Positions 1 to 60,216 of a stretch of DNA of 60,216 bases are shown here, piece after piece; the first letter of the stretch is position 1, and every line of letters begins with the position of its first letter. Where the stretch lies: NCBI GenBank assembly GCA_023259175.1, contig JAHFQV010000010.1, positions 1 to 60,216 on the forward strand, read 5' to 3'. A model generated the notes under the pieces. It saw nothing but the letters and a program-made list of their open reading frames with translations. It was not told where the DNA came from and did no database searches. This stretch comes from Oxalobacteraceae bacterium (GTDB taxonomy: Bacteria > Pseudomonadota > Gammaproteobacteria > Burkholderiales > Burkholderiaceae_D). Both the position numbers and the translations under genes were made by a program.

Positions 1-12
1 AAGGAAGTTCAA

Positions 13-408
13 ATGGCGATTAATTTGAAAGAAGTTGACGGAGTTCCAGTAAAAATAAAGCATAGGGCTTCCTGCCATTGTGGCTTGGTCGAATTTGAGC
101 TTGATCTTCCTGAGGGCTTGATTGATGTGCGGCGTTGTGATTGCTCGCTTTGTCGGCGAAGAGGCGCGATTGCGGCGTCAATTCCGCTTTCAGGAATCAA
201 TATTTTAAGCGGTGAAAATCTGCTCAAGACCTACCAATTTAATACAAAAACAGCGATGCATTTTTTTTGCAGCAACTGCGGTATTTATACACACCATCAG
301 CGCCGGTCAAATCCTAGTCAATATGGCTTTAATGTAGCCTGTCTCGAAGGAATTAACCCTTTGAAAATACCCAATATTCCTACCTATAATCCTAGAAACG
401 GCGATTGA
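13..408 (+). CDS. GFA-family (glutathione-dependent formaldehyde-activating-like) zinc protein, C-terminus altered
   Basis: 131 residues. The zinc ligands of the GFA/CENP-V fold are visible: CxC at C21/C23, CxCxxC at C42/C44/C47 and CxxC at C86/C89. The family name comes from a formaldehyde-glutathione protein, but most members have unknown substrates, so no reaction is assigned. The ATG at 13 follows an AAGGAAG ribosome site at 1-7. The last codons (IPTYNPRNGD) enter an inverted-repeat element that begins about 391; family members usually continue a little differently after the IPTY-type motif, so I infer the element supplied the present C-terminus and stop codon. Upstream context lies outside the window. 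Confidence 0.85.
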   Translation: MAINLKEVDGVPVKIKHRASCHCGLVEFELDLPEGLIDVRRCDCSLCRRRGAIAASIPLSGINILSGENLLKTYQFNTKTAMHFFCSNCGIYTHHQRRSNPSQYGFNVACLEGINPLKIPNIPTYNPRNGD

Positions 409-627
409 CCGCTCAATTTTGTCAATAATCTCTTGATTTACCACGAGGTTGAACTGTTTATGCTTCCCGCCATTTAAGTGACTACGCTACGAACATGATT
501 GCACACTTTTTCGGCTCTCTGGCGTTGTTGTTCCTCCTATCAACGTGGAGGTTGCGTCGTCGTCACGCCTAGCCAGAAAGCCGAAAAAATGCACACTCAA
601 GTCCGTCCAATCACCGTTTCTAGGATG
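388..627. repeat. Nested inverted-repeat intergenic element
   Basis: Outer arms: CTAGAAACGGCGATTGAC (392-409) and the reverse complement of CTAGAAACGGTGATTGGAC (602-623 region). Inner arms: about 24 bp at 500-523 and its near complement at 566-597, each containing the core TTTTTCGGCT-(C/T)TCTGGC. The whole 240-bp segment is therefore a palindrome-like unit able to form a long hairpin. No transposase is present. It overlaps the 3' end of the GFA gene. It could be a MITE or a family-specific intergenic repeat; I see no second full copy in this window. Any open frame inside it is a by-product of the palindrome. Confidence 0.7.
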
Positions 628-767
628 ATGGTGTAAATCACCCTGCAGATCGCCAATAAAGCCTGCGCAGAGCTGTTTTTCTGCTCGAATTTTAATCGCA
701 GGCTTGTGCCAAGATCTCAAATTGCATGCCCGCAATTGAACGACCATGTGTCCTAAAAATAATACGC

Positions 768-785
768 CGTATCAAAAATGATACG
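768..785. promoter_or_regulatory. 18-bp dyad, candidate regulator box 1 upstream of alr
   Basis: Perfect inverted repeat CGTATC-N6-GATACG. The 6-6-6 layout matches the TyrR box layout (TGTAAA-N6-TTTACA in E. coli) although the half-site differs. A second dyad of the same form lies at 850-867, and a TyrR/PhhR-like regulator is encoded at 3751-5319. Binding is inferred. Confidence 0.5.
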
Positions 786-849
786 ATACAGCTTCTACTC
801 CATTCCTCCCTCTTAAATTCGCATTTCTTCAGCGCCATCAATTTCCTCT

Positions 850-867
850 TGTATTTAATTTGATACA
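850..867. promoter_or_regulatory. 18-bp dyad, candidate regulator box 2 upstream of alr
   Basis: TGTATT-N6-GATACA, sharing (T/C)GTAT(T/C)-N6-GATAC(A/G) with the box at 768-785. It sits about 170-185 bp upstream of the sigma-54 promoter, a normal distance for an enhancer-like activator site. Confidence 0.5.
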
Positions 868-1033
868 CTCTATTCTGATAGAATCTTGGGTCGGCTTGTG
901 CGGCCCCGCGGTTTTGGCTTGGTTGTGTTGTCCGCTTGGGTGATGTGGCAGGCGCTTAAGTCCTTGAAAAATAGGGAGTCTTGTTTTTGTGGGGATGTTG
1001 ATGCTTGGCTCGTGTGGTGTGTTGCAGGTTTGA

Positions 1034-1049
1034 TGGCACGGTAATTGCG
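1034..1049 (+). promoter_or_regulatory. Sigma-54 (RpoN) promoter of alr
   Basis: TGGCACG-N4-TTGC at 1034-1048 matches the -24/-12 consensus (TGGCACG-N4-TTGCA) at every position except the final A. The predicted start is near 1060, about 27 bases before the alr ATG. The adjacent regulator retains GAFTGA, needed to contact sigma-54, which supports the call. Confidence 0.75.
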
Positions 1050-1086
1050 TTGTTTGGTCTGATTTTTACTCTGGGATTTTTGAAAT

Positions 1087-2205
1087 ATGCAACAAGAAAG
1101 AGGTCGTGCTGGCGCATTATTGACGATAGATTTGCGGGCGCTGCGCAATAATTTTCGGTTTTTGCAGGGTCTGTTGGGGCCGGCAGAATGTGGTGCTGCG
1201 GTGAAGGCGGATGCTTATGGCTTAGGCGCGATTCCTGTGTCTCAGGCTTTGGTGGCTGAAGGCTGTCGTCATTTGTTTGTCGCGCAACTGGAGGAGGCGA
1301 TTAGTTTGCGTGCGCATATTGCGCCGGAGATCGCGATTTATGTGATGCACGGTTCGCCTGTTGGTTATGAGGCCGAATTTTTGGAATACGCTTGTACGCC
1401 CGTTTTAAATAGTTTGGATCAAATCCGTGCTTGGCGCGCGCTTGCCGTGACGAAGCGACAAGCACTGCCTGCGATTATTCAGATTGATACCGGCATGGCA
1501 CGTATGGGCTTGTCGCGCGCGGAGATGAAGGCTTGGTTTGCCGATGCGAGTTTGACCGAGGGCATCGATCTGCGCTATGTGATGAGTCATCTTGCCTGCG
1601 CTGAGGATCAACTTGATCCTATGAATCAACAGCAGCTCCAGGCATTTCAAATTTTCTTGACGCATTTGCGCTTGCAATATCCTTCGCTTAAGGCGAGTTT
1701 TGCTAATTCATCGGGCATTTTTTTGGGAGGCGATTTTCATTTTGATTTGGCGCGCCCTGGGGCGGCCTTGTACGGTGTCGCGCCTGTCGCTGGGCAGGAA
1801 AGTCCGATGGAGTCGGTGGTGCAATTGCAAGGGCGGATTATCCAGACACGCGATATCGCAATGGGTACGACGGTGGGTTACAGTAAAACCTGGAAAGCGA
1901 CGCAGCCTTCACGCATTGCGACAGTCGCGGTGGGGTATGCCGATGGCTGGTTGCGTAGTTTGAGTAATTGCGGTGTCGCGCATATTGCGGGCATCGAGGT
2001 GCCTATGGTGGGCAATGTGTCGATGGATACGATTACGCTGAATGTTTCGCATGTACCGCCCGCGCTTTTGGTGCCGGGTGCTTTGGTCGATCTGATTTGT
2101 CCTGATAACACCGTTGATCAAGTGGCTAAGCAAGCTGGGACGATAGGATATGAAATTTTGACGAGTTTGGGACCTCGATATCAGCGACATTATGTGGATG
2201 TTTGA
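1087..2205 (+). CDS. alr: Alanine racemase
   Basis: 372 residues, usual length for the PLP-dependent fold-III racemase. It interconverts L- and D-alanine in the cytoplasm. K40 in AVKADAYGLG is the PLP Schiff-base lysine; Y265 in TTVGYSKTW is the second catalytic base; an AVGYADGW motif follows. The next gene is dadA, so a catabolic (DadX-like) role in feeding D-alanine to DadA is likely, although the same enzyme could also supply peptidoglycan. The sigma-54 promoter at 1034 and upstream dyads suggest inducible control. There is no clear Shine-Dalgarno immediately before the ATG. Confidence 0.95.
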   Translation: MQQERGRAGALLTIDLRALRNNFRFLQGLLGPAECGAAVKADAYGLGAIPVSQALVAEGCRHLFVAQLEEAISLRAHIAPEIAIYVMHGSPVGYEAEFLEYACTPVLNSLDQIRAWRALAVTKRQALPAIIQIDTGMARMGLSRAEMKAWFADASLTEGIDLRYVMSHLACAEDQLDPMNQQQLQAFQIFLTHLRLQYPSLKASFANSSGIFLGGDFHFDLARPGAALYGVAPVAGQESPMESVVQLQGRIIQTRDIAMGTTVGYSKTWKATQPSRIATVAVGYADGWLRSLSNCGVAHIAGIEVPMVGNVSMDTITLNVSHVPPALLVPGALVDLICPDNTVDQVAKQAGTIGYEILTSLGPRYQRHYVDV

Positions 2206-2238
2206 TTAGGGCGATTGCGTGAAGAAGAGATGCTAAAA

Positions 2239-2280
2239 ACCCCTTCACACTGAGGCACTGGGGCGTAGAGATACAGAGGA
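2239..2280. repeat. Dispersed GAGGCAC-type intergenic repeat, copy 1
   Basis: ACCCCTTCACACTGAGGCAC followed by an ACAGAGGA tail. It aligns with copies at 5344-5374, 15563-15600 and 15742-15770. It lies between alr and dadA and holds no gene. Confidence 0.5.
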
Positions 2281-2336
2281 AAATCAAGAGGAATGGTTTT
2301 GCATTGATACAGCTTCATGCTTCCCTAAAGGTTTGA

Positions 2337-2352
2337 GGGGGCTAGTCTTGCA
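2337..2352 (+). promoter_or_regulatory. Possible second sigma-54 promoter, upstream of dadA
   Basis: GG at 2338-2339 and GC at 2350-2351 are separated by the required 10 bases, and the -12 element TTGCA is perfect. The -24 element (GGGGGCT) is poor. A GATACA half-site like the alr boxes is at 2306-2311. The dadA ATG is at 2385. Confidence 0.35.
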
Positions 2353-2384
2353 AATCGAAATTTGAGTAAACAAAGGAATCGAGC

Positions 2385-3662
2385 ATGAAAGTAGTTATTT
2401 TAGGTGCGGGTGTGATCGGTACGGCTTCGGCCTATTTTTTAGCAAAAGCGGGACATGAGGTGACAGTTCTTGAACGGCAAAACGGCCCGGCCTTGGAAAC
2501 GAGTTTTGCTAATGCGGGTGAGATTTCTCCTGGTTATTCTGCACCTTGGGCGGGTCCTGGTGTTCCGCTTAAAGCGATTAAGTGGTTGATGATGGAGCAT
2601 AGTCCTTTGTCGATACGGCCTAGTCTAGACCCGGCAATGTGGCGTTGGATTTTTCAGATGCTGACCAATTGCACTAGCCATCGCTACGAGATCAATAAAA
2701 GTCGTATGTTGAGAATGGCGCAGTATAGTCGTGAGGTGTTACAGCAGTTACGTGAAGACACGGGTATCGCTTACGATGAAAGAACGCAAGGCACCTTGCA
2801 GCTTTTTCGGAATCAACAGCAGGTCGATGGCTCGGCCACGGATATCGAAATTTTGCAGCGCTATGACGTGAATTATGAAGTCTTGGATGTCGCAGGCTGT
2901 TTGAAAGTCGAGCCAGCATTGGCAAGGGTGCGCGAAAAATTTGTCGGCGCTTTGCGTTTGCCGGGCGACGAAACGGGCGACTGTTTTAAGTTCACGCAAA
3001 ATCTTGCGAAACTGGCCGAAGGCTTGGGCGTGAAATTTGAGTACGGCGTCAGCATTGAAAAAGTGATAGGCGAAGGCGATCAAATTACAGGTGTTAAAAC
3101 CTCAAAAGGAATGATGATTGCGGATCGCTACTTGCTCGCTTTGGGTAGTTATTCGCCGTTGATGTTGCGTGAGTTGGGGATCAAAATTCCGGTGTACCCG
3201 ATTAAAGGCTACTCCATTACGGTTCCGATTACGAATGCTCAAGCAGCACCTGAATCGACGATTATGGACGAGACTTACAAAGTGGCGATCACACGTTTGG
3301 GCGACCGAATTCGAGTGGGCGGGACGGCGGAAATTACGGGTTACAAACTCGATTTGCGGGAATCACGTCGTCGTACTTTGGTGCATTCGGTGACCGATTT
3401 ATTTCCTGACGGTGGCGATGTCAGTAAGGCAGAGTTTTGGACAGGATTGCGTCCGATGACACCGGACGGCACACCTGTTATCGGGCCAACGCCGTATCGT
3501 AATTTGTTTTTGAATACGGGACATGGCACGCTGGGATGGACCATGTCTTGTGGTTCAGGGCAGTTCATCGCCGATATTATTTCGGGTAAAAAGCCAGCGA
3601 TTTCCACTGAGGGTTTATTCATGGATCGATACGGCAGCGTGAATCGACCGATTGCAATTTGA
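2385..3662 (+). CDS. dadA: D-amino acid dehydrogenase, FAD-dependent subunit
   Basis: 425 residues, usual length. The N-terminus is a Rossmann FAD site, G7-x-G9-x-x-G12, followed by the VTVLE acid that binds the ribose. The C-terminal [16 protein letters not shown] and [14 protein letters not shown] segments are typical of DadA. It oxidises D-alanine and other D-amino acids to 2-oxo acids at the inner membrane, passing electrons to the respiratory chain. The ATG has AAAGGAA upstream. It sits 179 bp after alr in the same direction and 88 bp before the regulator gene. Confidence 0.95.
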
Positions 3663-3675
3663 TTCGTAGTGTGAC

Positions 3676-3702
3676 CACTCAATTCTGTGTTGAGTGATTT
3701 TA
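3676..3702 (+). terminator. Weak hairpin after dadA
   Basis: CACTCAA / TTGAGTG stem with a 7-base loop followed by ATTTTAAT. The short stem and broken T-run make it a weak or regulatory terminator. Confidence 0.3.
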
Positions 3703-3750
3703 ATACTTTGTGATTTTTTAAATTCTTATCGAGCAAGCAGAGTTAAGCCT

Positions 3751-5319
3751 ATGCGCATTAATATTCCCTTCCAAGATCGGGTCGGTATCGCTCATGAAAT
3801 TTTAGCGGTGTTGGCGCGTCAGGGTTTGAATGTGCAGGCGGTCGAGGTGGAGCCGCCGAATATTTATATCGATATTCCTGAGCTCAAACAAAGTATGCTG
3901 CCCGCATTACAGGCCGATTGCGATCAAGTGCCTGGCGTGGCGACGATAGAAGTCGTCGATATTTTGCCGGGCATGCGCCGTAGCTTGAATCTTGACACGA
4001 TCATGGCGGTGATGGAAGACCCGGTGTTGGCGATTGATGCCCTAGGGCGAATTGTGGTCGCGAATGCGGCGGCGGCCGAAGTCGTGCGTTGTAGCGAAAA
4101 ACAATTGTGTGAGAAATCGCTCTACCAAGTGCTGCAAGACAGTACGATACAACACGAGCTCATCGCCAATGAATTCTGCGCTCCGACGCGCGAAGTTTTG
4201 CTCAATGGCGAGCCATTCTTAATGGATGTGACACCGGTGTTTGAACCTTTGTCGGCAGGTACGGCGAGTGATGGAAAAGCAGTCGGCGCTTTACTGACAT
4301 TGACTGCGCCGAAACGCATTGGTGAGCGCCTGCATGCGATTCAGCGTGTGGATGTCGCGGGTTTTGAGGCCATTATTGGTGAGTCTGAGCAAATTCGTTC
4401 GCTCAAAAAACGTGCGGCGCGGGTGGCGGTGGTGGATGCGCCTTTGGTGATTACGGGTGAAACGGGCACGGGCAAGGAGCTACTTGCGCAAGCTTGTCAT
4501 GGGGTGAGTGCGCGTCGCAATGCACCTTTTTTAGAGCTCAATTGCGCAGCACTCCCTGAGAGCTTGGCCGAAAGCGAATTGTTTGGTTATATGGCGGGTG
4601 CATTTACAGGCGCTAATCGCGGCGGCAAGCCTGGGCTATTTGAAATGGCCGATGGCGGTACGGTATTTTTGGATGAAGTGGGCGAGATGTCGCTGTATTT
4701 ACAGGCCAAATTACTGCGTTTTTTGAATGATGGAAAATTTCGCCGCATCGGTGGCGATAAAGAGATTAAAGTCGATGTGCGTATCATTAGCGCTACCCAT
4801 CGTAATTTGCGAAAAATGGCGCAGGAAGGTAGTTTTCGCGAAGACTTGTTTTATCGTTTGAATGTGCTGCATTTAGAGATGCCCGCTTTACGTGAGCGCG
4901 CTGATGATATTTTGCTGTTGGCACGGCATTTTATCGAACGCGCTTGTACTCAGGCACAAAAACCGATTTCACGCCTGAATCAATCCGCGACGACGGCCAT
5001 GCTCAACAATCGCTGGCCGGGGAATGTACGGCAATTACAGAACGTGGTGTTCAGAGCCATTACCATGTCCGACCAAAAGGTGCTCGATGCCGGTGATCTC
5101 GATTGGGCCGAAGGCAGTATCGCCAATGAAAATGTGGCCTTGAATTATACCGATGAGCCGACCGAGACTTGGGATGTGCTCATTAATCAATTTGAGTCAG
5201 CACTCCTCAATAAACTTTATCAGGATTATCCATCCAGTCGTAAATTGGCTGCACGCTTGGATACCTCACACTCCATGATCGCGGCGAAATTGCGTAAGCA
5301 TGGTATCGCTAGGAAGTGA
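3751..5319 (+). CDS. TyrR/PhhR-like sigma-54-dependent transcriptional activator
   Basis: 522 residues from the ATG at 3751; an upstream in-frame start at 3694 would add 19 residues before the ACT domain and is unlikely. Domains: ACT about 1-70, PAS about 80-185, AAA+ about 205-435, Fis-type HTH about 495-518. Walker A is GETGTGKE (236-243), GAFTGA is intact (283-288), Walker B is FLDE (306-309), and RWPGNVRQL is at 421-429. E. coli TyrR lacks GAFTGA and works with sigma-70; Pseudomonas PhhR keeps it and works with sigma-54. This protein is therefore PhhR-like in mechanism. Adjacent alr-dadA with a sigma-54 promoter is the obvious target; the tyrosine-degradation genes at 51.5-54.2 kb are a second possibility. 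Confidence 0.88.
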   Translation: MRINIPFQDRVGIAHEILAVLARQGLNVQAVEVEPPNIYIDIPELKQSMLPALQADCDQVPGVATIEVVDILPGMRRSLNLDTIMAVMEDPVLAIDALGRIVVANAAAAEVVRCSEKQLCEKSLYQVLQDSTIQHELIANEFCAPTREVLLNGEPFLMDVTPVFEPLSAGTASDGKAVGALLTLTAPKRIGERLHAIQRVDVAGFEAIIGESEQIRSLKKRAARVAVVDAPLVITGETGTGKELLAQACHGVSARRNAPFLELNCAALPESLAESELFGYMAGAFTGANRGGKPGLFEMADGGTVFLDEVGEMSLYLQAKLLRFLNDGKFRRIGGDKEIKVDVRIISATHRNLRKMAQEGSFREDLFYRLNVLHLEMPALRERADDILLLARHFIERACTQAQKPISRLNQSATTAMLNNRWPGNVRQLQNVVFRAITMSDQKVLDAGDLDWAEGSIANENVALNYTDEPTETWDVLINQFESALLNKLYQDYPSSRKLAARLDTSHSMIAAKLRKHGIARK

Positions 5320-5343
5320 AACCAGAGGTAGCTAGAAAAGTGA

Positions 5344-5374
5344 AGTTTTCTCAGTGCCTCTGCGGTGAGCGGTT
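5344..5374. repeat. Dispersed GAGGCAC-type intergenic repeat, copy 2 (reverse orientation)
   Basis: Contains TCTCAGTGCCTCTGCGGTGA, the reverse-strand form of the repeat seen at 2239, 15563 and 15742. It fills the gap between the converging regulator gene and yacG. Confidence 0.5.
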
Positions 5375-5381
5375 TATGTTC

Positions 5382-5564
5382 TCAATTCAAATCGGACTGC
5401 TCAGGGTCTTCCGGTAGGTTGACCGCAGGGACGGTGTATTTTTCTTCGGCCCAAGCGCCGAGGTCGATTTGTTTGCAGCGCTCGGAGCAGAAGGGGCGAA
5501 ATTTACTTTCGGTATTCCATTGCACTTGAACCCCACATTGAGGGCAGTCTACGATTGTGGCCAT
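5382..5564 (-). CDS. yacG: DNA gyrase inhibitor YacG, zinc finger protein
   Basis: 60 residues. Zinc ligands are CxxC at C7/C10 and CxxxC at C26/C30, and the [12 protein letters not shown] core is diagnostic. Known homologues bind GyrB and inhibit gyrase in the cytoplasm. It is the last gene of the pilB-pilC-pilD-coaE-zapD-yacG block, immediately after the disrupted zapD. Confidence 0.93.
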
Positions 5565-5572
5565 GCTCGATA

Positions 5573-6327
5573 TTAGAAATTGCAGAGGGTTAAATCAAAG
5601 GGGACATCGCCCTCGTAAGGCCGAGGTTTCATGTCGCCATCTTGTGACATGATACGTATCCATAACATGTATTTGTTCGCCGAGATTTCGGGAATGGCAC
5701 CCATTTCTTGCGGTAGGCTTACTCTCAGCAATTGGTAGACTTTGCCTTGCAACATTTGCTGAAAGCTGCCGCTGGTTGCGATGACTTTGGTGGTGCTTCC
5801 GGATTCACGTAAAAGGCGCAGAACGACCGCGATGGCGTCAAACAAAGGCGCAATCGGCGCAAACCATGTTTTGATGTCGTTGTAGCGTTTTTCGGCCGGC
5901 AGCTTTTTCCAGGCGTGGTAACTCGGGAGATCAAATTCGCAGGCGCCGCCGGGTATGATGGTGCGACCACGGATGCTCATTAGCCATTCATTTTCACGGA
6001 TACTTTGCCCGGTTTTGCCGGTGGCGGCGATTACTTACTACTTGCACTTTCTACTTCGGTAATCACTTGGCCTAGCATGTCTGCTTGCACATTCGGATTA
6101 CTCTTAAAACCCAGTAAAGTGTTTTTTTGACGGTCAAGCTCCTGCAGGAGATCAGATTTGAGGTCGGCACGTCCTGCTACTTCTAGCATTTCAAAAATAG
6201 TGGCGATGGCGACGTGGTGTTGCAGAGGATCGGACTGATGCAAGAAAAAGCTAAATTTTTCGTACAGGTCTTCTAGCCGCAATAACGTGCGAATACGCTC
6301 GTTGAAAGGGTATTCGTAAACAATCAA
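5573..6327 (-). pseudogene. zapD: zapD, cell division protein, split by a single-base frameshift
   Basis: The N-terminal part (6327 to 6031, 98 residues, starting [19 protein letters not shown]) ends at a TAA directly after ESASSK. The next frame then reads [21 protein letters not shown] and continues to the normal end (LTLCNF) at 5573. The two parts together give about 251 residues, the usual ZapD length. Restoring one base near 6033-6034 would rejoin the frames. No slippery heptamer is present, so programmed frameshifting is unlikely; a true mutation or a sequencing error remains possible. ZapD crosslinks FtsZ filaments at the division ring and is not essential in E. coli. Position between coaE and yacG is the normal one. 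Confidence 0.88.
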
Positions 6328-6421
6328 AATAAATTCCCTGAAAATTGGTGTGCGAGGCTAACACAAATCAAACTTCGCATGATTCTGAACCAAGCGGCGG
6401 AAAAATACAAACATTGTGTGC

Positions 6422-7039
6422 TTAGTTTGCGCATAGACCCGCTAAATAAAGGTATTTTTGATGCAGTTGTTCGACTTGTGCCGCTACTTGCGATAAGTCG
6501 AGTTCAGAATTGATAATGTCGTTGGCGCGTTTGAGTCTTTCCACGCGGCTGATTTGGGCTTGCATGATGCGTTCAATGTCGGCTTGGCTGAGGCCATTGC
6601 GTGCCATGACGCGTTGAATTTGGGTTTGCTCTTTGCAATCGACGACGATGCTACGCACAATACGGCTTTCCCAATCGCCTGACTCAAAAAGAAGAGGTAC
6701 GACGAAAATCAAATAAGCGGCCTTCGTCTCTTGCGCTTGTCGTTCGCATTCTTGTCGGATTAAGGGGTGCAGAATAGCTTCTAGTGCTTGCCTAGCCTCT
6801 GGATGCGTGAAGGCGTGTTCGCGCATTTTTTTTCTATCCATTGCGCCATCAGGGCCAATGAAATGGATGCCGAATTGAGCTTGAATCGCGGCCATTGCCC
6901 CACCATCAACGCCAGTTAAAGCATGGGCGATCAGGTCGGTGTCGATGAGTGGAACGCCGCGTTGGGCGAATAGATTGGCGACCGTGGTTTTGCCACTCCC
7001 AATGCCGCCGGTGAGCCCTAATCTTAAGGGAGGTGGCAT
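6422..7039 (-). CDS. coaE: Dephospho-CoA kinase
   Basis: 205 residues, normal length. The P-loop is G11-GIGSGKT-18, followed by the DTD motif (GVPLIDTDLIAH) and a VPLLFE segment typical of CoaE. It phosphorylates dephospho-CoA with ATP in the last step of coenzyme A synthesis. It follows pilD by one base on the minus strand, so it is probably co-transcribed and translationally linked with the pilus genes, as in many beta- and gammaproteobacteria. Confidence 0.96.
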   Translation of the reverse strand: MPPPLRLGLTGGIGSGKTTVANLFAQRGVPLIDTDLIAHALTGVDGGAMAAIQAQFGIHFIGPDGAMDRKKMREHAFTHPEARQALEAILHPLIRQECERQAQETKAAYLIFVVPLLFESGDWESRIVRSIVVDCKEQTQIQRVMARNGLSQADIERIMQAQISRVERLKRANDIINSELDLSQVAAQVEQLHQKYLYLAGLCAN

Positions 7040-7040
7040 T

Positions 7041-7904
7041 TTAAAAAACCAGACCCAAATACAGTTGATTGAGACTCTTTCCCCAAATTAAAGCGATCAA
7101 GCCCGCGGCAGTCAGATAGGGGCCAAAAGGAATATGCTTATCGTAGCCCATTTTTTTGAACAAAATAAGCGATACCCCCACGACGGCACCCACTGCCGAA
7201 GATAAAAGTATGATCAAGGGCAGCATTTGCCAGCCCATCCAAGCGCCGAGTGCGGCCAAGAGTTTGAAGTCACCATAACCCATACCCTCTTTCCCACGTA
7301 TGAGCTTAAACAGCCAGTACACGGTCCAAAGCGCAAGATAGCCAGCAGCAGCACCCATGACCGCTTGAGGCAAGCTTGTGAAAGTACCTTTGAGGTTTAC
7401 CAGTAAGCCCAGCCAAAGTAGGGGTAGACTTAGATCGTCAGGAATTACCATCGTATCGGCATCAATCATGGTGATCACAATCAGGAACCAAGCAAATACC
7501 ACTGCAGCCATGCCCGCAATACCGCTGCCAAAATGCCAGACCAGCGCGGCACTGACTAGGCCGGTGATGGTTTCAACGATGGGATAACGTTTGGAAATTG
7601 GTGCACGGCAGCCGGTACATCGACCGCCGATGATGAGGTAACTCAAGACAGGAATATTTTCCAGTTCCGTGATCTTGTGGCCACAATGCGGGCAGGCTGA
7701 GCGTGGCAAAATGAGATTGTAGCGATCCGTGTGTCGATGTGGGCGGTCTAATTCATCATCAACACAATTATCAGTTTCACGTTGCATCATGATGGGCATG
7801 CGATGAATCACCACATTGAGAAAGCTGCCGATCAAGAGGCCGAGTACACCAAAAAATATCGTTGCAAATACGTCGCCGGCTTGGGTAAACACAAAATAAT
7901 CCAT
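7041..7904 (-). CDS. pilD: Type IV prepilin leader peptidase / N-methyltransferase
   Basis: 287 residues, multi-pass inner-membrane aspartic protease. The cytoplasmic zinc motif CPHC...CTGC lies in the first third. The two catalytic aspartates are in MIDADTMVIPD and GMGYGDFKLL. It cleaves type IV prepilins and type II pseudopilins and methylates the new N-terminus. The start codon overlaps the pilC stop (TAATG). Confidence 0.96.
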   Translation of the reverse strand: MDYFVFTQAGDVFATIFFGVLGLLIGSFLNVVIHRMPIMMQRETDNCVDDELDRPHRHTDRYNLILPRSACPHCGHKITELENIPVLSYLIIGGRCTGCRAPISKRYPIVETITGLVSAALVWHFGSGIAGMAAVVFAWFLIVITMIDADTMVIPDDLSLPLLWLGLLVNLKGTFTSLPQAVMGAAAGYLALWTVYWLFKLIRGKEGMGYGDFKLLAALGAWMGWQMLPLIILLSSAVGAVVGVSLILFKKMGYDKHIPFGPYLTAAGLIALIWGKSLNQLYLGLVF

Positions 7905-9136
7905 TACACCACCGAGCCGAGTTTGAAGATGGGTAGGTAGAGAGAGACGACCAAACCACCGATTAACACACCCAGAACGACCATGATGATGGGCTCCATC
8001 ATACTTGAGAGTGCGGCAACTGCATCATCGACTTCTGCTTCATAAAAATCGGCGACCTTACCGAGCATCGCATCGAGTGCGCCAGACTCTTCACCAATGG
8101 CAACCATTTGCGTCACCATCGGCGGAAATACGTTGGCGTTTTGCATCGCGACGGTCAGGCTGGTGCCCGTCGTGACTTCGGTTTGAATCTTGATTGTGGC
8201 ATCGAGGTAAACCGCATTGCCTGAGGCTCCACCAACCGAATCGAGGGCCTCGACCAAGGGTACACCAGCGGAAAACATGGTTGCCAAGGTGCGCGTCCAA
8301 CGGGCGATGGTCGCTTTCCGTATGACAGAACCAAAAACCGGGGCTTGCAACAGGATACGATCCATGAAGCGCTGCATTTGTATATTTCTCTGCCAAGCCT
8401 GGAAGAAAAAATAAACTGAACCAAAGGTGCCACCAAAGATCAAGTACCAATACTTCACAAAGAAATCCGAGAGTGCCATGACAAAGAGTGTCGGCGCAGG
8501 TAAGGCCGCACCGAAGCTCTTAAATACTTCCGCGAACGCTGGCACAACCCAAATCATGATGACTGAGGTAACGATAAAGGCGACGCATAAAATGACGATA
8601 GGATAGGTGAGAGCCGATTTAATCTTTCCTTTGATCGCCAGAGTTTTCTCTTTGTAAATCGCAAGGCGGTTTAATAGGTCTTCCAAAATACCTGCTTGTT
8701 CACCCGCACCAACGAGATTGCAAAACAGCGCATCAAAATACAAGGGGTACTTTCTAAATGCCTGGTTCAGACTGGTGCCGGTCTCGACATCGCCGCGTAT
8801 GTCCATGAGCAGTTTGGCTACTGCAGGATTGGCGTGGCCTTTACCAACGATGTCAAAGGATTGTAAAAGCGGAACACCTGCTTTCATCATAGTGGACAGT
8901 TGCCGGGTAAATAAAGTGATGTCCTTGTCGGTAATTTTTTTGCCTGTGCTATAGGATTTCTTTTTGATTTTGGTGACGATGATGCCTTGTCGTCTGAGAC
9001 TGGCATTGACGATGGTTTCACCTGCTGCGCGCGTTTCGCCACGCACGACTTTTCCTAGCTTATCTTTGCCTTCCCATGCATATAAAGTTTCTTTAGCTGC
9101 GTTTGGTTTGCTTGCGCGATTTGGAGCTGTTGCCAT
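7904..9136 (-). CDS. pilC: Type IV pilus inner-membrane platform protein
   Basis: 410 residues with two T2SSF domains (about 75-200 and 280-400), each ending in membrane helices. The LSTMMKAGVPLLQSFDIV and LATMFSAGVPLVEALDSVG copies show the internal duplication. PilC anchors PilB and supports pilus assembly and retraction. Lies 15 bp after pilB and overlaps pilD. The start has AGGAAAAGCAG just upstream on the minus strand. Confidence 0.96.
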   Translation of the reverse strand: MATAPNRASKPNAAKETLYAWEGKDKLGKVVRGETRAAGETIVNASLRRQGIIVTKIKKKSYSTGKKITDKDITLFTRQLSTMMKAGVPLLQSFDIVGKGHANPAVAKLLMDIRGDVETGTSLNQAFRKYPLYFDALFCNLVGAGEQAGILEDLLNRLAIYKEKTLAIKGKIKSALTYPIVILCVAFIVTSVIMIWVVPAFAEVFKSFGAALPAPTLFVMALSDFFVKYWYLIFGGTFGSVYFFFQAWQRNIQMQRFMDRILLQAPVFGSVIRKATIARWTRTLATMFSAGVPLVEALDSVGGASGNAVYLDATIKIQTEVTTGTSLTVAMQNANVFPPMVTQMVAIGEESGALDAMLGKVADFYEAEVDDAVAALSSMMEPIIMVVLGVLIGGLVVSLYLPIFKLGSVV

Positions 9137-9151
9137 CTGCTTTTCCTGTTC

Positions 9152-10879
9152 TTATTCGTTAGTGCAGCCTAAGACTTCTTCTAAACTCGTGAGGCCTTGG
9201 CGTACTTTCATCAGACCCGAGCGACGCAAGCCTTTAACCCCTTCCGACTCTGATTGTTTGCGGATTTCAAGCGCGGTGCCGTTGGACAAAATAATTTTTT
9301 GGATCTCTTCTGTGATCGGCATAATTTGATAAATACCGACGCGCCCTTTGTAGCCAGAGCCACTACAGCGATCGCAACCTATCGGCCCGTAAGGCCGCCA
9401 TGTGCCGTCTAGTTCTTCTTCTAAAAATCCGGCCTGCAATAGAACATCATCTAAAATATCGACGTGCTTTTTGCAAGTACATAAGCGTCGCGTCAAACGT
9501 TGCGCCGTGATGAGGATGACGGACGAGGCGATGTTAAATGGCGCGACACCCATGTTCATTAAGCGTGTCAAGGTCGACGGCGCATCGTTGGTGTGCAAGG
9601 TGGAAAACACCATATGACCTGTTTGCGCCGCCTTGATGGCGATGTCGGCGGTTTCCAAGTCGCGAATCTCACCAACCATGATGATATCGGGATCTTGTCG
9701 TAGGAAAGACTTGAGCGCGACCGGAAAGGTGAGGCCTGCCCGGTCATTGATATTCACTTGATTGACACCGGGGAGGTTGATCTCGGCGGGGTCTTCGGCC
9801 GTGGAGATATTGATGCCCGGTTTGTTAATTACATTTAAGCAGGTGTAGAGTGAAACGGTTTTGCCTGAACCCGTTGGCCCCGTGACCAAGACCATGCCAT
9901 AAGGACGCTGTATGGCATCCATGAGTATTTCTTTTTGGTCCGGATCGTAACCGAGCGCGTCAATACCCATTTGCGCTTGTGAACCGTCCAAAATACGCAT
10001 AACGATTTTTTCGCCAAACAAAGTTGGCAAGGTGCTGACCCGAAAATCGATGGCGCGGGTGGCCGAAAGCACCAGCTTCATCCGACCATCTTGGGGCACC
10101 CGTTTTTCAGAAATGTCGAGCTTGGAAATAACTTTGATACGCGAAACTAATTTATCTTTAATCGCCAAAGGGGGTTGGGCAATTTCGCGTAACTCGCCGT
10201 CCACCCGAAAGCGAATCCGATAAAATTTTTCGAATGGTTCGAAATGTAAATCCGATGCGCCCAAGTTAATCGCGTCGATGAGCATTTTCTGTAAAAATTT
10301 AACGATAGGCGCGTCGTCGATTTCGGCAGTTTGCGCTTCGGGTATGCCGGAATTGAGGTCGTCTTCTTTGAACTCTAAATCGTAATCGTCAGAAGCTAAG
10401 TCGGTGATGGATTGTTCCGAGGTCTTGCTTAATCTTTCAACGAGCTTGAGCAAAACGTCGTGCTGCACGACGACCAATTCGACCGCTAAGCCAGTTTGAA
10501 ATTTAATTTGATCAACCGCGGTAGTGTTGGTCGGATCTGAGATGCCGATGGCGATTTTATTGCCTTTTTTCGAAAGTGCGACCACTCTCTGGGTTTGCAT
10601 CATTTTGACATCGATGAGTTTTTCCGGCAGGACGGACTCATCAAAAACGCTGAGATCAACTTGCGGGTAACCAAAGGTATCTGAACAAAACGCGGCGAGG
10701 TCGCGCGCACTAAGTGAACCGGTTTGCACCAGCAAATCGATGAATTGACTTTTTTCGATTTGCGCTCGTTTCTGGAGTGCGTCAATTTGCGCCGCCGGCA
10801 CCAAATTCGCTTGCAGTAGCGCACGCGCCAGGCCAGAAGTGGGTAGGTTGATATTCGGGCTTGGGCTGACTGCGGACAT
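9152..10879 (-). CDS. pilB: Type IV pilus assembly ATPase
   Basis: 575 residues from the ATG at 10879; an earlier in-frame ATG at 10930 adds 17 residues that do not look conserved. N-terminal MshEN/GspE domain about 1-150, then the secretion ATPase domain. Walker A is GPTGSGKT, followed by an Asp box and the Walker B region MVGEIRD. The CTCK / CDRC pairs form the zinc site of the C-terminal subdomain. Powers pilus extension in the cytoplasm against PilC. No strong ribosome site is visible before the chosen start. Confidence 0.94.
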   Translation of the reverse strand: MSAVSPSPNINLPTSGLARALLQANLVPAAQIDALQKRAQIEKSQFIDLLVQTGSLSARDLAAFCSDTFGYPQVDLSVFDESVLPEKLIDVKMMQTQRVVALSKKGNKIAIGISDPTNTTAVDQIKFQTGLAVELVVVQHDVLLKLVERLSKTSEQSITDLASDDYDLEFKEDDLNSGIPEAQTAEIDDAPIVKFLQKMLIDAINLGASDLHFEPFEKFYRIRFRVDGELREIAQPPLAIKDKLVSRIKVISKLDISEKRVPQDGRMKLVLSATRAIDFRVSTLPTLFGEKIVMRILDGSQAQMGIDALGYDPDQKEILMDAIQRPYGMVLVTGPTGSGKTVSLYTCLNVINKPGINISTAEDPAEINLPGVNQVNINDRAGLTFPVALKSFLRQDPDIIMVGEIRDLETADIAIKAAQTGHMVFSTLHTNDAPSTLTRLMNMGVAPFNIASSVILITAQRLTRRLCTCKKHVDILDDVLLQAGFLEEELDGTWRPYGPIGCDRCSGSGYKGRVGIYQIMPITEEIQKIILSNGTALEIRKQSESEGVKGLRRSGLMKVRQGLTSLEEVLGCTNE

Positions 10880-10987
10880 GTTTAGGATTCGATTTGAATT
10901 GGGTGGAGTTGTTGCTTTGTGATAATGCAACTAAGTCCGCGTTTTGTAAATAGGCATCTGTCGACATAGCTCGGTTTTGTTGTTCGA

Positions 10988-12271
10988 TTAGCCTGTCCTC
11001 GGCCGCCTATCTTTTAATTTGAGCACTTTAATCGCGTGATTTTGGACTTGAACGATTTCGATGATGCAGTGTTTAAATTTGACACTCATGGCCGAATCGG
11101 GAATTTCTTGCAAGTATTCGAGCATTAAGCCGTTTAAGGTCTTAGGCCCGTCGAGTGGAAAATCCAAGCCCAAGCTTCGATTGATATCCCGCAGGGTAAC
11201 GCCGCTTTCGAGCAGACACTCACCCTGTGCATCCCATTCGAAACGGTCAGCGCGGGCATGGCCAGGCATGGAGGTGGTAAATTCGCCTATCATTTCTTCG
11301 ATAATATCTTCGAGTGTGACCAAGCCTTGAATTTCGCCATATTCATCGACAATGATGCCGAGTTTTTCGCGATTTTCTTGAAAATATTGTAGCTGCGTAA
11401 AAACATCGGTTTCGGAGGGGATGAAGTAGGGGGGCGCTAATATTTTTCGAAAATCGGCGAGCTTAATATCGTCCTGGGTAAACAGACTAATCGCTTTTCT
11501 GACATGCAAAATGCCAACGATGCGATTAATTTCGCCCTCATAGACTGGCAATTTGTTGTGGTAACAGGTCGCGATTTGGTGCTTAAATTCTTCTATGCTC
11601 GATTCTAAATTAATCGCCTCGATTTGCGCGCGGGGTGTCATGACATCGTTGACTGAAATGGTCTCGAGATCAAATAAATTTAATAGAATGCTCTTGTGTT
11701 TTTGCGGGATAAAATTACCGCCCTCTAAAACGATGGAGCGCAATTCTTCGGGCGAGAGTTTTTGTTCATCGGGTTGCTGATGTACGTCGATACGAAAAAT
11801 TTTAAGAACGACATCAACGAAAAGATTGACGAACCAGATCAAAGGGCGAGAGACGATGACCAGTGGACGTAGCACAATACTCGCTGTGAGTGAAATACGT
11901 TCTGGATGTCTAGCGCCGATAATTTTCGGCGAAATTTCCGCAAAAATAATCAATAAAAAAGCGATGATGCCAGTGGCAATAGTAATGACTTGATCATCGT
12001 TGCCGAAGGTTTCGATTGCAAGCGAAGTGACCAAGGCGGTGACTAATGCGTTCAAAACGGTGTTAGCGATGAGGATGACCGATAAAAGCTTGTTGACGCG
12101 GTCGAGTAACCAAAGGGTTGCGATGGCAAAGCGATTGCCGCGTTTGGCGAGATGTTTAAGCCGATGTCGATTGACCGCCATAAGTGCGGTTTCGGTCATG
12201 GAAAAAAACGCCGAAACTAAAATGAGGCCAGCTAAGACAGCGAGCTTGAGCCACATTGGAAATTCATTCAT
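10988..12271 (-). CDS. CorC/HlyC-family membrane protein (DUF21-CBS-CorC_HlyC)
   Basis: 427 residues. An N-terminal DUF21/CNNM domain with about four membrane segments (residues 8-150), two CBS domains (about 205-325; DVMTPRAQIEAI marks the first, VDEYGEIQGLVTLEDI the second) and a C-terminal CorC_HlyC domain. Homologues such as YfjD/PaeA act in magnesium/cobalt or polyamine export at the inner membrane; the substrate here is unknown. It lies between ispB and pilB, all on the minus strand. Confidence 0.88.
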   Translation of the reverse strand: MNEFPMWLKLAVLAGLILVSAFFSMTETALMAVNRHRLKHLAKRGNRFAIATLWLLDRVNKLLSVILIANTVLNALVTALVTSLAIETFGNDDQVITIATGIIAFLLIIFAEISPKIIGARHPERISLTASIVLRPLVIVSRPLIWFVNLFVDVVLKIFRIDVHQQPDEQKLSPEELRSIVLEGGNFIPQKHKSILLNLFDLETISVNDVMTPRAQIEAINLESSIEEFKHQIATCYHNKLPVYEGEINRIVGILHVRKAISLFTQDDIKLADFRKILAPPYFIPSETDVFTQLQYFQENREKLGIIVDEYGEIQGLVTLEDIIEEMIGEFTTSMPGHARADRFEWDAQGECLLESGVTLRDINRSLGLDFPLDGPKTLNGLMLEYLQEIPDSAMSVKFKHCIIEIVQVQNHAIKVLKLKDRRPRTG

Positions 12272-12305
12272 AGTGTCGATCTATTTTTGTATTGAAAAGC
12301 TGCGT

Positions 12306-13286
12306 CTAGTGCTTGCGATTAACCGCCAAAAATGCCAGATCTTGTAACGCCTGCTTGTACGGACTGGGGCTTAATTTGTGCAAGGCCGCCGCCGCCGCTT
12401 TCGCTGCTAAATCGGCTTGCGTTTCGGTGTAAGTTAAAGCGCCCGATTGTGAAATAGCTTGCAGTACCGCGGGAAAGCGGCTTTCGTCACCGGTTTCTAT
12501 GCAGGCACGTATCAGAGCGACTTCGTCGGGACTACCGTGCTTCATTAAATAGATGAGAGGCAGGGTGGGTTTGCCTTCGCGCAAATCATCGCCGACATTT
12601 TTTCCGATCTCATCGGCCTTGCCCGAGTAATCGAGGACATCATCAATGAGCTGAAATGCAGTGCCTAAACTGCGGCCATATTCGCCTGCCGCAGCGATTT
12701 CTTCTGCACTGGCACCCCCGATGAGCGCGCCAATTTCCGCTGCCGCTTCGAAGAGTTTGGCCGTCTTGCAGCGAATGACTTCTAAATAGCGCTCCTCACT
12801 CACGTCCGGGTCATGCATGTTTAATAGTTGCAAGACTTCGCCTTCAGCGATGACGTTGGTCGCATCGGCCAAAATACGCATGATTTGCATACTGTCGATG
12901 GAGACCATCATTTGGAAGGCGCGCGAATATAAAAAATCGCCGACTAAAACCGAGGCGGCATTGCCAAATAAGGCATTGGCGGTTTGTCGCCCACGGCGTA
13001 GCGAAGATTCATCCACCACGTCGTCATGCAAAAGCGTGGCGGTATGAATAAACTCGACAATGGCGGCTAAATCGAAGTGGGCATGACCCACGTAGTTATA
13101 GGCTTTGGCCATCAGCAAGACTAGCACCGGGCGAATACGTTTGCCGCCAGCATTGATGAGATACTCCGAAATTTGACTCACTAAGGCGACATCGGAATGG
13201 AGTTGCTGTCGAATCACGCGATTGACTGCCTCCATTTCAGGTGCAATAAGAAGATTGATACTGGTTTGATTAGGCGTCGCTGACAA
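12306..13286 (-). CDS. ispB: Polyprenyl (octaprenyl) diphosphate synthase
   Basis: 326 residues of the trans-isoprenyl diphosphate synthase family. First Asp-rich motif is DDVVD (LLHDDVVDESSLRRG), second is DDVLD (LIDDVLDYSG). It extends farnesyl diphosphate to make the ubiquinone side chain. A promoter on the minus strand is visible at 13354-13381. Usually divergent from rplU; here a GH18-like gene intervenes. Confidence 0.94.
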   Translation of the reverse strand: MSATPNQTSINLLIAPEMEAVNRVIRQQLHSDVALVSQISEYLINAGGKRIRPVLVLLMAKAYNYVGHAHFDLAAIVEFIHTATLLHDDVVDESSLRRGRQTANALFGNAASVLVGDFLYSRAFQMMVSIDSMQIMRILADATNVIAEGEVLQLLNMHDPDVSEERYLEVIRCKTAKLFEAAAEIGALIGGASAEEIAAAGEYGRSLGTAFQLIDDVLDYSGKADEIGKNVGDDLREGKPTLPLIYLMKHGSPDEVALIRACIETGDESRFPAVLQAISQSGALTYTETQADLAAKAAAAALHKLSPSPYKQALQDLAFLAVNRKH

Positions 13287-13353
13287 GATGATTCCTGCAA
13301 AAAAATAATCCGAATTCGGGAGGCTAGTGCATCAGTGTTATCGTAAGACTGCG

Positions 13354-13381
13354 ATTATACTTTGTGATGGTAGGGATTCAA
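13354..13381 (-). promoter_or_regulatory. Sigma-70 promoter of ispB
   Basis: Read on the minus strand: TTGAAT-N16-TATAAT, giving a start about 13347, 61 bases before the ispB ATG at 13286. Confidence 0.6.
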
Positions 13382-13565
13382 CCGTGATTTTCTAATGGTC
13401 GTCAGCCGCTGAGTTTTGCGAAAGCTTATTGATGCAGAGTGGTGGCCTGATACCACAAGCCTTATTTACTGACAGCAGCACCCACTTCGTTGCAATACCA
13501 GTAAAATACCAATTGCATTTCGCCAAGCTTGCGTGAACAATGGGCGCTCAAATGGCGGAGGCGAT

Positions 13566-14567
13566 ATGCGGCGAATAAGGTTTTTTTTAGTCTGGATCGG
13601 TGTATTGTGCGGGCTGTCAGCTTGGACGCTGGCTGCCGAGGCGGTTCAATCGCAGCCACTGAAAGCGCCCGCGCAAGTGATAGGCTGGATTCCCGCCTAC
13701 GGCATCGAGGCTTCGATGCAAGCTTTAAATAGTGAGCCCGCCATCGCGAGTGGGCTGACTCGTATTGGACTGCAATTTTGGAATCCGACCGAAGATGGCC
13801 GGGGTGTGGAGTTTGCACCAATCAGCAATTCGTCGCAGCGCGTCACGCCAGCGCAAGTGAAGACCATCGTTAGCTGGGCGAAAGAGCGCCATATTCAAGT
13901 CGTGCTGACGGTATATAACAATTCACAGGTCAAAGCCAAATGGGATTGGGCTTGGGCTAGGCGTGCGTTTGCCCAGCACCGCAGTGAATTCATACTAGCC
14001 CTACTCAAAGAAATGCGAAGCTATGAGCTGGATGGTATCGACGTTGATTTGGAAGGCGAAGGGCATTTGGAGGCCGATCGCGCCAGCTATGCGCACTTTA
14101 TTGCAGCCCTGTCCAAACAAGTGCATCGCCAGCATAAAATTTTAACGGTAGATAGTTTTCATAGTCCCTGTATGAATGCGCCGAATATGCTTTGGTGGAG
14201 CGACTGGCGCGGGAAAGTCGATGCGATTCATAGCATGGGCTATCAGGATTTATATGAGGCCAGCACGGAAAAATTCGTACCGGAAGGCCGTCCAGTCTGT
14301 GAACAAGGGGCATCTATTTTCAAATATAGCTGGCAGCTTGCCTACGGTCGGCGTGCCGGGTTTCAGACATCGCAAATCGTGCTAGGCATGCCAACTTGGC
14401 TCGATAGCTGGGGTGCGGCAAACGCAGCGACGGATACCCTCGCGCATTTACGTGAGGTTCGTGATCTCGGGGCAGGCATTGCGCTCTGGGATTTGCAATT
14501 AACTGCGTCGTCATGGCGTAGTGCAGCCACTTGGCAGGCGGTTGAACAGTTGAGAACAGGGCAATAA
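13566..14567 (+). CDS. Secreted GH18 (chitinase-fold) glycoside hydrolase-like protein
   Basis: 333 residues from the ATG at 13566, chosen because GGAGG precedes it and it begins a signal peptide (MRRIRFFLVW, hydrophobic to about residue 23). The GH18 signature DxxDxDxE is complete: D156, D159, D161 and E163 as the acid/base. A late WDLQLTASSW segment resembles the family's conserved Trp region. It may cleave or bind beta-1,4-GlcNAc polymers (chitin or peptidoglycan) in the periplasm or outside; substrate unknown. It interrupts the usual ispB-rplU divergence. The stop codon lies inside an 11-bp tandem repeat. Confidence 0.82.
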   Translation: MRRIRFFLVWIGVLCGLSAWTLAAEAVQSQPLKAPAQVIGWIPAYGIEASMQALNSEPAIASGLTRIGLQFWNPTEDGRGVEFAPISNSSQRVTPAQVKTIVSWAKERHIQVVLTVYNNSQVKAKWDWAWARRAFAQHRSEFILALLKEMRSYELDGIDVDLEGEGHLEADRASYAHFIAALSKQVHRQHKILTVDSFHSPCMNAPNMLWWSDWRGKVDAIHSMGYQDLYEASTEKFVPEGRPVCEQGASIFKYSWQLAYGRRAGFQTSQIVLGMPTWLDSWGAANAATDTLAHLREVRDLGAGIALWDLQLTASSWRSAATWQAVEQLRTGQ

Positions 14568-14660
14568 CAAGCCAATAACAAGCCAATAATAGGCGGCGCA
14601 TGGTGCGGGACGCATTGGTTTAAGTGAGCGTTTGTTGCACGTTTGTTGCGCGTTTGTTGC
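14562..14660. repeat. Two clusters of 11-bp tandem repeats
   Basis: CAATAACAAGC is repeated twice with a degenerate third copy (14562-14594), and (G/A)CGTTTGTTGC three times (14628-14660). Both have an 11-bp unit, about one helical turn. They lie between the GH18-like gene and the rplU promoter. Confidence 0.7.
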
Positions 14661-14691
14661 ATTTACCTGCTCAAAAAATATGCAAAAGCCT

Positions 14692-14720
14692 TTGACCATC
14701 CTTTCTGGTTTATGTATAAT
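14692..14720 (+). promoter_or_regulatory. Sigma-70 promoter of rplU-rpmA
   Basis: TTGACC (14692-14697), 17-base spacer, TATAAT (14715-14720). Five of six plus six of six consensus bases at ideal spacing; transcript start near 14727, a 75-base leader before rplU. Confidence 0.85.
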
Positions 14721-14801
14721 CCGCAGTTCCCCAGATTTTTTGTTGGCAAGGTCAGCGAAGTATTTGGTGGAATCCCTATTATTCATTTGATGAGGTTTCA
14801 C

Positions 14802-15113
14802 ATGTACGCGGTCATAAAAACCGGTGGCAAACAATATAAAGTTGTCGCTGGTGAAAAACTTAAAGTAGAACAGATACCTGCAGACATTGGCTCCGAAATC
14901 ACCATTGATCAAGTACTCGCATTGGGTGCTGGAGAAACCATACAATTTGGTGCTCCTTTGGTCGCAGGTGCTACGGTGCTGGCTAAGGTAATCGACCAAG
15001 GTCGTCACGATAAGGTTCGCATTTTCAAAATGCGTCGTCGTAAGCATTACCAAAAGCGCCAAGGTCATCGCCAAAACTACACTGAACTGCAAATCGTTTC
15101 TATTAACGGCTAA
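14802..15113 (+). CDS. rplU: Ribosomal protein bL21
   Basis: 103 residues beginning [14 protein letters not shown], the universal L21 start. Longer in-frame extension to 14643 is upstream of and across the promoter and is not translated. Contains the basic [19 protein letters not shown]-binding segment. Binds 23S rRNA in the 50S subunit. First gene of the rplU-rpmA operon, 81 bp before rpmA. Confidence 0.98.
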
Positions 15114-15194
15114 TCGGCTAATTTCAGTTAATTAACTGATTTCATCGTTAAAAACAACTTTAAGCATTTTCATTAGATTTCAAGGAGCTATTAA

Positions 15195-15449
15195 ATGGCA
15201 CATAAAAAAGGCGGCGGCACCACGCGCAACGGCCGTGACTCAGAGTCAAAACGCTTAGGCGTTAAAGTTTACGGCGGCCAAGCTATCAATGCTGGCGGTA
15301 TCATCGTTCGTCAACGCGGTACACGTGTACACGCAGGCGTAGGCGTTGGTATGGGTAAAGATCACACTTTGTACGCTCTGGTAACAGGCAAAGTACAATT
15401 TGCAATCAAAGGCGCGTTGAAGCGTCAAACAGTGATGGTTGTTGCTTAA
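15195..15449 (+). CDS. rpmA: Ribosomal protein bL27
   Basis: 84 residues, starting [16 protein letters not shown], the conserved N-terminal tail that reaches the peptidyl transferase centre. AAGGAGC precedes the ATG. A strong terminator follows at 15495. Confidence 0.98.
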
Positions 15450-15494
15450 GTTTTTAAGCTAGCAATGCACTGAAAGCGACAGCTTTAGAAGAAG

Positions 15495-15522
15495 AGGCTC
15501 TGCCATAGGTAGAGCCTTTTTA
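15495..15522 (+). terminator. Rho-independent terminator of rplU-rpmA
   Basis: AGGCTCT (15495-15501) pairs with AGAGCCT (15511-15517), with extra GCC/GGT pairing near the loop, followed by TTTTTAG. Confidence 0.8.
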
Positions 15523-15562
15523 GTTTTCGGATTACTATTCACGTTCGTGAATACAAACTAAG

Positions 15563-15770
15563 ACCTCTTAACACGGAGGCACAGAGGCCAAGAGAAAAAA
15601 TTGGCAAGCCGCACCATGGGCGTGAAATCGTTTCGCTGATCTTGCATCGTGTGTGGGAATACATTACCTGTGGTTTAAGCGCGTTCTGAAAGCCTAGGTT
15701 TAAGTCTATTCTCATGGAAAATATTGGCTTCATACGTTTGGTTTTTCTCTGTGCCTCTGTGTTAAGAGGT
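15563..15770. repeat. Inverted pair of the GAGGCAC-type repeat (copies 3 and 4) between rpmA and obgE
   Basis: Copy 3 (15563-15600) begins ACCTCTTAACACGGAGGCAC; copy 4 (15742-15770) is its reverse complement with few changes and a short gap. They flank about 140 bp of unassigned sequence. No credible gene lies in 15450-15840. The same motif appears singly at 2239 and 5344. Confidence 0.65.
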
Positions 15771-15840
15771 TTGAAGTGTAAGGAAGCTTGGTGCAGCTCA
15801 GCGCTGATTCCCCATACTTTATTTCATCAAGGCGTTAAAC

Positions 15841-16950
15841 ATGAAATTTATTGACGAAGCAAGAATCGAAGTCATCGCGGGCGATGGCGGTAACGGTGTC
15901 GCTTCATTTTGTCGTGAAAAATTCCGTCCCTTTGGCGGCCCCGATGGTGGTGATGGCGGCAAAGGTGGCAGTATTATTGCGGTCGGTGATCGCAATATTA
16001 ATACCTTGGTTGACTTTCGTTTCTCCAAATTGCACAAAGCAAAAAATGGCGAAAATGGGCGCGGCGCTGATTGCTATGGCAAAGGCGCGGACGATATTTT
16101 CTTGCGTATGCCAGTCGGTACTTTGATTGTGGACCGCAATACCGATGAAATGATTGCCGATATTACCGAGCATGGCCAAGAAGTTTTATTGGTGCGTGGT
16201 GGTGAAGGCGGTTGGGGGAATATTCACTTCAAATCCTCGACCAATCGCGCACCACGTCAACGCAGCGACGGCAAAGAAGGCGAACGCCGCGAGCTCAAAC
16301 TCGAATTGAAAGTCTTGGCTGATGTCGGTCTATTGGGCTTGCCGAATGCGGGTAAATCGACCTTTATTACTGCCGTTTCCAATGCGCGCCCTAAGATTGC
16401 CGATTATCCTTTCACCACCTTGCATCCGAATTTGGGTATGGTACGCGTCAGTCACGAAAAGAGTTTTGTGATCGCCGATATTCCTGGTTTGATCGAAGGC
16501 GCGGCTGATGGCGTGGGCTTGGGTGTGCAATTTCTAAAGCATTTGCAACGTACGGGTTTGCTCCTCCACATCGTTGACTTGGCACCGTTTGATGACGGCG
16601 TTGATCCAGTGAAAGAAGCCAAAGCCTTGATCAAAGAATTGGCTAAATACGATGCCTCTTTAGCGGAAAAACCGCGTTGGCTGGTCTTAAATAAGCTTGA
16701 TGTTTTGAGCGAAGAAGATCGTAAAAAACGTATCAAGGATTTCGTTAAACGGTTTGCATGGAAAGGGCCAGTTTTTGAGATTTCCGCGCTGACACACGAA
16801 GGTTGCCAAGCTTTAGTCAACGATATTTACGCTTATCTTGCAGAAAAGCGGCTAGCCGAGCAACGCTCGCAGGAAACCCAAATGAAAGAAGAAGCCCAAG
16901 GGATTTTGTCGATTGATCCGGATGATCCACGGTTTAAAGTGATGGATTAA
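15841..16950 (+). CDS. obgE: Obg-family GTPase
   Basis: 369 residues. Glycine-rich OBG domain about 1-158 ([27 protein letters not shown]), then the GTPase domain with GLPNAGKST (G1), [12 protein letters not shown] (switch I) and DIPGLIEGA (G3). Acts in 50S ribosome maturation and stress growth control. Normal position after rpmA. Upstream region contains the repeat pair, so the promoter is either within it or downstream of 15770; none stands out. Confidence 0.97.
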
Positions 16951-17021
16951 TTTTCCCGTCGGATCGGCCTAGCAGGCGCTTGGCAAGCGCCCGCAAGACT
17001 ATCCATTCTTTTTGTTTGCGC

Positions 17022-17567
17022 CTACGCGGTGCTTGAACTTTGCGCACCATCGGCCGTCACATCAGTCTTACTTTCTTTCGCCAGTAAGAAAAATACAGGC
17101 ACAAAACCAAACGGCACCAAGAACAGTAGTTGCCACCAAGGGCTTTCCCCTGCATCGTGTAAGCGACGGCTCCCGACCGCTAACAGTGGCAATAATAAAA
17201 TGAGCGCCACCAAGGTTTCAAGTTTGAGATCAATCACGCTTCCAATTGCAACCAGAAGAATATAAAACAAAAGAAACTGCCAATATTCTCTGCGACCTGT
17301 CCTGCCCGAAAAATTATCGTATTTCATTAAGCTAGTTTTGAGGCTATCCCATGTGCTAGGGGTGGCCTCAGACGCGTCAGCGATGAAAGTCGTCGCCTCA
17401 ACTTCAAACACTGCGGCTAAAGCCCGTACCGATTCCATCGATGCTTTGCCACTGCTCTCTAAGCGCTGTATGGTGCGCAAATTGAGACCGCAGAGTTCAC
17501 TCAATTGCTCTTGCGACCATTGACGATCGGCGCGATATTTCTTGACTAATTCCGAATGAATTTTCAT
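17022..17567 (-). CDS. HTH (XRE) domain fused to DUF805 membrane domain
   Basis: 181 residues. Residues about 8-62 form a Cro/CI-type helix-turn-helix (WSQEQLSELCGLNLRTIQRLE). After a linker, residues about 80-170 match DUF805: KYDNFSGRTGRREYW, then three membrane stretches and SRRLHDAGESPWW. The protein could be a membrane-tethered DNA-binding regulator. It is transcribed against obgE and away from proB. Target and signal unknown. Confidence 0.85.
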   Translation of the reverse strand: MKIHSELVKKYRADRQWSQEQLSELCGLNLRTIQRLESSGKASMESVRALAAVFEVEATTFIADASEATPSTWDSLKTSLMKYDNFSGRTGRREYWQFLLFYILLVAIGSVIDLKLETLVALILLLPLLAVGSRRLHDAGESPWWQLLFLVPFGFVPVFFLLAKESKTDVTADGAQSSSTA

Positions 17568-17854
17568 GTTATTGACCTTAAATGAGGGGCGAAGTAAATG
17601 CTAAATGCAAGATAGCCGAAAACGCGAGTGCTGGCTAACGACAATTTGCCGACATCAAGGCGGCATTGCGCCATTTAGTGGGATTCACTCGGGCAACTTG
17701 CAGTGGGTCTCAACTAATTCACTTTAAAGTTTTCTTCTCGGAAATCCTGATTTCAAAATAATCTTCCGAATGAATTTTATTTTTCTAAATAATATGTTGT
17801 TTTGCGATGCAAAAATAAGGCAAAATACTGTTTTACATTTTGCTTGCTTCTCTC

Positions 17855-18973
17855 ATGCCTTTTCTTATTCAAACCACCACGCGGCTTATTATTAAAGTCG
17901 GTTCCTCCCTAGTCACCAATGATGGTCGTGGTTTGGATCGTCATGCGATCGCCAATTGGGCGCGCCAAATAGCGCAATTGCGCGCCATGGGTAAAGAAAT
18001 CGTGTTGGTAAGTTCGGGGGCTATCGCGGAAGGGCGACAGCGCTTGGGATTTGAAAAACGGCCAACGGCGGTGCATGAGTTGCAAGCCTGCGCCGCGGTT
18101 GGGCAGATGGGCTTGGCGCAAATTTATGAGACTTGTTTTCGTGAACATGGTCTGGGAACCGCGCAGATTTTATTGACTCATGCCGATTTGGCCGATCGCG
18201 AACGTTACCTAAATGCGCGCTCAACCCTTACTACTTTGCTCGGCTTAGGTATCGTGCCCGTGATTAACGAGAACGATACGGTGGTGACGGATGAAATCAA
18301 ATTTGGCGATAACGACACTTTAGGCGCGCTAGTGGCCAATTTAGTAGAGGCGGATGCTTTGCTTATTTTGACCGATCAAAAAGGTCTCTACACCGCCGAT
18401 CCGCGTAAAAATTCGGACGCAAAATTCGTACACGAAGCGCTGGCCGGTGATCCGCAACTGGAAGAGATGGCTGGCGGCGCAGGTTCGAGCTTAGGCAGTG
18501 GCGGCATGTTGACGAAGATTTTGGCAGCCAAACGTGCGGCGCGCTCTGGAGCCCATACCTTTATCGCTTGGGGGAGGGAGCCAGACGTGCTGGTTCGACT
18601 GGTACAAGGCGAAAAAATCGGCACCCATTTGGTTTCTAGCCAAGCTGCATTGGCAGCCCGTAAGCAGTGGATGATGGATCACTTACAAACCTCCGGCCAC
18701 TTGGTACTCGATCCGGGCGCAGTTCGTAAATTATGCGCGGAAGGGAAGTCCTTATTGGCAATTGGTGTCTGTGCAGTCCAAGGCGAATTTAGTCGTGGTG
18801 CGGTTGTTAGTTGCCTCGATGAGTCGGGGCAATTGATCGCGAAAGGGCTCTGCAATTACAGCAGTGGCGATGCACGCCGCATCATGCGCCATCCCTCATC
18901 AGAAATCGAACAAATCTTGGGTTTTGTCGAGGAGTCGGAGTTGATACATCGCGACAATTTGGTCTTGGCCTAA
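17855..18973 (+). CDS. proB: Glutamate 5-kinase
   Basis: 372 residues from the ATG at 17855 (a TTG at 17840 is possible). N-terminal amino acid kinase domain with [11 protein letters not shown] and [17 protein letters not shown]-binding region INENDTVV...[12 protein letters not shown], and a C-terminal PUA domain (about 280-360). Catalyses the first step of proline synthesis. The obgE-proB order is common in betaproteobacteria; here the HTH-DUF805 gene lies between them on the opposite strand. Confidence 0.96.
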
Positions 18974-20931
<1,958 letters not shown>

Positions 20932-20954
20932 GCGTTTCTTAGGCTTTTTCTTTG

Positions 20955-20986
20955 AGCGTTTGGGGGTGACCCCAAACGCTTTTTTC
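20955..20986 (+). terminator. Rho-independent terminator of the M4 protease gene
   Basis: AGCGTTTGGGG (20955-20965) pairs perfectly with CCCCAAACGCT (20970-20980), loop GTGA, then TTTTTTC. Reads in the plus direction only; the opposite side lacks a T-run. Confidence 0.9.
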
Positions 20987-20997
20987 ATTTGCTTGAA

Positions 20998-21921
20998 TTA
21001 GGCTTTGGGATTGATACGCACCAGAGTAGATTTGCCGAATAAACTCTCAACCAAATCGACCGCCAAAAGTGCTGTTTGGTTGCGTAAATCCAATGCTGGA
21101 TTGAGTTCAACGATGTCCAAAGAACCCAAGCGTCCGGTATCGGCAATCATCTCCATGCATAGCTGTGCTTCACGATAAGTCGGGCCGCCCAATACGGCTG
21201 TCCCCACGCCGGGCGCAATGTCAGGATCCAAGCAATCAAGATCGAAACTGACGTGAAGATGGGTGTTTTCATCCACGCCTTCCAAAGCTTTCAGCATCAC
21301 TGCGCGCATACCGTGTTCGTCAATATAGCGCATGTCAAAAACGGGGATGCCCATATCATGAATAAACTGACGTTCACCATCATCGACGCTACGAATCCCA
21401 ATCTGGCGAATTTCGTCCGGCAAAATGGCGGGCGTGTAACCCCCATAATGAATTAGTTGTTCAGGCCCGTACCCCATCAAACAGGCCACTGGCATGCCGT
21501 GAATATTACCGGTAGGGCTGATGCTTGATAGATTACTGTCGGCATGCGCGTCGAACCACAATACGCGCAATTTCTTACCATGATCTTTGCAATGTTTAGC
21601 GACCGCGCTAATGGAGCCGATGGCGAGGCAATGATCACCACCCATCATGATGGGTAAATTGCCCGCCTGTAGCGAACTTCGTACCTCATCATACACAGCT
21701 TGGTTCCAGTCAATCGCTTCATTCAAGTGACGTAGACCATTGACAGGTGCTTGCCATGGATTGGCGGGACCTTGCAAATTTCCGTGATCAATCACAGTCA
21801 AATCTCTCGCTTCCAGCGCTTGGCACAGACCCGCGACGCGTAATGCATCAGGCCCCATGCCCGCACCCTTGACGCTGGCACCAACATCCGTCGGTGCACC
21901 AATGAGTGAGATCGTTTTCAT
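20998..21921 (-). CDS. rocF: Arginase
   Basis: 307 residues, ureohydrolase fold. Manganese ligand motifs GGDHC, WFDAHAD and SFDLDCLDP are complete. It hydrolyses arginine to ornithine and urea in the cytoplasm. It is divergent from an Lrp-type regulator gene, a common arrangement for catabolic genes induced by their substrate. Converges with the M4 protease gene. Confidence 0.95.
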   Translation of the reverse strand: MKTISLIGAPTDVGASVKGAGMGPDALRVAGLCQALEARDLTVIDHGNLQGPANPWQAPVNGLRHLNEAIDWNQAVYDEVRSSLQAGNLPIMMGGDHCLAIGSISAVAKHCKDHGKKLRVLWFDAHADSNLSSISPTGNIHGMPVACLMGYGPEQLIHYGGYTPAILPDEIRQIGIRSVDDGERQFIHDMGIPVFDMRYIDEHGMRAVMLKALEGVDENTHLHVSFDLDCLDPDIAPGVGTAVLGGPTYREAQLCMEMIADTGRLGSLDIVELNPALDLRNQTALLAVDLVESLFGKSTLVRINPKA

Positions 21922-22069
21922 GATAGTTTTCCTTGTTTTGCAGTGCCTGTGGAAGTGCGCGAGAAATTATGTCAATAGTTACGTAAATAAGCGCGTAAAT
22001 AAGTGGGTGAATTATAGCCACAAAATTGTGCGTGTATATTGCGTATTACTGGCATATTCTGCTAAATTA

Positions 22070-22114
22070 AGAAATTAAATTTCATCATGGCGGTAAATTA
22101 TGAACTTAATTTCT
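22070..22114. promoter_or_regulatory. Inverted-repeat operator candidate between rocF and the Lrp-type gene
   Basis: AGAAATTAAATTTCAT (22070-22085) and ATGAACTTAATTTCT (22100-22114) are near-complementary arms of 15-16 bp separated by 14 bp. AT-rich dyads of this sort suit Lrp/AsnC regulators. Direct repeats of CGTAAATAAG at about 21973-21998 lie on the rocF side. Confidence 0.45.
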
Positions 22115-22144
22115 ATTTTGAGTCGATATGTAAACTGAGGGGTA

Positions 22145-22627
22145 ATGATGGATCACTTTGACTTAAATATTTTGCGCCATTTGCAAAAAGACGGGCGCAT
22201 GAGCAATGTGGATTTGTCGGAAAAAATTCACCTTTCGCCACCGCAAACTTTGCGACGGGTGCGCGCACTTGAGGAGAAAAAAATTATACGTGGCTACAGT
22301 GCCAGTGTCGCACCGGAAGCGATTGGTTTAGCCGTCACGGCCTTCGTTAACCTATCGCTAGATCGCGAACAGTTTCGTAATGTGCGTGAAGTTGAACGTA
22401 AAATCATGAGTTTTCCCGACGTGATTGAGTGTCATACGATATCGGGCGACTTCGACTATTTATTGAAGGTCGTCGCGACCGATTTAAAGAGCCTTTCGCA
22501 ATTCCTAACTGACAAATTGATGCAAGTCCCCGGCATTGATACCATGCGTTCCATGATCTGTTTGGAGGAGATTAAACCTAGCGCAGTGCTACCGATTCGA
22601 GAAAGTGAGCAGCGAGAAACGAAGTGA
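22145..22627 (+). CDS. Lrp/AsnC-family transcriptional regulator
   Basis: 160 residues. N-terminal winged helix (DLNILRHLQKDGRMSNVDLSEKIHLSPPQTLRRVRALE) and C-terminal RAM/AsnC effector domain (residues about 70-150, VIECHTISGDFDYLLKV). GAGGGG precedes a pair of ATGs at 22145 and 22148. Probably senses an amino acid, and by position regulates rocF and itself. Effector unknown. Confidence 0.92.
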   Translation: MMDHFDLNILRHLQKDGRMSNVDLSEKIHLSPPQTLRRVRALEEKKIIRGYSASVAPEAIGLAVTAFVNLSLDREQFRNVREVERKIMSFPDVIECHTISGDFDYLLKVVATDLKSLSQFLTDKLMQVPGIDTMRSMICLEEIKPSAVLPIRESEQRETK

Positions 22628-22936
22628 TTTTTACCCTATTACGGTCGTACTGCCTAAGTAGATCAGGCAAATCTTTGTCCTGAGACTCATCTCATTTCGA
22701 AGCAAATCAAGATGATCTCAAAGATTATTTGTGTGGTGTCACTAATCGGCGACAAATTCCTATTTGATTGTGCCGCTTTGATAATTTTTTCGCCTTCACA
22801 GGGTAGAATGCGAGAAATATACAGATTTGGGTTATGCAGCAATATCGTGAATTTGTTTTGTTGGTAATTTTATTGGTAATTTTATTGGCAAGTTAGTTTG
22901 TTAGTTTGCTTAAATTTAAATTGAGAGAGAAATCGC
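22628..22936. other. 309-bp intergenic region with imperfect hairpin and short tandem repeat
   Basis: Arms 22668-22692 and 22710-22731 (CAAAT...CTTTG...CATCT against its complement) form an imperfect hairpin but lack a T-run. TTGGTAATTTTA is repeated at 22861-22884 just before the beta-barrel gene. No gene seen. Confidence 0.4.
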
Positions 22937-23515
22937 ATGAAGAAAAATATCTTACTTATCGCCTTGGCCTTGAGCACGACTTTTGTTAGCGCATTCGCGA
23001 GCGCGCAGTCCGCCAATGAGTCCTATTTTGGTGCCGCGCTTGGTCGTACAAAATGGAATTTTGATTGCTCGGGTGCCGAACACTGTAGCACCGCCTCGGC
23101 GAGTTTCAAAATATTTGGCGGTTATAGCTTTAGCGAAAATCTGGCGATTGAAGGTAGCTACATCTATGTTAACGAAACCGATGCCAGCGATAGCGATCTC
23201 AAGGTCGCGCAAAATGCGCGTGGTGTCGATATCGCTGCGGTTTTTAAAACACCCGCAAAAAATAATTTCCTCGGTTTTGCTAAAGTTGGGGCGGCTTTCA
23301 TGAAGGGTGAAGCGGTCGCTGCCTCAGGCAATTTCAGTGCATCGGCAACGCAATATTCGACCCAACCACTGTTAGGATTTGGGGTGCTCTATCAACTCGA
23401 CAAAAAGATGTCCTTGCGTGCAGAGATTGACAGTCGCCGTGTAAAAGTTACCGGATTTGCTGGCACAACCTCACGCGTCATGAATTACTCATTTGGATTC
23501 CAGTCAGAATTCTAA
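22937..23515 (+). CDS. Outer-membrane beta-barrel protein
   Basis: 192 residues. Signal peptide ending in SAFASA at about residue 23, then alternating amphipathic strands (YFGAALGRTKWNF, SFKIFGGYSFSENLAIEGSYIYV, LGFGVLYQLDKKMSLRAEID) and a terminal Phe (FQSEF) recognised by the Bam machinery. Resembles the OmpA/OmpX-like 8-strand group. There are two cysteines (FDCSGAEHC) in an early loop. AGAGAGAAA precedes the start. Function unknown. Confidence 0.85.
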   Translation: MKKNILLIALALSTTFVSAFASAQSANESYFGAALGRTKWNFDCSGAEHCSTASASFKIFGGYSFSENLAIEGSYIYVNETDASDSDLKVAQNARGVDIAAVFKTPAKNNFLGFAKVGAAFMKGEAVAASGNFSASATQYSTQPLLGFGVLYQLDKKMSLRAEIDSRRVKVTGFAGTTSRVMNYSFGFQSEF

Positions 23516-23612
23516 GACAGAGCAAGTGGCCTTAGTAAGATCGCAAACGAAGGCCACGCTGGCGCTAAAAAGTACTTGGCTTTAAAGCTTCGCTATTGTT
23601 TTCGGAGATCTT

Positions 23613-23915
23613 ATGACGATCACACCTGAAGTCCTGCAAGTACTAATGAAGGAAGTCGAAAACGAAGACCCGATTGATTTTGGCGACCTGCCATTTCAAG
23701 AAGATGCGCTACGGTTATTGGTGGCCAATCATCTTTGCGAAATGGCAGAGAAGCTAGAAAATTTTAGTGTCGAGGATAGACAAATCACCTTAATGGCCGT
23801 CGCAGCGAAACTAGTCCTAGAAAACCTCGTATTGCACGTCCAATTATTACGCCAACACGGCATCCCACTGAGCCAAGATGTCGCAAGCTTGCTCAGACGC
23901 TTGGGTAAAGAATAG
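23613..23915 (+). CDS. Unrecognised small helical protein
   Basis: 100 residues, predicted almost entirely helical, acidic at the N-terminus, no signal peptide or membrane segment. GGAG at about 23603 gives a good ribosome site for the ATG. I do not recognise a family. It converges with the 131-residue gene at 23946-24341, leaving 30 bp between them. Confidence 0.65.
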   Translation: MTITPEVLQVLMKEVENEDPIDFGDLPFQEDALRLLVANHLCEMAEKLENFSVEDRQITLMAVAAKLVLENLVLHVQLLRQHGIPLSQDVASLLRRLGKE

Positions 23916-23945
23916 GACAAGAGACTGGCGCAGTGAGTGTAAGGA

Positions 23946-24341
23946 TTATTGGCCAATAAGGTGTTTTATTGCCGCCTCTATCGATAGCGCAGTGTCTGGA
24001 TTTTTGTGCATATTGGTTTCGACATAATCCAACATTTCCGAAAACTGCGGGTCATTTGCGATTTCACTGCCGAATTCATTAAGCAGCGTTAATTCAAGAA
24101 AAATTCGAAATATTTTTTTAGTGCGTTGGGGATCATTCTTGTCTATTGCCTTCGCACGTTCGACGGTACGTCGGCCAATTTCGTTTTGATCAAGTGTCGA
24201 ATCGAAGTCTTCTGCCTTCGGTGTGGCAAACGCTTTTTTGGGTTTTGCGGAGCGAGCACCTTGTTGTGTCGATTCAAGTTGGAATCGCAAAATTTCCGCT
24301 AATTTTTGTGGTCCCTTGATTTCGCTCATTTCGCCGCTCAC
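23946..24341 (-). CDS. Unrecognised small protein, third gene of the TPR cluster
   Basis: 131 residues from a GTG with AGGG upstream; an ATG at 24329 is the alternative. The first half is basic and low in hydrophobics, the second half (RIFLELTLLNEFGSEIA onward) is helical. It follows the TPR gene by 24 bp and is probably co-transcribed with both TPR genes. No family recognised; a chaperone or partner of the TPR proteins is one possibility. Confidence 0.6.
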   Translation of the reverse strand: MSGEMSEIKGPQKLAEILRFQLESTQQGARSAKPKKAFATPKAEDFDSTLDQNEIGRRTVERAKAIDKNDPQRTKKIFRIFLELTLLNEFGSEIANDPQFSEMLDYVETNMHKNPDTALSIEAAIKHLIGQ

Positions 24342-24365
24342 TTATCCCTATTCGCGCTCAGGTTC

Positions 24366-24977
24366 TTAATGCAAAGTACCGAGTTGCTGATAATTGCTCA
24401 ACAAGACATGTGAACCGGTTTCTTCGACTATTTCCTCAGCGACTGTGTTTTCGCTGCTTGCTTCATTGGTCGTAGATGGCTCCGTCGCTTCCTGCAGTGC
24501 ATTGATATTGCCTAGCACTCGTTGTATATCTAGATTAAGTGGAATGTTCTCGGTGTTGTTGATGATGCCTTGCTCAAAACATTCCTTTGCTTTTGCATGC
24601 TCACTGGTAATCAGATTTGCGAATCCTTCGGCAAATAGTCGCAATGAGTTATCGTTCGATAATTTCAGCAATGGCTCCCAAGTCAGTAGTGCCATTGCTG
24701 TTCTTTCTGAGGTCAATAACATGAGTCCGAATTGAAAGCGCGCAATGGCGAGTTCAGGATTGAGCAATAATGTTTGCGCGTAGCAGGCTTCTGCTTTGGC
24801 TAGCTCACCGATCTCCATATATTCAGCGGCCATCAAGAAATGGGGGATAGGGGAACTCGGCTCCATTTTTGCCGCAGACATAAATAAGTCTAAGGCAGTT
24901 TGCGTGTCATTTTTTTGACTCGCTTCAAGCGCGAGCTTCATTGCCGTTTCATATGTCTCAGTATCTTGAGCTTGCAT
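24366..24977 (-). CDS. Tetratricopeptide-repeat protein
   Basis: 203 residues from the ATG at 24977, chosen because GGAG lies 9 bases upstream; longer in-frame starts reach 25061. About four TPR-like helix pairs in residues 15-160 (ALDLFMSAAKMEPSSPIPHFLMAAEYMEIGELAKAEACYAQ is the clearest run in two parts). The C-terminal 40 residues are acidic and Ser/Thr/Glu-rich. Second gene of a minus-strand trio beside the flagellar-like locus. Confidence 0.75.
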   Translation of the reverse strand: MQAQDTETYETAMKLALEASQKNDTQTALDLFMSAAKMEPSSPIPHFLMAAEYMEIGELAKAEACYAQTLLLNPELAIARFQFGLMLLTSERTAMALLTWEPLLKLSNDNSLRLFAEGFANLITSEHAKAKECFEQGIINNTENIPLNLDIQRVLGNINALQEATEPSTTNEASSENTVAEEIVEETGSHVLLSNYQQLGTLH

Positions 24978-25088
24978 TTGGATCTGCTCCAATAAAAAAT
25001 TACTTAGTCGACCGAGGGGAAAATGCTCGAAGTATCGCCTAAAATTTGAGAGAAAAGGCAAGCGCGAACTTGCCCATTGTACGCCTAA

Positions 25089-26258
25089 TCAATGTGTTTG
25101 CGATGTAGGCTTGGTTTTAGCTTGGCGACTTAAGAATGATCGTAAGTGATCGATCAAAGGTGGGCTACCGTCGCTAGGGCTGCGTTCCAGTGCGCGTGAA
25201 ATGAGCATCGTTGAAGCGTCTTCACGCCCATTCAGTTTTAAAAGGAAAGCTTTGGCATAAATCGCTCCAAAATTGGCCTTATTGAGTTTGTCCGCGATTG
25301 CAATCGCGGCCTTCGCTTCTTCTAGTCTATTTAAATGCACCAAAGCGGAGGCGAGTCCTCCATGGGACTCGGCGAAATTTCGGTCGATTTCAACAGCCCT
25401 TCGGAAACTTTTCTCTGCGCCGATAAAATCAGAGGAGGACAGCAAAGTCCAGCCTAAGGCGATCACAGTTCCGGCGTGTTCCGGCATCTTGCGTGTTGCT
25501 TCACTTAAGGCAGAAATCGCCTCATTTTTATGATCATCGTAAAGATAGGCGAGGCCTTGCCCTAGCCAAGCGCGGCCAGAATTTTTAGGGTCGGGAGTCG
25601 CTTTTGCAAAATAAAGATGGGCCTGGTCGATCTCGTTTTCTTCTAGGGCCAAAGAGCCCAGCACCGTATTGGCGCTGACATTATCGGGGTCTTCTTTAAG
25701 CACATCCTCCGCAAACTTTCGCGCATCGTCGGATAAATTTGAATCGAAGGCAAGCATGCACATATAGGCACGACTCTCGAGACTCCCATTACTCGTAATG
25801 ATCCAATTCTTACAGGCGTCCGTTGCGCCTTCCATTTGAAATAAATGATGCCTGCAATAGGCCAAATACTTCCATTGATTCGCTTCGCAAAAACCAAGGT
25901 CGTGCGCAGCATTCAAATGTTCTAGCGACCGTTCGAATTGACTTTGGTAAAAGAGTGCGAGTGCAAAATTATGGTGAAGAACAGGATCATTTTCACCGTG
26001 CTCCAAGAGGGTTTCGTAGACTTTTTCAGCCTCCGCATAACGGCTTTGTCCTAGAAAAAGATCGGCCAATCGCACTTGTATTTTTAGATTGAATGCGGCA
26101 TGTGTTTGTACTTGCTGCAAACACGAAAGTGCATCTTCAAAGCGCAAATCTTCCACGTAAAGATCTGCTAAATCAATCGCTAAGTTGATATTGCTGGGGT
26201 CTATTTTAATAAATGATTCGAATCGCTGAATCTTCATTTGAAGTTCTTGGGAGGACAT
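25089..26258 (-). CDS. Large tetratricopeptide-repeat protein
   Basis: About 389 residues from the ATG at 26258 (26279 is an alternative without a ribosome site). TPR motifs cover nearly the whole chain, for example the helix pairs around residues 35-70, 75-110, 185-215, 250-290 and 290-325 with the A-x-x-x-Y/F/A pattern. No signal peptide, so probably a cytoplasmic scaffold. It is the first gene of the minus-strand trio, divergent from fliQ with a 490-bp gap. A functional link to the flagellar-like genes is only suggested by position. Confidence 0.75.
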   Translation of the reverse strand: MSSQELQMKIQRFESFIKIDPSNINLAIDLADLYVEDLRFEDALSCLQQVQTHAAFNLKIQVRLADLFLGQSRYAEAEKVYETLLEHGENDPVLHHNFALALFYQSQFERSLEHLNAAHDLGFCEANQWKYLAYCRHHLFQMEGATDACKNWIITSNGSLESRAYMCMLAFDSNLSDDARKFAEDVLKEDPDNVSANTVLGSLALEENEIDQAHLYFAKATPDPKNSGRAWLGQGLAYLYDDHKNEAISALSEATRKMPEHAGTVIALGWTLLSSSDFIGAEKSFRRAVEIDRNFAESHGGLASALVHLNRLEEAKAAIAIADKLNKANFGAIYAKAFLLKLNGREDASTMLISRALERSPSDGSPPLIDHLRSFLSRQAKTKPTSQTH

Positions 26259-26770
26259 TGATGCAAATTCCGAAAGCATGAAAAATCAACATTCTACGCA
26301 AATCGTGTTGAAGTAGCTATTCTTTTAAAATGATGTCTGTTTACAAACTTTAATTTGATACGATGGCGATTACTACAAGCAGTGAAATGATATCCCTGAG
26401 TACGCGAATTTGCCGATTCTATTGTCGTGAAAGAGTTTGGCTGGCAGTCGACTTTTTTGTTGGCGCCGCTCCGATGGCTTAACTCGAAAGACGATAATTC
26501 ATTTGAAAGCCGCGGGAGGGGTGCCATTTTATCGATTAACAGTGAGGCATGACTAGATACCTATTATTTAAGTTTGGGTGACATGTTAAAAAATGTCAAA
26601 GAAACGTGAAACTTGTTATATAATCCCCGAACTTTATTGCATTTTAAACATTCCATAAGGCAATTTTTCCATAAAAAACAAAGCGTTGCGAAGTTTTGAA
26701 TTGAAAAAACCTAGTTTGAAGAGCCAATATATTCCGGTTTTTTGCAGTATTGAACGACATAGGTGTGCAC
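26259..26770. promoter_or_regulatory. Divergent control region between the TPR genes and fliQ, with -10 box and operator-like dyad
   Basis: On the plus strand TATAAT is at 26619-26624, about 147 bases before fliQ. The -35 region (around 26596) is poor, but it overlaps a dyad, TGACAT-N8-ATGTCA at 26579-26598, that could bind an activator or repressor. I see no sigma-54 motif and no good sigma-28 promoter for the operon. On the minus strand TAAAGTTT near 26345 resembles the sigma-28 -35 half only. Confidence 0.45.
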
Positions 26771-27037
26771 ATGCATTCGGATTTTGCTCTGAATTTGATG
26801 TCCGATTTGTTTTGGACAGGGTTGTTGATTTGCCTACCCGTATTGGGTTTGACGATGTTGGTGGGCTTGATGATTAGCGTTTTTCAGGTGGTAACACAAA
26901 TTCAAGAGATGTCGCTTACATTCGTTCCAAAATTGATCACGGCAGCCATTACCTTGGTGGTCGCTGGGCCTTGGATGTTACGGAAGTTGACTCAGTTCAC
27001 GATTAAGTTGTGGGTCAATATTCCGGCGATGTTTTAG
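26771..27037 (+). CDS. fliQ: Flagellar export apparatus protein FliQ
   Basis: 88 residues from the ATG at 26771 (AGGTG 5 bases upstream; an in-frame TTG at 26750 is less likely). Two membrane helices, LICLPVLGLTMLVGLMISVFQ and LITAAITLVVAGPWMLRKL (each about 20 residues), flank the conserved QIQEMSLTFVPK loop. Part of the FliPQR gate of the type III export channel. First gene of the flagellar-like locus; 10 bp before fliR. Confidence 0.93.
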   Translation: MHSDFALNLMSDLFWTGLLICLPVLGLTMLVGLMISVFQVVTQIQEMSLTFVPKLITAAITLVVAGPWMLRKLTQFTIKLWVNIPAMF

Positions 27038-27047
27038 GAGGGCATGG

Positions 27048-27896
27048 GTGAATTACGGTTTGGCATTGATGCAATGGAGTGATAATGCTTGGGTGATGAG
27101 CGTGTATTTTTTGACGCTGCGCCTAGGAGCAATGCTGCTGCTGACACCGATTTTGTATGCCGGTAGCATGCCCGCGTCCGTGCGGACTTTTTTAATTTTG
27201 AGCTTATGTATTGCGATTTCTGCTGGGATTCTTCCATCGGATATCCCTGTGCTGGGTTTGGCACCGGGCGCGGGTGCCTTGATCGTGGCTAGTTTGCGGG
27301 AACTGATGCTGGGTGCCAGCTTTGCCTTGGGTATTTTGCTTGCTTTTGCAGCGATTTCGGTGGCGGGGCGGCTTTTGGATGTGCAGATTGGTTTTGGTAT
27401 GGCGCAGGTGTTTGACCCTTTGACACGCCGACAACTACCTTTGTTGACCTCGGCCTTTAATCAGTTGGGAATAATTTTATTTTTTCTTATTAACGCACAC
27501 CATACTTTGCTACGTGCTTTGGCTTTAAGTGTGGAAAAGTTCCCTTTGGGACGGGCGTGGGATATGGCTGATTTGGTGCTGCCAGTGGTGAGGCAAGTGG
27601 GCGGACTATTTAGCTTTGGCTTCGCATTGGCTTCGCCGGTAGTGTTTTGCGTGTTGTTGGTTGAGTTGGCCTTAGGCGTGGTATCACGAAATTTACCGCA
27701 GATGAATATGTTTGTAATGGGTGTTCCAGTGAAAATTGTCGTTGGCTTATTCGCCTTATCACTCTGGTTTTTGGCCGTGGGGGATGTCATGACGCGTATT
27801 CATGGCTCAATTTTCCAAACTTGGGATTGGATGTTGTCCGGCCCTGTCAATGCCACGCATACTAGCGTGAGCGCCGCAGGAGATGTGTATGTCTGA
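27048..27896 (+). CDS. fliR: Flagellar export apparatus protein FliR
   Basis: 282 residues from a GTG with AGGAGG directly upstream, at the fliQ stop. Several membrane helices; conserved FliR segments include PLTRRQLPLLTSAFNQLG-like and the LALGVVSRNLPQMNMF stretch. One copy joins FliP and FliQ in the export gate. Its 3' end overlaps flhB by 8 bases. Confidence 0.95.
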   Translation: MNYGLALMQWSDNAWVMSVYFLTLRLGAMLLLTPILYAGSMPASVRTFLILSLCIAISAGILPSDIPVLGLAPGAGALIVASLRELMLGASFALGILLAFAAISVAGRLLDVQIGFGMAQVFDPLTRRQLPLLTSAFNQLGIILFFLINAHHTLLRALALSVEKFPLGRAWDMADLVLPVVRQVGGLFSFGFALASPVVFCVLLVELALGVVSRNLPQMNMFVMGVPVKIVVGLFALSLWFLAVGDVMTRIHGSIFQTWDWMLSGPVNATHTSVSAAGDVYV

Positions 27897-28977
27897 ACAA
27901 GACCTCGATAGAAACGAAGAGGCGACGCCTTATAAATTGCAGAAGGCTAGAGAAAAAGGCCAAGTTGCTAAGAGCTCGGATGCTGTATCGGTGATTGTAT
28001 TCTTAGTTGCGCTGGTTTTCTTGTACTGGCGTGGCCTAGATGGTTTGCGGCATCTGTTTCAAGTCGATTTGGCCTTGATAGGACAACTCGGACGTTCCGA
28101 AATGGGGAGTGCCGGTTTGTGGTTTTTACTTCAGCAAATCGTGCAGGGTGGTGTGATGATGTTGCTGCCGTTTTTGTTGGCAATTATGCTGGCCGCGATC
28201 ATCGCAAACATGATGCAGACCGGGCCGATATTTTCGTTTGATCCAATATCGATGGACTTTACTCGGCTAAATCCGATGAATGGAATCAAAAAAGTTTTTT
28301 CTATGCGTAGCTTGTTTGATGCGGCAAGGATCTGTCTAAAGCTAGTTCTATTGACCCTGGTTACCTACCTTGCCTTGAAATCCTTGACCTCACAGTTTTT
28401 CAAGATTGCTGCTTTTTCGCCTTTGCAGGCGATGACGATGTTGGTCGATGATGTGGTTTCGATTGGTTTTAAAATGGCCTTGATGCTGATTATATTGGCG
28501 GCTGTCGATGTGATCTATACGCAGCGTGAATTCGCCAAGAAGATGCGCATGAGTAAGCGCGATGTTAAAGATGAGTCGAAAAATCGTGATGGTGACCCAC
28601 GCATACGTTCTCGTTTGCGCGAGTTGCGGCGCGAAATGTTAAAGCGAAGTTTAGCCGCTGCCAAGACTAAAGAAGCCGATGTGGTAATTACGAATCCTAC
28701 CCACATCGCTGTCGCTTTACGTTACGAACACGGGAAAATGGACTCGCCCTTGTTGTTGGCGAAAGGTGCTGGGTCTTTGGCGGCCGCGATGCGTAAGATA
28801 GCCGCGCGTCACGCAATACCTGTTGTCCAAAACCGTAGTTTGGCGCGGCGTATTTTTCATGATGTCGATTTCGACCAACATATTCCTACGCATCTTTTTG
28901 CAGATGTGGCTCGAATTATGATTTGGGTTTTGGCTATGCGTAAACAAAATCAGACAGCCTTGCGGACAGAAGTGTGA
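27889..28977 (+). CDS. flhB: Flagellar export switch protein FlhB
   Basis: 362 residues from the ATG at 27889 (AGGAG 6 bases before; an ATG at 27883 is weaker). N-terminal membrane domain of four helices, then the cytoplasmic domain with the autocleavage motif NPTH at 269-272, the same numbering as in enteric FlhB. Cleavage switches secretion from rod/hook to late substrates in flagella. Retention of NPTH suggests substrate switching still operates here. Confidence 0.97.
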   Translation: MSEQDLDRNEEATPYKLQKAREKGQVAKSSDAVSVIVFLVALVFLYWRGLDGLRHLFQVDLALIGQLGRSEMGSAGLWFLLQQIVQGGVMMLLPFLLAIMLAAIIANMMQTGPIFSFDPISMDFTRLNPMNGIKKVFSMRSLFDAARICLKLVLLTLVTYLALKSLTSQFFKIAAFSPLQAMTMLVDDVVSIGFKMALMLIILAAVDVIYTQREFAKKMRMSKRDVKDESKNRDGDPRIRSRLRELRREMLKRSLAAAKTKEADVVITNPTHIAVALRYEHGKMDSPLLLAKGAGSLAAAMRKIAARHAIPVVQNRSLARRIFHDVDFDQHIPTHLFADVARIMIWVLAMRKQNQTALRTEV

Positions 28978-28987
28978 AAGATGAAGA

Positions 28988-31069
28988 ATGAATAGCTTAA
29001 GCCGCATTATTTCAAAGAATAGCGACCTCGCCCTGGTCTTTTTCGTACTCTGTGTATTGGTGGTTTTGTTCGCGCCGATACCAAGTGGCGTGCTCGACTT
29101 TCTCATTTTGGCCAATTTTAGTTTCGCTTTCCTGCTCTTGCTTCTGACCTTTTATATGAAGCGTCCAGTGGAGTTCTCTACCTTCCCCTCTTTGCTATTG
29201 ATCGCAACTTTATTCCGATTATCGTTAAATGTGGCAGCAACGCGTTTGATTCTTTCGCACGGCGATGCGGGGCGGGTAATTGCCGCAATTGGTTCTTACG
29301 TGGTGGGCGGAAATTATGTCATAGGCTTGATCGTTTTTCTGATTTTGATTGTGGTGCAATATGTGGTGATTACCAGCGGCGCGCAGCGTGTTTCTGAGGT
29401 GGCTGCACGCTTCACTTTAGATAGTATGCCCGGTCAACAAATGAGCATTGATGCCGACCTGAATATGGGTTTTATTGATCAGGCCGAGGCTCAGTTACGT
29501 CGCAAGAATTTGGAAAAAGAAGCCGGATTTTATGGCGCAATGGACGGTGCAAGTAAGTTTGTGAAAGGCGATGCAATCGCCGGTATCATTATTTTGTTGA
29601 TCAATATTGTAGGCGGTCTGCTGATCGGTATTATGCAATTGGGAATACCTTGGGCGCAGGCCTTGCAGACCTATACTTTGTTGACGATAGGCGATGGTAT
29701 TGTGACTCAAGTTCCGGCATTAGTGATCGCTTTGGGAACGGGAATTATCGTGACGCGATCTGCGTCAGATGGGAATTTAAGTCAGGAAGTATTTTCCCAA
29801 ATTATGTCCTTCCCCAAAACTTTATTGTTGGTGGCGATGGCGCTATGCGGTCTGTTGATACTGCCCGGCATACCTGCATTGCCCACATTCGCATTATTGG
29901 TTTTTGCATTGGTGATTGCTTATGTATCTTATCGAAAAGCGCAATCGCCAAAGGAAACAGAGCTTGAACAATCGGGGGAGGACACACTCGCTAAACCGGA
30001 AGATAGTGAAAAAGATGATCCCTATGCGCTTTTGCCGGTAGAACCCATCGAGGTATTTATCGGTGCGAACTGGGTTCCATTAATTAAACAGACCGACAGT
30101 TTGTTCATGGAGCGTATAAGTGTTTTTCGAAAGCAGCACGCCTTGGATTTGGGCCTGGTGCTGCCACGCGTAAAGTTTAGAGACAGTCAAAAAATATCCG
30201 AGAACCGCTACGAAATATGTATTGATGGCGTAATTGTCGCCAAAGGTGAGGCGCGTTTGAAACAATTTTTGGCGATACACCCGACCGGTGACGTCAGTTC
30301 GATCAAAGGTGAGGTGACTAAGGATCCCACTTATGGTTTGCCGGCGATCTGGATCGACGACACGCAAAGAGATGCGGCGATCGCTGGAAAATTCACCCTC
30401 GTGGATGGAGCGACTGTGTTCATGACCCATCTTACCGAGATTTTACGACGCGAGTCCGCCACCCTACTGACACGGTCTGAAACTGATCGAATTTTGACTC
30501 GCGTTCGTGAGAATCAAGCGAGTTTGGTTGAAGAATTGATCCCCACGGTATTGTCAGTGAGCGACGTACAGCGCGTGTTGCAAAGTCTGCTGCGTGAAAA
30601 GGTATCGATCCGGAATATCGATGCTATTTTGGAGACGCTGGCCGATGCAGGACGTGCGACGAAAGACGTTGGACATTTGACCGAAATGGTGCGGCAACGG
30701 CTGGGTAATGCCATCTGCCAAGGATTGTTGGGTGAGTCTAATTCGCTGCATGTCATCACACTTGACCCGACAATTGAGAGTCAATTTATGCAGAGTGTGC
30801 AAGTTATGCGTCAAGAAAGTATGCAAACACAGTCAGCGCGTCCGTTTGTACTGGACCCAAAACTCGCAGAGCAATTTATTAGCCGGTTGGTGCAGCAGTC
30901 AGAGCGCATGATGAAAAATAATATGTTGCCCGTCTTGTTGTGTTCCCCTGATTTGCGTCGTCATATTCGTGCTCTGAGCGAGCGTGTGGTGCCGCATTTG
31001 CGGGTGTTATCGATGTCTGAAATTCCGCAAACAATAGAGCTTAAGTCGTTTGGAATGGTCAGCGTTTAA
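28988..31069 (+). CDS. flhA: Flagellar export platform protein FlhA
   Basis: 693 residues, full length. N-terminal membrane domain with eight helices and the FHIPEP-type segment (FYGAMDGASKFVKGDAIAG), then a linker rich in Asp/Glu (about 325-345) and the cytoplasmic nonameric-ring domain (DPTYGLPAIWID, HLTEILRRESATLL, SIRNIDAILETLADAG). Overall it is closer to flagellar FlhA than to injectisome SctV by these motifs. Energises export with the proton gradient. Follows flhB by 10 bp. Confidence 0.97.
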   Translation: MNSLSRIISKNSDLALVFFVLCVLVVLFAPIPSGVLDFLILANFSFAFLLLLLTFYMKRPVEFSTFPSLLLIATLFRLSLNVAATRLILSHGDAGRVIAAIGSYVVGGNYVIGLIVFLILIVVQYVVITSGAQRVSEVAARFTLDSMPGQQMSIDADLNMGFIDQAEAQLRRKNLEKEAGFYGAMDGASKFVKGDAIAGIIILLINIVGGLLIGIMQLGIPWAQALQTYTLLTIGDGIVTQVPALVIALGTGIIVTRSASDGNLSQEVFSQIMSFPKTLLLVAMALCGLLILPGIPALPTFALLVFALVIAYVSYRKAQSPKETELEQSGEDTLAKPEDSEKDDPYALLPVEPIEVFIGANWVPLIKQTDSLFMERISVFRKQHALDLGLVLPRVKFRDSQKISENRYEICIDGVIVAKGEARLKQFLAIHPTGDVSSIKGEVTKDPTYGLPAIWIDDTQRDAAIAGKFTLVDGATVFMTHLTEILRRESATLLTRSETDRILTRVRENQASLVEELIPTVLSVSDVQRVLQSLLREKVSIRNIDAILETLADAGRATKDVGHLTEMVRQRLGNAICQGLLGESNSLHVITLDPTIESQFMQSVQVMRQESMQTQSARPFVLDPKLAEQFISRLVQQSERMMKNNMLPVLLCSPDLRRHIRALSERVVPHLRVLSMSEIPQTIELKSFGMVSV

Positions 31070-31089
31070 ATCAATTTGGAGTGGTTGAA

Positions 31090-31884
31090 ATGAATGGTGT
31101 TTTGGGTGTAGCGCTGCAAAGTATGCAGCATGATATGAAACGGGTTGAGCGTGTTGGCGTCAATATGGCCAATTCACTGACACCCGGCTATAAGCGCGAG
31201 ATCGTGGTGGAGCATCCCTTTTCAAATATGGTGGCTGACGCATTGCAAACCCCAAACGCTTCGGATGCAAAATTTTTTCAGACAGCCAGCTTGAGTGATC
31301 CCGGTGCGGTTGGACTTGATTTTGTAACGGATCGTCAGGTAGGTACTTTAAAACCTACAGGTGAAAAGTTAGATTTGGCCTTGGCCAGCGAAGCGTATTT
31401 TCAGGTCTCGACTGCGCATGGTTTGGCCTACACACGGCAGGGCGCGTTTCGGATGGATGCGCGTGGTCGTTTGGTGACAGCGCAGGGTGATCCAGTGATG
31501 GGTAAGAGCGGGGAAATTCGCTTGAATTCGAATGTACCTAGCATTGATGCGAACGGCAATGTTTATGATACGGCACAGGTGAATCAACAAACAGGATTAC
31601 CCGAAGCGGCCATTGCGCAATTAAATATTGTTCAATTTGAACAGCCCGGATTTTTACAGAAAAATGTCGACGGCTTATGGGTAGCTGCGGAAGAGGCGGG
31701 AATGAGTGAGGCAAAAAATCCGCAGGTGATGCAAGCACATTTGGAAAACTCAAACGTTAGTTCTATGCAGGAAATGGTCACCTTAATGCAAGCAATGCGA
31801 CACTTGGAGTCGATGCAAAAAGTGGCTCAAGGCTATGATGAAATGTTGGGGACGGCGATTCGTAAATTAGGGGAAGTTTCTTAA
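31090..31884 (+). CDS. flgF: Flagellar proximal rod protein FlgF
   Basis: 264 residues from the ATG at 31090, with GGAG about 8 bases upstream. N-terminal rod/hook motif NMANSLTPGYKRE, central region, and C-terminal DUF1078 helix (NSNVSSMQEMVTLMQAMRHLESMQKV). Family members share these ends with FlgG and FlgE; order before flgG supports FlgF. Exported through the FlhA/FlhB gate to build the proximal rod. Confidence 0.88.
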   Translation: MNGVLGVALQSMQHDMKRVERVGVNMANSLTPGYKREIVVEHPFSNMVADALQTPNASDAKFFQTASLSDPGAVGLDFVTDRQVGTLKPTGEKLDLALASEAYFQVSTAHGLAYTRQGAFRMDARGRLVTAQGDPVMGKSGEIRLNSNVPSIDANGNVYDTAQVNQQTGLPEAAIAQLNIVQFEQPGFLQKNVDGLWVAAEEAGMSEAKNPQVMQAHLENSNVSSMQEMVTLMQAMRHLESMQKVAQGYDEMLGTAIRKLGEVS

Positions 31885-31929
31885 AGAGTTGTGACCTTAT
31901 TTTGAAATTTATTTAGATGAAGGAATGCG

Positions 31930-32724
31930 ATGTTTAATGGATTGTTTATTGGTGCAGCAGGAATGCGCGCACAACAAATGAATGTCGATACGATTGCTAA
32001 TAATTTGGCGAATGCGAACACTACAGGATTTAAAAAAGGACGCGTCAGTTTTACTGAAATGATGGTGCAAGATAGTAACCGCACGCAAACATCAAATGCT
32101 GATTTGGATACCGTGGCCATGAATAGCTTGCGTCATGCCGGCGTGGGTGTGGCTGTTGCGAGTGCTGGAAAAATATTTGAGGCCGGAGAGCTGCGGAAAA
32201 CTGAATCAGCGATGGATGTGGCGATCGCGGGAGATGGTTTTTTTGAATTGGCGATGTCTGATGGTAGTACTGCCTACAGTCGTGGCGGTAGCTTGAAAAT
32301 TAATCGCGACGGGCAACTTGCCTTGAGTACTGGACAGGCCCTAAAACCAGGAATAAACGTGCCTGACAACGTACAAGCAGTCAGTATCGCCCGTGATGGA
32401 CGTGTTAGTTTTTCGGTGGCAGGTCAAAGCGCCCCTGTCGATGGAGGCCAGTTGGAGCTGGTGCGTTTCACTAATCCCAATGGACTCTCATCGCAAGGCG
32501 AGGGTGTCTATTTGGCGAATGAAAATTCCGGCATGGCGATGACTTCTCTACCGGGTGAAAATGGTGTGGGTACCGTGTCTCAAGGTTTTCTGGAAGCATC
32601 AAACGTCAAGATGATAGATGAAATGATTAACTTGATGGTGGCGCAACGTGCCTATGAAGCAAACGTGAAAATCGTTCAAGCTTCCGATGAGATGTTGGGC
32701 ATGATTAATAATTTGCGTAAGTAG
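31930..32724 (+). CDS. flgG: Flagellar distal rod protein FlgG
   Basis: 264 residues, normal length. Starts with the conserved segment around QQMNVDTIANNLANANTTGFKK and ends with LEASNVKMIDEMINLMVAQRAYEANVKIVQ (two halves of the canonical tail). Forms the distal rod inside the P and L rings. AAGGAA precedes the ATG. Confidence 0.95.
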   Translation: MFNGLFIGAAGMRAQQMNVDTIANNLANANTTGFKKGRVSFTEMMVQDSNRTQTSNADLDTVAMNSLRHAGVGVAVASAGKIFEAGELRKTESAMDVAIAGDGFFELAMSDGSTAYSRGGSLKINRDGQLALSTGQALKPGINVPDNVQAVSIARDGRVSFSVAGQSAPVDGGQLELVRFTNPNGLSSQGEGVYLANENSGMAMTSLPGENGVGTVSQGFLEASNVKMIDEMINLMVAQRAYEANVKIVQASDEMLGMINNLRK

Positions 32725-32749
32725 AATTTGGATTGATTAGATTGTGTTG

Positions 32750-33727
32750 ATGCGCTTTGCCTTACTCCTACTTTTAGCGTTCACAATGGTGAATGTCGGC
32801 GCACGTGCGTCGTCCTCGGCCGCTGCGATCAAGATTGATTTGCGAAGCGAAGTTAAGCTTACGTCAGCGCAGGTGCATTTGTCCGATTTGGCAGAGATCA
32901 CGACCCCAGATTTGCAGAGTATGCAGAAGCTGATGACGCTTAATTTGGGTCAAGCGCCGCAGTTAGGGCAAAGTAAGCGTTTGGAGCGAGACGTGTTAGT
33001 CACTTGGGTGCGTCGAGTGTTGGGGTCGAGGGCAGCACAAATTCAATGGGGTGGTGCGAATCTGGTGTCGATTGCTTCACTTGGGCAGGAACTCAAAGCC
33101 AAAGCAATTATGCAGGTGGCGCAGGATGAGCTCATGACCTGGTTGGCAGCACGAAGCGATAGTGCGAAGGTAGTGGTGAACTATCTGCCACACGATCTTT
33201 TGCTGCCTTCGGGCGAGATCGAATTAACAGTACGCCCTTTGCGCGAACATGAGTCCGTGCAATCAAGGATAGCGATGTTGGTGGATGTGTGGGTCGGTAA
33301 GCGTTTTGTGCGTTCCGTATCCGTCACTTTTGAGGTGAGCGCATTTCGTAAAGCTTGGATTGCGAAGCAAGAAATCGCCGCAGGGCAAATACTTCAAAGC
33401 GCGATGTTTGAACCGCGACAAGTGGATATCGCTAAGTTGCATGAAGTTGTATTGGATCAGGATGTTGAATCGATTAAGCGTCGTGCTCGTACTCGTATTG
33501 TGACCGGTCAGCTGCTGAGCGTGCAGCGCGTCGAAGCTTTTCCTCTGGCGACCAAAGGCGAGTTGGCCCGCCTCGTTATGCGCGCTGGTGATTTTGAAGT
33601 TGAGAGTCAAGTTGAAGTGCTGAAGGAAGGTTATTTGGGGCAAGTGATACCGGTGAAGGGGAAAAATTCGAATGGACTCGTCATGGCAAAAGTAGTGGGA
33701 GAAGGTTTGTTGGAGATGAAATTATGA
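32750..33727 (+). CDS. flgA: P-ring assembly chaperone FlgA
   Basis: About 325 residues from the ATG at 32750 (GTG at 32744 is possible). Signal peptide about 1-22. The C-terminal SAF/ChapFlgA domain is clear: KQEIAAGQILQSAMFEPRQVD, then LSVQRVEAFPLATKGELARLVMRAG and a final GQVIPVKGKNSNGLVMAKV. Longer than enteric FlgA (about 220), with an extra N-terminal domain as in many beta- and alphaproteobacteria. Works in the periplasm for FlgI. The stop overlaps the flgH ATG (ATGA). Confidence 0.85.
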   Translation: MRFALLLLLAFTMVNVGARASSSAAAIKIDLRSEVKLTSAQVHLSDLAEITTPDLQSMQKLMTLNLGQAPQLGQSKRLERDVLVTWVRRVLGSRAAQIQWGGANLVSIASLGQELKAKAIMQVAQDELMTWLAARSDSAKVVVNYLPHDLLLPSGEIELTVRPLREHESVQSRIAMLVDVWVGKRFVRSVSVTFEVSAFRKAWIAKQEIAAGQILQSAMFEPRQVDIAKLHEVVLDQDVESIKRRARTRIVTGQLLSVQRVEAFPLATKGELARLVMRAGDFEVESQVEVLKEGYLGQVIPVKGKNSNGLVMAKVVGEGLLEMKL

Positions 33728-34341
33728 GTAAGCCGCGTGAAAATGAGTTTGGGCATCGAGCCGTCGCTAATTTTGCCAGGCAGTTGTTGCTGGTCACTAG
33801 CTTGACATTGAGTATCGGTGTGTCTGCGCAGAGTTTATATGATGAAGCGAGTTTTCGTCCCCTGACTTCGGATAATAAAGCATTTCGTGTGGGCGATATT
33901 TTGACCGTACAAGTGTTTGAAAATTCCAGTGCGAGCACGACTTCGGATACTGATACGCGCCGAAAAAATAACCTAGGCCTAGATTTGAGTCGTGATGGTA
34001 ATCATCTCAAACAATTGGGGGTGTCTGTCAATGGTGATTTTGATGGCGGTGGTCGCACGCAAAGGGCGAATCGCCTACTCGCGACGATTAGCGTTACCGT
34101 TCGACAGATTGAAAAAAATGGCGACCTGCAGGTGAGTGGCGAACAAATTTTAGCGGTGAACGAAGAAGCACAGAAAGTTAAATTGGAAGGCCGTGTTCGC
34201 CCGGTTGATATTTCCGAAGCGAATATCGTTTTGTCGACACGTTTGGCAGATGCCCATATTACCTACGTCGGTGAAGGTGAACTCACGGAGCGGCAAAAGC
34301 GTGGATGGTGGCGTAAAGTTTTAGATTGGTTTGGTTTATGA
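33724..34341 (+). CDS. flgH: L-ring protein FlgH without a lipobox
   Basis: 205 residues. The FlgH core is present (FRPLTSDNKAFRVGDILTV, then ENSSASTTSDTDTRRK, and GRVRPVDISEANIVLSTRLADAHITYVGEG). Canonical FlgH is a lipoprotein anchored in the outer membrane by an N-terminal cysteine. This protein has no cysteine at all; the signal sequence ends VSA-QS, suitable for signal peptidase I. ATGA overlap with flgA and with flgI. Outer-membrane anchoring must differ or be lost. Confidence 0.92.
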   Translation: MSKPRENEFGHRAVANFARQLLLVTSLTLSIGVSAQSLYDEASFRPLTSDNKAFRVGDILTVQVFENSSASTTSDTDTRRKNNLGLDLSRDGNHLKQLGVSVNGDFDGGGRTQRANRLLATISVTVRQIEKNGDLQVSGEQILAVNEEAQKVKLEGRVRPVDISEANIVLSTRLADAHITYVGEGELTERQKRGWWRKVLDWFGL

Positions 34342-35531
34342 AAACAGGGTGTGTAATGGCTTGGCGTTATCTTGTATTGGCCTTGGTTTTTTCTTTCGGA
34401 CAAACTGTGTTTGCTGCTGCGTCGAACGCGGCAGTGGCAATGAATGCCCTTGGAAATACGTCCGGTAATGGAAATGACTCGAAAGAATTGCGTGTAAAAG
34501 ACATCGGCAAACTTAAGGGTTGGCGTGAAAATTTTCTGGTCGGCTATGGCATCGTGACAGGCTTGGCAGGAACGGGTGATTCTTCTTCTAATCGCACCAC
34601 GCGTCAGGTTTTGGCCAATGTTTATTCGCAATTTAATTTGTCGATTCCGTCGGAGCAAATACAAAGCCGAAACGTCGCTGTTGTTATGGTTAGCGCTTCA
34701 TTGCCAAGCTTTGCGCGTGAAGGCGACAGTTTGGATATCACTGTTAACTCGGCAGGCGATGCCCGTAGTTTGGTTGGCGGCACTTTGTTAATGACCGCTT
34801 TGAAAGCACCGAATGGTCGTGTGTATGCATTGGCGCAGGGGGCTTTGTCGGTGGGGGGCTACCGTTACGATACCAATGGCAATGTGGTGCAGAAAAATCA
34901 TCCGACAGTAGGTTCGGTACCGAATGGTGCGACGGTCGAAGTCGGGGTCAGTACGCAGGTCGTGGACAAGGATAATCGCATCACGTTTTTGCTCAGTGAT
35001 CCTGATTACACAACCGCAAGTCGGGTTGCTAAGGCGATTAACCTTGAAATCAAACAAGATGTCGCGTATGCCTTGGATGCCTCAGGAATCCGCGTGGATG
35101 TGCCAGTTGGGCAGCGTGAAAAATTGGTCGATTATATTGCACAAATTGAGAATGTGATGGTCGAGCCAGGACAGCGCACCAAGGTCGTCATCAATGAGCG
35201 TACCGGCGTGATCGTGGCGGGCGGTGATGTGAAGATTTCTAAAGTCGCGATTTCTCATGGCGACCTTAAGATTTCTGTGAATAGTCAAAATTCAGTCTCG
35301 CAACCACTGGTGATAGGGCGTGGCAATGATGCGGTGCATACCGCTTTGGTGACCAATACGCGTTTAGACGTGGACGAGCAAAAAGAAGCTTCTTATCTTG
35401 CATCGAATAATACGGTAGCTGACTTGGTGCAATCGCTTTCGCGCATGAAAATAAGTACACGCGACATTGTTTCGATTTTGCGAGCCATGAAAGCGGCGGG
35501 TGCGTTGCATGCCGAACTAATTGTCCAGTAA
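34338..35531 (+). CDS. flgI: P-ring protein FlgI
   Basis: About 397 residues from the ATG at 34338, which overlaps the flgH stop; an ATG at 34356 with AGGG before it would also keep the signal peptide (AWRYLVLALVFSFGQTVFA). Core FlgI motifs: RVKDIGKLKGWRENFLVGYG, GLAGTGDSS, NVAVVMVSASLPSFAREGD, and NERTGVIVAGGDVKI. Forms the bushing in the peptidoglycan layer. Normal length apart from a short Ala/Asn-rich insert after the signal peptide. Confidence 0.95.
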   Translation: MKTGCVMAWRYLVLALVFSFGQTVFAAASNAAVAMNALGNTSGNGNDSKELRVKDIGKLKGWRENFLVGYGIVTGLAGTGDSSSNRTTRQVLANVYSQFNLSIPSEQIQSRNVAVVMVSASLPSFAREGDSLDITVNSAGDARSLVGGTLLMTALKAPNGRVYALAQGALSVGGYRYDTNGNVVQKNHPTVGSVPNGATVEVGVSTQVVDKDNRITFLLSDPDYTTASRVAKAINLEIKQDVAYALDASGIRVDVPVGQREKLVDYIAQIENVMVEPGQRTKVVINERTGVIVAGGDVKISKVAISHGDLKISVNSQNSVSQPLVIGRGNDAVHTALVTNTRLDVDEQKEASYLASNNTVADLVQSLSRMKISTRDIVSILRAMKAAGALHAELIVQ

Positions 35532-35585
35532 GGCTAAATTGAGTAGAAAGAAAAATCTAGACCAATTGGTCAGAGTGAGAAAAAT

Positions 35586-35969
35586 ATGATTTATAAAACT
35601 GAGAACTTAACGACAGCAAGTATCGGCTATGCTTTAGATGCGGCTAATTTGCGGCATCAGGCGATTGCCTCCAATATCGCCAATGTTAACACTGTCGGGT
35701 ATGTGCCGCAGCAAGTGAGTTTTGCTCGTCAAATGGAGCAAATGCAAACCATGTTTGAGCAAAGTGCATCGTCCGATACGGTCGATTTTTCACATATGAA
35801 ATTGCAGCTAGAACCCATGCTTAATGCTCAGGGTGCGCCAGCCAAAGTTGAGTTAGATGCCGAGGTCGCGGCAATGGCGCAGAACGCGGTGCATTATCAG
35901 GCACTCGTGAAGGGTTTGAGTCGTCACTACGCGATTTTGGCGAGTGCGATGACGGATGGCAAAAAATAA
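35586..35969 (+). CDS. flgB: Flagellar proximal rod protein FlgB
   Basis: 127 residues, typical. Conserved NLRHQAIASNIANVNTVGY and a C-terminal NAVHYQALVKGLSRHYAILASA helix. Begins the block (flgB to fliP) that is collinear with the Bacillus fla/che operon. 54 bp after flgI. Confidence 0.95.
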   Translation: MIYKTENLTTASIGYALDAANLRHQAIASNIANVNTVGYVPQQVSFARQMEQMQTMFEQSASSDTVDFSHMKLQLEPMLNAQGAPAKVELDAEVAAMAQNAVHYQALVKGLSRHYAILASAMTDGKK

Positions 35970-35993
35970 GAATAGCTAAAAAAAGGATTAAAT

Positions 35994-36437
35994 ATGGATA
36001 CGAAAAATACGTTTTCGATTAGCGCGATGGGGATGTCAATTGAGCGAGCACGAGTCGATGTGGCGGCACTCAATCTCGCGAATGCAAATACGGTCATATC
36101 GCCGGATGGGCAAGGATTTCGCCCGATGCGCGTAGTTGCTCACGGCAGTAATCCGGCTTTTCAATTTGCGGAAATGATGAATCAAGGTGTCGCGCAAATG
36201 AACGAGGCTGCATCGGCATTTAGTATCGAACCCGTGGATGCGGCACCTAGACAGGTGTTGGAGCCGGGGCATCCTATGGCCAATGCGCAGGGGTTTGTCT
36301 CCTATCCCGCGGTCGATACAGCAAATGAAACAGTGACGATGATGAGCGCCATGCGCGCATATGAAGCGAACGTGGCCGCCATGAATGCCTCACGTAATAT
36401 GGCGTTGAAGGCGCTGGAAATAGGGGGAGGTAACTAA
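35994..36437 (+). CDS. flgC: Flagellar proximal rod protein FlgC
   Basis: 147 residues. FSISAMGMSIERARVDVAAL-NLANANT at the start and the NETVTMMSAMRAYEANVAAM tail are typical. AAAGGATT precedes the ATG. Stop TAA shares a base with the fliE ATG. Confidence 0.95.
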   Translation: MDTKNTFSISAMGMSIERARVDVAALNLANANTVISPDGQGFRPMRVVAHGSNPAFQFAEMMNQGVAQMNEAASAFSIEPVDAAPRQVLEPGHPMANAQGFVSYPAVDTANETVTMMSAMRAYEANVAAMNASRNMALKALEIGGGN

Positions 36438-36742
36438 TGGAAATTACAGCGATATCGAGTGCCGTAGCGACACCTATAGTCGAGCCTTCACTTGCCCCAA
36501 TCGGCACGAGTGGTGTAGCGGAGAGTTCATTTGGATCCATGGTGACGCACGGTTTAGATCAAGTCAATCAACAACTTTTGACCTCGCAAACTGACTTGCA
36601 AACTTTGGCCACTGGCGATATGCAGAATATGCATCAAGTAATGATACGCCTCGAAGAAAGCCGTTTGTCTTTCCAGTTGCTCTTGCAGGTGCGTAATCGC
36701 CTTTTGGAGTCGTATCAAGATGTGATGAAAATGCAGATATAG
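36437..36742 (+). CDS. fliE: MS-ring/rod junction protein FliE
   Basis: 101 residues, all-helical C-terminal half with MHQVMIRLEESRLSFQLLLQ and VRNRLLESYQDVMKMQ, the canonical FliE end. First exported rod component, joining the MS ring to the rod. GGAGG precedes the ATG. The flgB-flgC-fliE linkage is normal in Firmicutes and many other phyla, but not in enteric-type systems. Confidence 0.95.
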   Translation: MEITAISSAVATPIVEPSLAPIGTSGVAESSFGSMVTHGLDQVNQQLLTSQTDLQTLATGDMQNMHQVMIRLEESRLSFQLLLQVRNRLLESYQDVMKMQI

Positions 36743-36832
36743 CCTCCGAAAAATGGAGAGAGGGACTTCCAGTGCGCATGTGCTGTGTGTGGAAGTTAAA
36801 TTATTTTGGAATGAATAGGTGTTGGGGTAGGC

Positions 36833-38335
36833 GTGAATAATTTTTGGGATTCTTTGAGTCGTGCGGCAAAAATCAGTTTAATTAGTGGCGTTGTATTGAT
36901 AATTGCAATGACTGCCGCGGTAGCGTATTGGCTGCTCCGTGCCGACTATCAAGTTTTGTTTTCAGATTTAAAACCGCAAGACAGCGCAGTAATGGTGGGC
37001 GAGCTTGATCGTCTAAAAATACCTTATAAGATTTCCGATAATGGCAATTCTATTTTGGTAGAAAAAGAAATCGTTCATACGACGCGCATGAAGTTATTGG
37101 GCAAAGACTTGCCTTTGCATGGTGCGGTGGGTTTCGAGCTTTTTAATAATAGCGACTTTGGGATGACCGAATTTGCGCAAAAGATCAATTATCAACGTGC
37201 TTTGCAGGGCGAAATTACCCGCACAATTTTATCTCTAGATGAAATCAAAGACGTTCGAGTTCATTTGGCCTTGCCAGAAGAAGGTTTGTTTAAGCGCGCC
37301 ACTAGCAAAGCGAAAGCGGCGATTACGATTGCGCTTAAACCTGGATTAAAACTCAGGACTGAGCAAATTCTTGGAATTCAACGCTTAGTCGCGGCGGCGG
37401 TGCCCGGAATAGTCGCGCAAGATGTCACGATTGTTGATCAGCAGGGGATTGCTTTGAGCCGTGTCACGACTCAGAGCGAGCAAGACTTTTTGTCCACCCA
37501 TTTGGAATTGAAAAAAGACACGGAAAATCTACTAGCAAAAAAAATCAACGCGGTTTTAGCTAAGACTTTTGGTGCGGAACAGGTCACGTCCAGTGTCGAT
37601 GTGGTTCTAAACATGGATCAAATTAAGGTAACTACCGAAGATGTTTTGCCTGCGCCTAGTGGTAGTGGTCAGGCAACGGGTGTTATCGTTCGTGAGCGTG
37701 AGTCGACGCGTGATATGGCGGCACCGTTAGACGCTTTGAGCGGGCAGCAAAATATGAAAACGGGGTCTAATTTGCGCGAAGTGGATTACCAAGTCGGGCG
37801 TCGTGTTGAGCAAATCGTGAGTCAGCCCGGGGCGATTAAACACATCAACGCTGTTGCGGTCGTTCATCAGGCTTTGGATGCACAGCAAATTGAACAATTG
37901 AAAATTCTAGTTGCGGCAGCGGTAGGCGCGGTTGCGGAACGGGGTGATACCGTCGTCGTGCAGTCCCAAGCAAACCTGCAGGCAAATACCAGCGCACCCG
38001 TCAATTCAAACGCGAACACGATAAGCGACGACAGCCAATGGACAGCCCTTGCGTCACAAGCGCAGAAGAAATCAGCTGCTCCACAAAATGAGCTCGCCTC
38101 GCTGGTGTCCTTAAGCGCTTTCGCGATCACGTTGGGATTGATTTTTGTGCTCGTTTTAATTGTTGGCTTAGTTTTTTCTAAGCGAAAAAAGAATCAGGAA
38201 CCGGCCAATATGACTGAGGCAGAACGCTTAGCGGCTCTGCAAAAAATACAAGTGTGGATGGCGACGGGTACAGGACAGGAATACCAGGAAATACCTGAAA
38301 CCAAATCGTCAGGATTGCCCCGGGGTGTGATATGA
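36833..38335 (+). CDS. fliF: MS-ring protein FliF
   Basis: 500 residues from a GTG (GTAGG just upstream). Membrane helix at about 14-36, periplasmic ring-building domains including DLPLHGAVGFELFNNSDFGMTEF and HLALPEEGLFKRATSKAKA, second membrane helix about 430-452. The cytoplasmic tail (about 453-500) is where FliG normally binds; it lacks an obvious match to the enteric FliG-binding end. Slightly shorter than the usual 550. ATGA overlap with the next gene. Confidence 0.95.
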   Translation: MNNFWDSLSRAAKISLISGVVLIIAMTAAVAYWLLRADYQVLFSDLKPQDSAVMVGELDRLKIPYKISDNGNSILVEKEIVHTTRMKLLGKDLPLHGAVGFELFNNSDFGMTEFAQKINYQRALQGEITRTILSLDEIKDVRVHLALPEEGLFKRATSKAKAAITIALKPGLKLRTEQILGIQRLVAAAVPGIVAQDVTIVDQQGIALSRVTTQSEQDFLSTHLELKKDTENLLAKKINAVLAKTFGAEQVTSSVDVVLNMDQIKVTTEDVLPAPSGSGQATGVIVRERESTRDMAAPLDALSGQQNMKTGSNLREVDYQVGRRVEQIVSQPGAIKHINAVAVVHQALDAQQIEQLKILVAAAVGAVAERGDTVVVQSQANLQANTSAPVNSNANTISDDSQWTALASQAQKKSAAPQNELASLVSLSAFAITLGLIFVLVLIVGLVFSKRKKNQEPANMTEAERLAALQKIQVWMATGTGQEYQEIPETKSSGLPRGVI

Positions 38336-39012
38336 ATTCGGTGATCAGGACTGAAATTGATGCCTTCGCTAGCTTAGATGATTTAGCAGCGCAGGAGGAA
38401 GGACAGACTCGTCAAGCAGCGCTGTTGCTGCATGCGATGACTGCGCAAGATCAGGCGTGGATGCTAAGTCGTTTGCAGCCCCGTCAAGCGCAGCACTTGC
38501 AAGGTTTATTAAACGAATTGCGTGAGCTTGGTTTGCCCAGGACGAAGTTTGAATTGACACCTCGCATCGTTGAGAAGCCTATCGCCAAGTCTGAAAAGCA
38601 GCTTGTGCAGAAGCCGTCCGAAGTTGAGTTATCGACGCTGCAAAAATTGGAAGCTGCTGGTTCTTTTACCTTATTTCGGCACTTGAAAGATGCACCAATA
38701 GGACTTGTCGTCGTGTTCTTGCGTTCGCACGATTGGTCTTGGCGGGATGCCTTTATTGAATCGTTTGATTTGGTGAAAAAGCGTCGCTTGAAAGAAGCTC
38801 TTAAGGAAACGGTCACGCTACAAGTACCGAAGCTACCTTCCAAATTAATTGAGGCGATGTGGGACGAGTTGTTGCAAGATTTGTTGGGTTCAGCGACGCT
38901 TTCCTCGGCAGTTTTAACAACTAGACGTGTCGAAGAATCTGAACTTGATATCGCGCCAACTAGCTTGGGTCAGCGTTTATTTTCCCGTGTTGCTGGAACT
39001 AAGCGGACATAA
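38332..39012 (+). CDS. FliG-position protein, short and strongly divergent
   Basis: 226 residues instead of about 330. The N-terminal part (AALLLHAMTAQDQAWMLSRL, then RQAQHLQGLLNEL) resembles the start of FliG, where an AALLLL helix and a SP-type loop build the MS-ring contact. I cannot find the middle EHPQ motif or the C-terminal torque helix with alternating charged residues. Its position between fliF and fliH and ATGA coupling to fliF argue that it is the fliG slot. It could be a reduced FliG able to seat a C-ring but not to generate torque, or an unrelated adaptor. The following 157 bp is the largest gap inside the locus. Confidence 0.5.
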   Translation: MNSVIRTEIDAFASLDDLAAQEEGQTRQAALLLHAMTAQDQAWMLSRLQPRQAQHLQGLLNELRELGLPRTKFELTPRIVEKPIAKSEKQLVQKPSEVELSTLQKLEAAGSFTLFRHLKDAPIGLVVVFLRSHDWSWRDAFIESFDLVKKRRLKEALKETVTLQVPKLPSKLIEAMWDELLQDLLGSATLSSAVLTTRRVEESELDIAPTSLGQRLFSRVAGTKRT

Positions 39013-39169
39013 GTGGATATAAGCGGACAGTAGCAAGTTTGACGGTAATTGGAAGATGGATTTTGCGGTAGACAGAAATAAGCTCGGGTACAGAGTAAGT
39101 GCAGAGCGAGTACAAGACAAGTACAAATTGAGATTAAGTTGAGTTTGAAAATGGCGAAGGCGGTACAGT
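39013..39169. repeat. Intergenic gap with short direct repeats between the fliG-like gene and fliH
   Basis: ATAAGCGGACA recurs at about 39000-39028, and AGTACA-type units recur at about 39088-39125. Stops occur in every frame, so this is not an intact remainder of fliG. Could be decayed coding sequence or a processing site. Confidence 0.4.
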
Positions 39170-40315
39170 ATGAAACGACAAACACAAATTTTGCGTGATA
39201 CAGCGATTCTCTCGAATCCACATACTCTGTCACGTCCTCAACGAACCTATGAAAATCAGTTCGTGAGTAAAGCAATGCTTGCCAATCCGGCCAACGAGCT
39301 AACGCTAGGGATCGATGTCGGGCAGAAACTATCTTCCAATGTTTTAGCCAACGAGGCTCAAGTAAAACCAAAATTAGATCCCTATCAGGAAGGTTTTCTG
39401 GCAGGTCAAGTTGAGGCAAGTGCAAAGTCTAAGGCGGAAACGATCGCTTTAATGGAAGCGAAATTTGCGCAAGAATTGCAAACTCAAATCGAAGCACAAT
39501 TGAAAGTGCGAGTCGAGCAAGCCATCGAAACCGAGGTGGAGCAACGTATCGCCGCAAGAATTGCGGATCGCATGGAGGCTGAATTTTCTGCTCGTTATCA
39601 TTCGCAGATCGAGAGCGAAGTTAAGCAGCGTGTTACGCACCTGTTTCAATCTGAGTTGGAGAATAGCTTGGAGCGGGAGTTAAGCCAGGTTCGCGCGGCG
39701 GCACAACAAAGCGCTTACGACGAGGGCCTGCAGCAAGCGCGTGCGCAAGCGGAGGACGAATTGAAACTTGAAATTCAGACCTTAACGCAGAATACCCATC
39801 GATCTTTGAACGCAAAGATTGAAGCATTGGAAAAAATAGCCTTGCAATTGCCTGCTACCACCGCGTACAAGCTAGCTGAGATTGAAGACGATATGGTCGC
39901 ACTTTGCTTTGCTTCTATTTGTAAAGTCGTCGGTGAAAATCTGGTTAGTGCGGAAGGCTTGACCGCACTAGTTGCGCATCAGGTGCAAGAATTTGTAAGC
40001 GCACCCGTGCAAGTACATGTTCATCCTGATGATTGGCGCATGATAGAAGAACAGCGCATGATGGATGAAGCCAATCAGTCCCGTTCTATGACGCACTTAG
40101 GATTAAGCGAACGGGTCACTTGGATTGCCGATAGCCGAGTGGTGTTGGGGGGGGCCGTTATCCGTTCTTCGGAAGCGAGTTTAGATGCCCGCCTAGAAAC
40201 CCAACTTGCTGCACTCAAGTCGGCGCTCATCCGCGCCCGCAAGGAAAACATGAAGCAAGTCCAGCTTGATAAAAACTCTGCAAACGCAGCTCTGATGACG
40301 AGTACTGGAGCTTAA
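39170..40315 (+). CDS. fliH: Flagellar export stator FliH, with enlarged coiled coil
   Basis: 381 residues against the usual 230-270. A long heptad-rich, charged region about 80-235 (repeated E/Q/R with A/L at heptad spacing) is the extra length. The C-terminal FliH domain is clear: VQVHVHPDDWRMIEEQ, WIADSRVVLGGAVIRSSEAS, LDARLETQLAALKSAL. FliH regulates FliI and links it to the C ring or FlhA. The longer stalk would place the ATPase further from its docking site if the C ring differs. Stop lies one base before fliI. Confidence 0.85.
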   Translation: MKRQTQILRDTAILSNPHTLSRPQRTYENQFVSKAMLANPANELTLGIDVGQKLSSNVLANEAQVKPKLDPYQEGFLAGQVEASAKSKAETIALMEAKFAQELQTQIEAQLKVRVEQAIETEVEQRIAARIADRMEAEFSARYHSQIESEVKQRVTHLFQSELENSLERELSQVRAAAQQSAYDEGLQQARAQAEDELKLEIQTLTQNTHRSLNAKIEALEKIALQLPATTAYKLAEIEDDMVALCFASICKVVGENLVSAEGLTALVAHQVQEFVSAPVQVHVHPDDWRMIEEQRMMDEANQSRSMTHLGLSERVTWIADSRVVLGGAVIRSSEASLDARLETQLAALKSALIRARKENMKQVQLDKNSANAALMTSTGA

Positions 40316-40316
40316 A

Positions 40317-41693
40317 TTGGTAACGCAATTGACTACACCGACATTTTCCATCGCATCTTACCTCGCTGCCGTCGAGCAGCAGGATTTGACGCGTCGAATT
40401 GGACGCGTGAGCCAGTTGAGCGGACTCTCAATTGAGGTTTCTGGTTTGAACGCATCGGTCGGTGAATTGTGTTCTATCTATCCGAAGCAATCCGGCAAAC
40501 GTAATGAACCCGCTGCAGATCGTATTTTGGCGGAAGTGGTCGGTATAGGCGCGGGGTTTTTGACCCTGATGCCTTATGGATCAGTTCAAGGATTGGCTGC
40601 CGGTTGCGAAGTGGAGGCTGAGAATAGTTTTTCTGAGATCGGTGTTGGATATGAATTATTAGGGCGAGTCATCGATGGATTTGGGCGACCACTTGATCAA
40701 CTTCCACAAGCAAAGACGACACAACAACGCAATTTGAGGGCGACCCCGATCAATCCCCTGCATCGTCCACGCATTGAAGAAGTGTTGGAAACCGGCGTCC
40801 GTAGTATTGATGCATTGTTGACTTTGGGAAAAGGACAGCGGGTCGGTATTTTTTCAGGTAGTGGTGTCGGCAAAAGTACTTTACTCGGTATGATCGCTCG
40901 CCATGTCAAAGCCGATGTGAATGTGATCGCACTAATCGGTGAGCGTGGTCGCGAGGTACGTGAATTTATCGATAAACAGTTGGGTGTAGAGGGCTTAAAG
41001 CGTTCTGTTTTGATCGTTGCGACTTCGGATCAGCCCGCGCTGGCCCGTATGCGTGCCGCCTATGCGGCGTTGGCAATAGCGGAATTTTTTAGAGACGAAG
41101 GTAAGCAAGTTTTATTGACGATGGATTCGATTACGCGCTTTGCGATGGCACGCCGTGAGGTCGGTTTGTCGGCTGGCGAACCACCTACCGCGCGAGGATA
41201 TACGCCCTCGGTGTTTGCCGAATTGCCTGAATTGTGTGAGCGCTGCGGCACCTCGGATTCTGGCGGAACAATTTCAGCATTGATGACAGTTTTGGTTGAG
41301 GGCGATGATTTGAATGAGCCAGTTTCCGATAGCCTACGTTCAATTCTTGATGGGCATATCGTTTTAACGCGGCAACTTGCGCATAAAGGCCAATATCCAG
41401 CGATTGACGTGCTCAAGAGCGTGAGTCGGGTGATGTCCGATATTGTCACGCGTGAAGATCGTGATTTGGCGATAGAACTGGTCAAGCAGTTGGCGATTTT
41501 GGAACGTAACCGGCAAATGGTGGATATCGGTGCTTATGAGCATGGCAGTAACCCCATCCTGGATCAAGCCCTATTGGTCGATAGTGAACTACAAAATTGG
41601 CTACGTCAAAGTGACGGTGGTGTCGCGCGTCAACAGGCGATTGCCGCGTTAAGATCGATTTTGCAAGCGCAGGAAGTAGGTGCGAAAAAATGA
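40317..41693 (+). CDS. fliI: Flagellar export ATPase FliI
   Basis: 458 residues from a TTG start with GGAG 6 bases upstream. F1-beta-like ATPase: Walker A GSGVGKST (181-188), catalytic GERGREVREF, Walker B LLTMDSITRFA, and the GEPPTARGYTPSVFAELP segment. The hexamer unloads chaperones and assists export. ATGA overlap with fliJ. Confidence 0.97.
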   Translation: MVTQLTTPTFSIASYLAAVEQQDLTRRIGRVSQLSGLSIEVSGLNASVGELCSIYPKQSGKRNEPAADRILAEVVGIGAGFLTLMPYGSVQGLAAGCEVEAENSFSEIGVGYELLGRVIDGFGRPLDQLPQAKTTQQRNLRATPINPLHRPRIEEVLETGVRSIDALLTLGKGQRVGIFSGSGVGKSTLLGMIARHVKADVNVIALIGERGREVREFIDKQLGVEGLKRSVLIVATSDQPALARMRAAYAALAIAEFFRDEGKQVLLTMDSITRFAMARREVGLSAGEPPTARGYTPSVFAELPELCERCGTSDSGGTISALMTVLVEGDDLNEPVSDSLRSILDGHIVLTRQLAHKGQYPAIDVLKSVSRVMSDIVTREDRDLAIELVKQLAILERNRQMVDIGAYEHGSNPILDQALLVDSELQNWLRQSDGGVARQQAIAALRSILQAQEVGAKK

Positions 41694-42181
41694 GTAGTTT
41701 AGTAGATTTACGCGGCTTTAAATATGCGCTAGAACCGTTGGCGCAACAGGCGCAATGGAAGCTCGATGCACTGCAGTTGGTGCTCGCACGTGCGCAACAG
41801 CAATTGAGCGAATGCAAAATTATCTTGAATCAATTGCATACGCAAAAAGAGGCAGTTCTCGTGGCCGTTAAAGAGTTGTGGAAGAGTCGACTAGATTTGA
41901 CGACTTATACCCATGCACTCGATTTTATACAAAGCCTGCAAAAGAAAATTGAAACGCAACAGCTAGAAGTGGATGAAAAACGTAAGCAGCTCGACGAGGC
42001 CATGAACGCTTGCACAGTGCAACAGCAAAAATTGGAATTGCTGGCAACGCACCGTCAAGAAAACCTTGAAGAATTTAGCTTGGAGCAGGGGAATATTTTA
42101 AGTGCCGAGGCAGATCGTGATTGGAATGCGCGCCGATTTTTGCGCCAACAACAAGAGAAAAATAAGGAGCTCAAGCGATGA
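41690..42181 (+). CDS. fliJ: Flagellar export ATPase stalk protein FliJ
   Basis: 163 residues, almost entirely coiled coil (heptads from about 15 to 155). Length and position after fliI identify it as FliJ; primary sequence conservation in this family is low. In known systems it inserts in the FliI hexamer and contacts FlhA. ATGA overlaps at both ends. Confidence 0.82.
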   Translation: MSSLVDLRGFKYALEPLAQQAQWKLDALQLVLARAQQQLSECKIILNQLHTQKEAVLVAVKELWKSRLDLTTYTHALDFIQSLQKKIETQQLEVDEKRKQLDEAMNACTVQQQKLELLATHRQENLEEFSLEQGNILSAEADRDWNARRFLRQQQEKNKELKR

Positions 42182-43404
42182 GAACGGCCTTATTTGACTA
42201 TGCCCAATTTCCTAAACCGCAGCGAGAGCAATCAGGAACGCGTGTGAACGAGGACGCGATCTCAAAAGAGGCTCGTCGAGACGCATGGTCGCGTGCGATG
42301 GAACAGCAACAAATGGGGGCTTGGTTACAGCACGGGTTACTTAAACGTGACGTGCTCAATGCATCGCACTTCTCTAGCACAAATTATTCGACTTCATCAC
42401 ATGAGTTGCCGACTCACGCAATCACGATGACCCAAGCACGGCCAGTAGCGCAGGCTGTTCAGCAAACGCTGAATGGAAACGTCCGAATTTCGACAATGGG
42501 GGCGCAACAAATTTTTCAAGCTGCGCCACACGAAAAATTAGCATGGACAAATGCGCACTTGGCATTTTCATTGCAGACGCCCACCCAATTTGTACCGCCC
42601 CAATTATTGCAATCACAAAGTAATGAAGGAACAGCCGCGCCGTTTACATCAGCAATAACCGAGGCGTTAAATCCAATATTGCAAGCACCGAACAAACAGC
42701 TTGAGCTGACAGACTCGGAGACGCACTTGACTTTAAACCACGATGCGGACGAGAAAGGAAAAAAAAATGAGCTGAGCGCTTCAGATAGTTCCACACAAAA
42801 GATATTTTTTGAATCTGTTGGCGTGTTAGATGAGGCATTTGGTTTTCATTTGGGGCAGGCCTTGGAAAGGTTCTTGAATCCCAATTTTAACGAGGCAAGT
42901 AGCGTCGGTCGTACCGTAGCTTCTAGTGGCGGAACAAGTCAATGGATCCATGATCGTACTTTGATGGCGGCGCCGAAAGCGCAGCACGTTGCGGGCGATG
43001 AAATTTTGGTCAAGGATAGCGATCAATCGAGCAACTCGAACCCTACACCGCTTCAACAAAAACCACTGCGTTTTCATGCAGAGATGTCGGAAATGGGGGT
43101 ACGTATTTGGCTAGGATTTGATCAATCCGAGCTCGCGAATATTCCAGCGCTGGTTTCGCATTTGACGCAATGGTTAGCATTGCAAAACTTGCCCTTGGCG
43201 GCCTTGGTTTGTAATGGGAAAGAGCTTCATGCGAGAGCACAAGCGATCACAAATAACAGCTTCAATAACGAAGCTTTTGCCGAGGAAGTCGGGGCAGAGG
43301 CAGCCACGATGCAAACGGGGACTGCGAAGCCGTCCCTAGATTCATCAGTCAATTTAATTCACACCAGCTTTAATTCTTTCGTTAGGAATCACTATGGCGA
43401 TTAA
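42178..43404 (+). CDS. fliK: Putative hook-length control protein FliK
   Basis: 408 residues. The first about 280 are low in structure, Gln/Asn/Ser/Thr-rich, as in FliK rulers. Residues about 295-355 (LRFHAEMSEMGVRIWLGFDQ and LAALVCNGKEL) are in the place of the Flg_hook domain, but the canonical LxPxxLGxVxVxL pattern is not clear. The call rests on position between fliJ and flgD, size and composition. Overlaps flgD by 11 bases. Confidence 0.65.
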   Translation: MRTALFDYAQFPKPQREQSGTRVNEDAISKEARRDAWSRAMEQQQMGAWLQHGLLKRDVLNASHFSSTNYSTSSHELPTHAITMTQARPVAQAVQQTLNGNVRISTMGAQQIFQAAPHEKLAWTNAHLAFSLQTPTQFVPPQLLQSQSNEGTAAPFTSAITEALNPILQAPNKQLELTDSETHLTLNHDADEKGKKNELSASDSSTQKIFFESVGVLDEAFGFHLGQALERFLNPNFNEASSVGRTVASSGGTSQWIHDRTLMAAPKAQHVAGDEILVKDSDQSSNSNPTPLQQKPLRFHAEMSEMGVRIWLGFDQSELANIPALVSHLTQWLALQNLPLAALVCNGKELHARAQAITNNSFNNEAFAEEVGAEAATMQTGTAKPSLDSSVNLIHTSFNSFVRNHYGD

Positions 43405-43798
43405 CGCAGTCAGCAGTACCGCAGCAAATGTCAACTTGCAAAGCAATAATATGGGAGTGCAAGATTTTCTGAAAATTTTGCTGACACAGTTGAATTATCA
43501 AGACCCGATGAAGCCTATGGATAATCAACAATTCATGGCGCAAATGGCGCAGTTCACGACACTGCAACAAACGCAGCAGTTAAACGCCAACATCGAAAAA
43601 CTGATTACTAATCAAGCGTCATTGCAATCAGTCGGATTGATCGGGCGCACTGTCAATATCTCGTCGAACGGAGCAACTTTAACTGGACAAGTCGTTTCAT
43701 TGTCCTTAAGCGGCGATGCACCCCTGTTGACGATTACAACTTCGGGTGGTGCAACGATACAAAATGTGGGCTTAAATCAAGTAATCTCAGTTCGTTAA
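43394..43798 (+). CDS. flgD: Hook cap/scaffold protein FlgD, short form
   Basis: 134 residues; enteric FlgD has about 230. The conserved N-terminus is complete: GVQDFLKILLTQLNYQDPMK, then MDNQQFMAQMAQFTTLQQ. A short beta-rich tail follows (IGRTVNISSNGATLTGQVV) that fits the start of the central domain, and the rest is missing. Short FlgD forms are known in Firmicutes and alphaproteobacteria, so this may still work as a cap. Confidence 0.92.
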   Translation: MAINAVSSTAANVNLQSNNMGVQDFLKILLTQLNYQDPMKPMDNQQFMAQMAQFTTLQQTQQLNANIEKLITNQASLQSVGLIGRTVNISSNGATLTGQVVSLSLSGDAPLLTITTSGGATIQNVGLNQVISVR

Positions 43799-43840
43799 AC
43801 TGGATTTTCTCATTTATAAAAAATACGAGGAGTAAGCAAA

Positions 43841-45028
43841 ATGTTAGATTCAATTTATATCGGTATGAGTGGCCTGCAAGGATATTCTCGCGGTTTAAAA
43901 GTCATCGCTAATAACACAGCAAATATTAATACACCGGGCTATAAAGGTTCGAGTTTGCAGTTCGCGGATATGTTCTATTCTAATAGTGGTACAGGGGGTA
44001 ATTCTTCCGGTACCTTTGGACAAGTGGGCCATGGATTGTTGACGAATGGAACGACGCTTAACTTTAAACAGGGCGAGTTGCGTCAAACCGGCAATTCCTT
44101 AGATTTGGCGGTCGATGGTGAGGGCATGTTTACGCTTAAGGATGCTGATGGTCAATTGCGCTATACCCGCGCCGGACAGTTTGAATTTAATTCAGACGGC
44201 GCGCTCGTTAATCGTAATGATGGCAGCAAGGTGATGGCCTTGGATTCCAGTGGAAACATGGTCGAAATTAGCGCCAATGGTAGTCGCGCAAATAATGCAA
44301 AAGCGACGACGACTATTAAATTTAGTGGCAATGTGCCAGCGGGTGGTACGACACAGACGATTAATTCAGTCAAAGTGATCGACAGTAATGGTGCCGAACA
44401 TATTTTGACGGTGACCTTGACTAATACCAATGCGACGACCCCTGGTAGTTGGCGTGTTGATGTGCTCGATGGTACGACCAATGTCGGTACCAGCCAAATT
44501 ATTTTTGATACGGGCAAACCAACTACGGCAACTTCGAAACTCAACATTAACTACACTCCGGCGGGCCTCACTGCAATGCCATTGCAGCTCGATTTCAGTA
44601 CCGACGTTACTTCGGTCGCCCCGGGTACCTTGCAAGCAATAGGCTACGTATCGAATGATGGCTTTACTTCTGGAGCGCTTTCTGGCGTGAGCTTTGATGC
44701 GGCTGGTGTCATGATACTGACCTATACCAATGGTCAAACGGTGAAGGGAAATAAACTCGCCTTGGCGCGTTTTGATTCGACCGACGATGTCGCTTCGGTG
44801 GGCAGTAATCAGTTTAAAGCACTTAATCTAAATTCTTGGCATCGTGGTACTGCGAATGGCAATGGATTTGGTTCGATTAAATCCGGACAAGTTGAGATTT
44901 CGAATGTGGATTTGTCGCAAGAGTTTAGTGATCTCGTGATTATGCAGCGCGGCTATCAAGCCTCATCGCAAATTGTGACGACTGCAAATGAAATGTTGCA
45001 AGAGCTGTTTTCGATGAAAGGTAAGTAA
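43841..45028 (+). CDS. flgE: Flagellar hook protein FlgE
   Basis: 395 residues. N-terminus MLDSIYIGMSGLQGYSRG with NTANINTPGYKG, a variable middle rich in Thr/Ser/Asn with internal beta repeats, and a C-terminal VEISNVDLSQEFSDLVIMQR-GYQASSQ tail. GAGGAG lies before the ATG. Its presence means the locus builds a hook, which injectisomes lack. Confidence 0.95.
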   Translation: MLDSIYIGMSGLQGYSRGLKVIANNTANINTPGYKGSSLQFADMFYSNSGTGGNSSGTFGQVGHGLLTNGTTLNFKQGELRQTGNSLDLAVDGEGMFTLKDADGQLRYTRAGQFEFNSDGALVNRNDGSKVMALDSSGNMVEISANGSRANNAKATTTIKFSGNVPAGGTTQTINSVKVIDSNGAEHILTVTLTNTNATTPGSWRVDVLDGTTNVGTSQIIFDTGKPTTATSKLNINYTPAGLTAMPLQLDFSTDVTSVAPGTLQAIGYVSNDGFTSGALSGVSFDAAGVMILTYTNGQTVKGNKLALARFDSTDDVASVGSNQFKALNLNSWHRGTANGNGFGSIKSGQVEISNVDLSQEFSDLVIMQRGYQASSQIVTTANEMLQELFSMKGK

Positions 45029-45030
45029 GC

Positions 45031-45882
45031 GTGATGAAGCAAACTGTGCGTTCTGAGCCGCGCTTGGGTGAACCCCAGGCTTTGGCCTGGGTACCTGACC
45101 GTGAACTGATACAACTGGCGCAGCGTTTAAACCAGTTGTTGGATACTTGGTTCGAAGAGTGGCGTTCTGAGTCTATAGATGCAGTCAAAGTGAGCTGCTA
45201 CGCTGCTGGTCAATGCTCGGTAGATCTGTCGCGGGTTCACACGTGGACGCAAATGGGTGTCGGTGCAGATGAAGGGCTTTGGGTCGGTTTGACCGCCACT
45301 AAGCAAAACATTTTTGCTGAGACTTTGTTTGGAAATCCTGCGCAAAAGTCCCAAGAAACCGCGCAGTCGAGTCTGGCTAATCGCTTGATTTCTCAAGCAT
45401 GGACGGATTTTCTGGTACACCTGTCGTCGGGTCTGGGACTTGCGAACGCACCCATTTCATCTACAGCACCTGAAGGCCGATTATTCGAACAATGGTCAGG
45501 CGCTGCGATTGTGAAATTGCAGTTGGATACTCAGTGTATTTTCTTCGTATTGAGCGCGTCCTTGATGCAAACTTTGCGAAGCTTGCAGACTTTGGGCGCA
45601 GGGGGAACTCCGAATTTACCGGCACTGCCAAAATTGCTAAGGCCGATCGCACGGTTGGAACAAACGCTCGCGAAGCAAATAATTCAATTGCGTGTGAGCC
45701 TAAACGGATGTGAATTGGATCTAGGCTCTCTTGAACACTTACAGTTAGGTGATGTGGTTCGTTTAGAACACAAACTTGATCAAGCACTGTTACTCAAGAC
45801 AGGGCAGGGCGAGCTGGTCTGCCATGCCTATCTTGGACGAAATAAAAATAAAAAGGCGATTGAACTCGCTAGTGCGAACTAA
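45031..45882 (+). CDS. FliM-like switch protein lacking the CheY-binding N-terminus
   Basis: 283 residues from the GTG at 45031 (ATG at 45034 possible); normal FliM is about 330. The C-terminal SpoA (FliN-like) domain is recognisable at about 215-280 (LRVSLNGCELDLGSLEHLQL, GDVVRLEHKLDQ). The middle could be a degenerate CheC-like FliM fold. The conserved N-terminal LSQxEIDALL peptide, which binds phosphorylated CheY, is absent; the chain starts directly with an unrelated stretch. It sits before fliN, the usual fliM slot. It may form a ring that is insensitive to chemotaxis signals. Confidence 0.65.
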   Translation: MMKQTVRSEPRLGEPQALAWVPDRELIQLAQRLNQLLDTWFEEWRSESIDAVKVSCYAAGQCSVDLSRVHTWTQMGVGADEGLWVGLTATKQNIFAETLFGNPAQKSQETAQSSLANRLISQAWTDFLVHLSSGLGLANAPISSTAPEGRLFEQWSGAAIVKLQLDTQCIFFVLSASLMQTLRSLQTLGAGGTPNLPALPKLLRPIARLEQTLAKQIIQLRVSLNGCELDLGSLEHLQLGDVVRLEHKLDQALLLKTGQGELVCHAYLGRNKNKKAIELASAN

Positions 45883-45890
45883 GTCCTTAG

Positions 45891-46310
45891 ATGTCTATAA
45901 GGCCTAAACATAACTTTTTGAATGCTCTTAGTATGAAATCGATTTTAGAAAACGGTGCAAATGCACAAAACGAAACGCCCCTCGTTCAGATGATAGACCT
46001 CGCTGAAATGAATGAGAATGAAGTGAAAAATGAGACTGACGCTGCCAACGGCGGGGCATCAGTGATGAAAAATATTAATCCCTTGCACTCAATTAAAACT
46101 CGCTTGCAAGTATTTGTGGGCGAGCTCGAAATAAGCGTGGGTGAATTACTCGCAGCGAAAGAGCACCAAGTGCTGACTTTAAACAGTGACTTTAATGATC
46201 CCGTTGATTTGGTTTTGGAAGGACATGTCGTCGCACGGGGAAAGTTAGTTGCGGTTGATGGCCATTTCGCGATCAAAATTACAGAGTTACCTATCGCTCT
46301 AAAGCCCTAA
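45891..46310 (+). CDS. fliN: Switch protein FliN
   Basis: 139 residues. The C-terminal SpoA domain (about 68-137) is good: KTRLQVFVGELEISVGELLA, NDPVDLVLEGHVVARGKLVA, HFAIKITEL. The N-terminal 65 residues are acidic and disordered. Forms the base of the C ring and docks FliH in known systems. No strong ribosome site is visible 8 bp after the previous stop. Confidence 0.88.
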   Translation: MSIRPKHNFLNALSMKSILENGANAQNETPLVQMIDLAEMNENEVKNETDAANGGASVMKNINPLHSIKTRLQVFVGELEISVGELLAAKEHQVLTLNSDFNDPVDLVLEGHVVARGKLVAVDGHFAIKITELPIALKP

Positions 46311-46326
46311 GAGCGAGCCTAGCCAA

Positions 46327-46914
46327 ATGTTGCGATTATCTCGGCTTACCGCATTCTTATGCTACCGACAGGCGCGAGTTTTATTCGCCTTATTGCCTTT
46401 GTTTTTCACAATGACTGTGATGACTGGGGATGTCTGGGCAGATTCGGTCAGCCCGGCGCAAATAGTCGCGAACGGGACTGCTTCTGCGTCCGCTGTCGTT
46501 ACTTCTCTCTCGAGTAATCTGCCTTTGCGTCGAGAGAATGCGGAATCGTTTGGGATTCAAGCGGGAAAGATTTTCGTATTGTTGGTGATTTTTGCGGCAG
46601 TCACGCTCTTGTGCGTCGTTTATTTAAAACGGCGTATACAGGGCTCAACTAGTCGTACATGGATGAAATTTGTTTTGGAATCTAAAAGTGACCCTGAAAT
46701 TGAAACGCTGAAGTTGAAGAAGCGTTTGCAGCTTACGGCCAAAAATAGTCTACAGGTGGTGCAATGGGGCGATCAAGAATTCTTACTTGCATGCGCTGAG
46801 CAAACCATCACGGTACTCGGCACTAAGTCGATAGAAAAAGCGACCATGAAAGATACAATGAATAAAACCGATTCAGCCGCGATTCAAGTAACGCAAGACG
46901 GAGCGAGTACATAA
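46327..46914 (+). CDS. fliO: Flagellar export assembly protein FliO
   Basis: 195 residues. Signal-like N-terminal hydrophobic segment (about 17-38), a second membrane helix (about 78-100), then the FliO cytoplasmic domain (KRLQLTAKNSLQVVQWGDQE, FLLACAEQTITVLG). Chaperone for FliP oligomerisation. Its stop overlaps the fliP ATG (TAATG). Confidence 0.82.
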   Translation: MLRLSRLTAFLCYRQARVLFALLPLFFTMTVMTGDVWADSVSPAQIVANGTASASAVVTSLSSNLPLRRENAESFGIQAGKIFVLLVIFAAVTLLCVVYLKRRIQGSTSRTWMKFVLESKSDPEIETLKLKKRLQLTAKNSLQVVQWGDQEFLLACAEQTITVLGTKSIEKATMKDTMNKTDSAAIQVTQDGAST

Positions 46915-47855
46915 TGCGTCGTTTAAGTTTAGCGTTAATGATGTTCGCCTTGAGTTTCGCCGCATTGTCGTATTCGCCCAATGGGCTTGCGCAAGGTTCG
47001 GATGAAGACTCCGGCCTAAAACTCTCAAACTCTTTGAGCATTGCACCTCAATCAGATGTGAATTCGAAGAAGGAGGGGTCGGGTAATGGCTTCGAGGAAG
47101 ATGCACGTAAAGAGTCTGTTCCAAGTAGCGTAGCCGCAAGTAAATCCTCCCCGCCGTCCACGCAAGTCGACAAACGTGCAAGCGCGTCCGTGGCAGACGA
47201 AAAAACGGGCGTGAAGATCAATCCCAACGAAACCAGTCAAGCATTGCGGGTGATTTTAGGTTTAACGGTGCTCGCGATTTTGCCGGCATTATTGGTTTCG
47301 ATTACCGCATTTTTGAGAATTATTATTGTACTTTCGATGCTGCGTCATGCTATTGGTATGCCTGAAACACCGCCCAATTCGGCCTTGATTGGACTGGCGC
47401 TATTTCTAACGGTTTTTACGATGTCGCCTACTTTGCAAAAGGTGAATCAAGATGCATTCGAACCGTTTATGGCGGGTCGCATGAACGCCGAAGCGGCCTA
47501 TGAGAAGGCAAGCTTACCTATCCGTGATTTCTTGGTGCGACAAACCCGTGAGCAGGATTTAGCCTTGATGGTCGAACTCTCAAAAGCAAAACCACCTGAA
47601 AGCATGGCGGACATTAGTAACGTGCAGTTGGTTCCGGCATTTATGCTTTCGGAATTACGTGCAGCATTTCAGATCGGGTTTGTGATTTTTCTTCCTTTCC
47701 TTCTCATCGATTTAATTGTATCTAGTATTTTAATGGCGCTTGGCATGATGATGATGCCGCCGACATCCATCGCCTTGCCACTAAAAATACTGATGTTTGT
47801 TTTGGTTGACGGTTGGAGCCTCGTCTTGAAGGCCTTGATTGGTTCATTCCATTAG
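46914..47855 (+). CDS. fliP: Flagellar export gate protein FliP with a long N-terminal linker
   Basis: 313 residues against about 245 in enterics. Signal peptide about 1-24, then about 75 residues of polar Ser/Lys/Glu-rich linker before the conserved domain. FliP motifs are intact: SITAFLRIIIVLSMLRHAIG, TPPNSALIGLALFLTVFTMS, FLVRQTREQDLALM, LSELRAAFQIGFVIFLPFLL, and GMMMMPPTSIALPLKILMF. The linker would lie on the periplasmic side of the export gate. Confidence 0.95.
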   Translation: MRRLSLALMMFALSFAALSYSPNGLAQGSDEDSGLKLSNSLSIAPQSDVNSKKEGSGNGFEEDARKESVPSSVAASKSSPPSTQVDKRASASVADEKTGVKINPNETSQALRVILGLTVLAILPALLVSITAFLRIIIVLSMLRHAIGMPETPPNSALIGLALFLTVFTMSPTLQKVNQDAFEPFMAGRMNAEAAYEKASLPIRDFLVRQTREQDLALMVELSKAKPPESMADISNVQLVPAFMLSELRAAFQIGFVIFLPFLLIDLIVSSILMALGMMMMPPTSIALPLKILMFVLVDGWSLVLKALIGSFH

Positions 47856-47865
47856 CGTGCCAACG

Positions 47866-48645
47866 ATGCCCAGCTACGATTTAATTCAATCAAAAATATC
47901 ACGGTATTTTGAAGAGGAATTGGCTTTGTGGCGGCATTTTTGTTTATATCGCGATCAATTGAGTCGCGAAGCGCTGATTAAAATTCATTTGCCGTTTGCG
48001 CGTATGATGGCCGCTAAAATTTTCGCTAAACGTATGGATGAAGACATCGCGTTTGATGATTATCATCAATTTGCGCGAGTGGGACTACTTGAGTCGATTG
48101 AGCAATTCGATCCCGACTTTGGTGTGAAGTTCGAAAGCTTTGCGGAACATAGAATTCGTGGCGCGATACTTAGTGCGCTCGAATATCAAACGGAAAAGCA
48201 ACAGCAGATTTCCTTGTCTAAACGTGTTCGATTAAAACAAGAAGATAAATCGACCCGAGAGCTAAGCCAATTTGCCGCATCATTGAAAGATGAACGGGCT
48301 GCGATATTTGAAACGCTCACTCAAGAAAGCTTGGGGCACGCGATTGCCTGGATATTGGAAAATACGGGATGTGTCGTACACCACGAACAAGAACAGCATG
48401 ACTTTCCCTATTATCGTAATGTCGAACTTAAGCAACTACGTTCGCGCATGCAAACTTGCATAGAACAGTTAACGGCGAACGAGCAAAAAGTGATTCGCTA
48501 CTATTTCTTTCAAGAGGTGCCTCTCGCCGAAATCGCGGAGCTATCCTCGCTCAGCAAGGGCCGAATATCCCAAATAAAATGCAATGCGCTGAACAAACTT
48601 CGAAGAATTCTTAAAAGCACGTCTTTGGAAGACTTCATTTGTTGA
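47866..48645 (+). CDS. FliA-like flagellar sigma factor (sigma-28 family)
   Basis: About 259 residues from the ATG at 47866; TTG 47839 and GTG 47857 are alternatives, none with a clear ribosome site. Region 2 (about 40-110: HLPFARMMAAKIF, FDDYHQFARVGLLESIEQFD, FESFAEHRIRGAIL) and region 4 (about 205-250: LTANEQKVIRYYFFQEVPLA, SLSKGRISQIK) are present; region 3 is weaker. In flagellar systems it directs late genes. Located at the end of the locus as sigD is in Bacillus. No FlgM-like anti-sigma is recognised in the window. Confidence 0.82.
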   Translation: MPSYDLIQSKISRYFEEELALWRHFCLYRDQLSREALIKIHLPFARMMAAKIFAKRMDEDIAFDDYHQFARVGLLESIEQFDPDFGVKFESFAEHRIRGAILSALEYQTEKQQQISLSKRVRLKQEDKSTRELSQFAASLKDERAAIFETLTQESLGHAIAWILENTGCVVHHEQEQHDFPYYRNVELKQLRSRMQTCIEQLTANEQKVIRYYFFQEVPLAEIAELSSLSKGRISQIKCNALNKLRRILKSTSLEDFIC

Positions 48646-48790
48646 CCCGAAAAATTGATCTATTTGGTCTGGCTTGTCTACCGTTAGCATCACTTTTCAC
48701 TATTTTTTAAACAGTCCTTGTGTTTTCGATGACAATGTGTCATAGTCGATTTGTCGTAGTCATTTAAACAAATTTTTAGGAAGGGTATTC

Positions 48791-49072
48791 GTGAAACTAA
48801 TCTTATCTCAACAACAAAATGCAAGCATGCGCCAAGTAGCGCAAGGTTTTGCGTCGTTGCGAGGAGATTTCACGTCCATTCCTAGTATGTCCGTAACAAA
48901 GTCATCTGTGCAAACCGCGCTAGCCAATATGGTGAATACCTTGATTGAGGTGGCCAATTGTGTGATGACCAAGATGGCAACGATGTTTAAGCAAGATGGT
49001 AAAGTGGCAACGTGGAAAAAAAGTAAGAAACGCATTCGAGGGGCTAGTCCCCGAATCGCTGGAATAAGTTAA
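48791..49072 (+). CDS. Unrecognised small basic protein after the sigma factor
   Basis: 93 residues from a GTG with AGGAAGGG 6 bases upstream. The first half contains SQQQNASMRQVAQGFASLRG, the middle a hydrophobic helix (ANMVNTLIEVANCVMTKMAT), the end is strongly basic (KKSKKRIRGASPR). It has its own 145-bp leader and a strong terminator, so it may be transcribed alone. No family recognised; it does not look like FlgM. Confidence 0.6.
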   Translation: MKLILSQQQNASMRQVAQGFASLRGDFTSIPSMSVTKSSVQTALANMVNTLIEVANCVMTKMATMFKQDGKVATWKKSKKRIRGASPRIAGIS

Positions 49073-49092
49073 ACAATTCTCAGTGATCGCTT

Positions 49093-49131
49093 AAAAAGCT
49101 CGGATGCCTAATCGGTTCCGAGCTTTTTTGT
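49093..49131 (+). terminator. Rho-independent terminator after the small basic gene
   Basis: AAAAAGCTCGGA (49093-49104) pairs with TCCGAGCTTTTT (49117-49128), 12-base loop, T-run continuing to 49135. Marks the downstream end of the flagellar-like region. Confidence 0.88.
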
Positions 49132-49198
49132 TTTTGAATTGATCAATTGTGTCGAAGGAAGTGGAGTAGTTAAATTTTATTATGAAAGAGAGTGAAAT

Positions 49199-49375
49199 AT
49201 GTTTGAGGAGTTCTTGTCCGCGTTGGTGGGACAAAAAATACCAGCCAATCAGGAAGCGCTGATCGATGAAAGTGAAATGTCTTTGAGTTTGGCATTTTAT
49301 GGTGTTGATGAGTTTCAAGCTTGTGATCCTGAGCCAGAGGCCTGTCTGCGGCATGACGGTCGGTTTTGTGCTTGA
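49199..49375 (+). CDS. Possible 58-residue acidic small protein
   Basis: ATG at 49199 with AGAGAG about 7 bases upstream, reading MFEEFLSALVGQKIP and ending GRFCA at the TGA 49373-49375. Acidic with three cysteines near the C-terminus (ACDPEPEAC, RFC). Too short for confident coding prediction, but flanked by a terminator and another small gene on the same strand. No family recognised. Confidence 0.4.
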   Translation: MFEEFLSALVGQKIPANQEALIDESEMSLSLAFYGVDEFQACDPEPEACLRHDGRFCA

Positions 49376-49420
49376 AGCGAGCTTTGGAAAAATCTATTAA
49401 TTGAAATTGGAGAAGTCGAG

Positions 49421-49657
49421 ATGAAAAAAGGCAAGCAGCCAATGCCATCACCACGCAACCCTTTCGTGGTCATTGCAAAATTTAGGAAAGCAGGCGCGCA
49501 TCGCAAAACTCATAAAGCTTTGCGTCGTCAAGCAAAAGTAGAAGTAAGGCGCAATGACGGCGCGGCTGTGGAAAAAGAATTAGGTCGCGTCGTCCGTCGT
49601 AGCGTTATTGCGACCTGCAGTACAAGTAGAGCACCGATCAAAGCGTGGACGTTTTGA
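49421..49657 (+). CDS. Small, strongly basic conserved-looking protein
   Basis: 78 residues from the ATG at 49421, with GGAGAAG upstream (a second ATG at 49442 is possible). Rich in Arg/Lys (NPFVVIAKFRKAGAHRKTHK, ALRRQAKVEVRRN). Small proteins of this look occur in Oxalobacteraceae as hypotheticals, but I cannot assign a role. Its stop codon lies inside the arm of a terminator hairpin. Confidence 0.65.
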   Translation: MKKGKQPMPSPRNPFVVIAKFRKAGAHRKTHKALRRQAKVEVRRNDGAAVEKELGRVVRRSVIATCSTSRAPIKAWTF

Positions 49658-49667
49658 TCGGTGTTTT
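49632..49667 (+). terminator. Rho-independent terminator overlapping the 78-residue gene
   Basis: CACCGATCAAA (49632-49642) pairs with TTTGATCGGTG (49653-49663), 10-base loop, then TTTT. The stop TGA (49655-49657) is within the second arm. Confidence 0.8.
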
Positions 49668-49777
49668 GCATCTTCAATTCGGAAAGCAAAAGCGGTTTCG
49701 GCAATGCCTGTGATCACAAGGCGACGGTAGCAGCGCCAACTCGCGCTACTGCACTCGACATTCCTCTGCGTTCCCCT

Positions 49778-50107
49778 TTATTCCTCTTCCACCCAAACTG
49801 CCGTCCCATAGCACAGGACTTCGGTTAATCCTGCCATAACTTCGGTTGCGTCGTAATGCATGGCGATGATGGCATTGGCACCGCGGCGTCTGGCTTCGTC
49901 GCACATCATTTTGTAGGTTTCTTCCCTAGCTTGCTCGCAGAGTTGGGTGTAGATGGTGATATTGCCGCCAAATAAGCTCTGTAGGCCACCCAAAACATTG
50001 AAAACGATATTGCGTGAGCGCACGGTAATGCCACGTACTACGCCGAGGTTTTTGATGATTTTGTATCCGGGAAGGCTTAGTGCGGTGGTCACCATAGTAT
50101 TGTGCAT
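49778..50107 (-). CDS. YbjQ-family (UPF0145, heavy-metal-binding-like) protein
   Basis: 109 residues from the ATG at 50107, which has AAAGGAA upstream; the frame extends to 50194 without a good start. Family features: GYKIIKNLGVVRGITVRSRN, the QAREETYKMMCDEARRRGAN helix, AIIAMHYDATEV. Forms pentamers in known structures; biochemical role unknown. Confidence 0.88.
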   Translation of the reverse strand: MHNTMVTTALSLPGYKIIKNLGVVRGITVRSRNIVFNVLGGLQSLFGGNITIYTQLCEQAREETYKMMCDEARRRGANAIIAMHYDATEVMAGLTEVLCYGTAVWVEEE

Positions 50108-50267
50108 GAGGGTTCCTTTGGTAAGGTGAGCGACGATAGATTCTTCTGATTTACTGTGCTGCTTGTTGGGCGCTAGCGATAATTCTGCGAACATTTTTCC
50201 CGATTCTATTTGTCTTTAGTCCGCTATGAACCCTTCAACTTAGAAAAAGTGGCCCATTAATTTTCGC

Positions 50268-51377
50268 TTAAATTCCTGATTTCGCTCGGATGTCGGCCGG
50301 AATCGCATCTTTATGTACCATGAAATAAATGGTCTTCATCATGACATAATTTTTGCTCATGTGGAGATGTCCTTCGAAGGGGCCGCTATTTTTTCCGTAA
50401 CTATTTTTGATGAGGAAATAGGGGTTTCCTTGTTCGTCTTGACTGAGCCCTACCATGTGCATGCTATGGTCGTCGGTGCTGCGCCAGTTATCGAAAGCTT
50501 GCTGCCTTTCTTCTTGGGTCGGGGTTTTGCTTTCGTCTTCGAGTACAGCATAACCCTCCTTTACTTTATAGCCTTTTTCGCTCGTGTCGCCGCCCCACGA
50601 AAGGGTGTAGCCGTGTTGCAATGCGCTGCTCATGGTGCGCACCATGTCGGCCAATGGCAAATTGAGATAATGACTGTTGTGCGTCCAATTGTCAGGGATT
50701 TCTAAGCGTATTTTTTGGTAAAACGGATGATGCGTGAAGCTCGTGATTTCGACGTAGTCATCGGGATTAATTTTAAGGACTTGGTCGCGGAAACTTTGCG
50801 GCGTGTAGACCTTAGCTTGGTAGACGAATTGTTGCGGGGGCTTGCCGATATAGGCATCAAGTATGCCTTCAAAGGCTGGGCGCCAAGAACGACTCGGGCT
50901 GCCGCCTTTAATGACCGCGTCTAAGAATGCTTTGGTGGTGAGGGCGAGTTCGGCGTGGTCGAGTTTTTCTTCGCCTGTTTTGAGACCTGTGAATTGAGCG
51001 CGTGGCACAGCACCGTATAGGCGCAGCATGTCCATCGCATCGTGATTGTTACCACCCTCCCAGAAATTCGCATGAGCTTGGGCGCGTATGTAAGCGTCTG
51101 CCTTGAGTGGATACGCATAGCGCACCCCAAACACTTCTGATAGCTCAATGAGATTGCCTGTTATGCGAGCGACTTCGCTTTCCATAAACGAAGAGGTCGC
51201 GAAATTCCAGCAGGTGTTGGTGCGGGCTTGGTCTTTGGCGGGGCTATGTTGAGCCTGAGTGAGGATGCTGAAGTGTTTGTTGGTGCTGGGTGTTACATTA
51301 TTGCTTGGCTCTTGCGCTTGAAGTTCAAGCGTGCTGGCAAGTATTAGGCTAAGTAATGCGGTGTGCAGGCGTTTCAT
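50268..51377 (-). CDS. Exported papain-like peptidase, C1B (bleomycin hydrolase/aminopeptidase C) type
   Basis: 369 residues. Signal peptide about 1-22 (LLSLILASTLELQA). Catalytic residues: Q50 oxyanion Gln and C56 in QARTNTCWNF, His in DHSMHMVG, Asn in LIKNSYGKNSG. The spacing and the large insertion between Cys and His fit the C1B group, normally a cytosolic hexamer; an exported form is less usual in Proteobacteria. Probably a periplasmic or secreted aminopeptidase; substrate unknown. No operon partner. Confidence 0.85.
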   Translation of the reverse strand: MKRLHTALLSLILASTLELQAQEPSNNVTPSTNKHFSILTQAQHSPAKDQARTNTCWNFATSSFMESEVARITGNLIELSEVFGVRYAYPLKADAYIRAQAHANFWEGGNNHDAMDMLRLYGAVPRAQFTGLKTGEEKLDHAELALTTKAFLDAVIKGGSPSRSWRPAFEGILDAYIGKPPQQFVYQAKVYTPQSFRDQVLKINPDDYVEITSFTHHPFYQKIRLEIPDNWTHNSHYLNLPLADMVRTMSSALQHGYTLSWGGDTSEKGYKVKEGYAVLEDESKTPTQEERQQAFDNWRSTDDHSMHMVGLSQDEQGNPYFLIKNSYGKNSGPFEGHLHMSKNYVMMKTIYFMVHKDAIPADIRAKSGI

Positions 51378-51491
51378 GAGGTCCTTTTGAGCTAAGAATT
51401 ATTCGACCTCATCTTAGAGCGGATAAGGTCGAACAACAAGCGGCTTGAACGAAAACTGCTTTGCCTGAATGTGGGTAAATCCAATGAAAAA

Positions 51492-52835
51492 TTAAGTGGA
51501 ACGAGCCGTTAGTAAAGTGCCGGTGACTTGTCCGAAACCTATTCGTGGCAGACCCTCTTTTTCGGCCCAACCGCGCATAATGATGGTGTCGCCATCCTCG
51601 ATGAAAATGCGTTGCTCACCATTCGATAGGCTCATCGGGACTTTGCCGCCCTGTGAGAGTTCGAGCAAGGAGCCCGCTTCTTCAGGCAGCGGCCCTGATT
51701 GGGTACCCGAGCCTAAAAAATCACCCGCGCGCAAGTTGCAACCATTGACGGTGTGATGCGTGACAAGCTGGGAAATCGTCCAATACGAATCGCTGAAGTT
51801 TGAGCGGGATAAGCGATGTGCGGCACTGCCTTCGCGCTGCATTTTTTCGGTTTGTATCCATACTTCAAGATGAATGTCGAAAGCACCTGCGCTGCGCAGG
51901 GTGGGAGACTCTAAATAGGCCAATGGTTGCGGGTCTTGCTCATCGCGTTGCCAGGCTTTACGGTAGGGTGCGAGCGCTTCAATGGTGACGACCCAAGGTG
52001 AAATGGTGGAGGCAAAATTTTTGGCGAGGAAGGGCCCTAAGGGTTGGTATTCCCAAGCTTGTAAATCGCGTGCCGACCAATCATTGAGTAGGCATAGGCC
52101 AAACACATGCTGCTCCGCTTCGTTGATGTCTATCGCGCTACCGAGTGCATTGCCTTGACCAATAAATGCACCGACTTCGAGTTCATAATCCATGCGTTTG
52201 GCCGGGCCAAATACTGGGCTATTGGCATTGGGTGGCATGGTTTGTCCGATAGGCCGATGAAACTTTTGACCCGACACCGCAATCGATGAGGATCGACCAT
52301 GATAACCAATCGGAACCCATTTGTAGTTCGGCAGTAAGGGATTGTCGGGGCGGAATAATTTGCCGACGGCAGTCGCATGATGAATGGAGGTGTAAAAATC
52401 AGTATAGTCACCGATTTGCGCGGGTAAGGCGTATTCGGCTTCGCTTTGAGCGAGGAGTGCGGCGCTTAATTGAGCTTGTGTCGCCGTCCTTTCGGCTCCC
52501 TCGGCTCCCTCGCGCAAAGCGCGCGAGAGTGCAAGCCGGACTTGTGAAGCAACTTGATTGCCCAAGTCCATCAGCGCATTGAGTTGCGGTGCGCGTAGTG
52601 CATGGGATAAGGCGGCATGATTAATCTCAGCAAAAACATCGCACTGTAAGGCGATTGTAAGGTCAAGAATTTGATCGCCAATGGCGACACCAATGCGGAA
52701 ATTTTCTTCGCTTCCTGCGCGTCTGAAAACGCCGAAGGGTAAATTTTGAATTGGAAAATCAGAATCCGCGCGATTGGCTGAATCGATCCAGCTACGGAGT
52801 TGCGGATTATGTGTTTCGTTGAGTTGATTGGTCAT
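51492..52835 (-). CDS. fahA: Fumarylacetoacetase
   Basis: 447 residues from the ATG at 52835 (frame extends to 52880). N-terminal FAA domain (PFGVFRRAGSEENFRIGVAI) and C-terminal catalytic domain with the metal/active-site region DYTDFYTSIHHATAVGKLFR, YHGRSSSI, MDYELEVGAFIG and NDWSARDLQAWEYQPLGPF. Splits fumarylacetoacetate into fumarate and acetoacetate, last step of tyrosine/phenylalanine degradation. 52 bp after hmgA on the same strand; a maleylacetoacetate isomerase gene is not in the window. Confidence 0.96.
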   Translation of the reverse strand: MTNQLNETHNPQLRSWIDSANRADSDFPIQNLPFGVFRRAGSEENFRIGVAIGDQILDLTIALQCDVFAEINHAALSHALRAPQLNALMDLGNQVASQVRLALSRALREGAEGAERTATQAQLSAALLAQSEAEYALPAQIGDYTDFYTSIHHATAVGKLFRPDNPLLPNYKWVPIGYHGRSSSIAVSGQKFHRPIGQTMPPNANSPVFGPAKRMDYELEVGAFIGQGNALGSAIDINEAEQHVFGLCLLNDWSARDLQAWEYQPLGPFLAKNFASTISPWVVTIEALAPYRKAWQRDEQDPQPLAYLESPTLRSAGAFDIHLEVWIQTEKMQREGSAAHRLSRSNFSDSYWTISQLVTHHTVNGCNLRAGDFLGSGTQSGPLPEEAGSLLELSQGGKVPMSLSNGEQRIFIEDGDTIIMRGWAEKEGLPRIGFGQVTGTLLTARST

Positions 52836-52887
52836 CGTAGTTTCTCTGGTTTTGAATTGAGCGTATCTTGATTTTTTCAAGCGAATT

Positions 52888-54198
52888 TTAAGCGAAATGT
52901 GGCTTGAAATTTTTCTTGATGCCCTGCCAGCATTGGAAGTAATCAGGTTGCAATTGTGGTGACTCCATTGCGGCTCTCGTTGGCTTAAGTAGGGTATTGG
53001 TTTCGATCATAAACGCCATCGTATCGTCGACCTTATGCGGCGTGCGGGTGTCGCTGGTACTGGCTTTTTCGAAGGTGGGGGCATCGGGGCCGTGACCGCT
53101 CATACAATTGTGCAGACTCGCGCCACCGGGACGAAATCCTGTCGATTTAGCGTCGTATTGACCATGAATCAAACCCATAAATTCACTGGCAATATTACGA
53201 TGGAACCAAGGGGGGCGGAAAGTATTTTCTGCAGCCAACCAACGCGGCGGAAAAATCACAAAATCAATCGTGTCCACACCTGGAGTATTGCTCGCCGATT
53301 GTAGTACCAAAAAAATGGATGGATCAGGATGATCGTAGCTAATCGACCCTATGGTATTGAAATGGCGCAGGTCGTATTTGTAGGGCGCCATATTGCCATG
53401 CCATGCCACGACATCAAGCGGTGAATGGCCTATTTTTGCGCTCCACAAATGGCCGCTGAATTTGGCAATCAGTCGAAAATCACCTTCTAGGTCTTCGTAC
53501 TTTGCGACGGGTGTTTGAAAGTCGCGCGGATTGGCCAGACCGTTTGACCCAATCACGCCTAAGTCTGGCAGCTTTAACATGGCACCAAAATTTTCGCAGA
53601 CATAGCCGCGCGCTTGTCCATCGGGCAAGCGTACTTGAAAACGAATCCCGCGTGGGATGACAGCGACTTCTTGTGGCTCAATTTCCAAAGTGCCGAGTTC
53701 AGTTCGTAATTGCAAACGTCCTTGCTGTGGAATGATCAAAAGCTCAGCGTCTGCATCGTAAAAATAGTTGCTGAGCATGTCGCGATTCGCGGCGTATAAA
53801 TGAATTGCACAACCGGTTTGTGCATCGGCAGAACCATTGCCTGCCATGGTCAGCCAGCCCTCGACAAAGTCGGTGGGCGTGCTCGGCATTTCTTGTGGGT
53901 CCCAACGCATTTGATTCGGCGAACTGGGAATTGCGCCAAAGGCATTGGTCATTTTTCCGTTATCGATTTGCACAAAGGGCTGATGCATGGCGGCAGGGCG
54001 TATCCGATATAACCAAGCGCGGCGATTTGCATGTCGCGGTGCCGTAAAGGCCGTACCCGAAATTTGTTCGGCATACAGGCCGTAAGCGCATTGCTGTGGT
54101 GAATTTTGGTTTTTGGGTAGCGCCCCGGGCAAAGCTTCGCTGGCAAATTCGTTGGCAAAGCCGCTCATGTATTGCAGGCTTGTTGTTTCGATAGTCAT
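52888..54198 (-). CDS. hmgA: Homogentisate 1,2-dioxygenase
   Basis: 436 residues from the ATG at 54198, preceded by AGGAG; the frame extends upstream to 54291 into the regulatory gap. Conserved segments: [61 protein letters not shown] (iron site region) and [19 protein letters not shown]. Opens homogentisate to maleylacetoacetate with iron and oxygen. Divergent from a LysR-type gene and followed by fahA. Confidence 0.97.
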
Positions 54199-54305
54199 TG
54201 CGACTCCTGTAAGTGGAGAAATACACGAAGAAAACACTAATGTAGTGCAAAGCGATGATCTTTGATATATAAATACGAAAATACAGACCATTCATAAAAT
54301 AAATA

Positions 54306-55220
54306 ATGATTGAAGCCAAAGACATCGACCTTAACTTGCTGGTGGTCTTCCATGAAATTATGCAGGAACGACAAATATCCGCCGTCGCTCGTAAGCTCGA
54401 ACTTTCGCAGCCGGCGGTGAGCAATGCCTTGGCACGCTTGCGGCGTGCCTTGGGAGATGAACTCTTTGTACGTACCTCTCTGGGCATGCAGCCAACCCCA
54501 TTTGCGCAGGCATGGTTCGAGCCTCTGAGCATCGCCTTAACGCAGATTAAGAATGCCCTCAATCGCAGCCTAGCGTTTGAGCCAGCGACCAGCGAGAGGC
54601 AATTTACGATCGCCATGACCGACGTAGGCGAAATGTATTTCATGCCCATCTTATTGGCCCATTGTTTGCGGCAAGCACCGCAGGTCAAAATTGCCAGCTT
54701 GCGGGCGCACAATATTGATTTGATGAGCGAGATGGAAAGCGGACGCATTGATCTTGCCTTGGGTGCCTTTGAACCCCACTCGCAAGCCTTGTTTCAAAAG
54801 CGTTTGTTTCGACAAGACTATGTCAGCTTGTTCCGTCAGGGGCATCCACAGATGCGACCAGGCATGATGATGCGCGACTATGTCGAGCTAGCTCACCTTT
54901 TGGTTTCGAGCAAAGAAAGCCCCTATGATCGTATTACACACAGTTTGGAAAAAGCAGGGGTAAGGTATTCTGAGACTTGGAGCGTGCCTCATTTTTCGTC
55001 GGTGCCGTATATTTTATGTAGTAGTGATTTGCTGGCGATAGTTCCGCAAAAATTAGCGCAATCGGCAGCGACTTATTTTAAACTCGATTACATCAAACCA
55101 CCGATACGTCTACCGACTTTACAGACCCATGTCTTTTGGCATCGTCGTTTTGCGCAAGATGCTGGCAACCTTTGGTTACGGAAAATATTGGTGGAACATT
55201 TTTCAGAAAGGAACGGATGA
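54306..55220 (+). CDS. LysR-type transcriptional regulator
   Basis: 304 residues. N-terminal winged HTH (DLNLLVVFHEIMQERQISAV, ARKLELSQPAVSNALARLR) and a periplasmic-binding-protein-like effector domain from about 95. The regulator is divergent from hmgA-fahA with a 107-bp gap and its stop overlaps the start of the dehydrogenase gene (ATGA). By position it probably controls both, in response to an aromatic or hydroxy acid. Effector unknown. Confidence 0.9.
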   Translation: MIEAKDIDLNLLVVFHEIMQERQISAVARKLELSQPAVSNALARLRRALGDELFVRTSLGMQPTPFAQAWFEPLSIALTQIKNALNRSLAFEPATSERQFTIAMTDVGEMYFMPILLAHCLRQAPQVKIASLRAHNIDLMSEMESGRIDLALGAFEPHSQALFQKRLFRQDYVSLFRQGHPQMRPGMMMRDYVELAHLLVSSKESPYDRITHSLEKAGVRYSETWSVPHFSSVPYILCSSDLLAIVPQKLAQSAATYFKLDYIKPPIRLPTLQTHVFWHRRFAQDAGNLWLRKILVEHFSERNG

Positions 55221-56350
55221 ATCCCATTACTTGCATTGAAGATTTGCGACGACTCGCACAGAAAAAAGTGCCGAAAATGTTCTTCGATTATGCCGACAGC
55301 GGTTCTTACTCTGAACACACCTATCGTCGCAACATGCTCGATTTCGATGATATCTATTTACGGCAAAGAGTGGCGGTCAATGTTGAGGCACGTTCAACCC
55401 AGAGTCGTATCTTAGGATGTGCTGCCAGTATGCCAGTCGCGATTGCTCCGACGGGTTTAGCTGGGATGCAGTGGGCGAATGGCGAAATTTTAGGTGCGCA
55501 AGTGGCAGAACAATTCGGGGTTCCTTTTACGCTATCAACCATGAGCATTTGTTCGATAGAAGACGTGGCGCGTGCCACACAAAAGCCATTTTGGTTTCAA
55601 TTGTATGTGATGCGTGATCGTGGCTTTGTTCGTGAGCTGATACAAAGGGCAAGAGCAGCACGCTGTTCGGCCTTGATGCTCACTTTGGATTTACAGATAC
55701 TTGGGCAACGACATCAGGATATAAAAAATGGTTTGACGGTTCCACCCCAGATTCATCTGCACAATATGCTTGATTTTCTGCGTAAGCCAGCTTGGGTATG
55801 GCGTGGACTTAGAGCACAAAAAACCTTTGGAAATTTAGCTGGCTACGTGCACGGAAAAAGCGATATCGTGAGTTTAAGCGAATGGACTGCCAGTCAGTTT
55901 GACGCTAGTTTGTGTTGGGACGATATCGCGTGGATTAAACGAGAATGGGGTGGAAAGTTGATCTTGAAAGGGGTGCTCGATGTTGAAGATGCGCGCCTAG
56001 CATGCGCGGCTGGCGCGGATGCTATCGTGGTGAGTAATCACGGCGGACGACAACTCGATGGCACGATCTCTTCGATACGCGCCTTACCTAGGATTGTCGA
56101 CGCGATTGGAGACCAAACCGAGGTCTGGCTCGATGGCGGAATTCGGTGCGGACAATCCATTTTAAAAGCCCAGGCTTGTGGTGCGAAAGCCTGTTTAATT
56201 GGTAGGCCATTTTTGTACGGCTTGGGTGCGATGGGTGCTGAGGGTGTGCGACTTGCGCTCGAGATTTTGCAGCGCGAACTCGATGTGAGTATGGCTTTGA
56301 CAGGCATCAATGATTTGTCGCAAGTGGGGCGGGACAACTTGGTATCGTAA
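55217..56350 (+). CDS. FMN-dependent 2-hydroxy-acid dehydrogenase (LldD/mandelate dehydrogenase family)
   Basis: 377 residues from the ATG at 55217, coupled to the LysR stop. TIM-barrel FMN protein: catalytic SNHGGRQLDG segment (His base and Arg), FMN phosphate motif VWLDGGIRCGQSILKA, and SICSIEDVA. N-terminal half has FYAD-like MFFDYADSGSYSEHTYRRN. Relatives oxidise L-lactate, mandelate or other L-2-hydroxy acids and pass electrons to quinones. Next to homogentisate genes, an aromatic hydroxy acid such as a phenyllactate is possible but unproven. Confidence 0.9.
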   Translation: MNPITCIEDLRRLAQKKVPKMFFDYADSGSYSEHTYRRNMLDFDDIYLRQRVAVNVEARSTQSRILGCAASMPVAIAPTGLAGMQWANGEILGAQVAEQFGVPFTLSTMSICSIEDVARATQKPFWFQLYVMRDRGFVRELIQRARAARCSALMLTLDLQILGQRHQDIKNGLTVPPQIHLHNMLDFLRKPAWVWRGLRAQKTFGNLAGYVHGKSDIVSLSEWTASQFDASLCWDDIAWIKREWGGKLILKGVLDVEDARLACAAGADAIVVSNHGGRQLDGTISSIRALPRIVDAIGDQTEVWLDGGIRCGQSILKAQACGAKACLIGRPFLYGLGAMGAEGVRLALEILQRELDVSMALTGINDLSQVGRDNLVS

Positions 56351-56362
56351 TAAAACTCAGCG

Positions 56363-56397
56363 AAAAAAACGCGGCTATCTCGGAGAAATAAGCCGCG
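56363..56397 (-). terminator. Terminator hairpin read from the hsp20 side
   Basis: CGCGGCT (56370-56376) pairs with AGCCGCG (56391-56397). On the minus strand it is followed by TTTTTTT, a good intrinsic terminator for hsp20; on the plus strand it is followed by TAAAAAA. The MITE lies between this hairpin and the hsp20 stop. Confidence 0.65.
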
Positions 56398-56406
56398 TAA
56401 AAAATA

Positions 56407-56637
56407 CTAGGGAAGCGCGGATTTATTCGGCGTGCGCGTTCGAGCCCAAAACGGGATGAGTTTGGTAGCAAGATTTCCGCAGCTTGGCTGGTGCCAAGCA
56501 AGGGAATTTGCTGCCAAAATCGCCCGTTTTAGGCCGAACCCGGAGGGAAAGCCCATTTTTTCGTTGCACAAGGTCAAAAAATCAGTTTTCAAAAAAATGG
56601 GGTTTCGCGCTCGTCGAATAGATCCGCGCTTCCCTAG
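56407..56637. mobile_element. IS5-type MITE with CTAG target duplication
   Basis: The body is 56411-56633 (223 bp) with terminal inverted repeats of 28 bp, 25 matching, beginning GGAAGCGCGGAT. It is flanked on both sides by CTAG (56407-56410, 56634-56637). IS5-group elements have GGAAG-type ends and YTAR 4-bp duplications, so this is most simply a non-autonomous IS5 derivative. Internally it is largely palindromic: GCTTGGC/GCCAAGC (56482-56488, 56493-56499) within a longer imperfect stem (TGGTAGCAA... against TTGCTGCCA). No transposase. Inserted 22 bp past the hsp20 stop. Confidence 0.85.
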
Positions 56638-56658
56638 GGGAGACTACAAAGGAAAATC

Positions 56659-57123
56659 TTAGGCCGCCTGTAATTGCTCAGGCGACGAGACTGCTTGCAA
56701 AGCTTCGCCGTCTATGAAGACGCGACGCGGCTTGTGTGCTTCAGGGATTTCACGTTTAAGTTCGATATTTAGTAAGCCATCTTCTAATTTTGCGCCGATA
56801 ACTTTGACATGATCCGCGAGACGAAAACTATGTTCGAAATCACGCGCCGCGATACCGCGATGCAGGTAACTGCTTTGCGTTTCAGACTTGGTTTTACGCC
56901 CTACAATTTTAAGCAGGTCGCGCTCAGTTTCGATTTCCAATTCACTACGATTAAATCCGGCAAGTGCCATCGTGATTCGATACTGATCTTCGTTGACTAA
57001 TTCGATGTTGTAAGGGGGATAGCTAGGCGTTGCGTCAGCGCGCTGTGCTTCGTTAAAGAGTTGTGCCAAACGATCAAAACCGATGGCTGAACGATAGAGG
57101 GGTGAGAGATCAAAATTACGCAT
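56659..57123 (-). CDS. Small heat shock protein, Hsp20/IbpA family
   Basis: 154 residues. Alpha-crystallin domain about 35-130 with YNIELVNEDQYRITMALAGF, ELEIETERDLLKIVGRK, and GLLNIELKREIPE; the C-terminal I-x-I/V tail is not obvious. N-terminus MRNFDLSPLYRSAIGFDRL matches IbpA. Holds unfolding proteins in the cytoplasm. Control is visible: a sigma-32 promoter at 57191-57218 and AAGGAT as ribosome site in an A/T-rich leader. Confidence 0.95.
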   Translation of the reverse strand: MRNFDLSPLYRSAIGFDRLAQLFNEAQRADATPSYPPYNIELVNEDQYRITMALAGFNRSELEIETERDLLKIVGRKTKSETQSSYLHRGIAARDFEHSFRLADHVKVIGAKLEDGLLNIELKREIPEAHKPRRVFIDGEALQAVSSPEQLQAA

Positions 57124-57190
57124 GATGTATCCTTTTAAATTAAGCGATCATTAAAATTTGCAGACCTCACTTGAGCATCTGCTGATACCG

Positions 57191-57218
57191 ATATGCGGTA
57201 AGCTCAAGCGTTTTCAAG
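57191..57218 (-). promoter_or_regulatory. Sigma-32 heat-shock promoter of hsp20
   Basis: On the minus strand: CTTGAAA-N13-CCGCATAT; consensus is CTTGAAA-N11-16-CCCCATnT, so only one base differs. The leader is about 60 bases, with GCAGAT/GTCTGC and TTAA/TTAA pairings upstream of the AAGGAT site. Confidence 0.8.
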
Positions 57219-57280
57219 CGGGAAAAATTTATAATTTTGAGGCTCTTGAAAGCGATTTTTTTGCCCCCATTTCAAACGGT

Positions 57281-57365
57281 TTTTGTGTTGACGCAGGCAT
57301 TTTCCAATTTGCATTGCGGGGAAAATCGGCGAAAAAATATTTTTCAGAATCCTGTCAACACAAAA
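57281..57365. repeat. Structured intergenic segment with perfect 12-bp inverted repeat
   Basis: TTTTGTGTTGAC (57281-57292) is the exact complement of 57354-57365. Between them, ATTTTCC (57299-57305) pairs with GGAAAAT (57320-57326), and GAAAAAATATTTTTC (57331-57345) is itself a perfect palindrome. No T-run typical of a terminator follows the outer stem. It could be an operator array or a structured RNA. No gene is seen in 57124-57452. Confidence 0.55.
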
Positions 57366-57452
57366 TTTCCGAGGCTCGTTATGGCAGTACGCAGAACAAA
57401 TCTGCGCAACTCAAAGCAAGACCCCACTGAAATTTAATCGATAGGATAGAAC

Positions 57453-57827
57453 ATGAATAAGCTTACTCTTACACTCGTTGCTGCTACTTTGACTTTGGGT
57501 ACAGCTTTCGCAAATGCCGCTCAAGCACCTGCACCAACGACCCCCAAAACAACAGCAAGCGTCGCCGCCGCGCCAGCCACACCAACCACAACAGTAACAG
57601 CGGCCGTAAGCAGCACTAAAACAGCAGCGCCTGTTGCAGCGAAAGAAGTGGCAAAAGAAGCGGCCGCTGCTGTAGCAAAAACGACTGAAAAGACGGCAGC
57701 GAAAGAAACCGCACCGGTCCTTGCAAAAATGACTGAACCTAGTAAGCACGTTAAGAAACACGCGACCAAGAAGGTAGAAAAGTCCGGCGAAAAAGCAAAT
57801 GCACCAGCAAGCCCGGCAGCCAAATAA
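57453..57827 (+). CDS. Exported Ala/Thr/Lys-rich low-complexity protein
   Basis: 124 residues. Signal peptide ends about residue 22 (TAFANA-AQ). The mature part is nearly all Ala, Thr, Pro, Val, Lys with KEVAKEAAAAVAKTTEKTAA-like stretches and a basic HVKKHATKKVEK tail. Composition resembles histone-H1-like or periplasmic Lys/Ala-rich proteins. Function unknown. A terminator follows 35 bp later. Confidence 0.75.
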   Translation: MNKLTLTLVAATLTLGTAFANAAQAPAPTTPKTTASVAAAPATPTTTVTAAVSSTKTAAPVAAKEVAKEAAAAVAKTTEKTAAKETAPVLAKMTEPSKHVKKHATKKVEKSGEKANAPASPAAK

Positions 57828-57862
57828 GTTATCACGATACACAGTCGTATTTTGATCTCGAC

Positions 57863-57888
57863 ATCCCCGCGTAAGCGGGGATTTTTTT
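57863..57888 (+). terminator. Rho-independent terminator of the Ala/Lys-rich gene
   Basis: ATCCCCGC (57863-57870), loop GTAA, GCGGGGAT (57875-57882), then a run of T to 57888. Confidence 0.9.
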
Positions 57889-58134
57889 GGCGGATCGCTT
57901 TCCACCCTCGAGTTTGTCCGTGGAAAGGCCGCAAGTGCCGTGCAGTTCAATGTCGCATTCTTGCAGTTCAGCGCAAATATTTCTCCATCCATCGCTTTTT
58001 GCAGACAAGCTTTTCATAAGCGAGCACACTGCAAACTGTTCAGGAAAACTCGGTTCCAGTTCTAATAAACATGTTACCGAAACACGATACCGAAACCCGT
58101 CTTTCAAACGGTTTAATCACACTAGGAGTTCATC
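57889..58134. other. Remainder of intergenic region before the DUF2807 gene
   Basis: No gene seen. ATACCGAAAC-type units recur at about 58073-58097. AGGAG at about 58122 is the ribosome site of the next gene. Confidence 0.4.
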
Positions 58135-58755
58135 ATGCGCCAATGGATATTATTTGCTTTGCTGGTTAGTAGTTCTACTGCTTTTGCGGGTGAACAAACA
58201 CGTAGCGTCACCCCCTTTAAGTCGATACGCACGCAAGGCGCGCTGACCGTCGAAGTAGAAGTGGGTAGTACCTATTCGATTCGGGTTAAAGGTGACGATA
58301 AATTTGTTGAGCGCGTCTACACCGACATCGTTGGTGACGAGCTCTTGATCAGCTACAAAGACAAGCACAATATTCGTATTTCAGATGAGTTAAAAGTCAT
58401 GATCACCATGCCCACGATTGATCGATTTAAAATGGAAGGCGCTGGATTGACGACGATCAAGAAAATTAGTGGTGATTATTTTGAACTCAATTACGAAGGT
58501 GTCGGCATGTTAGTAGCGACAGGCAAAGTGAAAACCTTCAAGTTGCGGGCGCAGGGCGTGGGCTTTGTGGATGCCAAAGATTTGGTGGCGGAAGTGGTTG
58601 ATGCTTCAGTCGAAGGAATCGGTTCTGTCAATGTGAATGCGAGCGAAAAGCTCAAAGCCAATGTGCAGGGAATCGGCTCTTTGAACTATTACGGACACCC
58701 CAAGTCCATCAATAAAACAGTCGAGGGAATTGGTGGTGTCAGCGTAGGAAAATAA
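58135..58755 (+). CDS. Exported DUF2807 (GIN-domain, adhesin-head-like) protein
   Basis: 206 residues. Signal peptide about 1-18 (LLVSSSTAFA). The DUF2807 beta-helix repeats are visible as FKMEGAGLTTIKKI, FELNYEGVGMLVATGKV, FKLRAQGVGFVDAKDL, DASVEGIGSVNVNA, KANVQGIGSLNYYG and KTVEGIGGVSVG. Probably surface or periplasmic; no activity known. AGGAG precedes the ATG. Converges with ald. Confidence 0.88.
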   Translation: MRQWILFALLVSSSTAFAGEQTRSVTPFKSIRTQGALTVEVEVGSTYSIRVKGDDKFVERVYTDIVGDELLISYKDKHNIRISDELKVMITMPTIDRFKMEGAGLTTIKKISGDYFELNYEGVGMLVATGKVKTFKLRAQGVGFVDAKDLVAEVVDASVEGIGSVNVNASEKLKANVQGIGSLNYYGHPKSINKTVEGIGGVSVGK

Positions 58756-58768
58756 ATCTGCGCTTTGA

Positions 58769-59881
58769 TTAAATCATTGACTCAGGTGCGATAAATGGAT
58801 ATCCCAAATCGCGTGCGACGGCTTCATAAGTTACTTTGCCTTGGCAGACGTTTAAGCCATTACGCAAATGAACGTCGTCGCGCAGCGCCTGTTTCCACCC
58901 CTTGTTGGCCAAAGCGACTGCATGTCCTATCGTCGCGTTGTTAAGCGCAAAAGTAGATGTGCGTGCAACCGCACCGGGCATGTTAGCCACGCAATAGTGA
59001 ATTACGCCATCGACCAGATAAGTGGGTTCGGCATGCGTGGTTGCATGTGAGGTCTCAAAGCAGCCACCTTGATCAATCGCGACATCAACCACCACCGCGC
59101 CTTGTTTCATGCGCGAGATCAAATCACGCGACACCAGTTTAGGTGCAGCAGCGCCTGGCACTAAGACACCGCCAATGACCAAATCGGCCGACAGCACCGC
59201 CTCTTCAATGGCTTGCGTATTGGAATAAACCGTGGCGATGCGATTGCCATACACCAGATCGAGTTGACGCAAACGATCGATGCTCTTATCCAAAACCGTC
59301 ACGCGCGCACCAGTGCCGACCGCCATTTGCAAAGCATTAGTTCCCACCACACCGGCACCGATGATGACGATATGCGCAGGCGCTACACCCGGCACTCCGC
59401 CTAGCAACAATCCCATGCCGCCTTTCGATTTTTCCAAATGCGCAGCACCGGCTTGTATCGACATGCGACCAGCCACTTCGCTCATCGGGGCGAGTAGTGG
59501 CAGTCCACCGTTTGCACCGGTAATGGTTTCATATGCGATACAGATCGCGCCGGATTTGACCAGCGCGGCAGTTTGTTCGGGGTCGGGTGCCAAATGCAAA
59601 TAGGTGTACAAAATTTGATCAGGGCGTAGCATCGCGCATTCCACGGCTTGTGGTTCTTTGACTTTAACGATCATGTCGGCGCGCTGAAAAATGTCTGCTG
59701 CACCTTCGATTAATTCCGCACCAACGGCGGCGTATTGTTCGTCACTTAAGCCAATCGCTGCGCCCGCATTTTTTTGCACCAAGACTTGATGCCCACGCGA
59801 GGTAAGTTCGCGCACCGACGAGGGGGTCATGCCAACGCGATATTCGTGATTTTTAATTTCCTTGGGTACGCCAACTATCAT
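58769..59881 (-). CDS. ald: Alanine dehydrogenase
   Basis: 370 residues. N-terminal MIVGVPKEIKNHEYRVGMTP with the substrate-binding Arg and Lys (IVKVKEPQ), catalytic His in YTYLHLAPD, NAD Rossmann motif IIGAGVVGTNALQMA and VVVDVAIDQGGCFETS. Interconverts L-alanine and pyruvate with NAD. With alr and dadA at the other end, the window covers three alanine-catabolic enzymes, though far apart. A perfect palindrome lies 137 bp upstream. Confidence 0.96.
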   Translation of the reverse strand: MIVGVPKEIKNHEYRVGMTPSSVRELTSRGHQVLVQKNAGAAIGLSDEQYAAVGAELIEGAADIFQRADMIVKVKEPQAVECAMLRPDQILYTYLHLAPDPEQTAALVKSGAICIAYETITGANGGLPLLAPMSEVAGRMSIQAGAAHLEKSKGGMGLLLGGVPGVAPAHIVIIGAGVVGTNALQMAVGTGARVTVLDKSIDRLRQLDLVYGNRIATVYSNTQAIEEAVLSADLVIGGVLVPGAAAPKLVSRDLISRMKQGAVVVDVAIDQGGCFETSHATTHAEPTYLVDGVIHYCVANMPGAVARTSTFALNNATIGHAVALANKGWKQALRDDVHLRNGLNVCQGKVTYEAVARDLGYPFIAPESMI

Positions 59882-60216
59882 GATATTTCCTTGTGTGTGC
59901 CTCGTTTGTTTGAGGACGTATTGAGTTAGGTACGGGAATTATCGGACGCGTATCGACAAAATGGATAGGGGAAAATCAATAAAAATGAAAGAAGCCCAGT
60001 TTTCTTATTTGTTCGGAATTGTGCGTTTGCACAATGTAAGGATTTCATTACGATTTTTGATGAAGTGTATTTAATGACAGACAAAAAAAGACACGGAAAA
60101 TACGGTGTTTGCGGGAGGAGTACAAATCTTTATCGCATTTGAGTAATTTTAATTGAAATTCTTTGCGGTAAGCGGTAGCCTTGAGCGACTTAGTGAAGTA
60201 TCGAAGCGGAGATTAT
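59882..60216. promoter_or_regulatory. Upstream region of ald with a perfect palindrome
   Basis: ATTGTGC-GTTT-GCACAAT at 60018-60035 is a perfect 7-bp inverted repeat with a 4-base centre, suited to a dimeric regulator; ald genes are often under Lrp/AsnC-type control. No gene seen in the remaining sequence to the window end. Confidence 0.45.

What the first reader, a model, noticed from the sequence alone, without database searches (positions are those of the whole stretch)
26771..48645. Compact hook-basal-body/export locus with Firmicutes-like gene order in a betaproteobacterium
Seen: 25 collinear genes, many with ATGA overlaps. From flgB to fliP the order (flgB flgC fliE fliF [fliG slot] fliH fliI fliJ fliK flgD flgE [fliM] fliN fliO fliP) equals the Bacillus fla/che operon without fliL, fliY-type fusion or cheY; fliQ fliR flhB flhA, which follow fliP in Bacillus, are at the front, joined to flgF flgG flgA flgH flgI. 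Flagellin, FliD, FlgK/L, FlgJ, FliS, FlgM, FliL, MotA/B, FlhF/G and Che genes are absent here. Inference: a second, separately inherited flagellar system, or a hook-bearing secretion device without filament or motor. I do not know a described system with exactly this content.
Basis: partly seen in the sequence, partly recalled or inferred. Interest (0 to 1): 0.82.

Follow-up and report, generated by a model that had tools for sequence, protein, structure and literature searches.

The report
Motorless flagellar exporter for giant proteins
These genes build a cut-down flagellum with a hook but no motor or filament, and in other bacteria it is almost always accompanied by genes for giant toxin-like proteins, so it is probably a separate kind of secretion machine and not a swimming organelle.

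Summary
Confirmed: window 26750-48645 encodes export gate, rod, P/L rings and hook in one run, beside an ordinary flagellum elsewhere in the genome. The locus is a recurrent, partly plasmid-borne system, nearly all Betaproteobacteria (18 loci compared; 108 motif matches). It lacks flagellin, stators and the FliG torque domain; the fliG-slot protein resembles FliG N+M domains only. Its FlhA forms a 100/100 clade apart from the host flagellum. It occurs in genomes without flagellin or FliG_C. Above all it accompanies giant, cysteine-poor YD-repeat proteins sharing an N-terminal domain: in 12 of 15 genomes with the locus, 2 of 384 without, and 49 of 50 in a second set, 45 of 45 new ones. Giants often carry a sigma28-like promoter (matrix fixed beforehand: 20 of 39 new giants, about 0.4 expected) and end in unlike domains (muramidase, ADP-ribosyltransferase; 5 of 7 unrecognised). 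In Povalibacter a giant follows fliP directly. Best reading: a hook-bearing type III system dedicated to giant polymorphic toxins; export itself is inferred, not shown.

The parts
23946..24341 (-). small accessory protein (131 aa), no known family
   Evidence: relatives in 12 of 18 loci (alignment); no Pfam or NCBIfam match
24366..25061 (-). TPR2, TPR protein, candidate secretion chaperone (inference)
   Evidence: relatives in 12 of 18 loci; weak SycD/LcrH match 3.7e-6, PilW matches better, 1.3e-7, both below cut-off; giant-type promoter before it in 2 of 13
25089..26279 (-). TPR1, TPR protein of the system
   Evidence: TPR Pfam matches; relatives in 12 of 18 loci
26750..27037 (+). fliQ (export gate)
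   Evidence: PF01313 6.1e-26
27048..27896 (+). fliR (export gate)
   Evidence: TIGR01400 1.9e-44
27883..28977 (+). flhB (export switch)
   Evidence: TIGR00328 9.1e-102
28988..31069 (+). flhA (export gate), own clade
   Evidence: TIGR01398 5.2e-233, above cut-off; tree
31081..31884 (+). flgF (rod)
   Evidence: TIGR02490 1.9e-41
31930..32724 (+). flgG (rod)
   Evidence: TIGR02488 7.9e-82
32744..33727 (+). flgA (P-ring chaperone)
   Evidence: TIGR03170 1.7e-20
33724..34341 (+). flgH (L ring)
   Evidence: NF001301 8.1e-45
34326..35531 (+). flgI (P ring)
   Evidence: NF003676 1.8e-115
35586..35969 (+). flgB (rod)
   Evidence: TIGR01396 3.3e-17
35994..36437 (+). flgC (rod)
   Evidence: TIGR01395 2.2e-32
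36437..36742 (+). fliE
   Evidence: PF02049 4.5e-24
36833..38335 (+). fliF (MS ring)
   Evidence: PF01514 1.8e-57, PF08345 4e-15
38332..39012 (+). X, FliG N+M-like adaptor without torque domain
   Evidence: profile comparison with 16 FliG: E 6.7e-5, probability 63.6, over FliG residues 2-178 of 331; 9 control families E 0.075 or more; FliG_M, FliG_N, MgtE_N weak matches in 2, 2, 4 of 15 relatives
39170..40315 (+). fliH
   Evidence: PF02108 2.1e-10
40317..41693 (+). fliI ATPase
   Evidence: PF00006 6.7e-88, PF18269 6.6e-12
41690..42181 (+). Y, FliJ-like
   Evidence: TIGR02473 1.1e-5, below cut-off; relatives in 12 of 18 loci
42178..43404 (+). Z, FliK-position protein
   Evidence: place only; no Pfam match; recognisable relatives in 4 of 18 loci
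43394..43798 (+). flgD, N-terminal domain
   Evidence: PF03963 6.8e-20, 134 aa
43841..45028 (+). flgE (hook)
   Evidence: PF06429, PF22692, PF00460, PF07559
45031..45882 (+). FliM-like C-ring protein, only FliMN_C recognised
   Evidence: PF01052 1.1e-5
45891..46310 (+). fliN
   Evidence: PF01052 1.7e-16
46327..46914 (+). fliO
   Evidence: PF04347 4.1e-6
46914..47855 (+). fliP (export gate)
   Evidence: PF00813 1.6e-73
47839..48645 (+). sigma-70 family factor, proposed to drive the giant genes (inference)
   Evidence: PF04545 1.7e-13, PF04542 1.9e-7; relatives in 16 of 18 loci; promoter evidence

Best explanation
The locus encodes a flagellum-derived type III secretion device: MS ring, FliPQR-FlhBA gate, ATPase, rod, P and L rings and a hook, without filament or motor (FliG reduced to its N and M domains, no stators). 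It is dedicated to exporting giant YD-repeat (Rhs-type) proteins, thousands of residues long, that begin with a conserved domain (MVAIVxGNGLGL...) and end in exchangeable domains, some of them toxin-like. Shown here: the anatomy; its recurrence as a unit; its presence in genomes without flagellin or FliG_C; its tight genomic coupling to the giants; a sigma28-like promoter before many giants tested; cysteine depletion of the giants, as in the rod and hook proteins; unlike C-terminal ends. Inferred: that the locus sigma factor reads that promoter; that the N-terminal domain is the export signal, with TPR1/TPR2 as chaperones; that the giant leaves unfolded through the hook; that its end harms a neighbouring cell, most likely a bacterium. 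In the window's own genome the giants lie on other contigs (C193, at least 7,945 codons; C83, at least 1,743 codons), both cut by contig ends.
For: Another flagellum in the genome. Gene content and order in 18 loci. FlhA clade 100/100, flagellar side in the free tree. In 399 genomes of the order: locus 15 (16 over the threshold, less G095, an ordinary flagellum by its neighbours), giant N-terminal domain 14, both 12; Fisher p 1.4e-18, not corrected for kinship; all 11 giant-bearing genera are among the 14 locus-bearing genera of 158. The one without, Methylobacillus arboreus, has an open frame at its contig start that resembles the C-terminal part of other giants by eye, 3.3 kb before fliQ. 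In Povalibacter (Steroidobacteraceae) fliQ...fliP, giant, TPR2, TPR1 lie in one run, with no sigma gene found in that 40 kb and no promoter motif. Promoter: a matrix built on 9 giants finds 20 of 39 other giants over the 1% background level; exact matches before both own giants. 7 of 58 locus-bearing genomes have no FliG_C, 0 of those 7 have flagellin, 5 of the 7 keep a full-length locus FlhA. Giants: 31 Cys in 74,405 aa (0.04%) against 0.53% and 0.72% in two comparison sets; rod and hook proteins 0. Muramidase PF11860 6.8e-63 and Scabin-like 3.3e-22 at two of 7 ends; two neighbouring giants are 66% identical over about 2,900 columns and share no match in their last parts.
Against: No export, assembly or killing was measured. 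G249 (single contig) has two giants but no locus FlhA at the threshold used; G298 has a 401-codon giant piece without the locus. G337 has the locus and no giant match (87% complete, 7% contaminated); G074 only a YD-repeat frame filling a 9.8-kb contig. Giants on plasmids of Undibacterium KW1 and Eleftheria terrae were not paired with a locus (chromosomes not searched). The promoter pattern is absent before 10 of 39 giants, among them giants in G801 and G813, which have the sigma gene, and 8 of 39 upstream regions pass the 1% level on the opposite strand as well, explained for one only (divergent TPR2). The N-terminal matches include short frames (57-401 codons), cut or broken, which I did not sort. 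Rhs proteins elsewhere leave by T6SS or carry signal peptides (passages). I know of no precedent for such cargo through a hook. Other exporters near the giants were not searched systematically.
Confidence: 0.75

Rival explanations
1. A second, motile flagellum that borrows flagellin, hook-associated proteins, FliG and stators from the primary flagellum.
For: Most hosts also have FliG_C (51 of 58 genomes); rod, rings and hook are complete.
Against: No torque domain in the locus; 7 of 58 genomes lack FliG_C and 0 of these 7 have flagellin, yet 5 of the 7 keep a full-length locus FlhA; coupling to giants is unexplained.
Confidence: 0.06
2. The giants are surface fibres or adhesins that take the place of the filament: exported by the device and kept at the hook tip for contact or biofilm, with no toxin delivery.
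For: Coupling as above; the Undibacterium giant is annotated as tandem-95 repeat protein; some relatives are annotated as LysM proteins; 5 of 7 ends examined have no Pfam match.
Against: Muramidase and ADP-ribosyltransferase ends, conserved core with unlike ends; a small ORF starts within 20 bases of the stop in 8 of 9 giants looked at, as immunity genes do, though without a chance control.
Confidence: 0.2
3. Giants and device are co-inherited and co-regulated, but the giants leave by another route (Sec and outer membrane, T1SS or T6SS).
For: Other large Rhs proteins carry signal peptides or use T6SS (passages of PMC10433427); export through the hook was not tested; other exporters were not searched for.
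Against: Giants start without an evident signal peptide (by eye); the giant is in the device's gene run in Povalibacter.
Confidence: 0.12
4. Decaying remains of a flagellum kept as a basal-body relic.
For: Damaged copies exist: R. terrae FlhA in several frames and a FlhA piece in R. ginsenosidimutans; FlhA in two pieces in L124 and L133, and a FlhA piece next to the sigma gene in L104 and L136.
Against: Near-complete ordered gene sets in 18 loci of many families; FlhA matches free of inner stops in 15 of 15 clade genomes of the order sample.
Confidence: 0.02

Closest known systems
Bacterial flagellar type III export system with hook-basal body
   Same: Homologous gate, ATPase, rod, P/L rings, hook; FlhA scores as flagellar FlhA over the curated cut-off and falls on the flagellar side of the free tree.
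   Different: None of the 25 genes is recognised as flagellin, FliD, FlgK/L, FlgJ, FliS, FlgM, FliL, stator or FliG_C; coupled to giant YD proteins.
Injectisome (NF-T3SS), including Myxococcus T3SS* (PMC3459982 and PMC10433427; passages only)
   Same: A flagellum-related export gate without motor; T3SS* acts in contact-dependent killing of bacteria and has LcrH homologues.
   Different: Injectisomes have a secretin and needle; T3SS* is said to lack any outer-membrane part; this device keeps flagellar P/L rings and hook, and its FlhA is outside the SctV clade in the free tree (a sister position is not rejected).
Rhs/YD-repeat polymorphic toxins (PMC3482391 and PMC10433427; passages only)
   Same: YD repeats, conserved core, exchangeable C-terminal domains, small genes after the stop; M. 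xanthus Rhs4 and Rhs5 are about 4,000 aa.
   Different: A private N-terminal domain without evident signal peptide, a promoter of its own, and a flagellar-type device that goes with it. T3SS is among the routes listed in PMC3482391; no hook-type device was in the passages shown.
Flag-2, lateral and Fla2 flagella (recalled)
   Same: Additional flagellar gene sets, some transferable.
   Different: As I recall them, they carry flagellin and stators; this does not.

Membership tests
Motile flagellum | flagellar-type export gate, rod, rings, hook | tested here: met
Motile flagellum | filament protein and cap encoded with the system | tested here: not met
   none among the 25 genes; 0 of 7 genomes lacking FliG_C have flagellin
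Motile flagellum | FliG torque domain and stators | tested here: not met
   X covers FliG 2-178 only; in 14 of 14 order-sample genomes with FliG_C it lies on another contig or far from the locus (not checked in the second set); stators were not searched genome-wide
Injectisome (NF-T3SS) | SctV-type FlhA homologue | tested here: inconclusive
   outside SctV in the free tree; sister position to SctV not rejected, p-AU 0.248
Injectisome (NF-T3SS) | secretin and needle protein in place of P/L rings, rod and hook | tested here: not met
   locus carries flgH, flgI, rod and hook genes, no secretin among the 25
Polymorphic Rhs toxin (the giant partner) | YD/RHS repeats | tested here: met
   PF05593, 19 stretches in the one giant scanned whole, B. 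ubonensis; YD-like counts in 16 giant frames
Polymorphic Rhs toxin (the giant partner) | conserved core with exchangeable C-terminal toxin domain | tested here: met
   G056 pair; muramidase and ART ends in 2 of 7
Polymorphic Rhs toxin (the giant partner) | cognate immunity protein | not testable with these tools
   only small downstream ORFs seen
Type III substrate (the giant partner) | secretion that depends on the locus | not testable with these tools
   needs gene removal and secretome analysis

The most novel reading that the evidence does not exclude
A third lineage of flagellum-related export machine, beside motile flagella and injectisomes: a hook-bearing, motorless secretion system of Betaproteobacteria, moved partly on plasmids, whose own sigma factor and chaperones serve giant polymorphic YD-repeat toxins that are threaded through a hook into or onto competing bacteria.
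Probability: 0.5. Interest if true: 0.95.

Novelty: new variant of a known kind. Interest (0 to 1): 0.88.

Why it matters
It would be a separate turning of a flagellum into a secretion machine, one that kept the hook and outer rings and lost torque, so the order of losses in such a change becomes testable. It would also give a route out for a class of giant Rhs-type proteins and tie a flagellar-type exporter to conflict between bacteria. Automatic annotation calls these genes flagellar, so genomes without a flagellum look as if they had one.

Tried and rejected
Rejected: sole rearranged flagellum (another set found); Firmicutes origin as a finding (tree does not decide); chance association; G095 as a member (684 bits, ordinary flagellar neighbours; dropped from the 16). 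The promoter was noticed by eye in 14 upstream regions; the matrix built on 9 of them is circular for those, so 40 further giants (of 32 genomes) were fetched and 39 were long enough to test: 20 of 39 pass the 1% level, 8 pass the 0.1% level. The looser pattern CTAAAC-N15-NNGA (29 of 39; 16 of 5000 random windows) was chosen. The pattern is not enriched in number in the own genome (6 hits, reversed-pattern control 5); only its places before both giants speak (77 and 498 bases from the start codons). The export genes do not show the motif beyond chance. The 50 genomes were picked by me from the 80 listed of 108 loci; the 30 others listed (21 MAGs, 9 not) and the 28 unlisted were not searched for giants. 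Ten literature searches listed no paper that describes such a system by title or abstract; three papers were looked into by passages only. Papers outside the held library were not searched.
Full report
What is there. Window 26750-48645 (+) holds 25 genes: fliQ fliR flhB flhA flgF flgG flgA flgH flgI flgB flgC fliE fliF X fliH fliI Y Z flgD flgE fliM-like fliN fliO fliP and a sigma-70 family factor. Three genes divergent from fliQ, two TPR proteins and a 131-aa protein (23946-26279), belong to the unit: each has relatives in 12 of 18 compared loci.

It is a second system. The same genome (4.03 Mb, 233 contigs, 95.8% complete) has an ordinary flagellum on C112 and C156: FlhB, FlhA, rod, hook and ring proteins by BLAST to the window's, FliG_C at C156, two Flagellin_N matches (the weaker, on C112, is probably FlgL), and chemotaxis, stator, FliD and FliS-like ORFs by my reading of the sequences. 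Its FlhA is 41% identical to the window's.

It recurs. On plasmids: Variovorax PDNC026 (FlhA 74%), Undibacterium YM2 (61%), Burkholderia ubonensis MSMB2035 (53%). In a sample of 399 genomes of the order, 15 carry the clade FlhA (16 over the threshold, less G095). Over 18 loci (window, three plasmids, 14 sample genomes), local HMMs find 20 of the 25 families in at least 17 loci; flgH, X and sigma in 16, Y in 12, Z in 4. Some absences are contig or stretch ends (G379, G337), others are real or too divergent (for example flgA, flgB, X and sigma in G177). G056 has a permuted block and Undibacterium a displaced fliH. A degenerate DNA pattern for a FlhA motif invariant in the aligned members gave 108 stretches in the species-genome collection; all 108 have an FlhA match beside flhB or flgF (80, 28). 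They are named Massilia, Duganella, Variovorax, Ramlibacter, Ralstonia, Pandoraea, Chromobacterium, Collimonas, Methylophilaceae and others; outside Betaproteobacteria Povalibacter, and single MAGs labelled Sphingomonas and Bacteroidota, which I did not check. The three congeners in the sample (G209, G239, G327) have neither locus nor giant at the thresholds used.

It is not built to rotate. X has weak FliG_M, FliG_N and MgtE_N matches in 2, 2 and 4 of 15 relatives; its profile aligns with FliG residues 2-178 of 331 (E 6.7e-5, probability 63.6; nine unrelated families E 0.075 or more). FliG_C is in 51 of 58 locus-bearing genomes; in the 14 order-sample genomes that have it, it lies on another contig or far from the locus; it is missing in 7: G389 (a MAG, 89% complete), Variovorax 770b2, Caenimonas koreensis, Ramlibacter WS9, R. 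pallidus, R. ginsenosidimutans and R. terrae. None of the 7 has flagellin. Five have a full-length locus FlhA; R. ginsenosidimutans shows a 203-residue piece and R. terrae a FlhA spread over frames. The further FlhA homologues of Variovorax 770b2 and Caenimonas fall on the SctV side of the tree.

Tree. Twenty locus FlhAs form one clade (100/100, stem 0.76) on the flagellar side; three ordinary beta flagella form another (100/100) (37 rows). Its sister is open: held with beta flagella p-AU 0.039, Firmicutes 0.258, SctV 0.248, alphaproteobacteria 0.513.

The giants. Close to the locus in Undibacterium, Burkholderia and Variovorax lie genes of 12,948, 4,897 and about 6,180 codons. They share an N-terminal domain, and YD/RHS repeats follow (for B. 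ubonensis). The own genome has two, on C193 (7,945 codons to the contig end) and C83 (1,743 codons). Complete frames that I read have 4,314 to 12,948 codons, but also 1,222 (G249) and 1,701 (G077, with a masked stretch); the longest open frame listed is 15,898 (Solimicrobium silvestre). In the 399 genomes the domain is in 14, and 12 of these are among the 15 with the locus (Fisher p 1.4e-18 on 12, 3, 2, 382). Kinship was not corrected for, but the 11 giant-bearing genera are all among the 14 locus-bearing genera of 158. In 398 genomes drawn over the phylum it is in 3, G000, G056 and G255, all locus genomes. In 50 locus-bearing genomes of the second set it is in 49. Andreprevotia IGB-42, Chitiniphilus, Parachitinimonas, Chitinimonas BJB300 (giant) and Methylobacillus arboreus (no match) are in both sets, so 45 of 45 genomes are new. 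Of the locus-only genomes, M. arboreus (G025) has a frame of 627 codons at its contig start that resembles giant C-terminal parts by eye, before fliQ at 5226; G074 has a 3,273-codon YD frame filling a contig; G337 remains without one. Giant-only: G249 (two) and G298 (401 codons).

Nearness. Compared by me: in 19 of 32 draft genomes of the second set a giant fetched for its promoter lies on a contig of the same length as the locus contig, within about 55 kb of the FlhA piece by the stated ranges. In Povalibacter the giant (4,227-codon open frame) follows fliP, and TPR2 and TPR1 follow it.

Regulation. Upstream regions of giants show CTAAAC-N15-(C/T)GGAT, which recalls sigma28 promoters (consensus from memory). 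The own genome has exact matches 77 and 498 bases before both giants. Of 39 giants not used for the matrix, 20 pass the 1% background level and 8 the 0.1% level; 8 of 39 also pass 1% on the other strand. A looser pattern chosen afterwards is in 29 of 39, against 16 of 5000 random windows. In Variovorax ginsengisoli the divergent gene is TPR2; the other divergent sites were not explained. The export genes show it no more than chance would. Povalibacter lacks both the motif and a sigma gene in the stretch read; G801 and G813 lack the motif but have the sigma gene. In the genomes without FliG_C and flagellin the motif scores are 13.6 and 15.9 (Variovorax 770b2), 11.1 (Ramlibacter WS9) and 11.2 (R. 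pallidus) against a 1% level of 12.0; whether an ordinary FliA is absent there was not searched.

What the giants carry. Cysteine is 31 of 74,405 residues in 16 giant frames. Two giants side by side in G056 are 66% identical over about 2,900 columns, 52% over a further part, and have no match in their last 300-400 residues; one ends in an N-acetylmuramidase, the other has no Pfam match. The G255 giant ends in a Scabin-like ADP-ribosyltransferase, with weaker matches to related ART families; 5 of 7 ends are unrecognised. An ORF of over 60 codons starts within 20 bases of the stop in 8 of 9 giants looked at, one of them (G077) probably more of the giant; no chance control was made.

Mechanism. 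I infer that rod, rings and hook assemble as in a flagellum, that the sigma factor turns on the giant, that the giant's N-terminal domain and the TPR proteins bring it to the FlhA/FlhB gate, that it passes unfolded through the hook, and that its end acts on a neighbour. A muramidase points to bacteria, but the target is open (antibacterial about 0.5).

Known kinds. It is homologous to flagella and should work as a type III system. It fails defining tests of a motile flagellum (filament, torque) and of an injectisome (secretin and needle in place of P/L rings and hook). Myxococcus T3SS* is the nearest functional parallel (passages). Ten literature searches listed no description of it.

Noticed in passing
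L005 25273-26438: flgI of the Undibacterium YM2 plasmid copy is split into two ORFs.
   Followed up: no
G809 C1 about 4890916-4892940 (Ramlibacter terrae, L147): The locus FlhA is spread over several frames in a complete genome: decay or sequencing error.
   Followed up: no
L104 and L136 (Ramlibacter): A FlhA piece lies next to the sigma gene, as if the middle of the locus had been lost.
   Followed up: no
G808 C5:162263 (Solimicrobium silvestre): A giant with an open frame of 15,898 codons.
   Followed up: no
G056, G764, G777, G779, G781, G785 and others: 17 of 58 genomes have two FliG_C matches; in 16 the second scores 70-103 bits, which suggests a further flagellar gene set.
   Followed up: no
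NZ_AP018440.1 58823-59206; NZ_CP106952.1 544335-544703; NZ_CP106953.1 397279-397647: Giants with the same N-terminal domain on plasmids of Undibacterium KW1 and Eleftheria terrae; whether these genomes have the locus was not searched.
   Followed up: no
L072-L073 and L074 (G249): Two giants with the promoter motif but no locus FlhA at the threshold used: orphan cargo or a lost device.
   Followed up: partly
L270, L278 (Ralstonia sp. A12): A strong promoter match on the strand opposite to the giant, with no known gene of the system directly behind it.
   Followed up: partly
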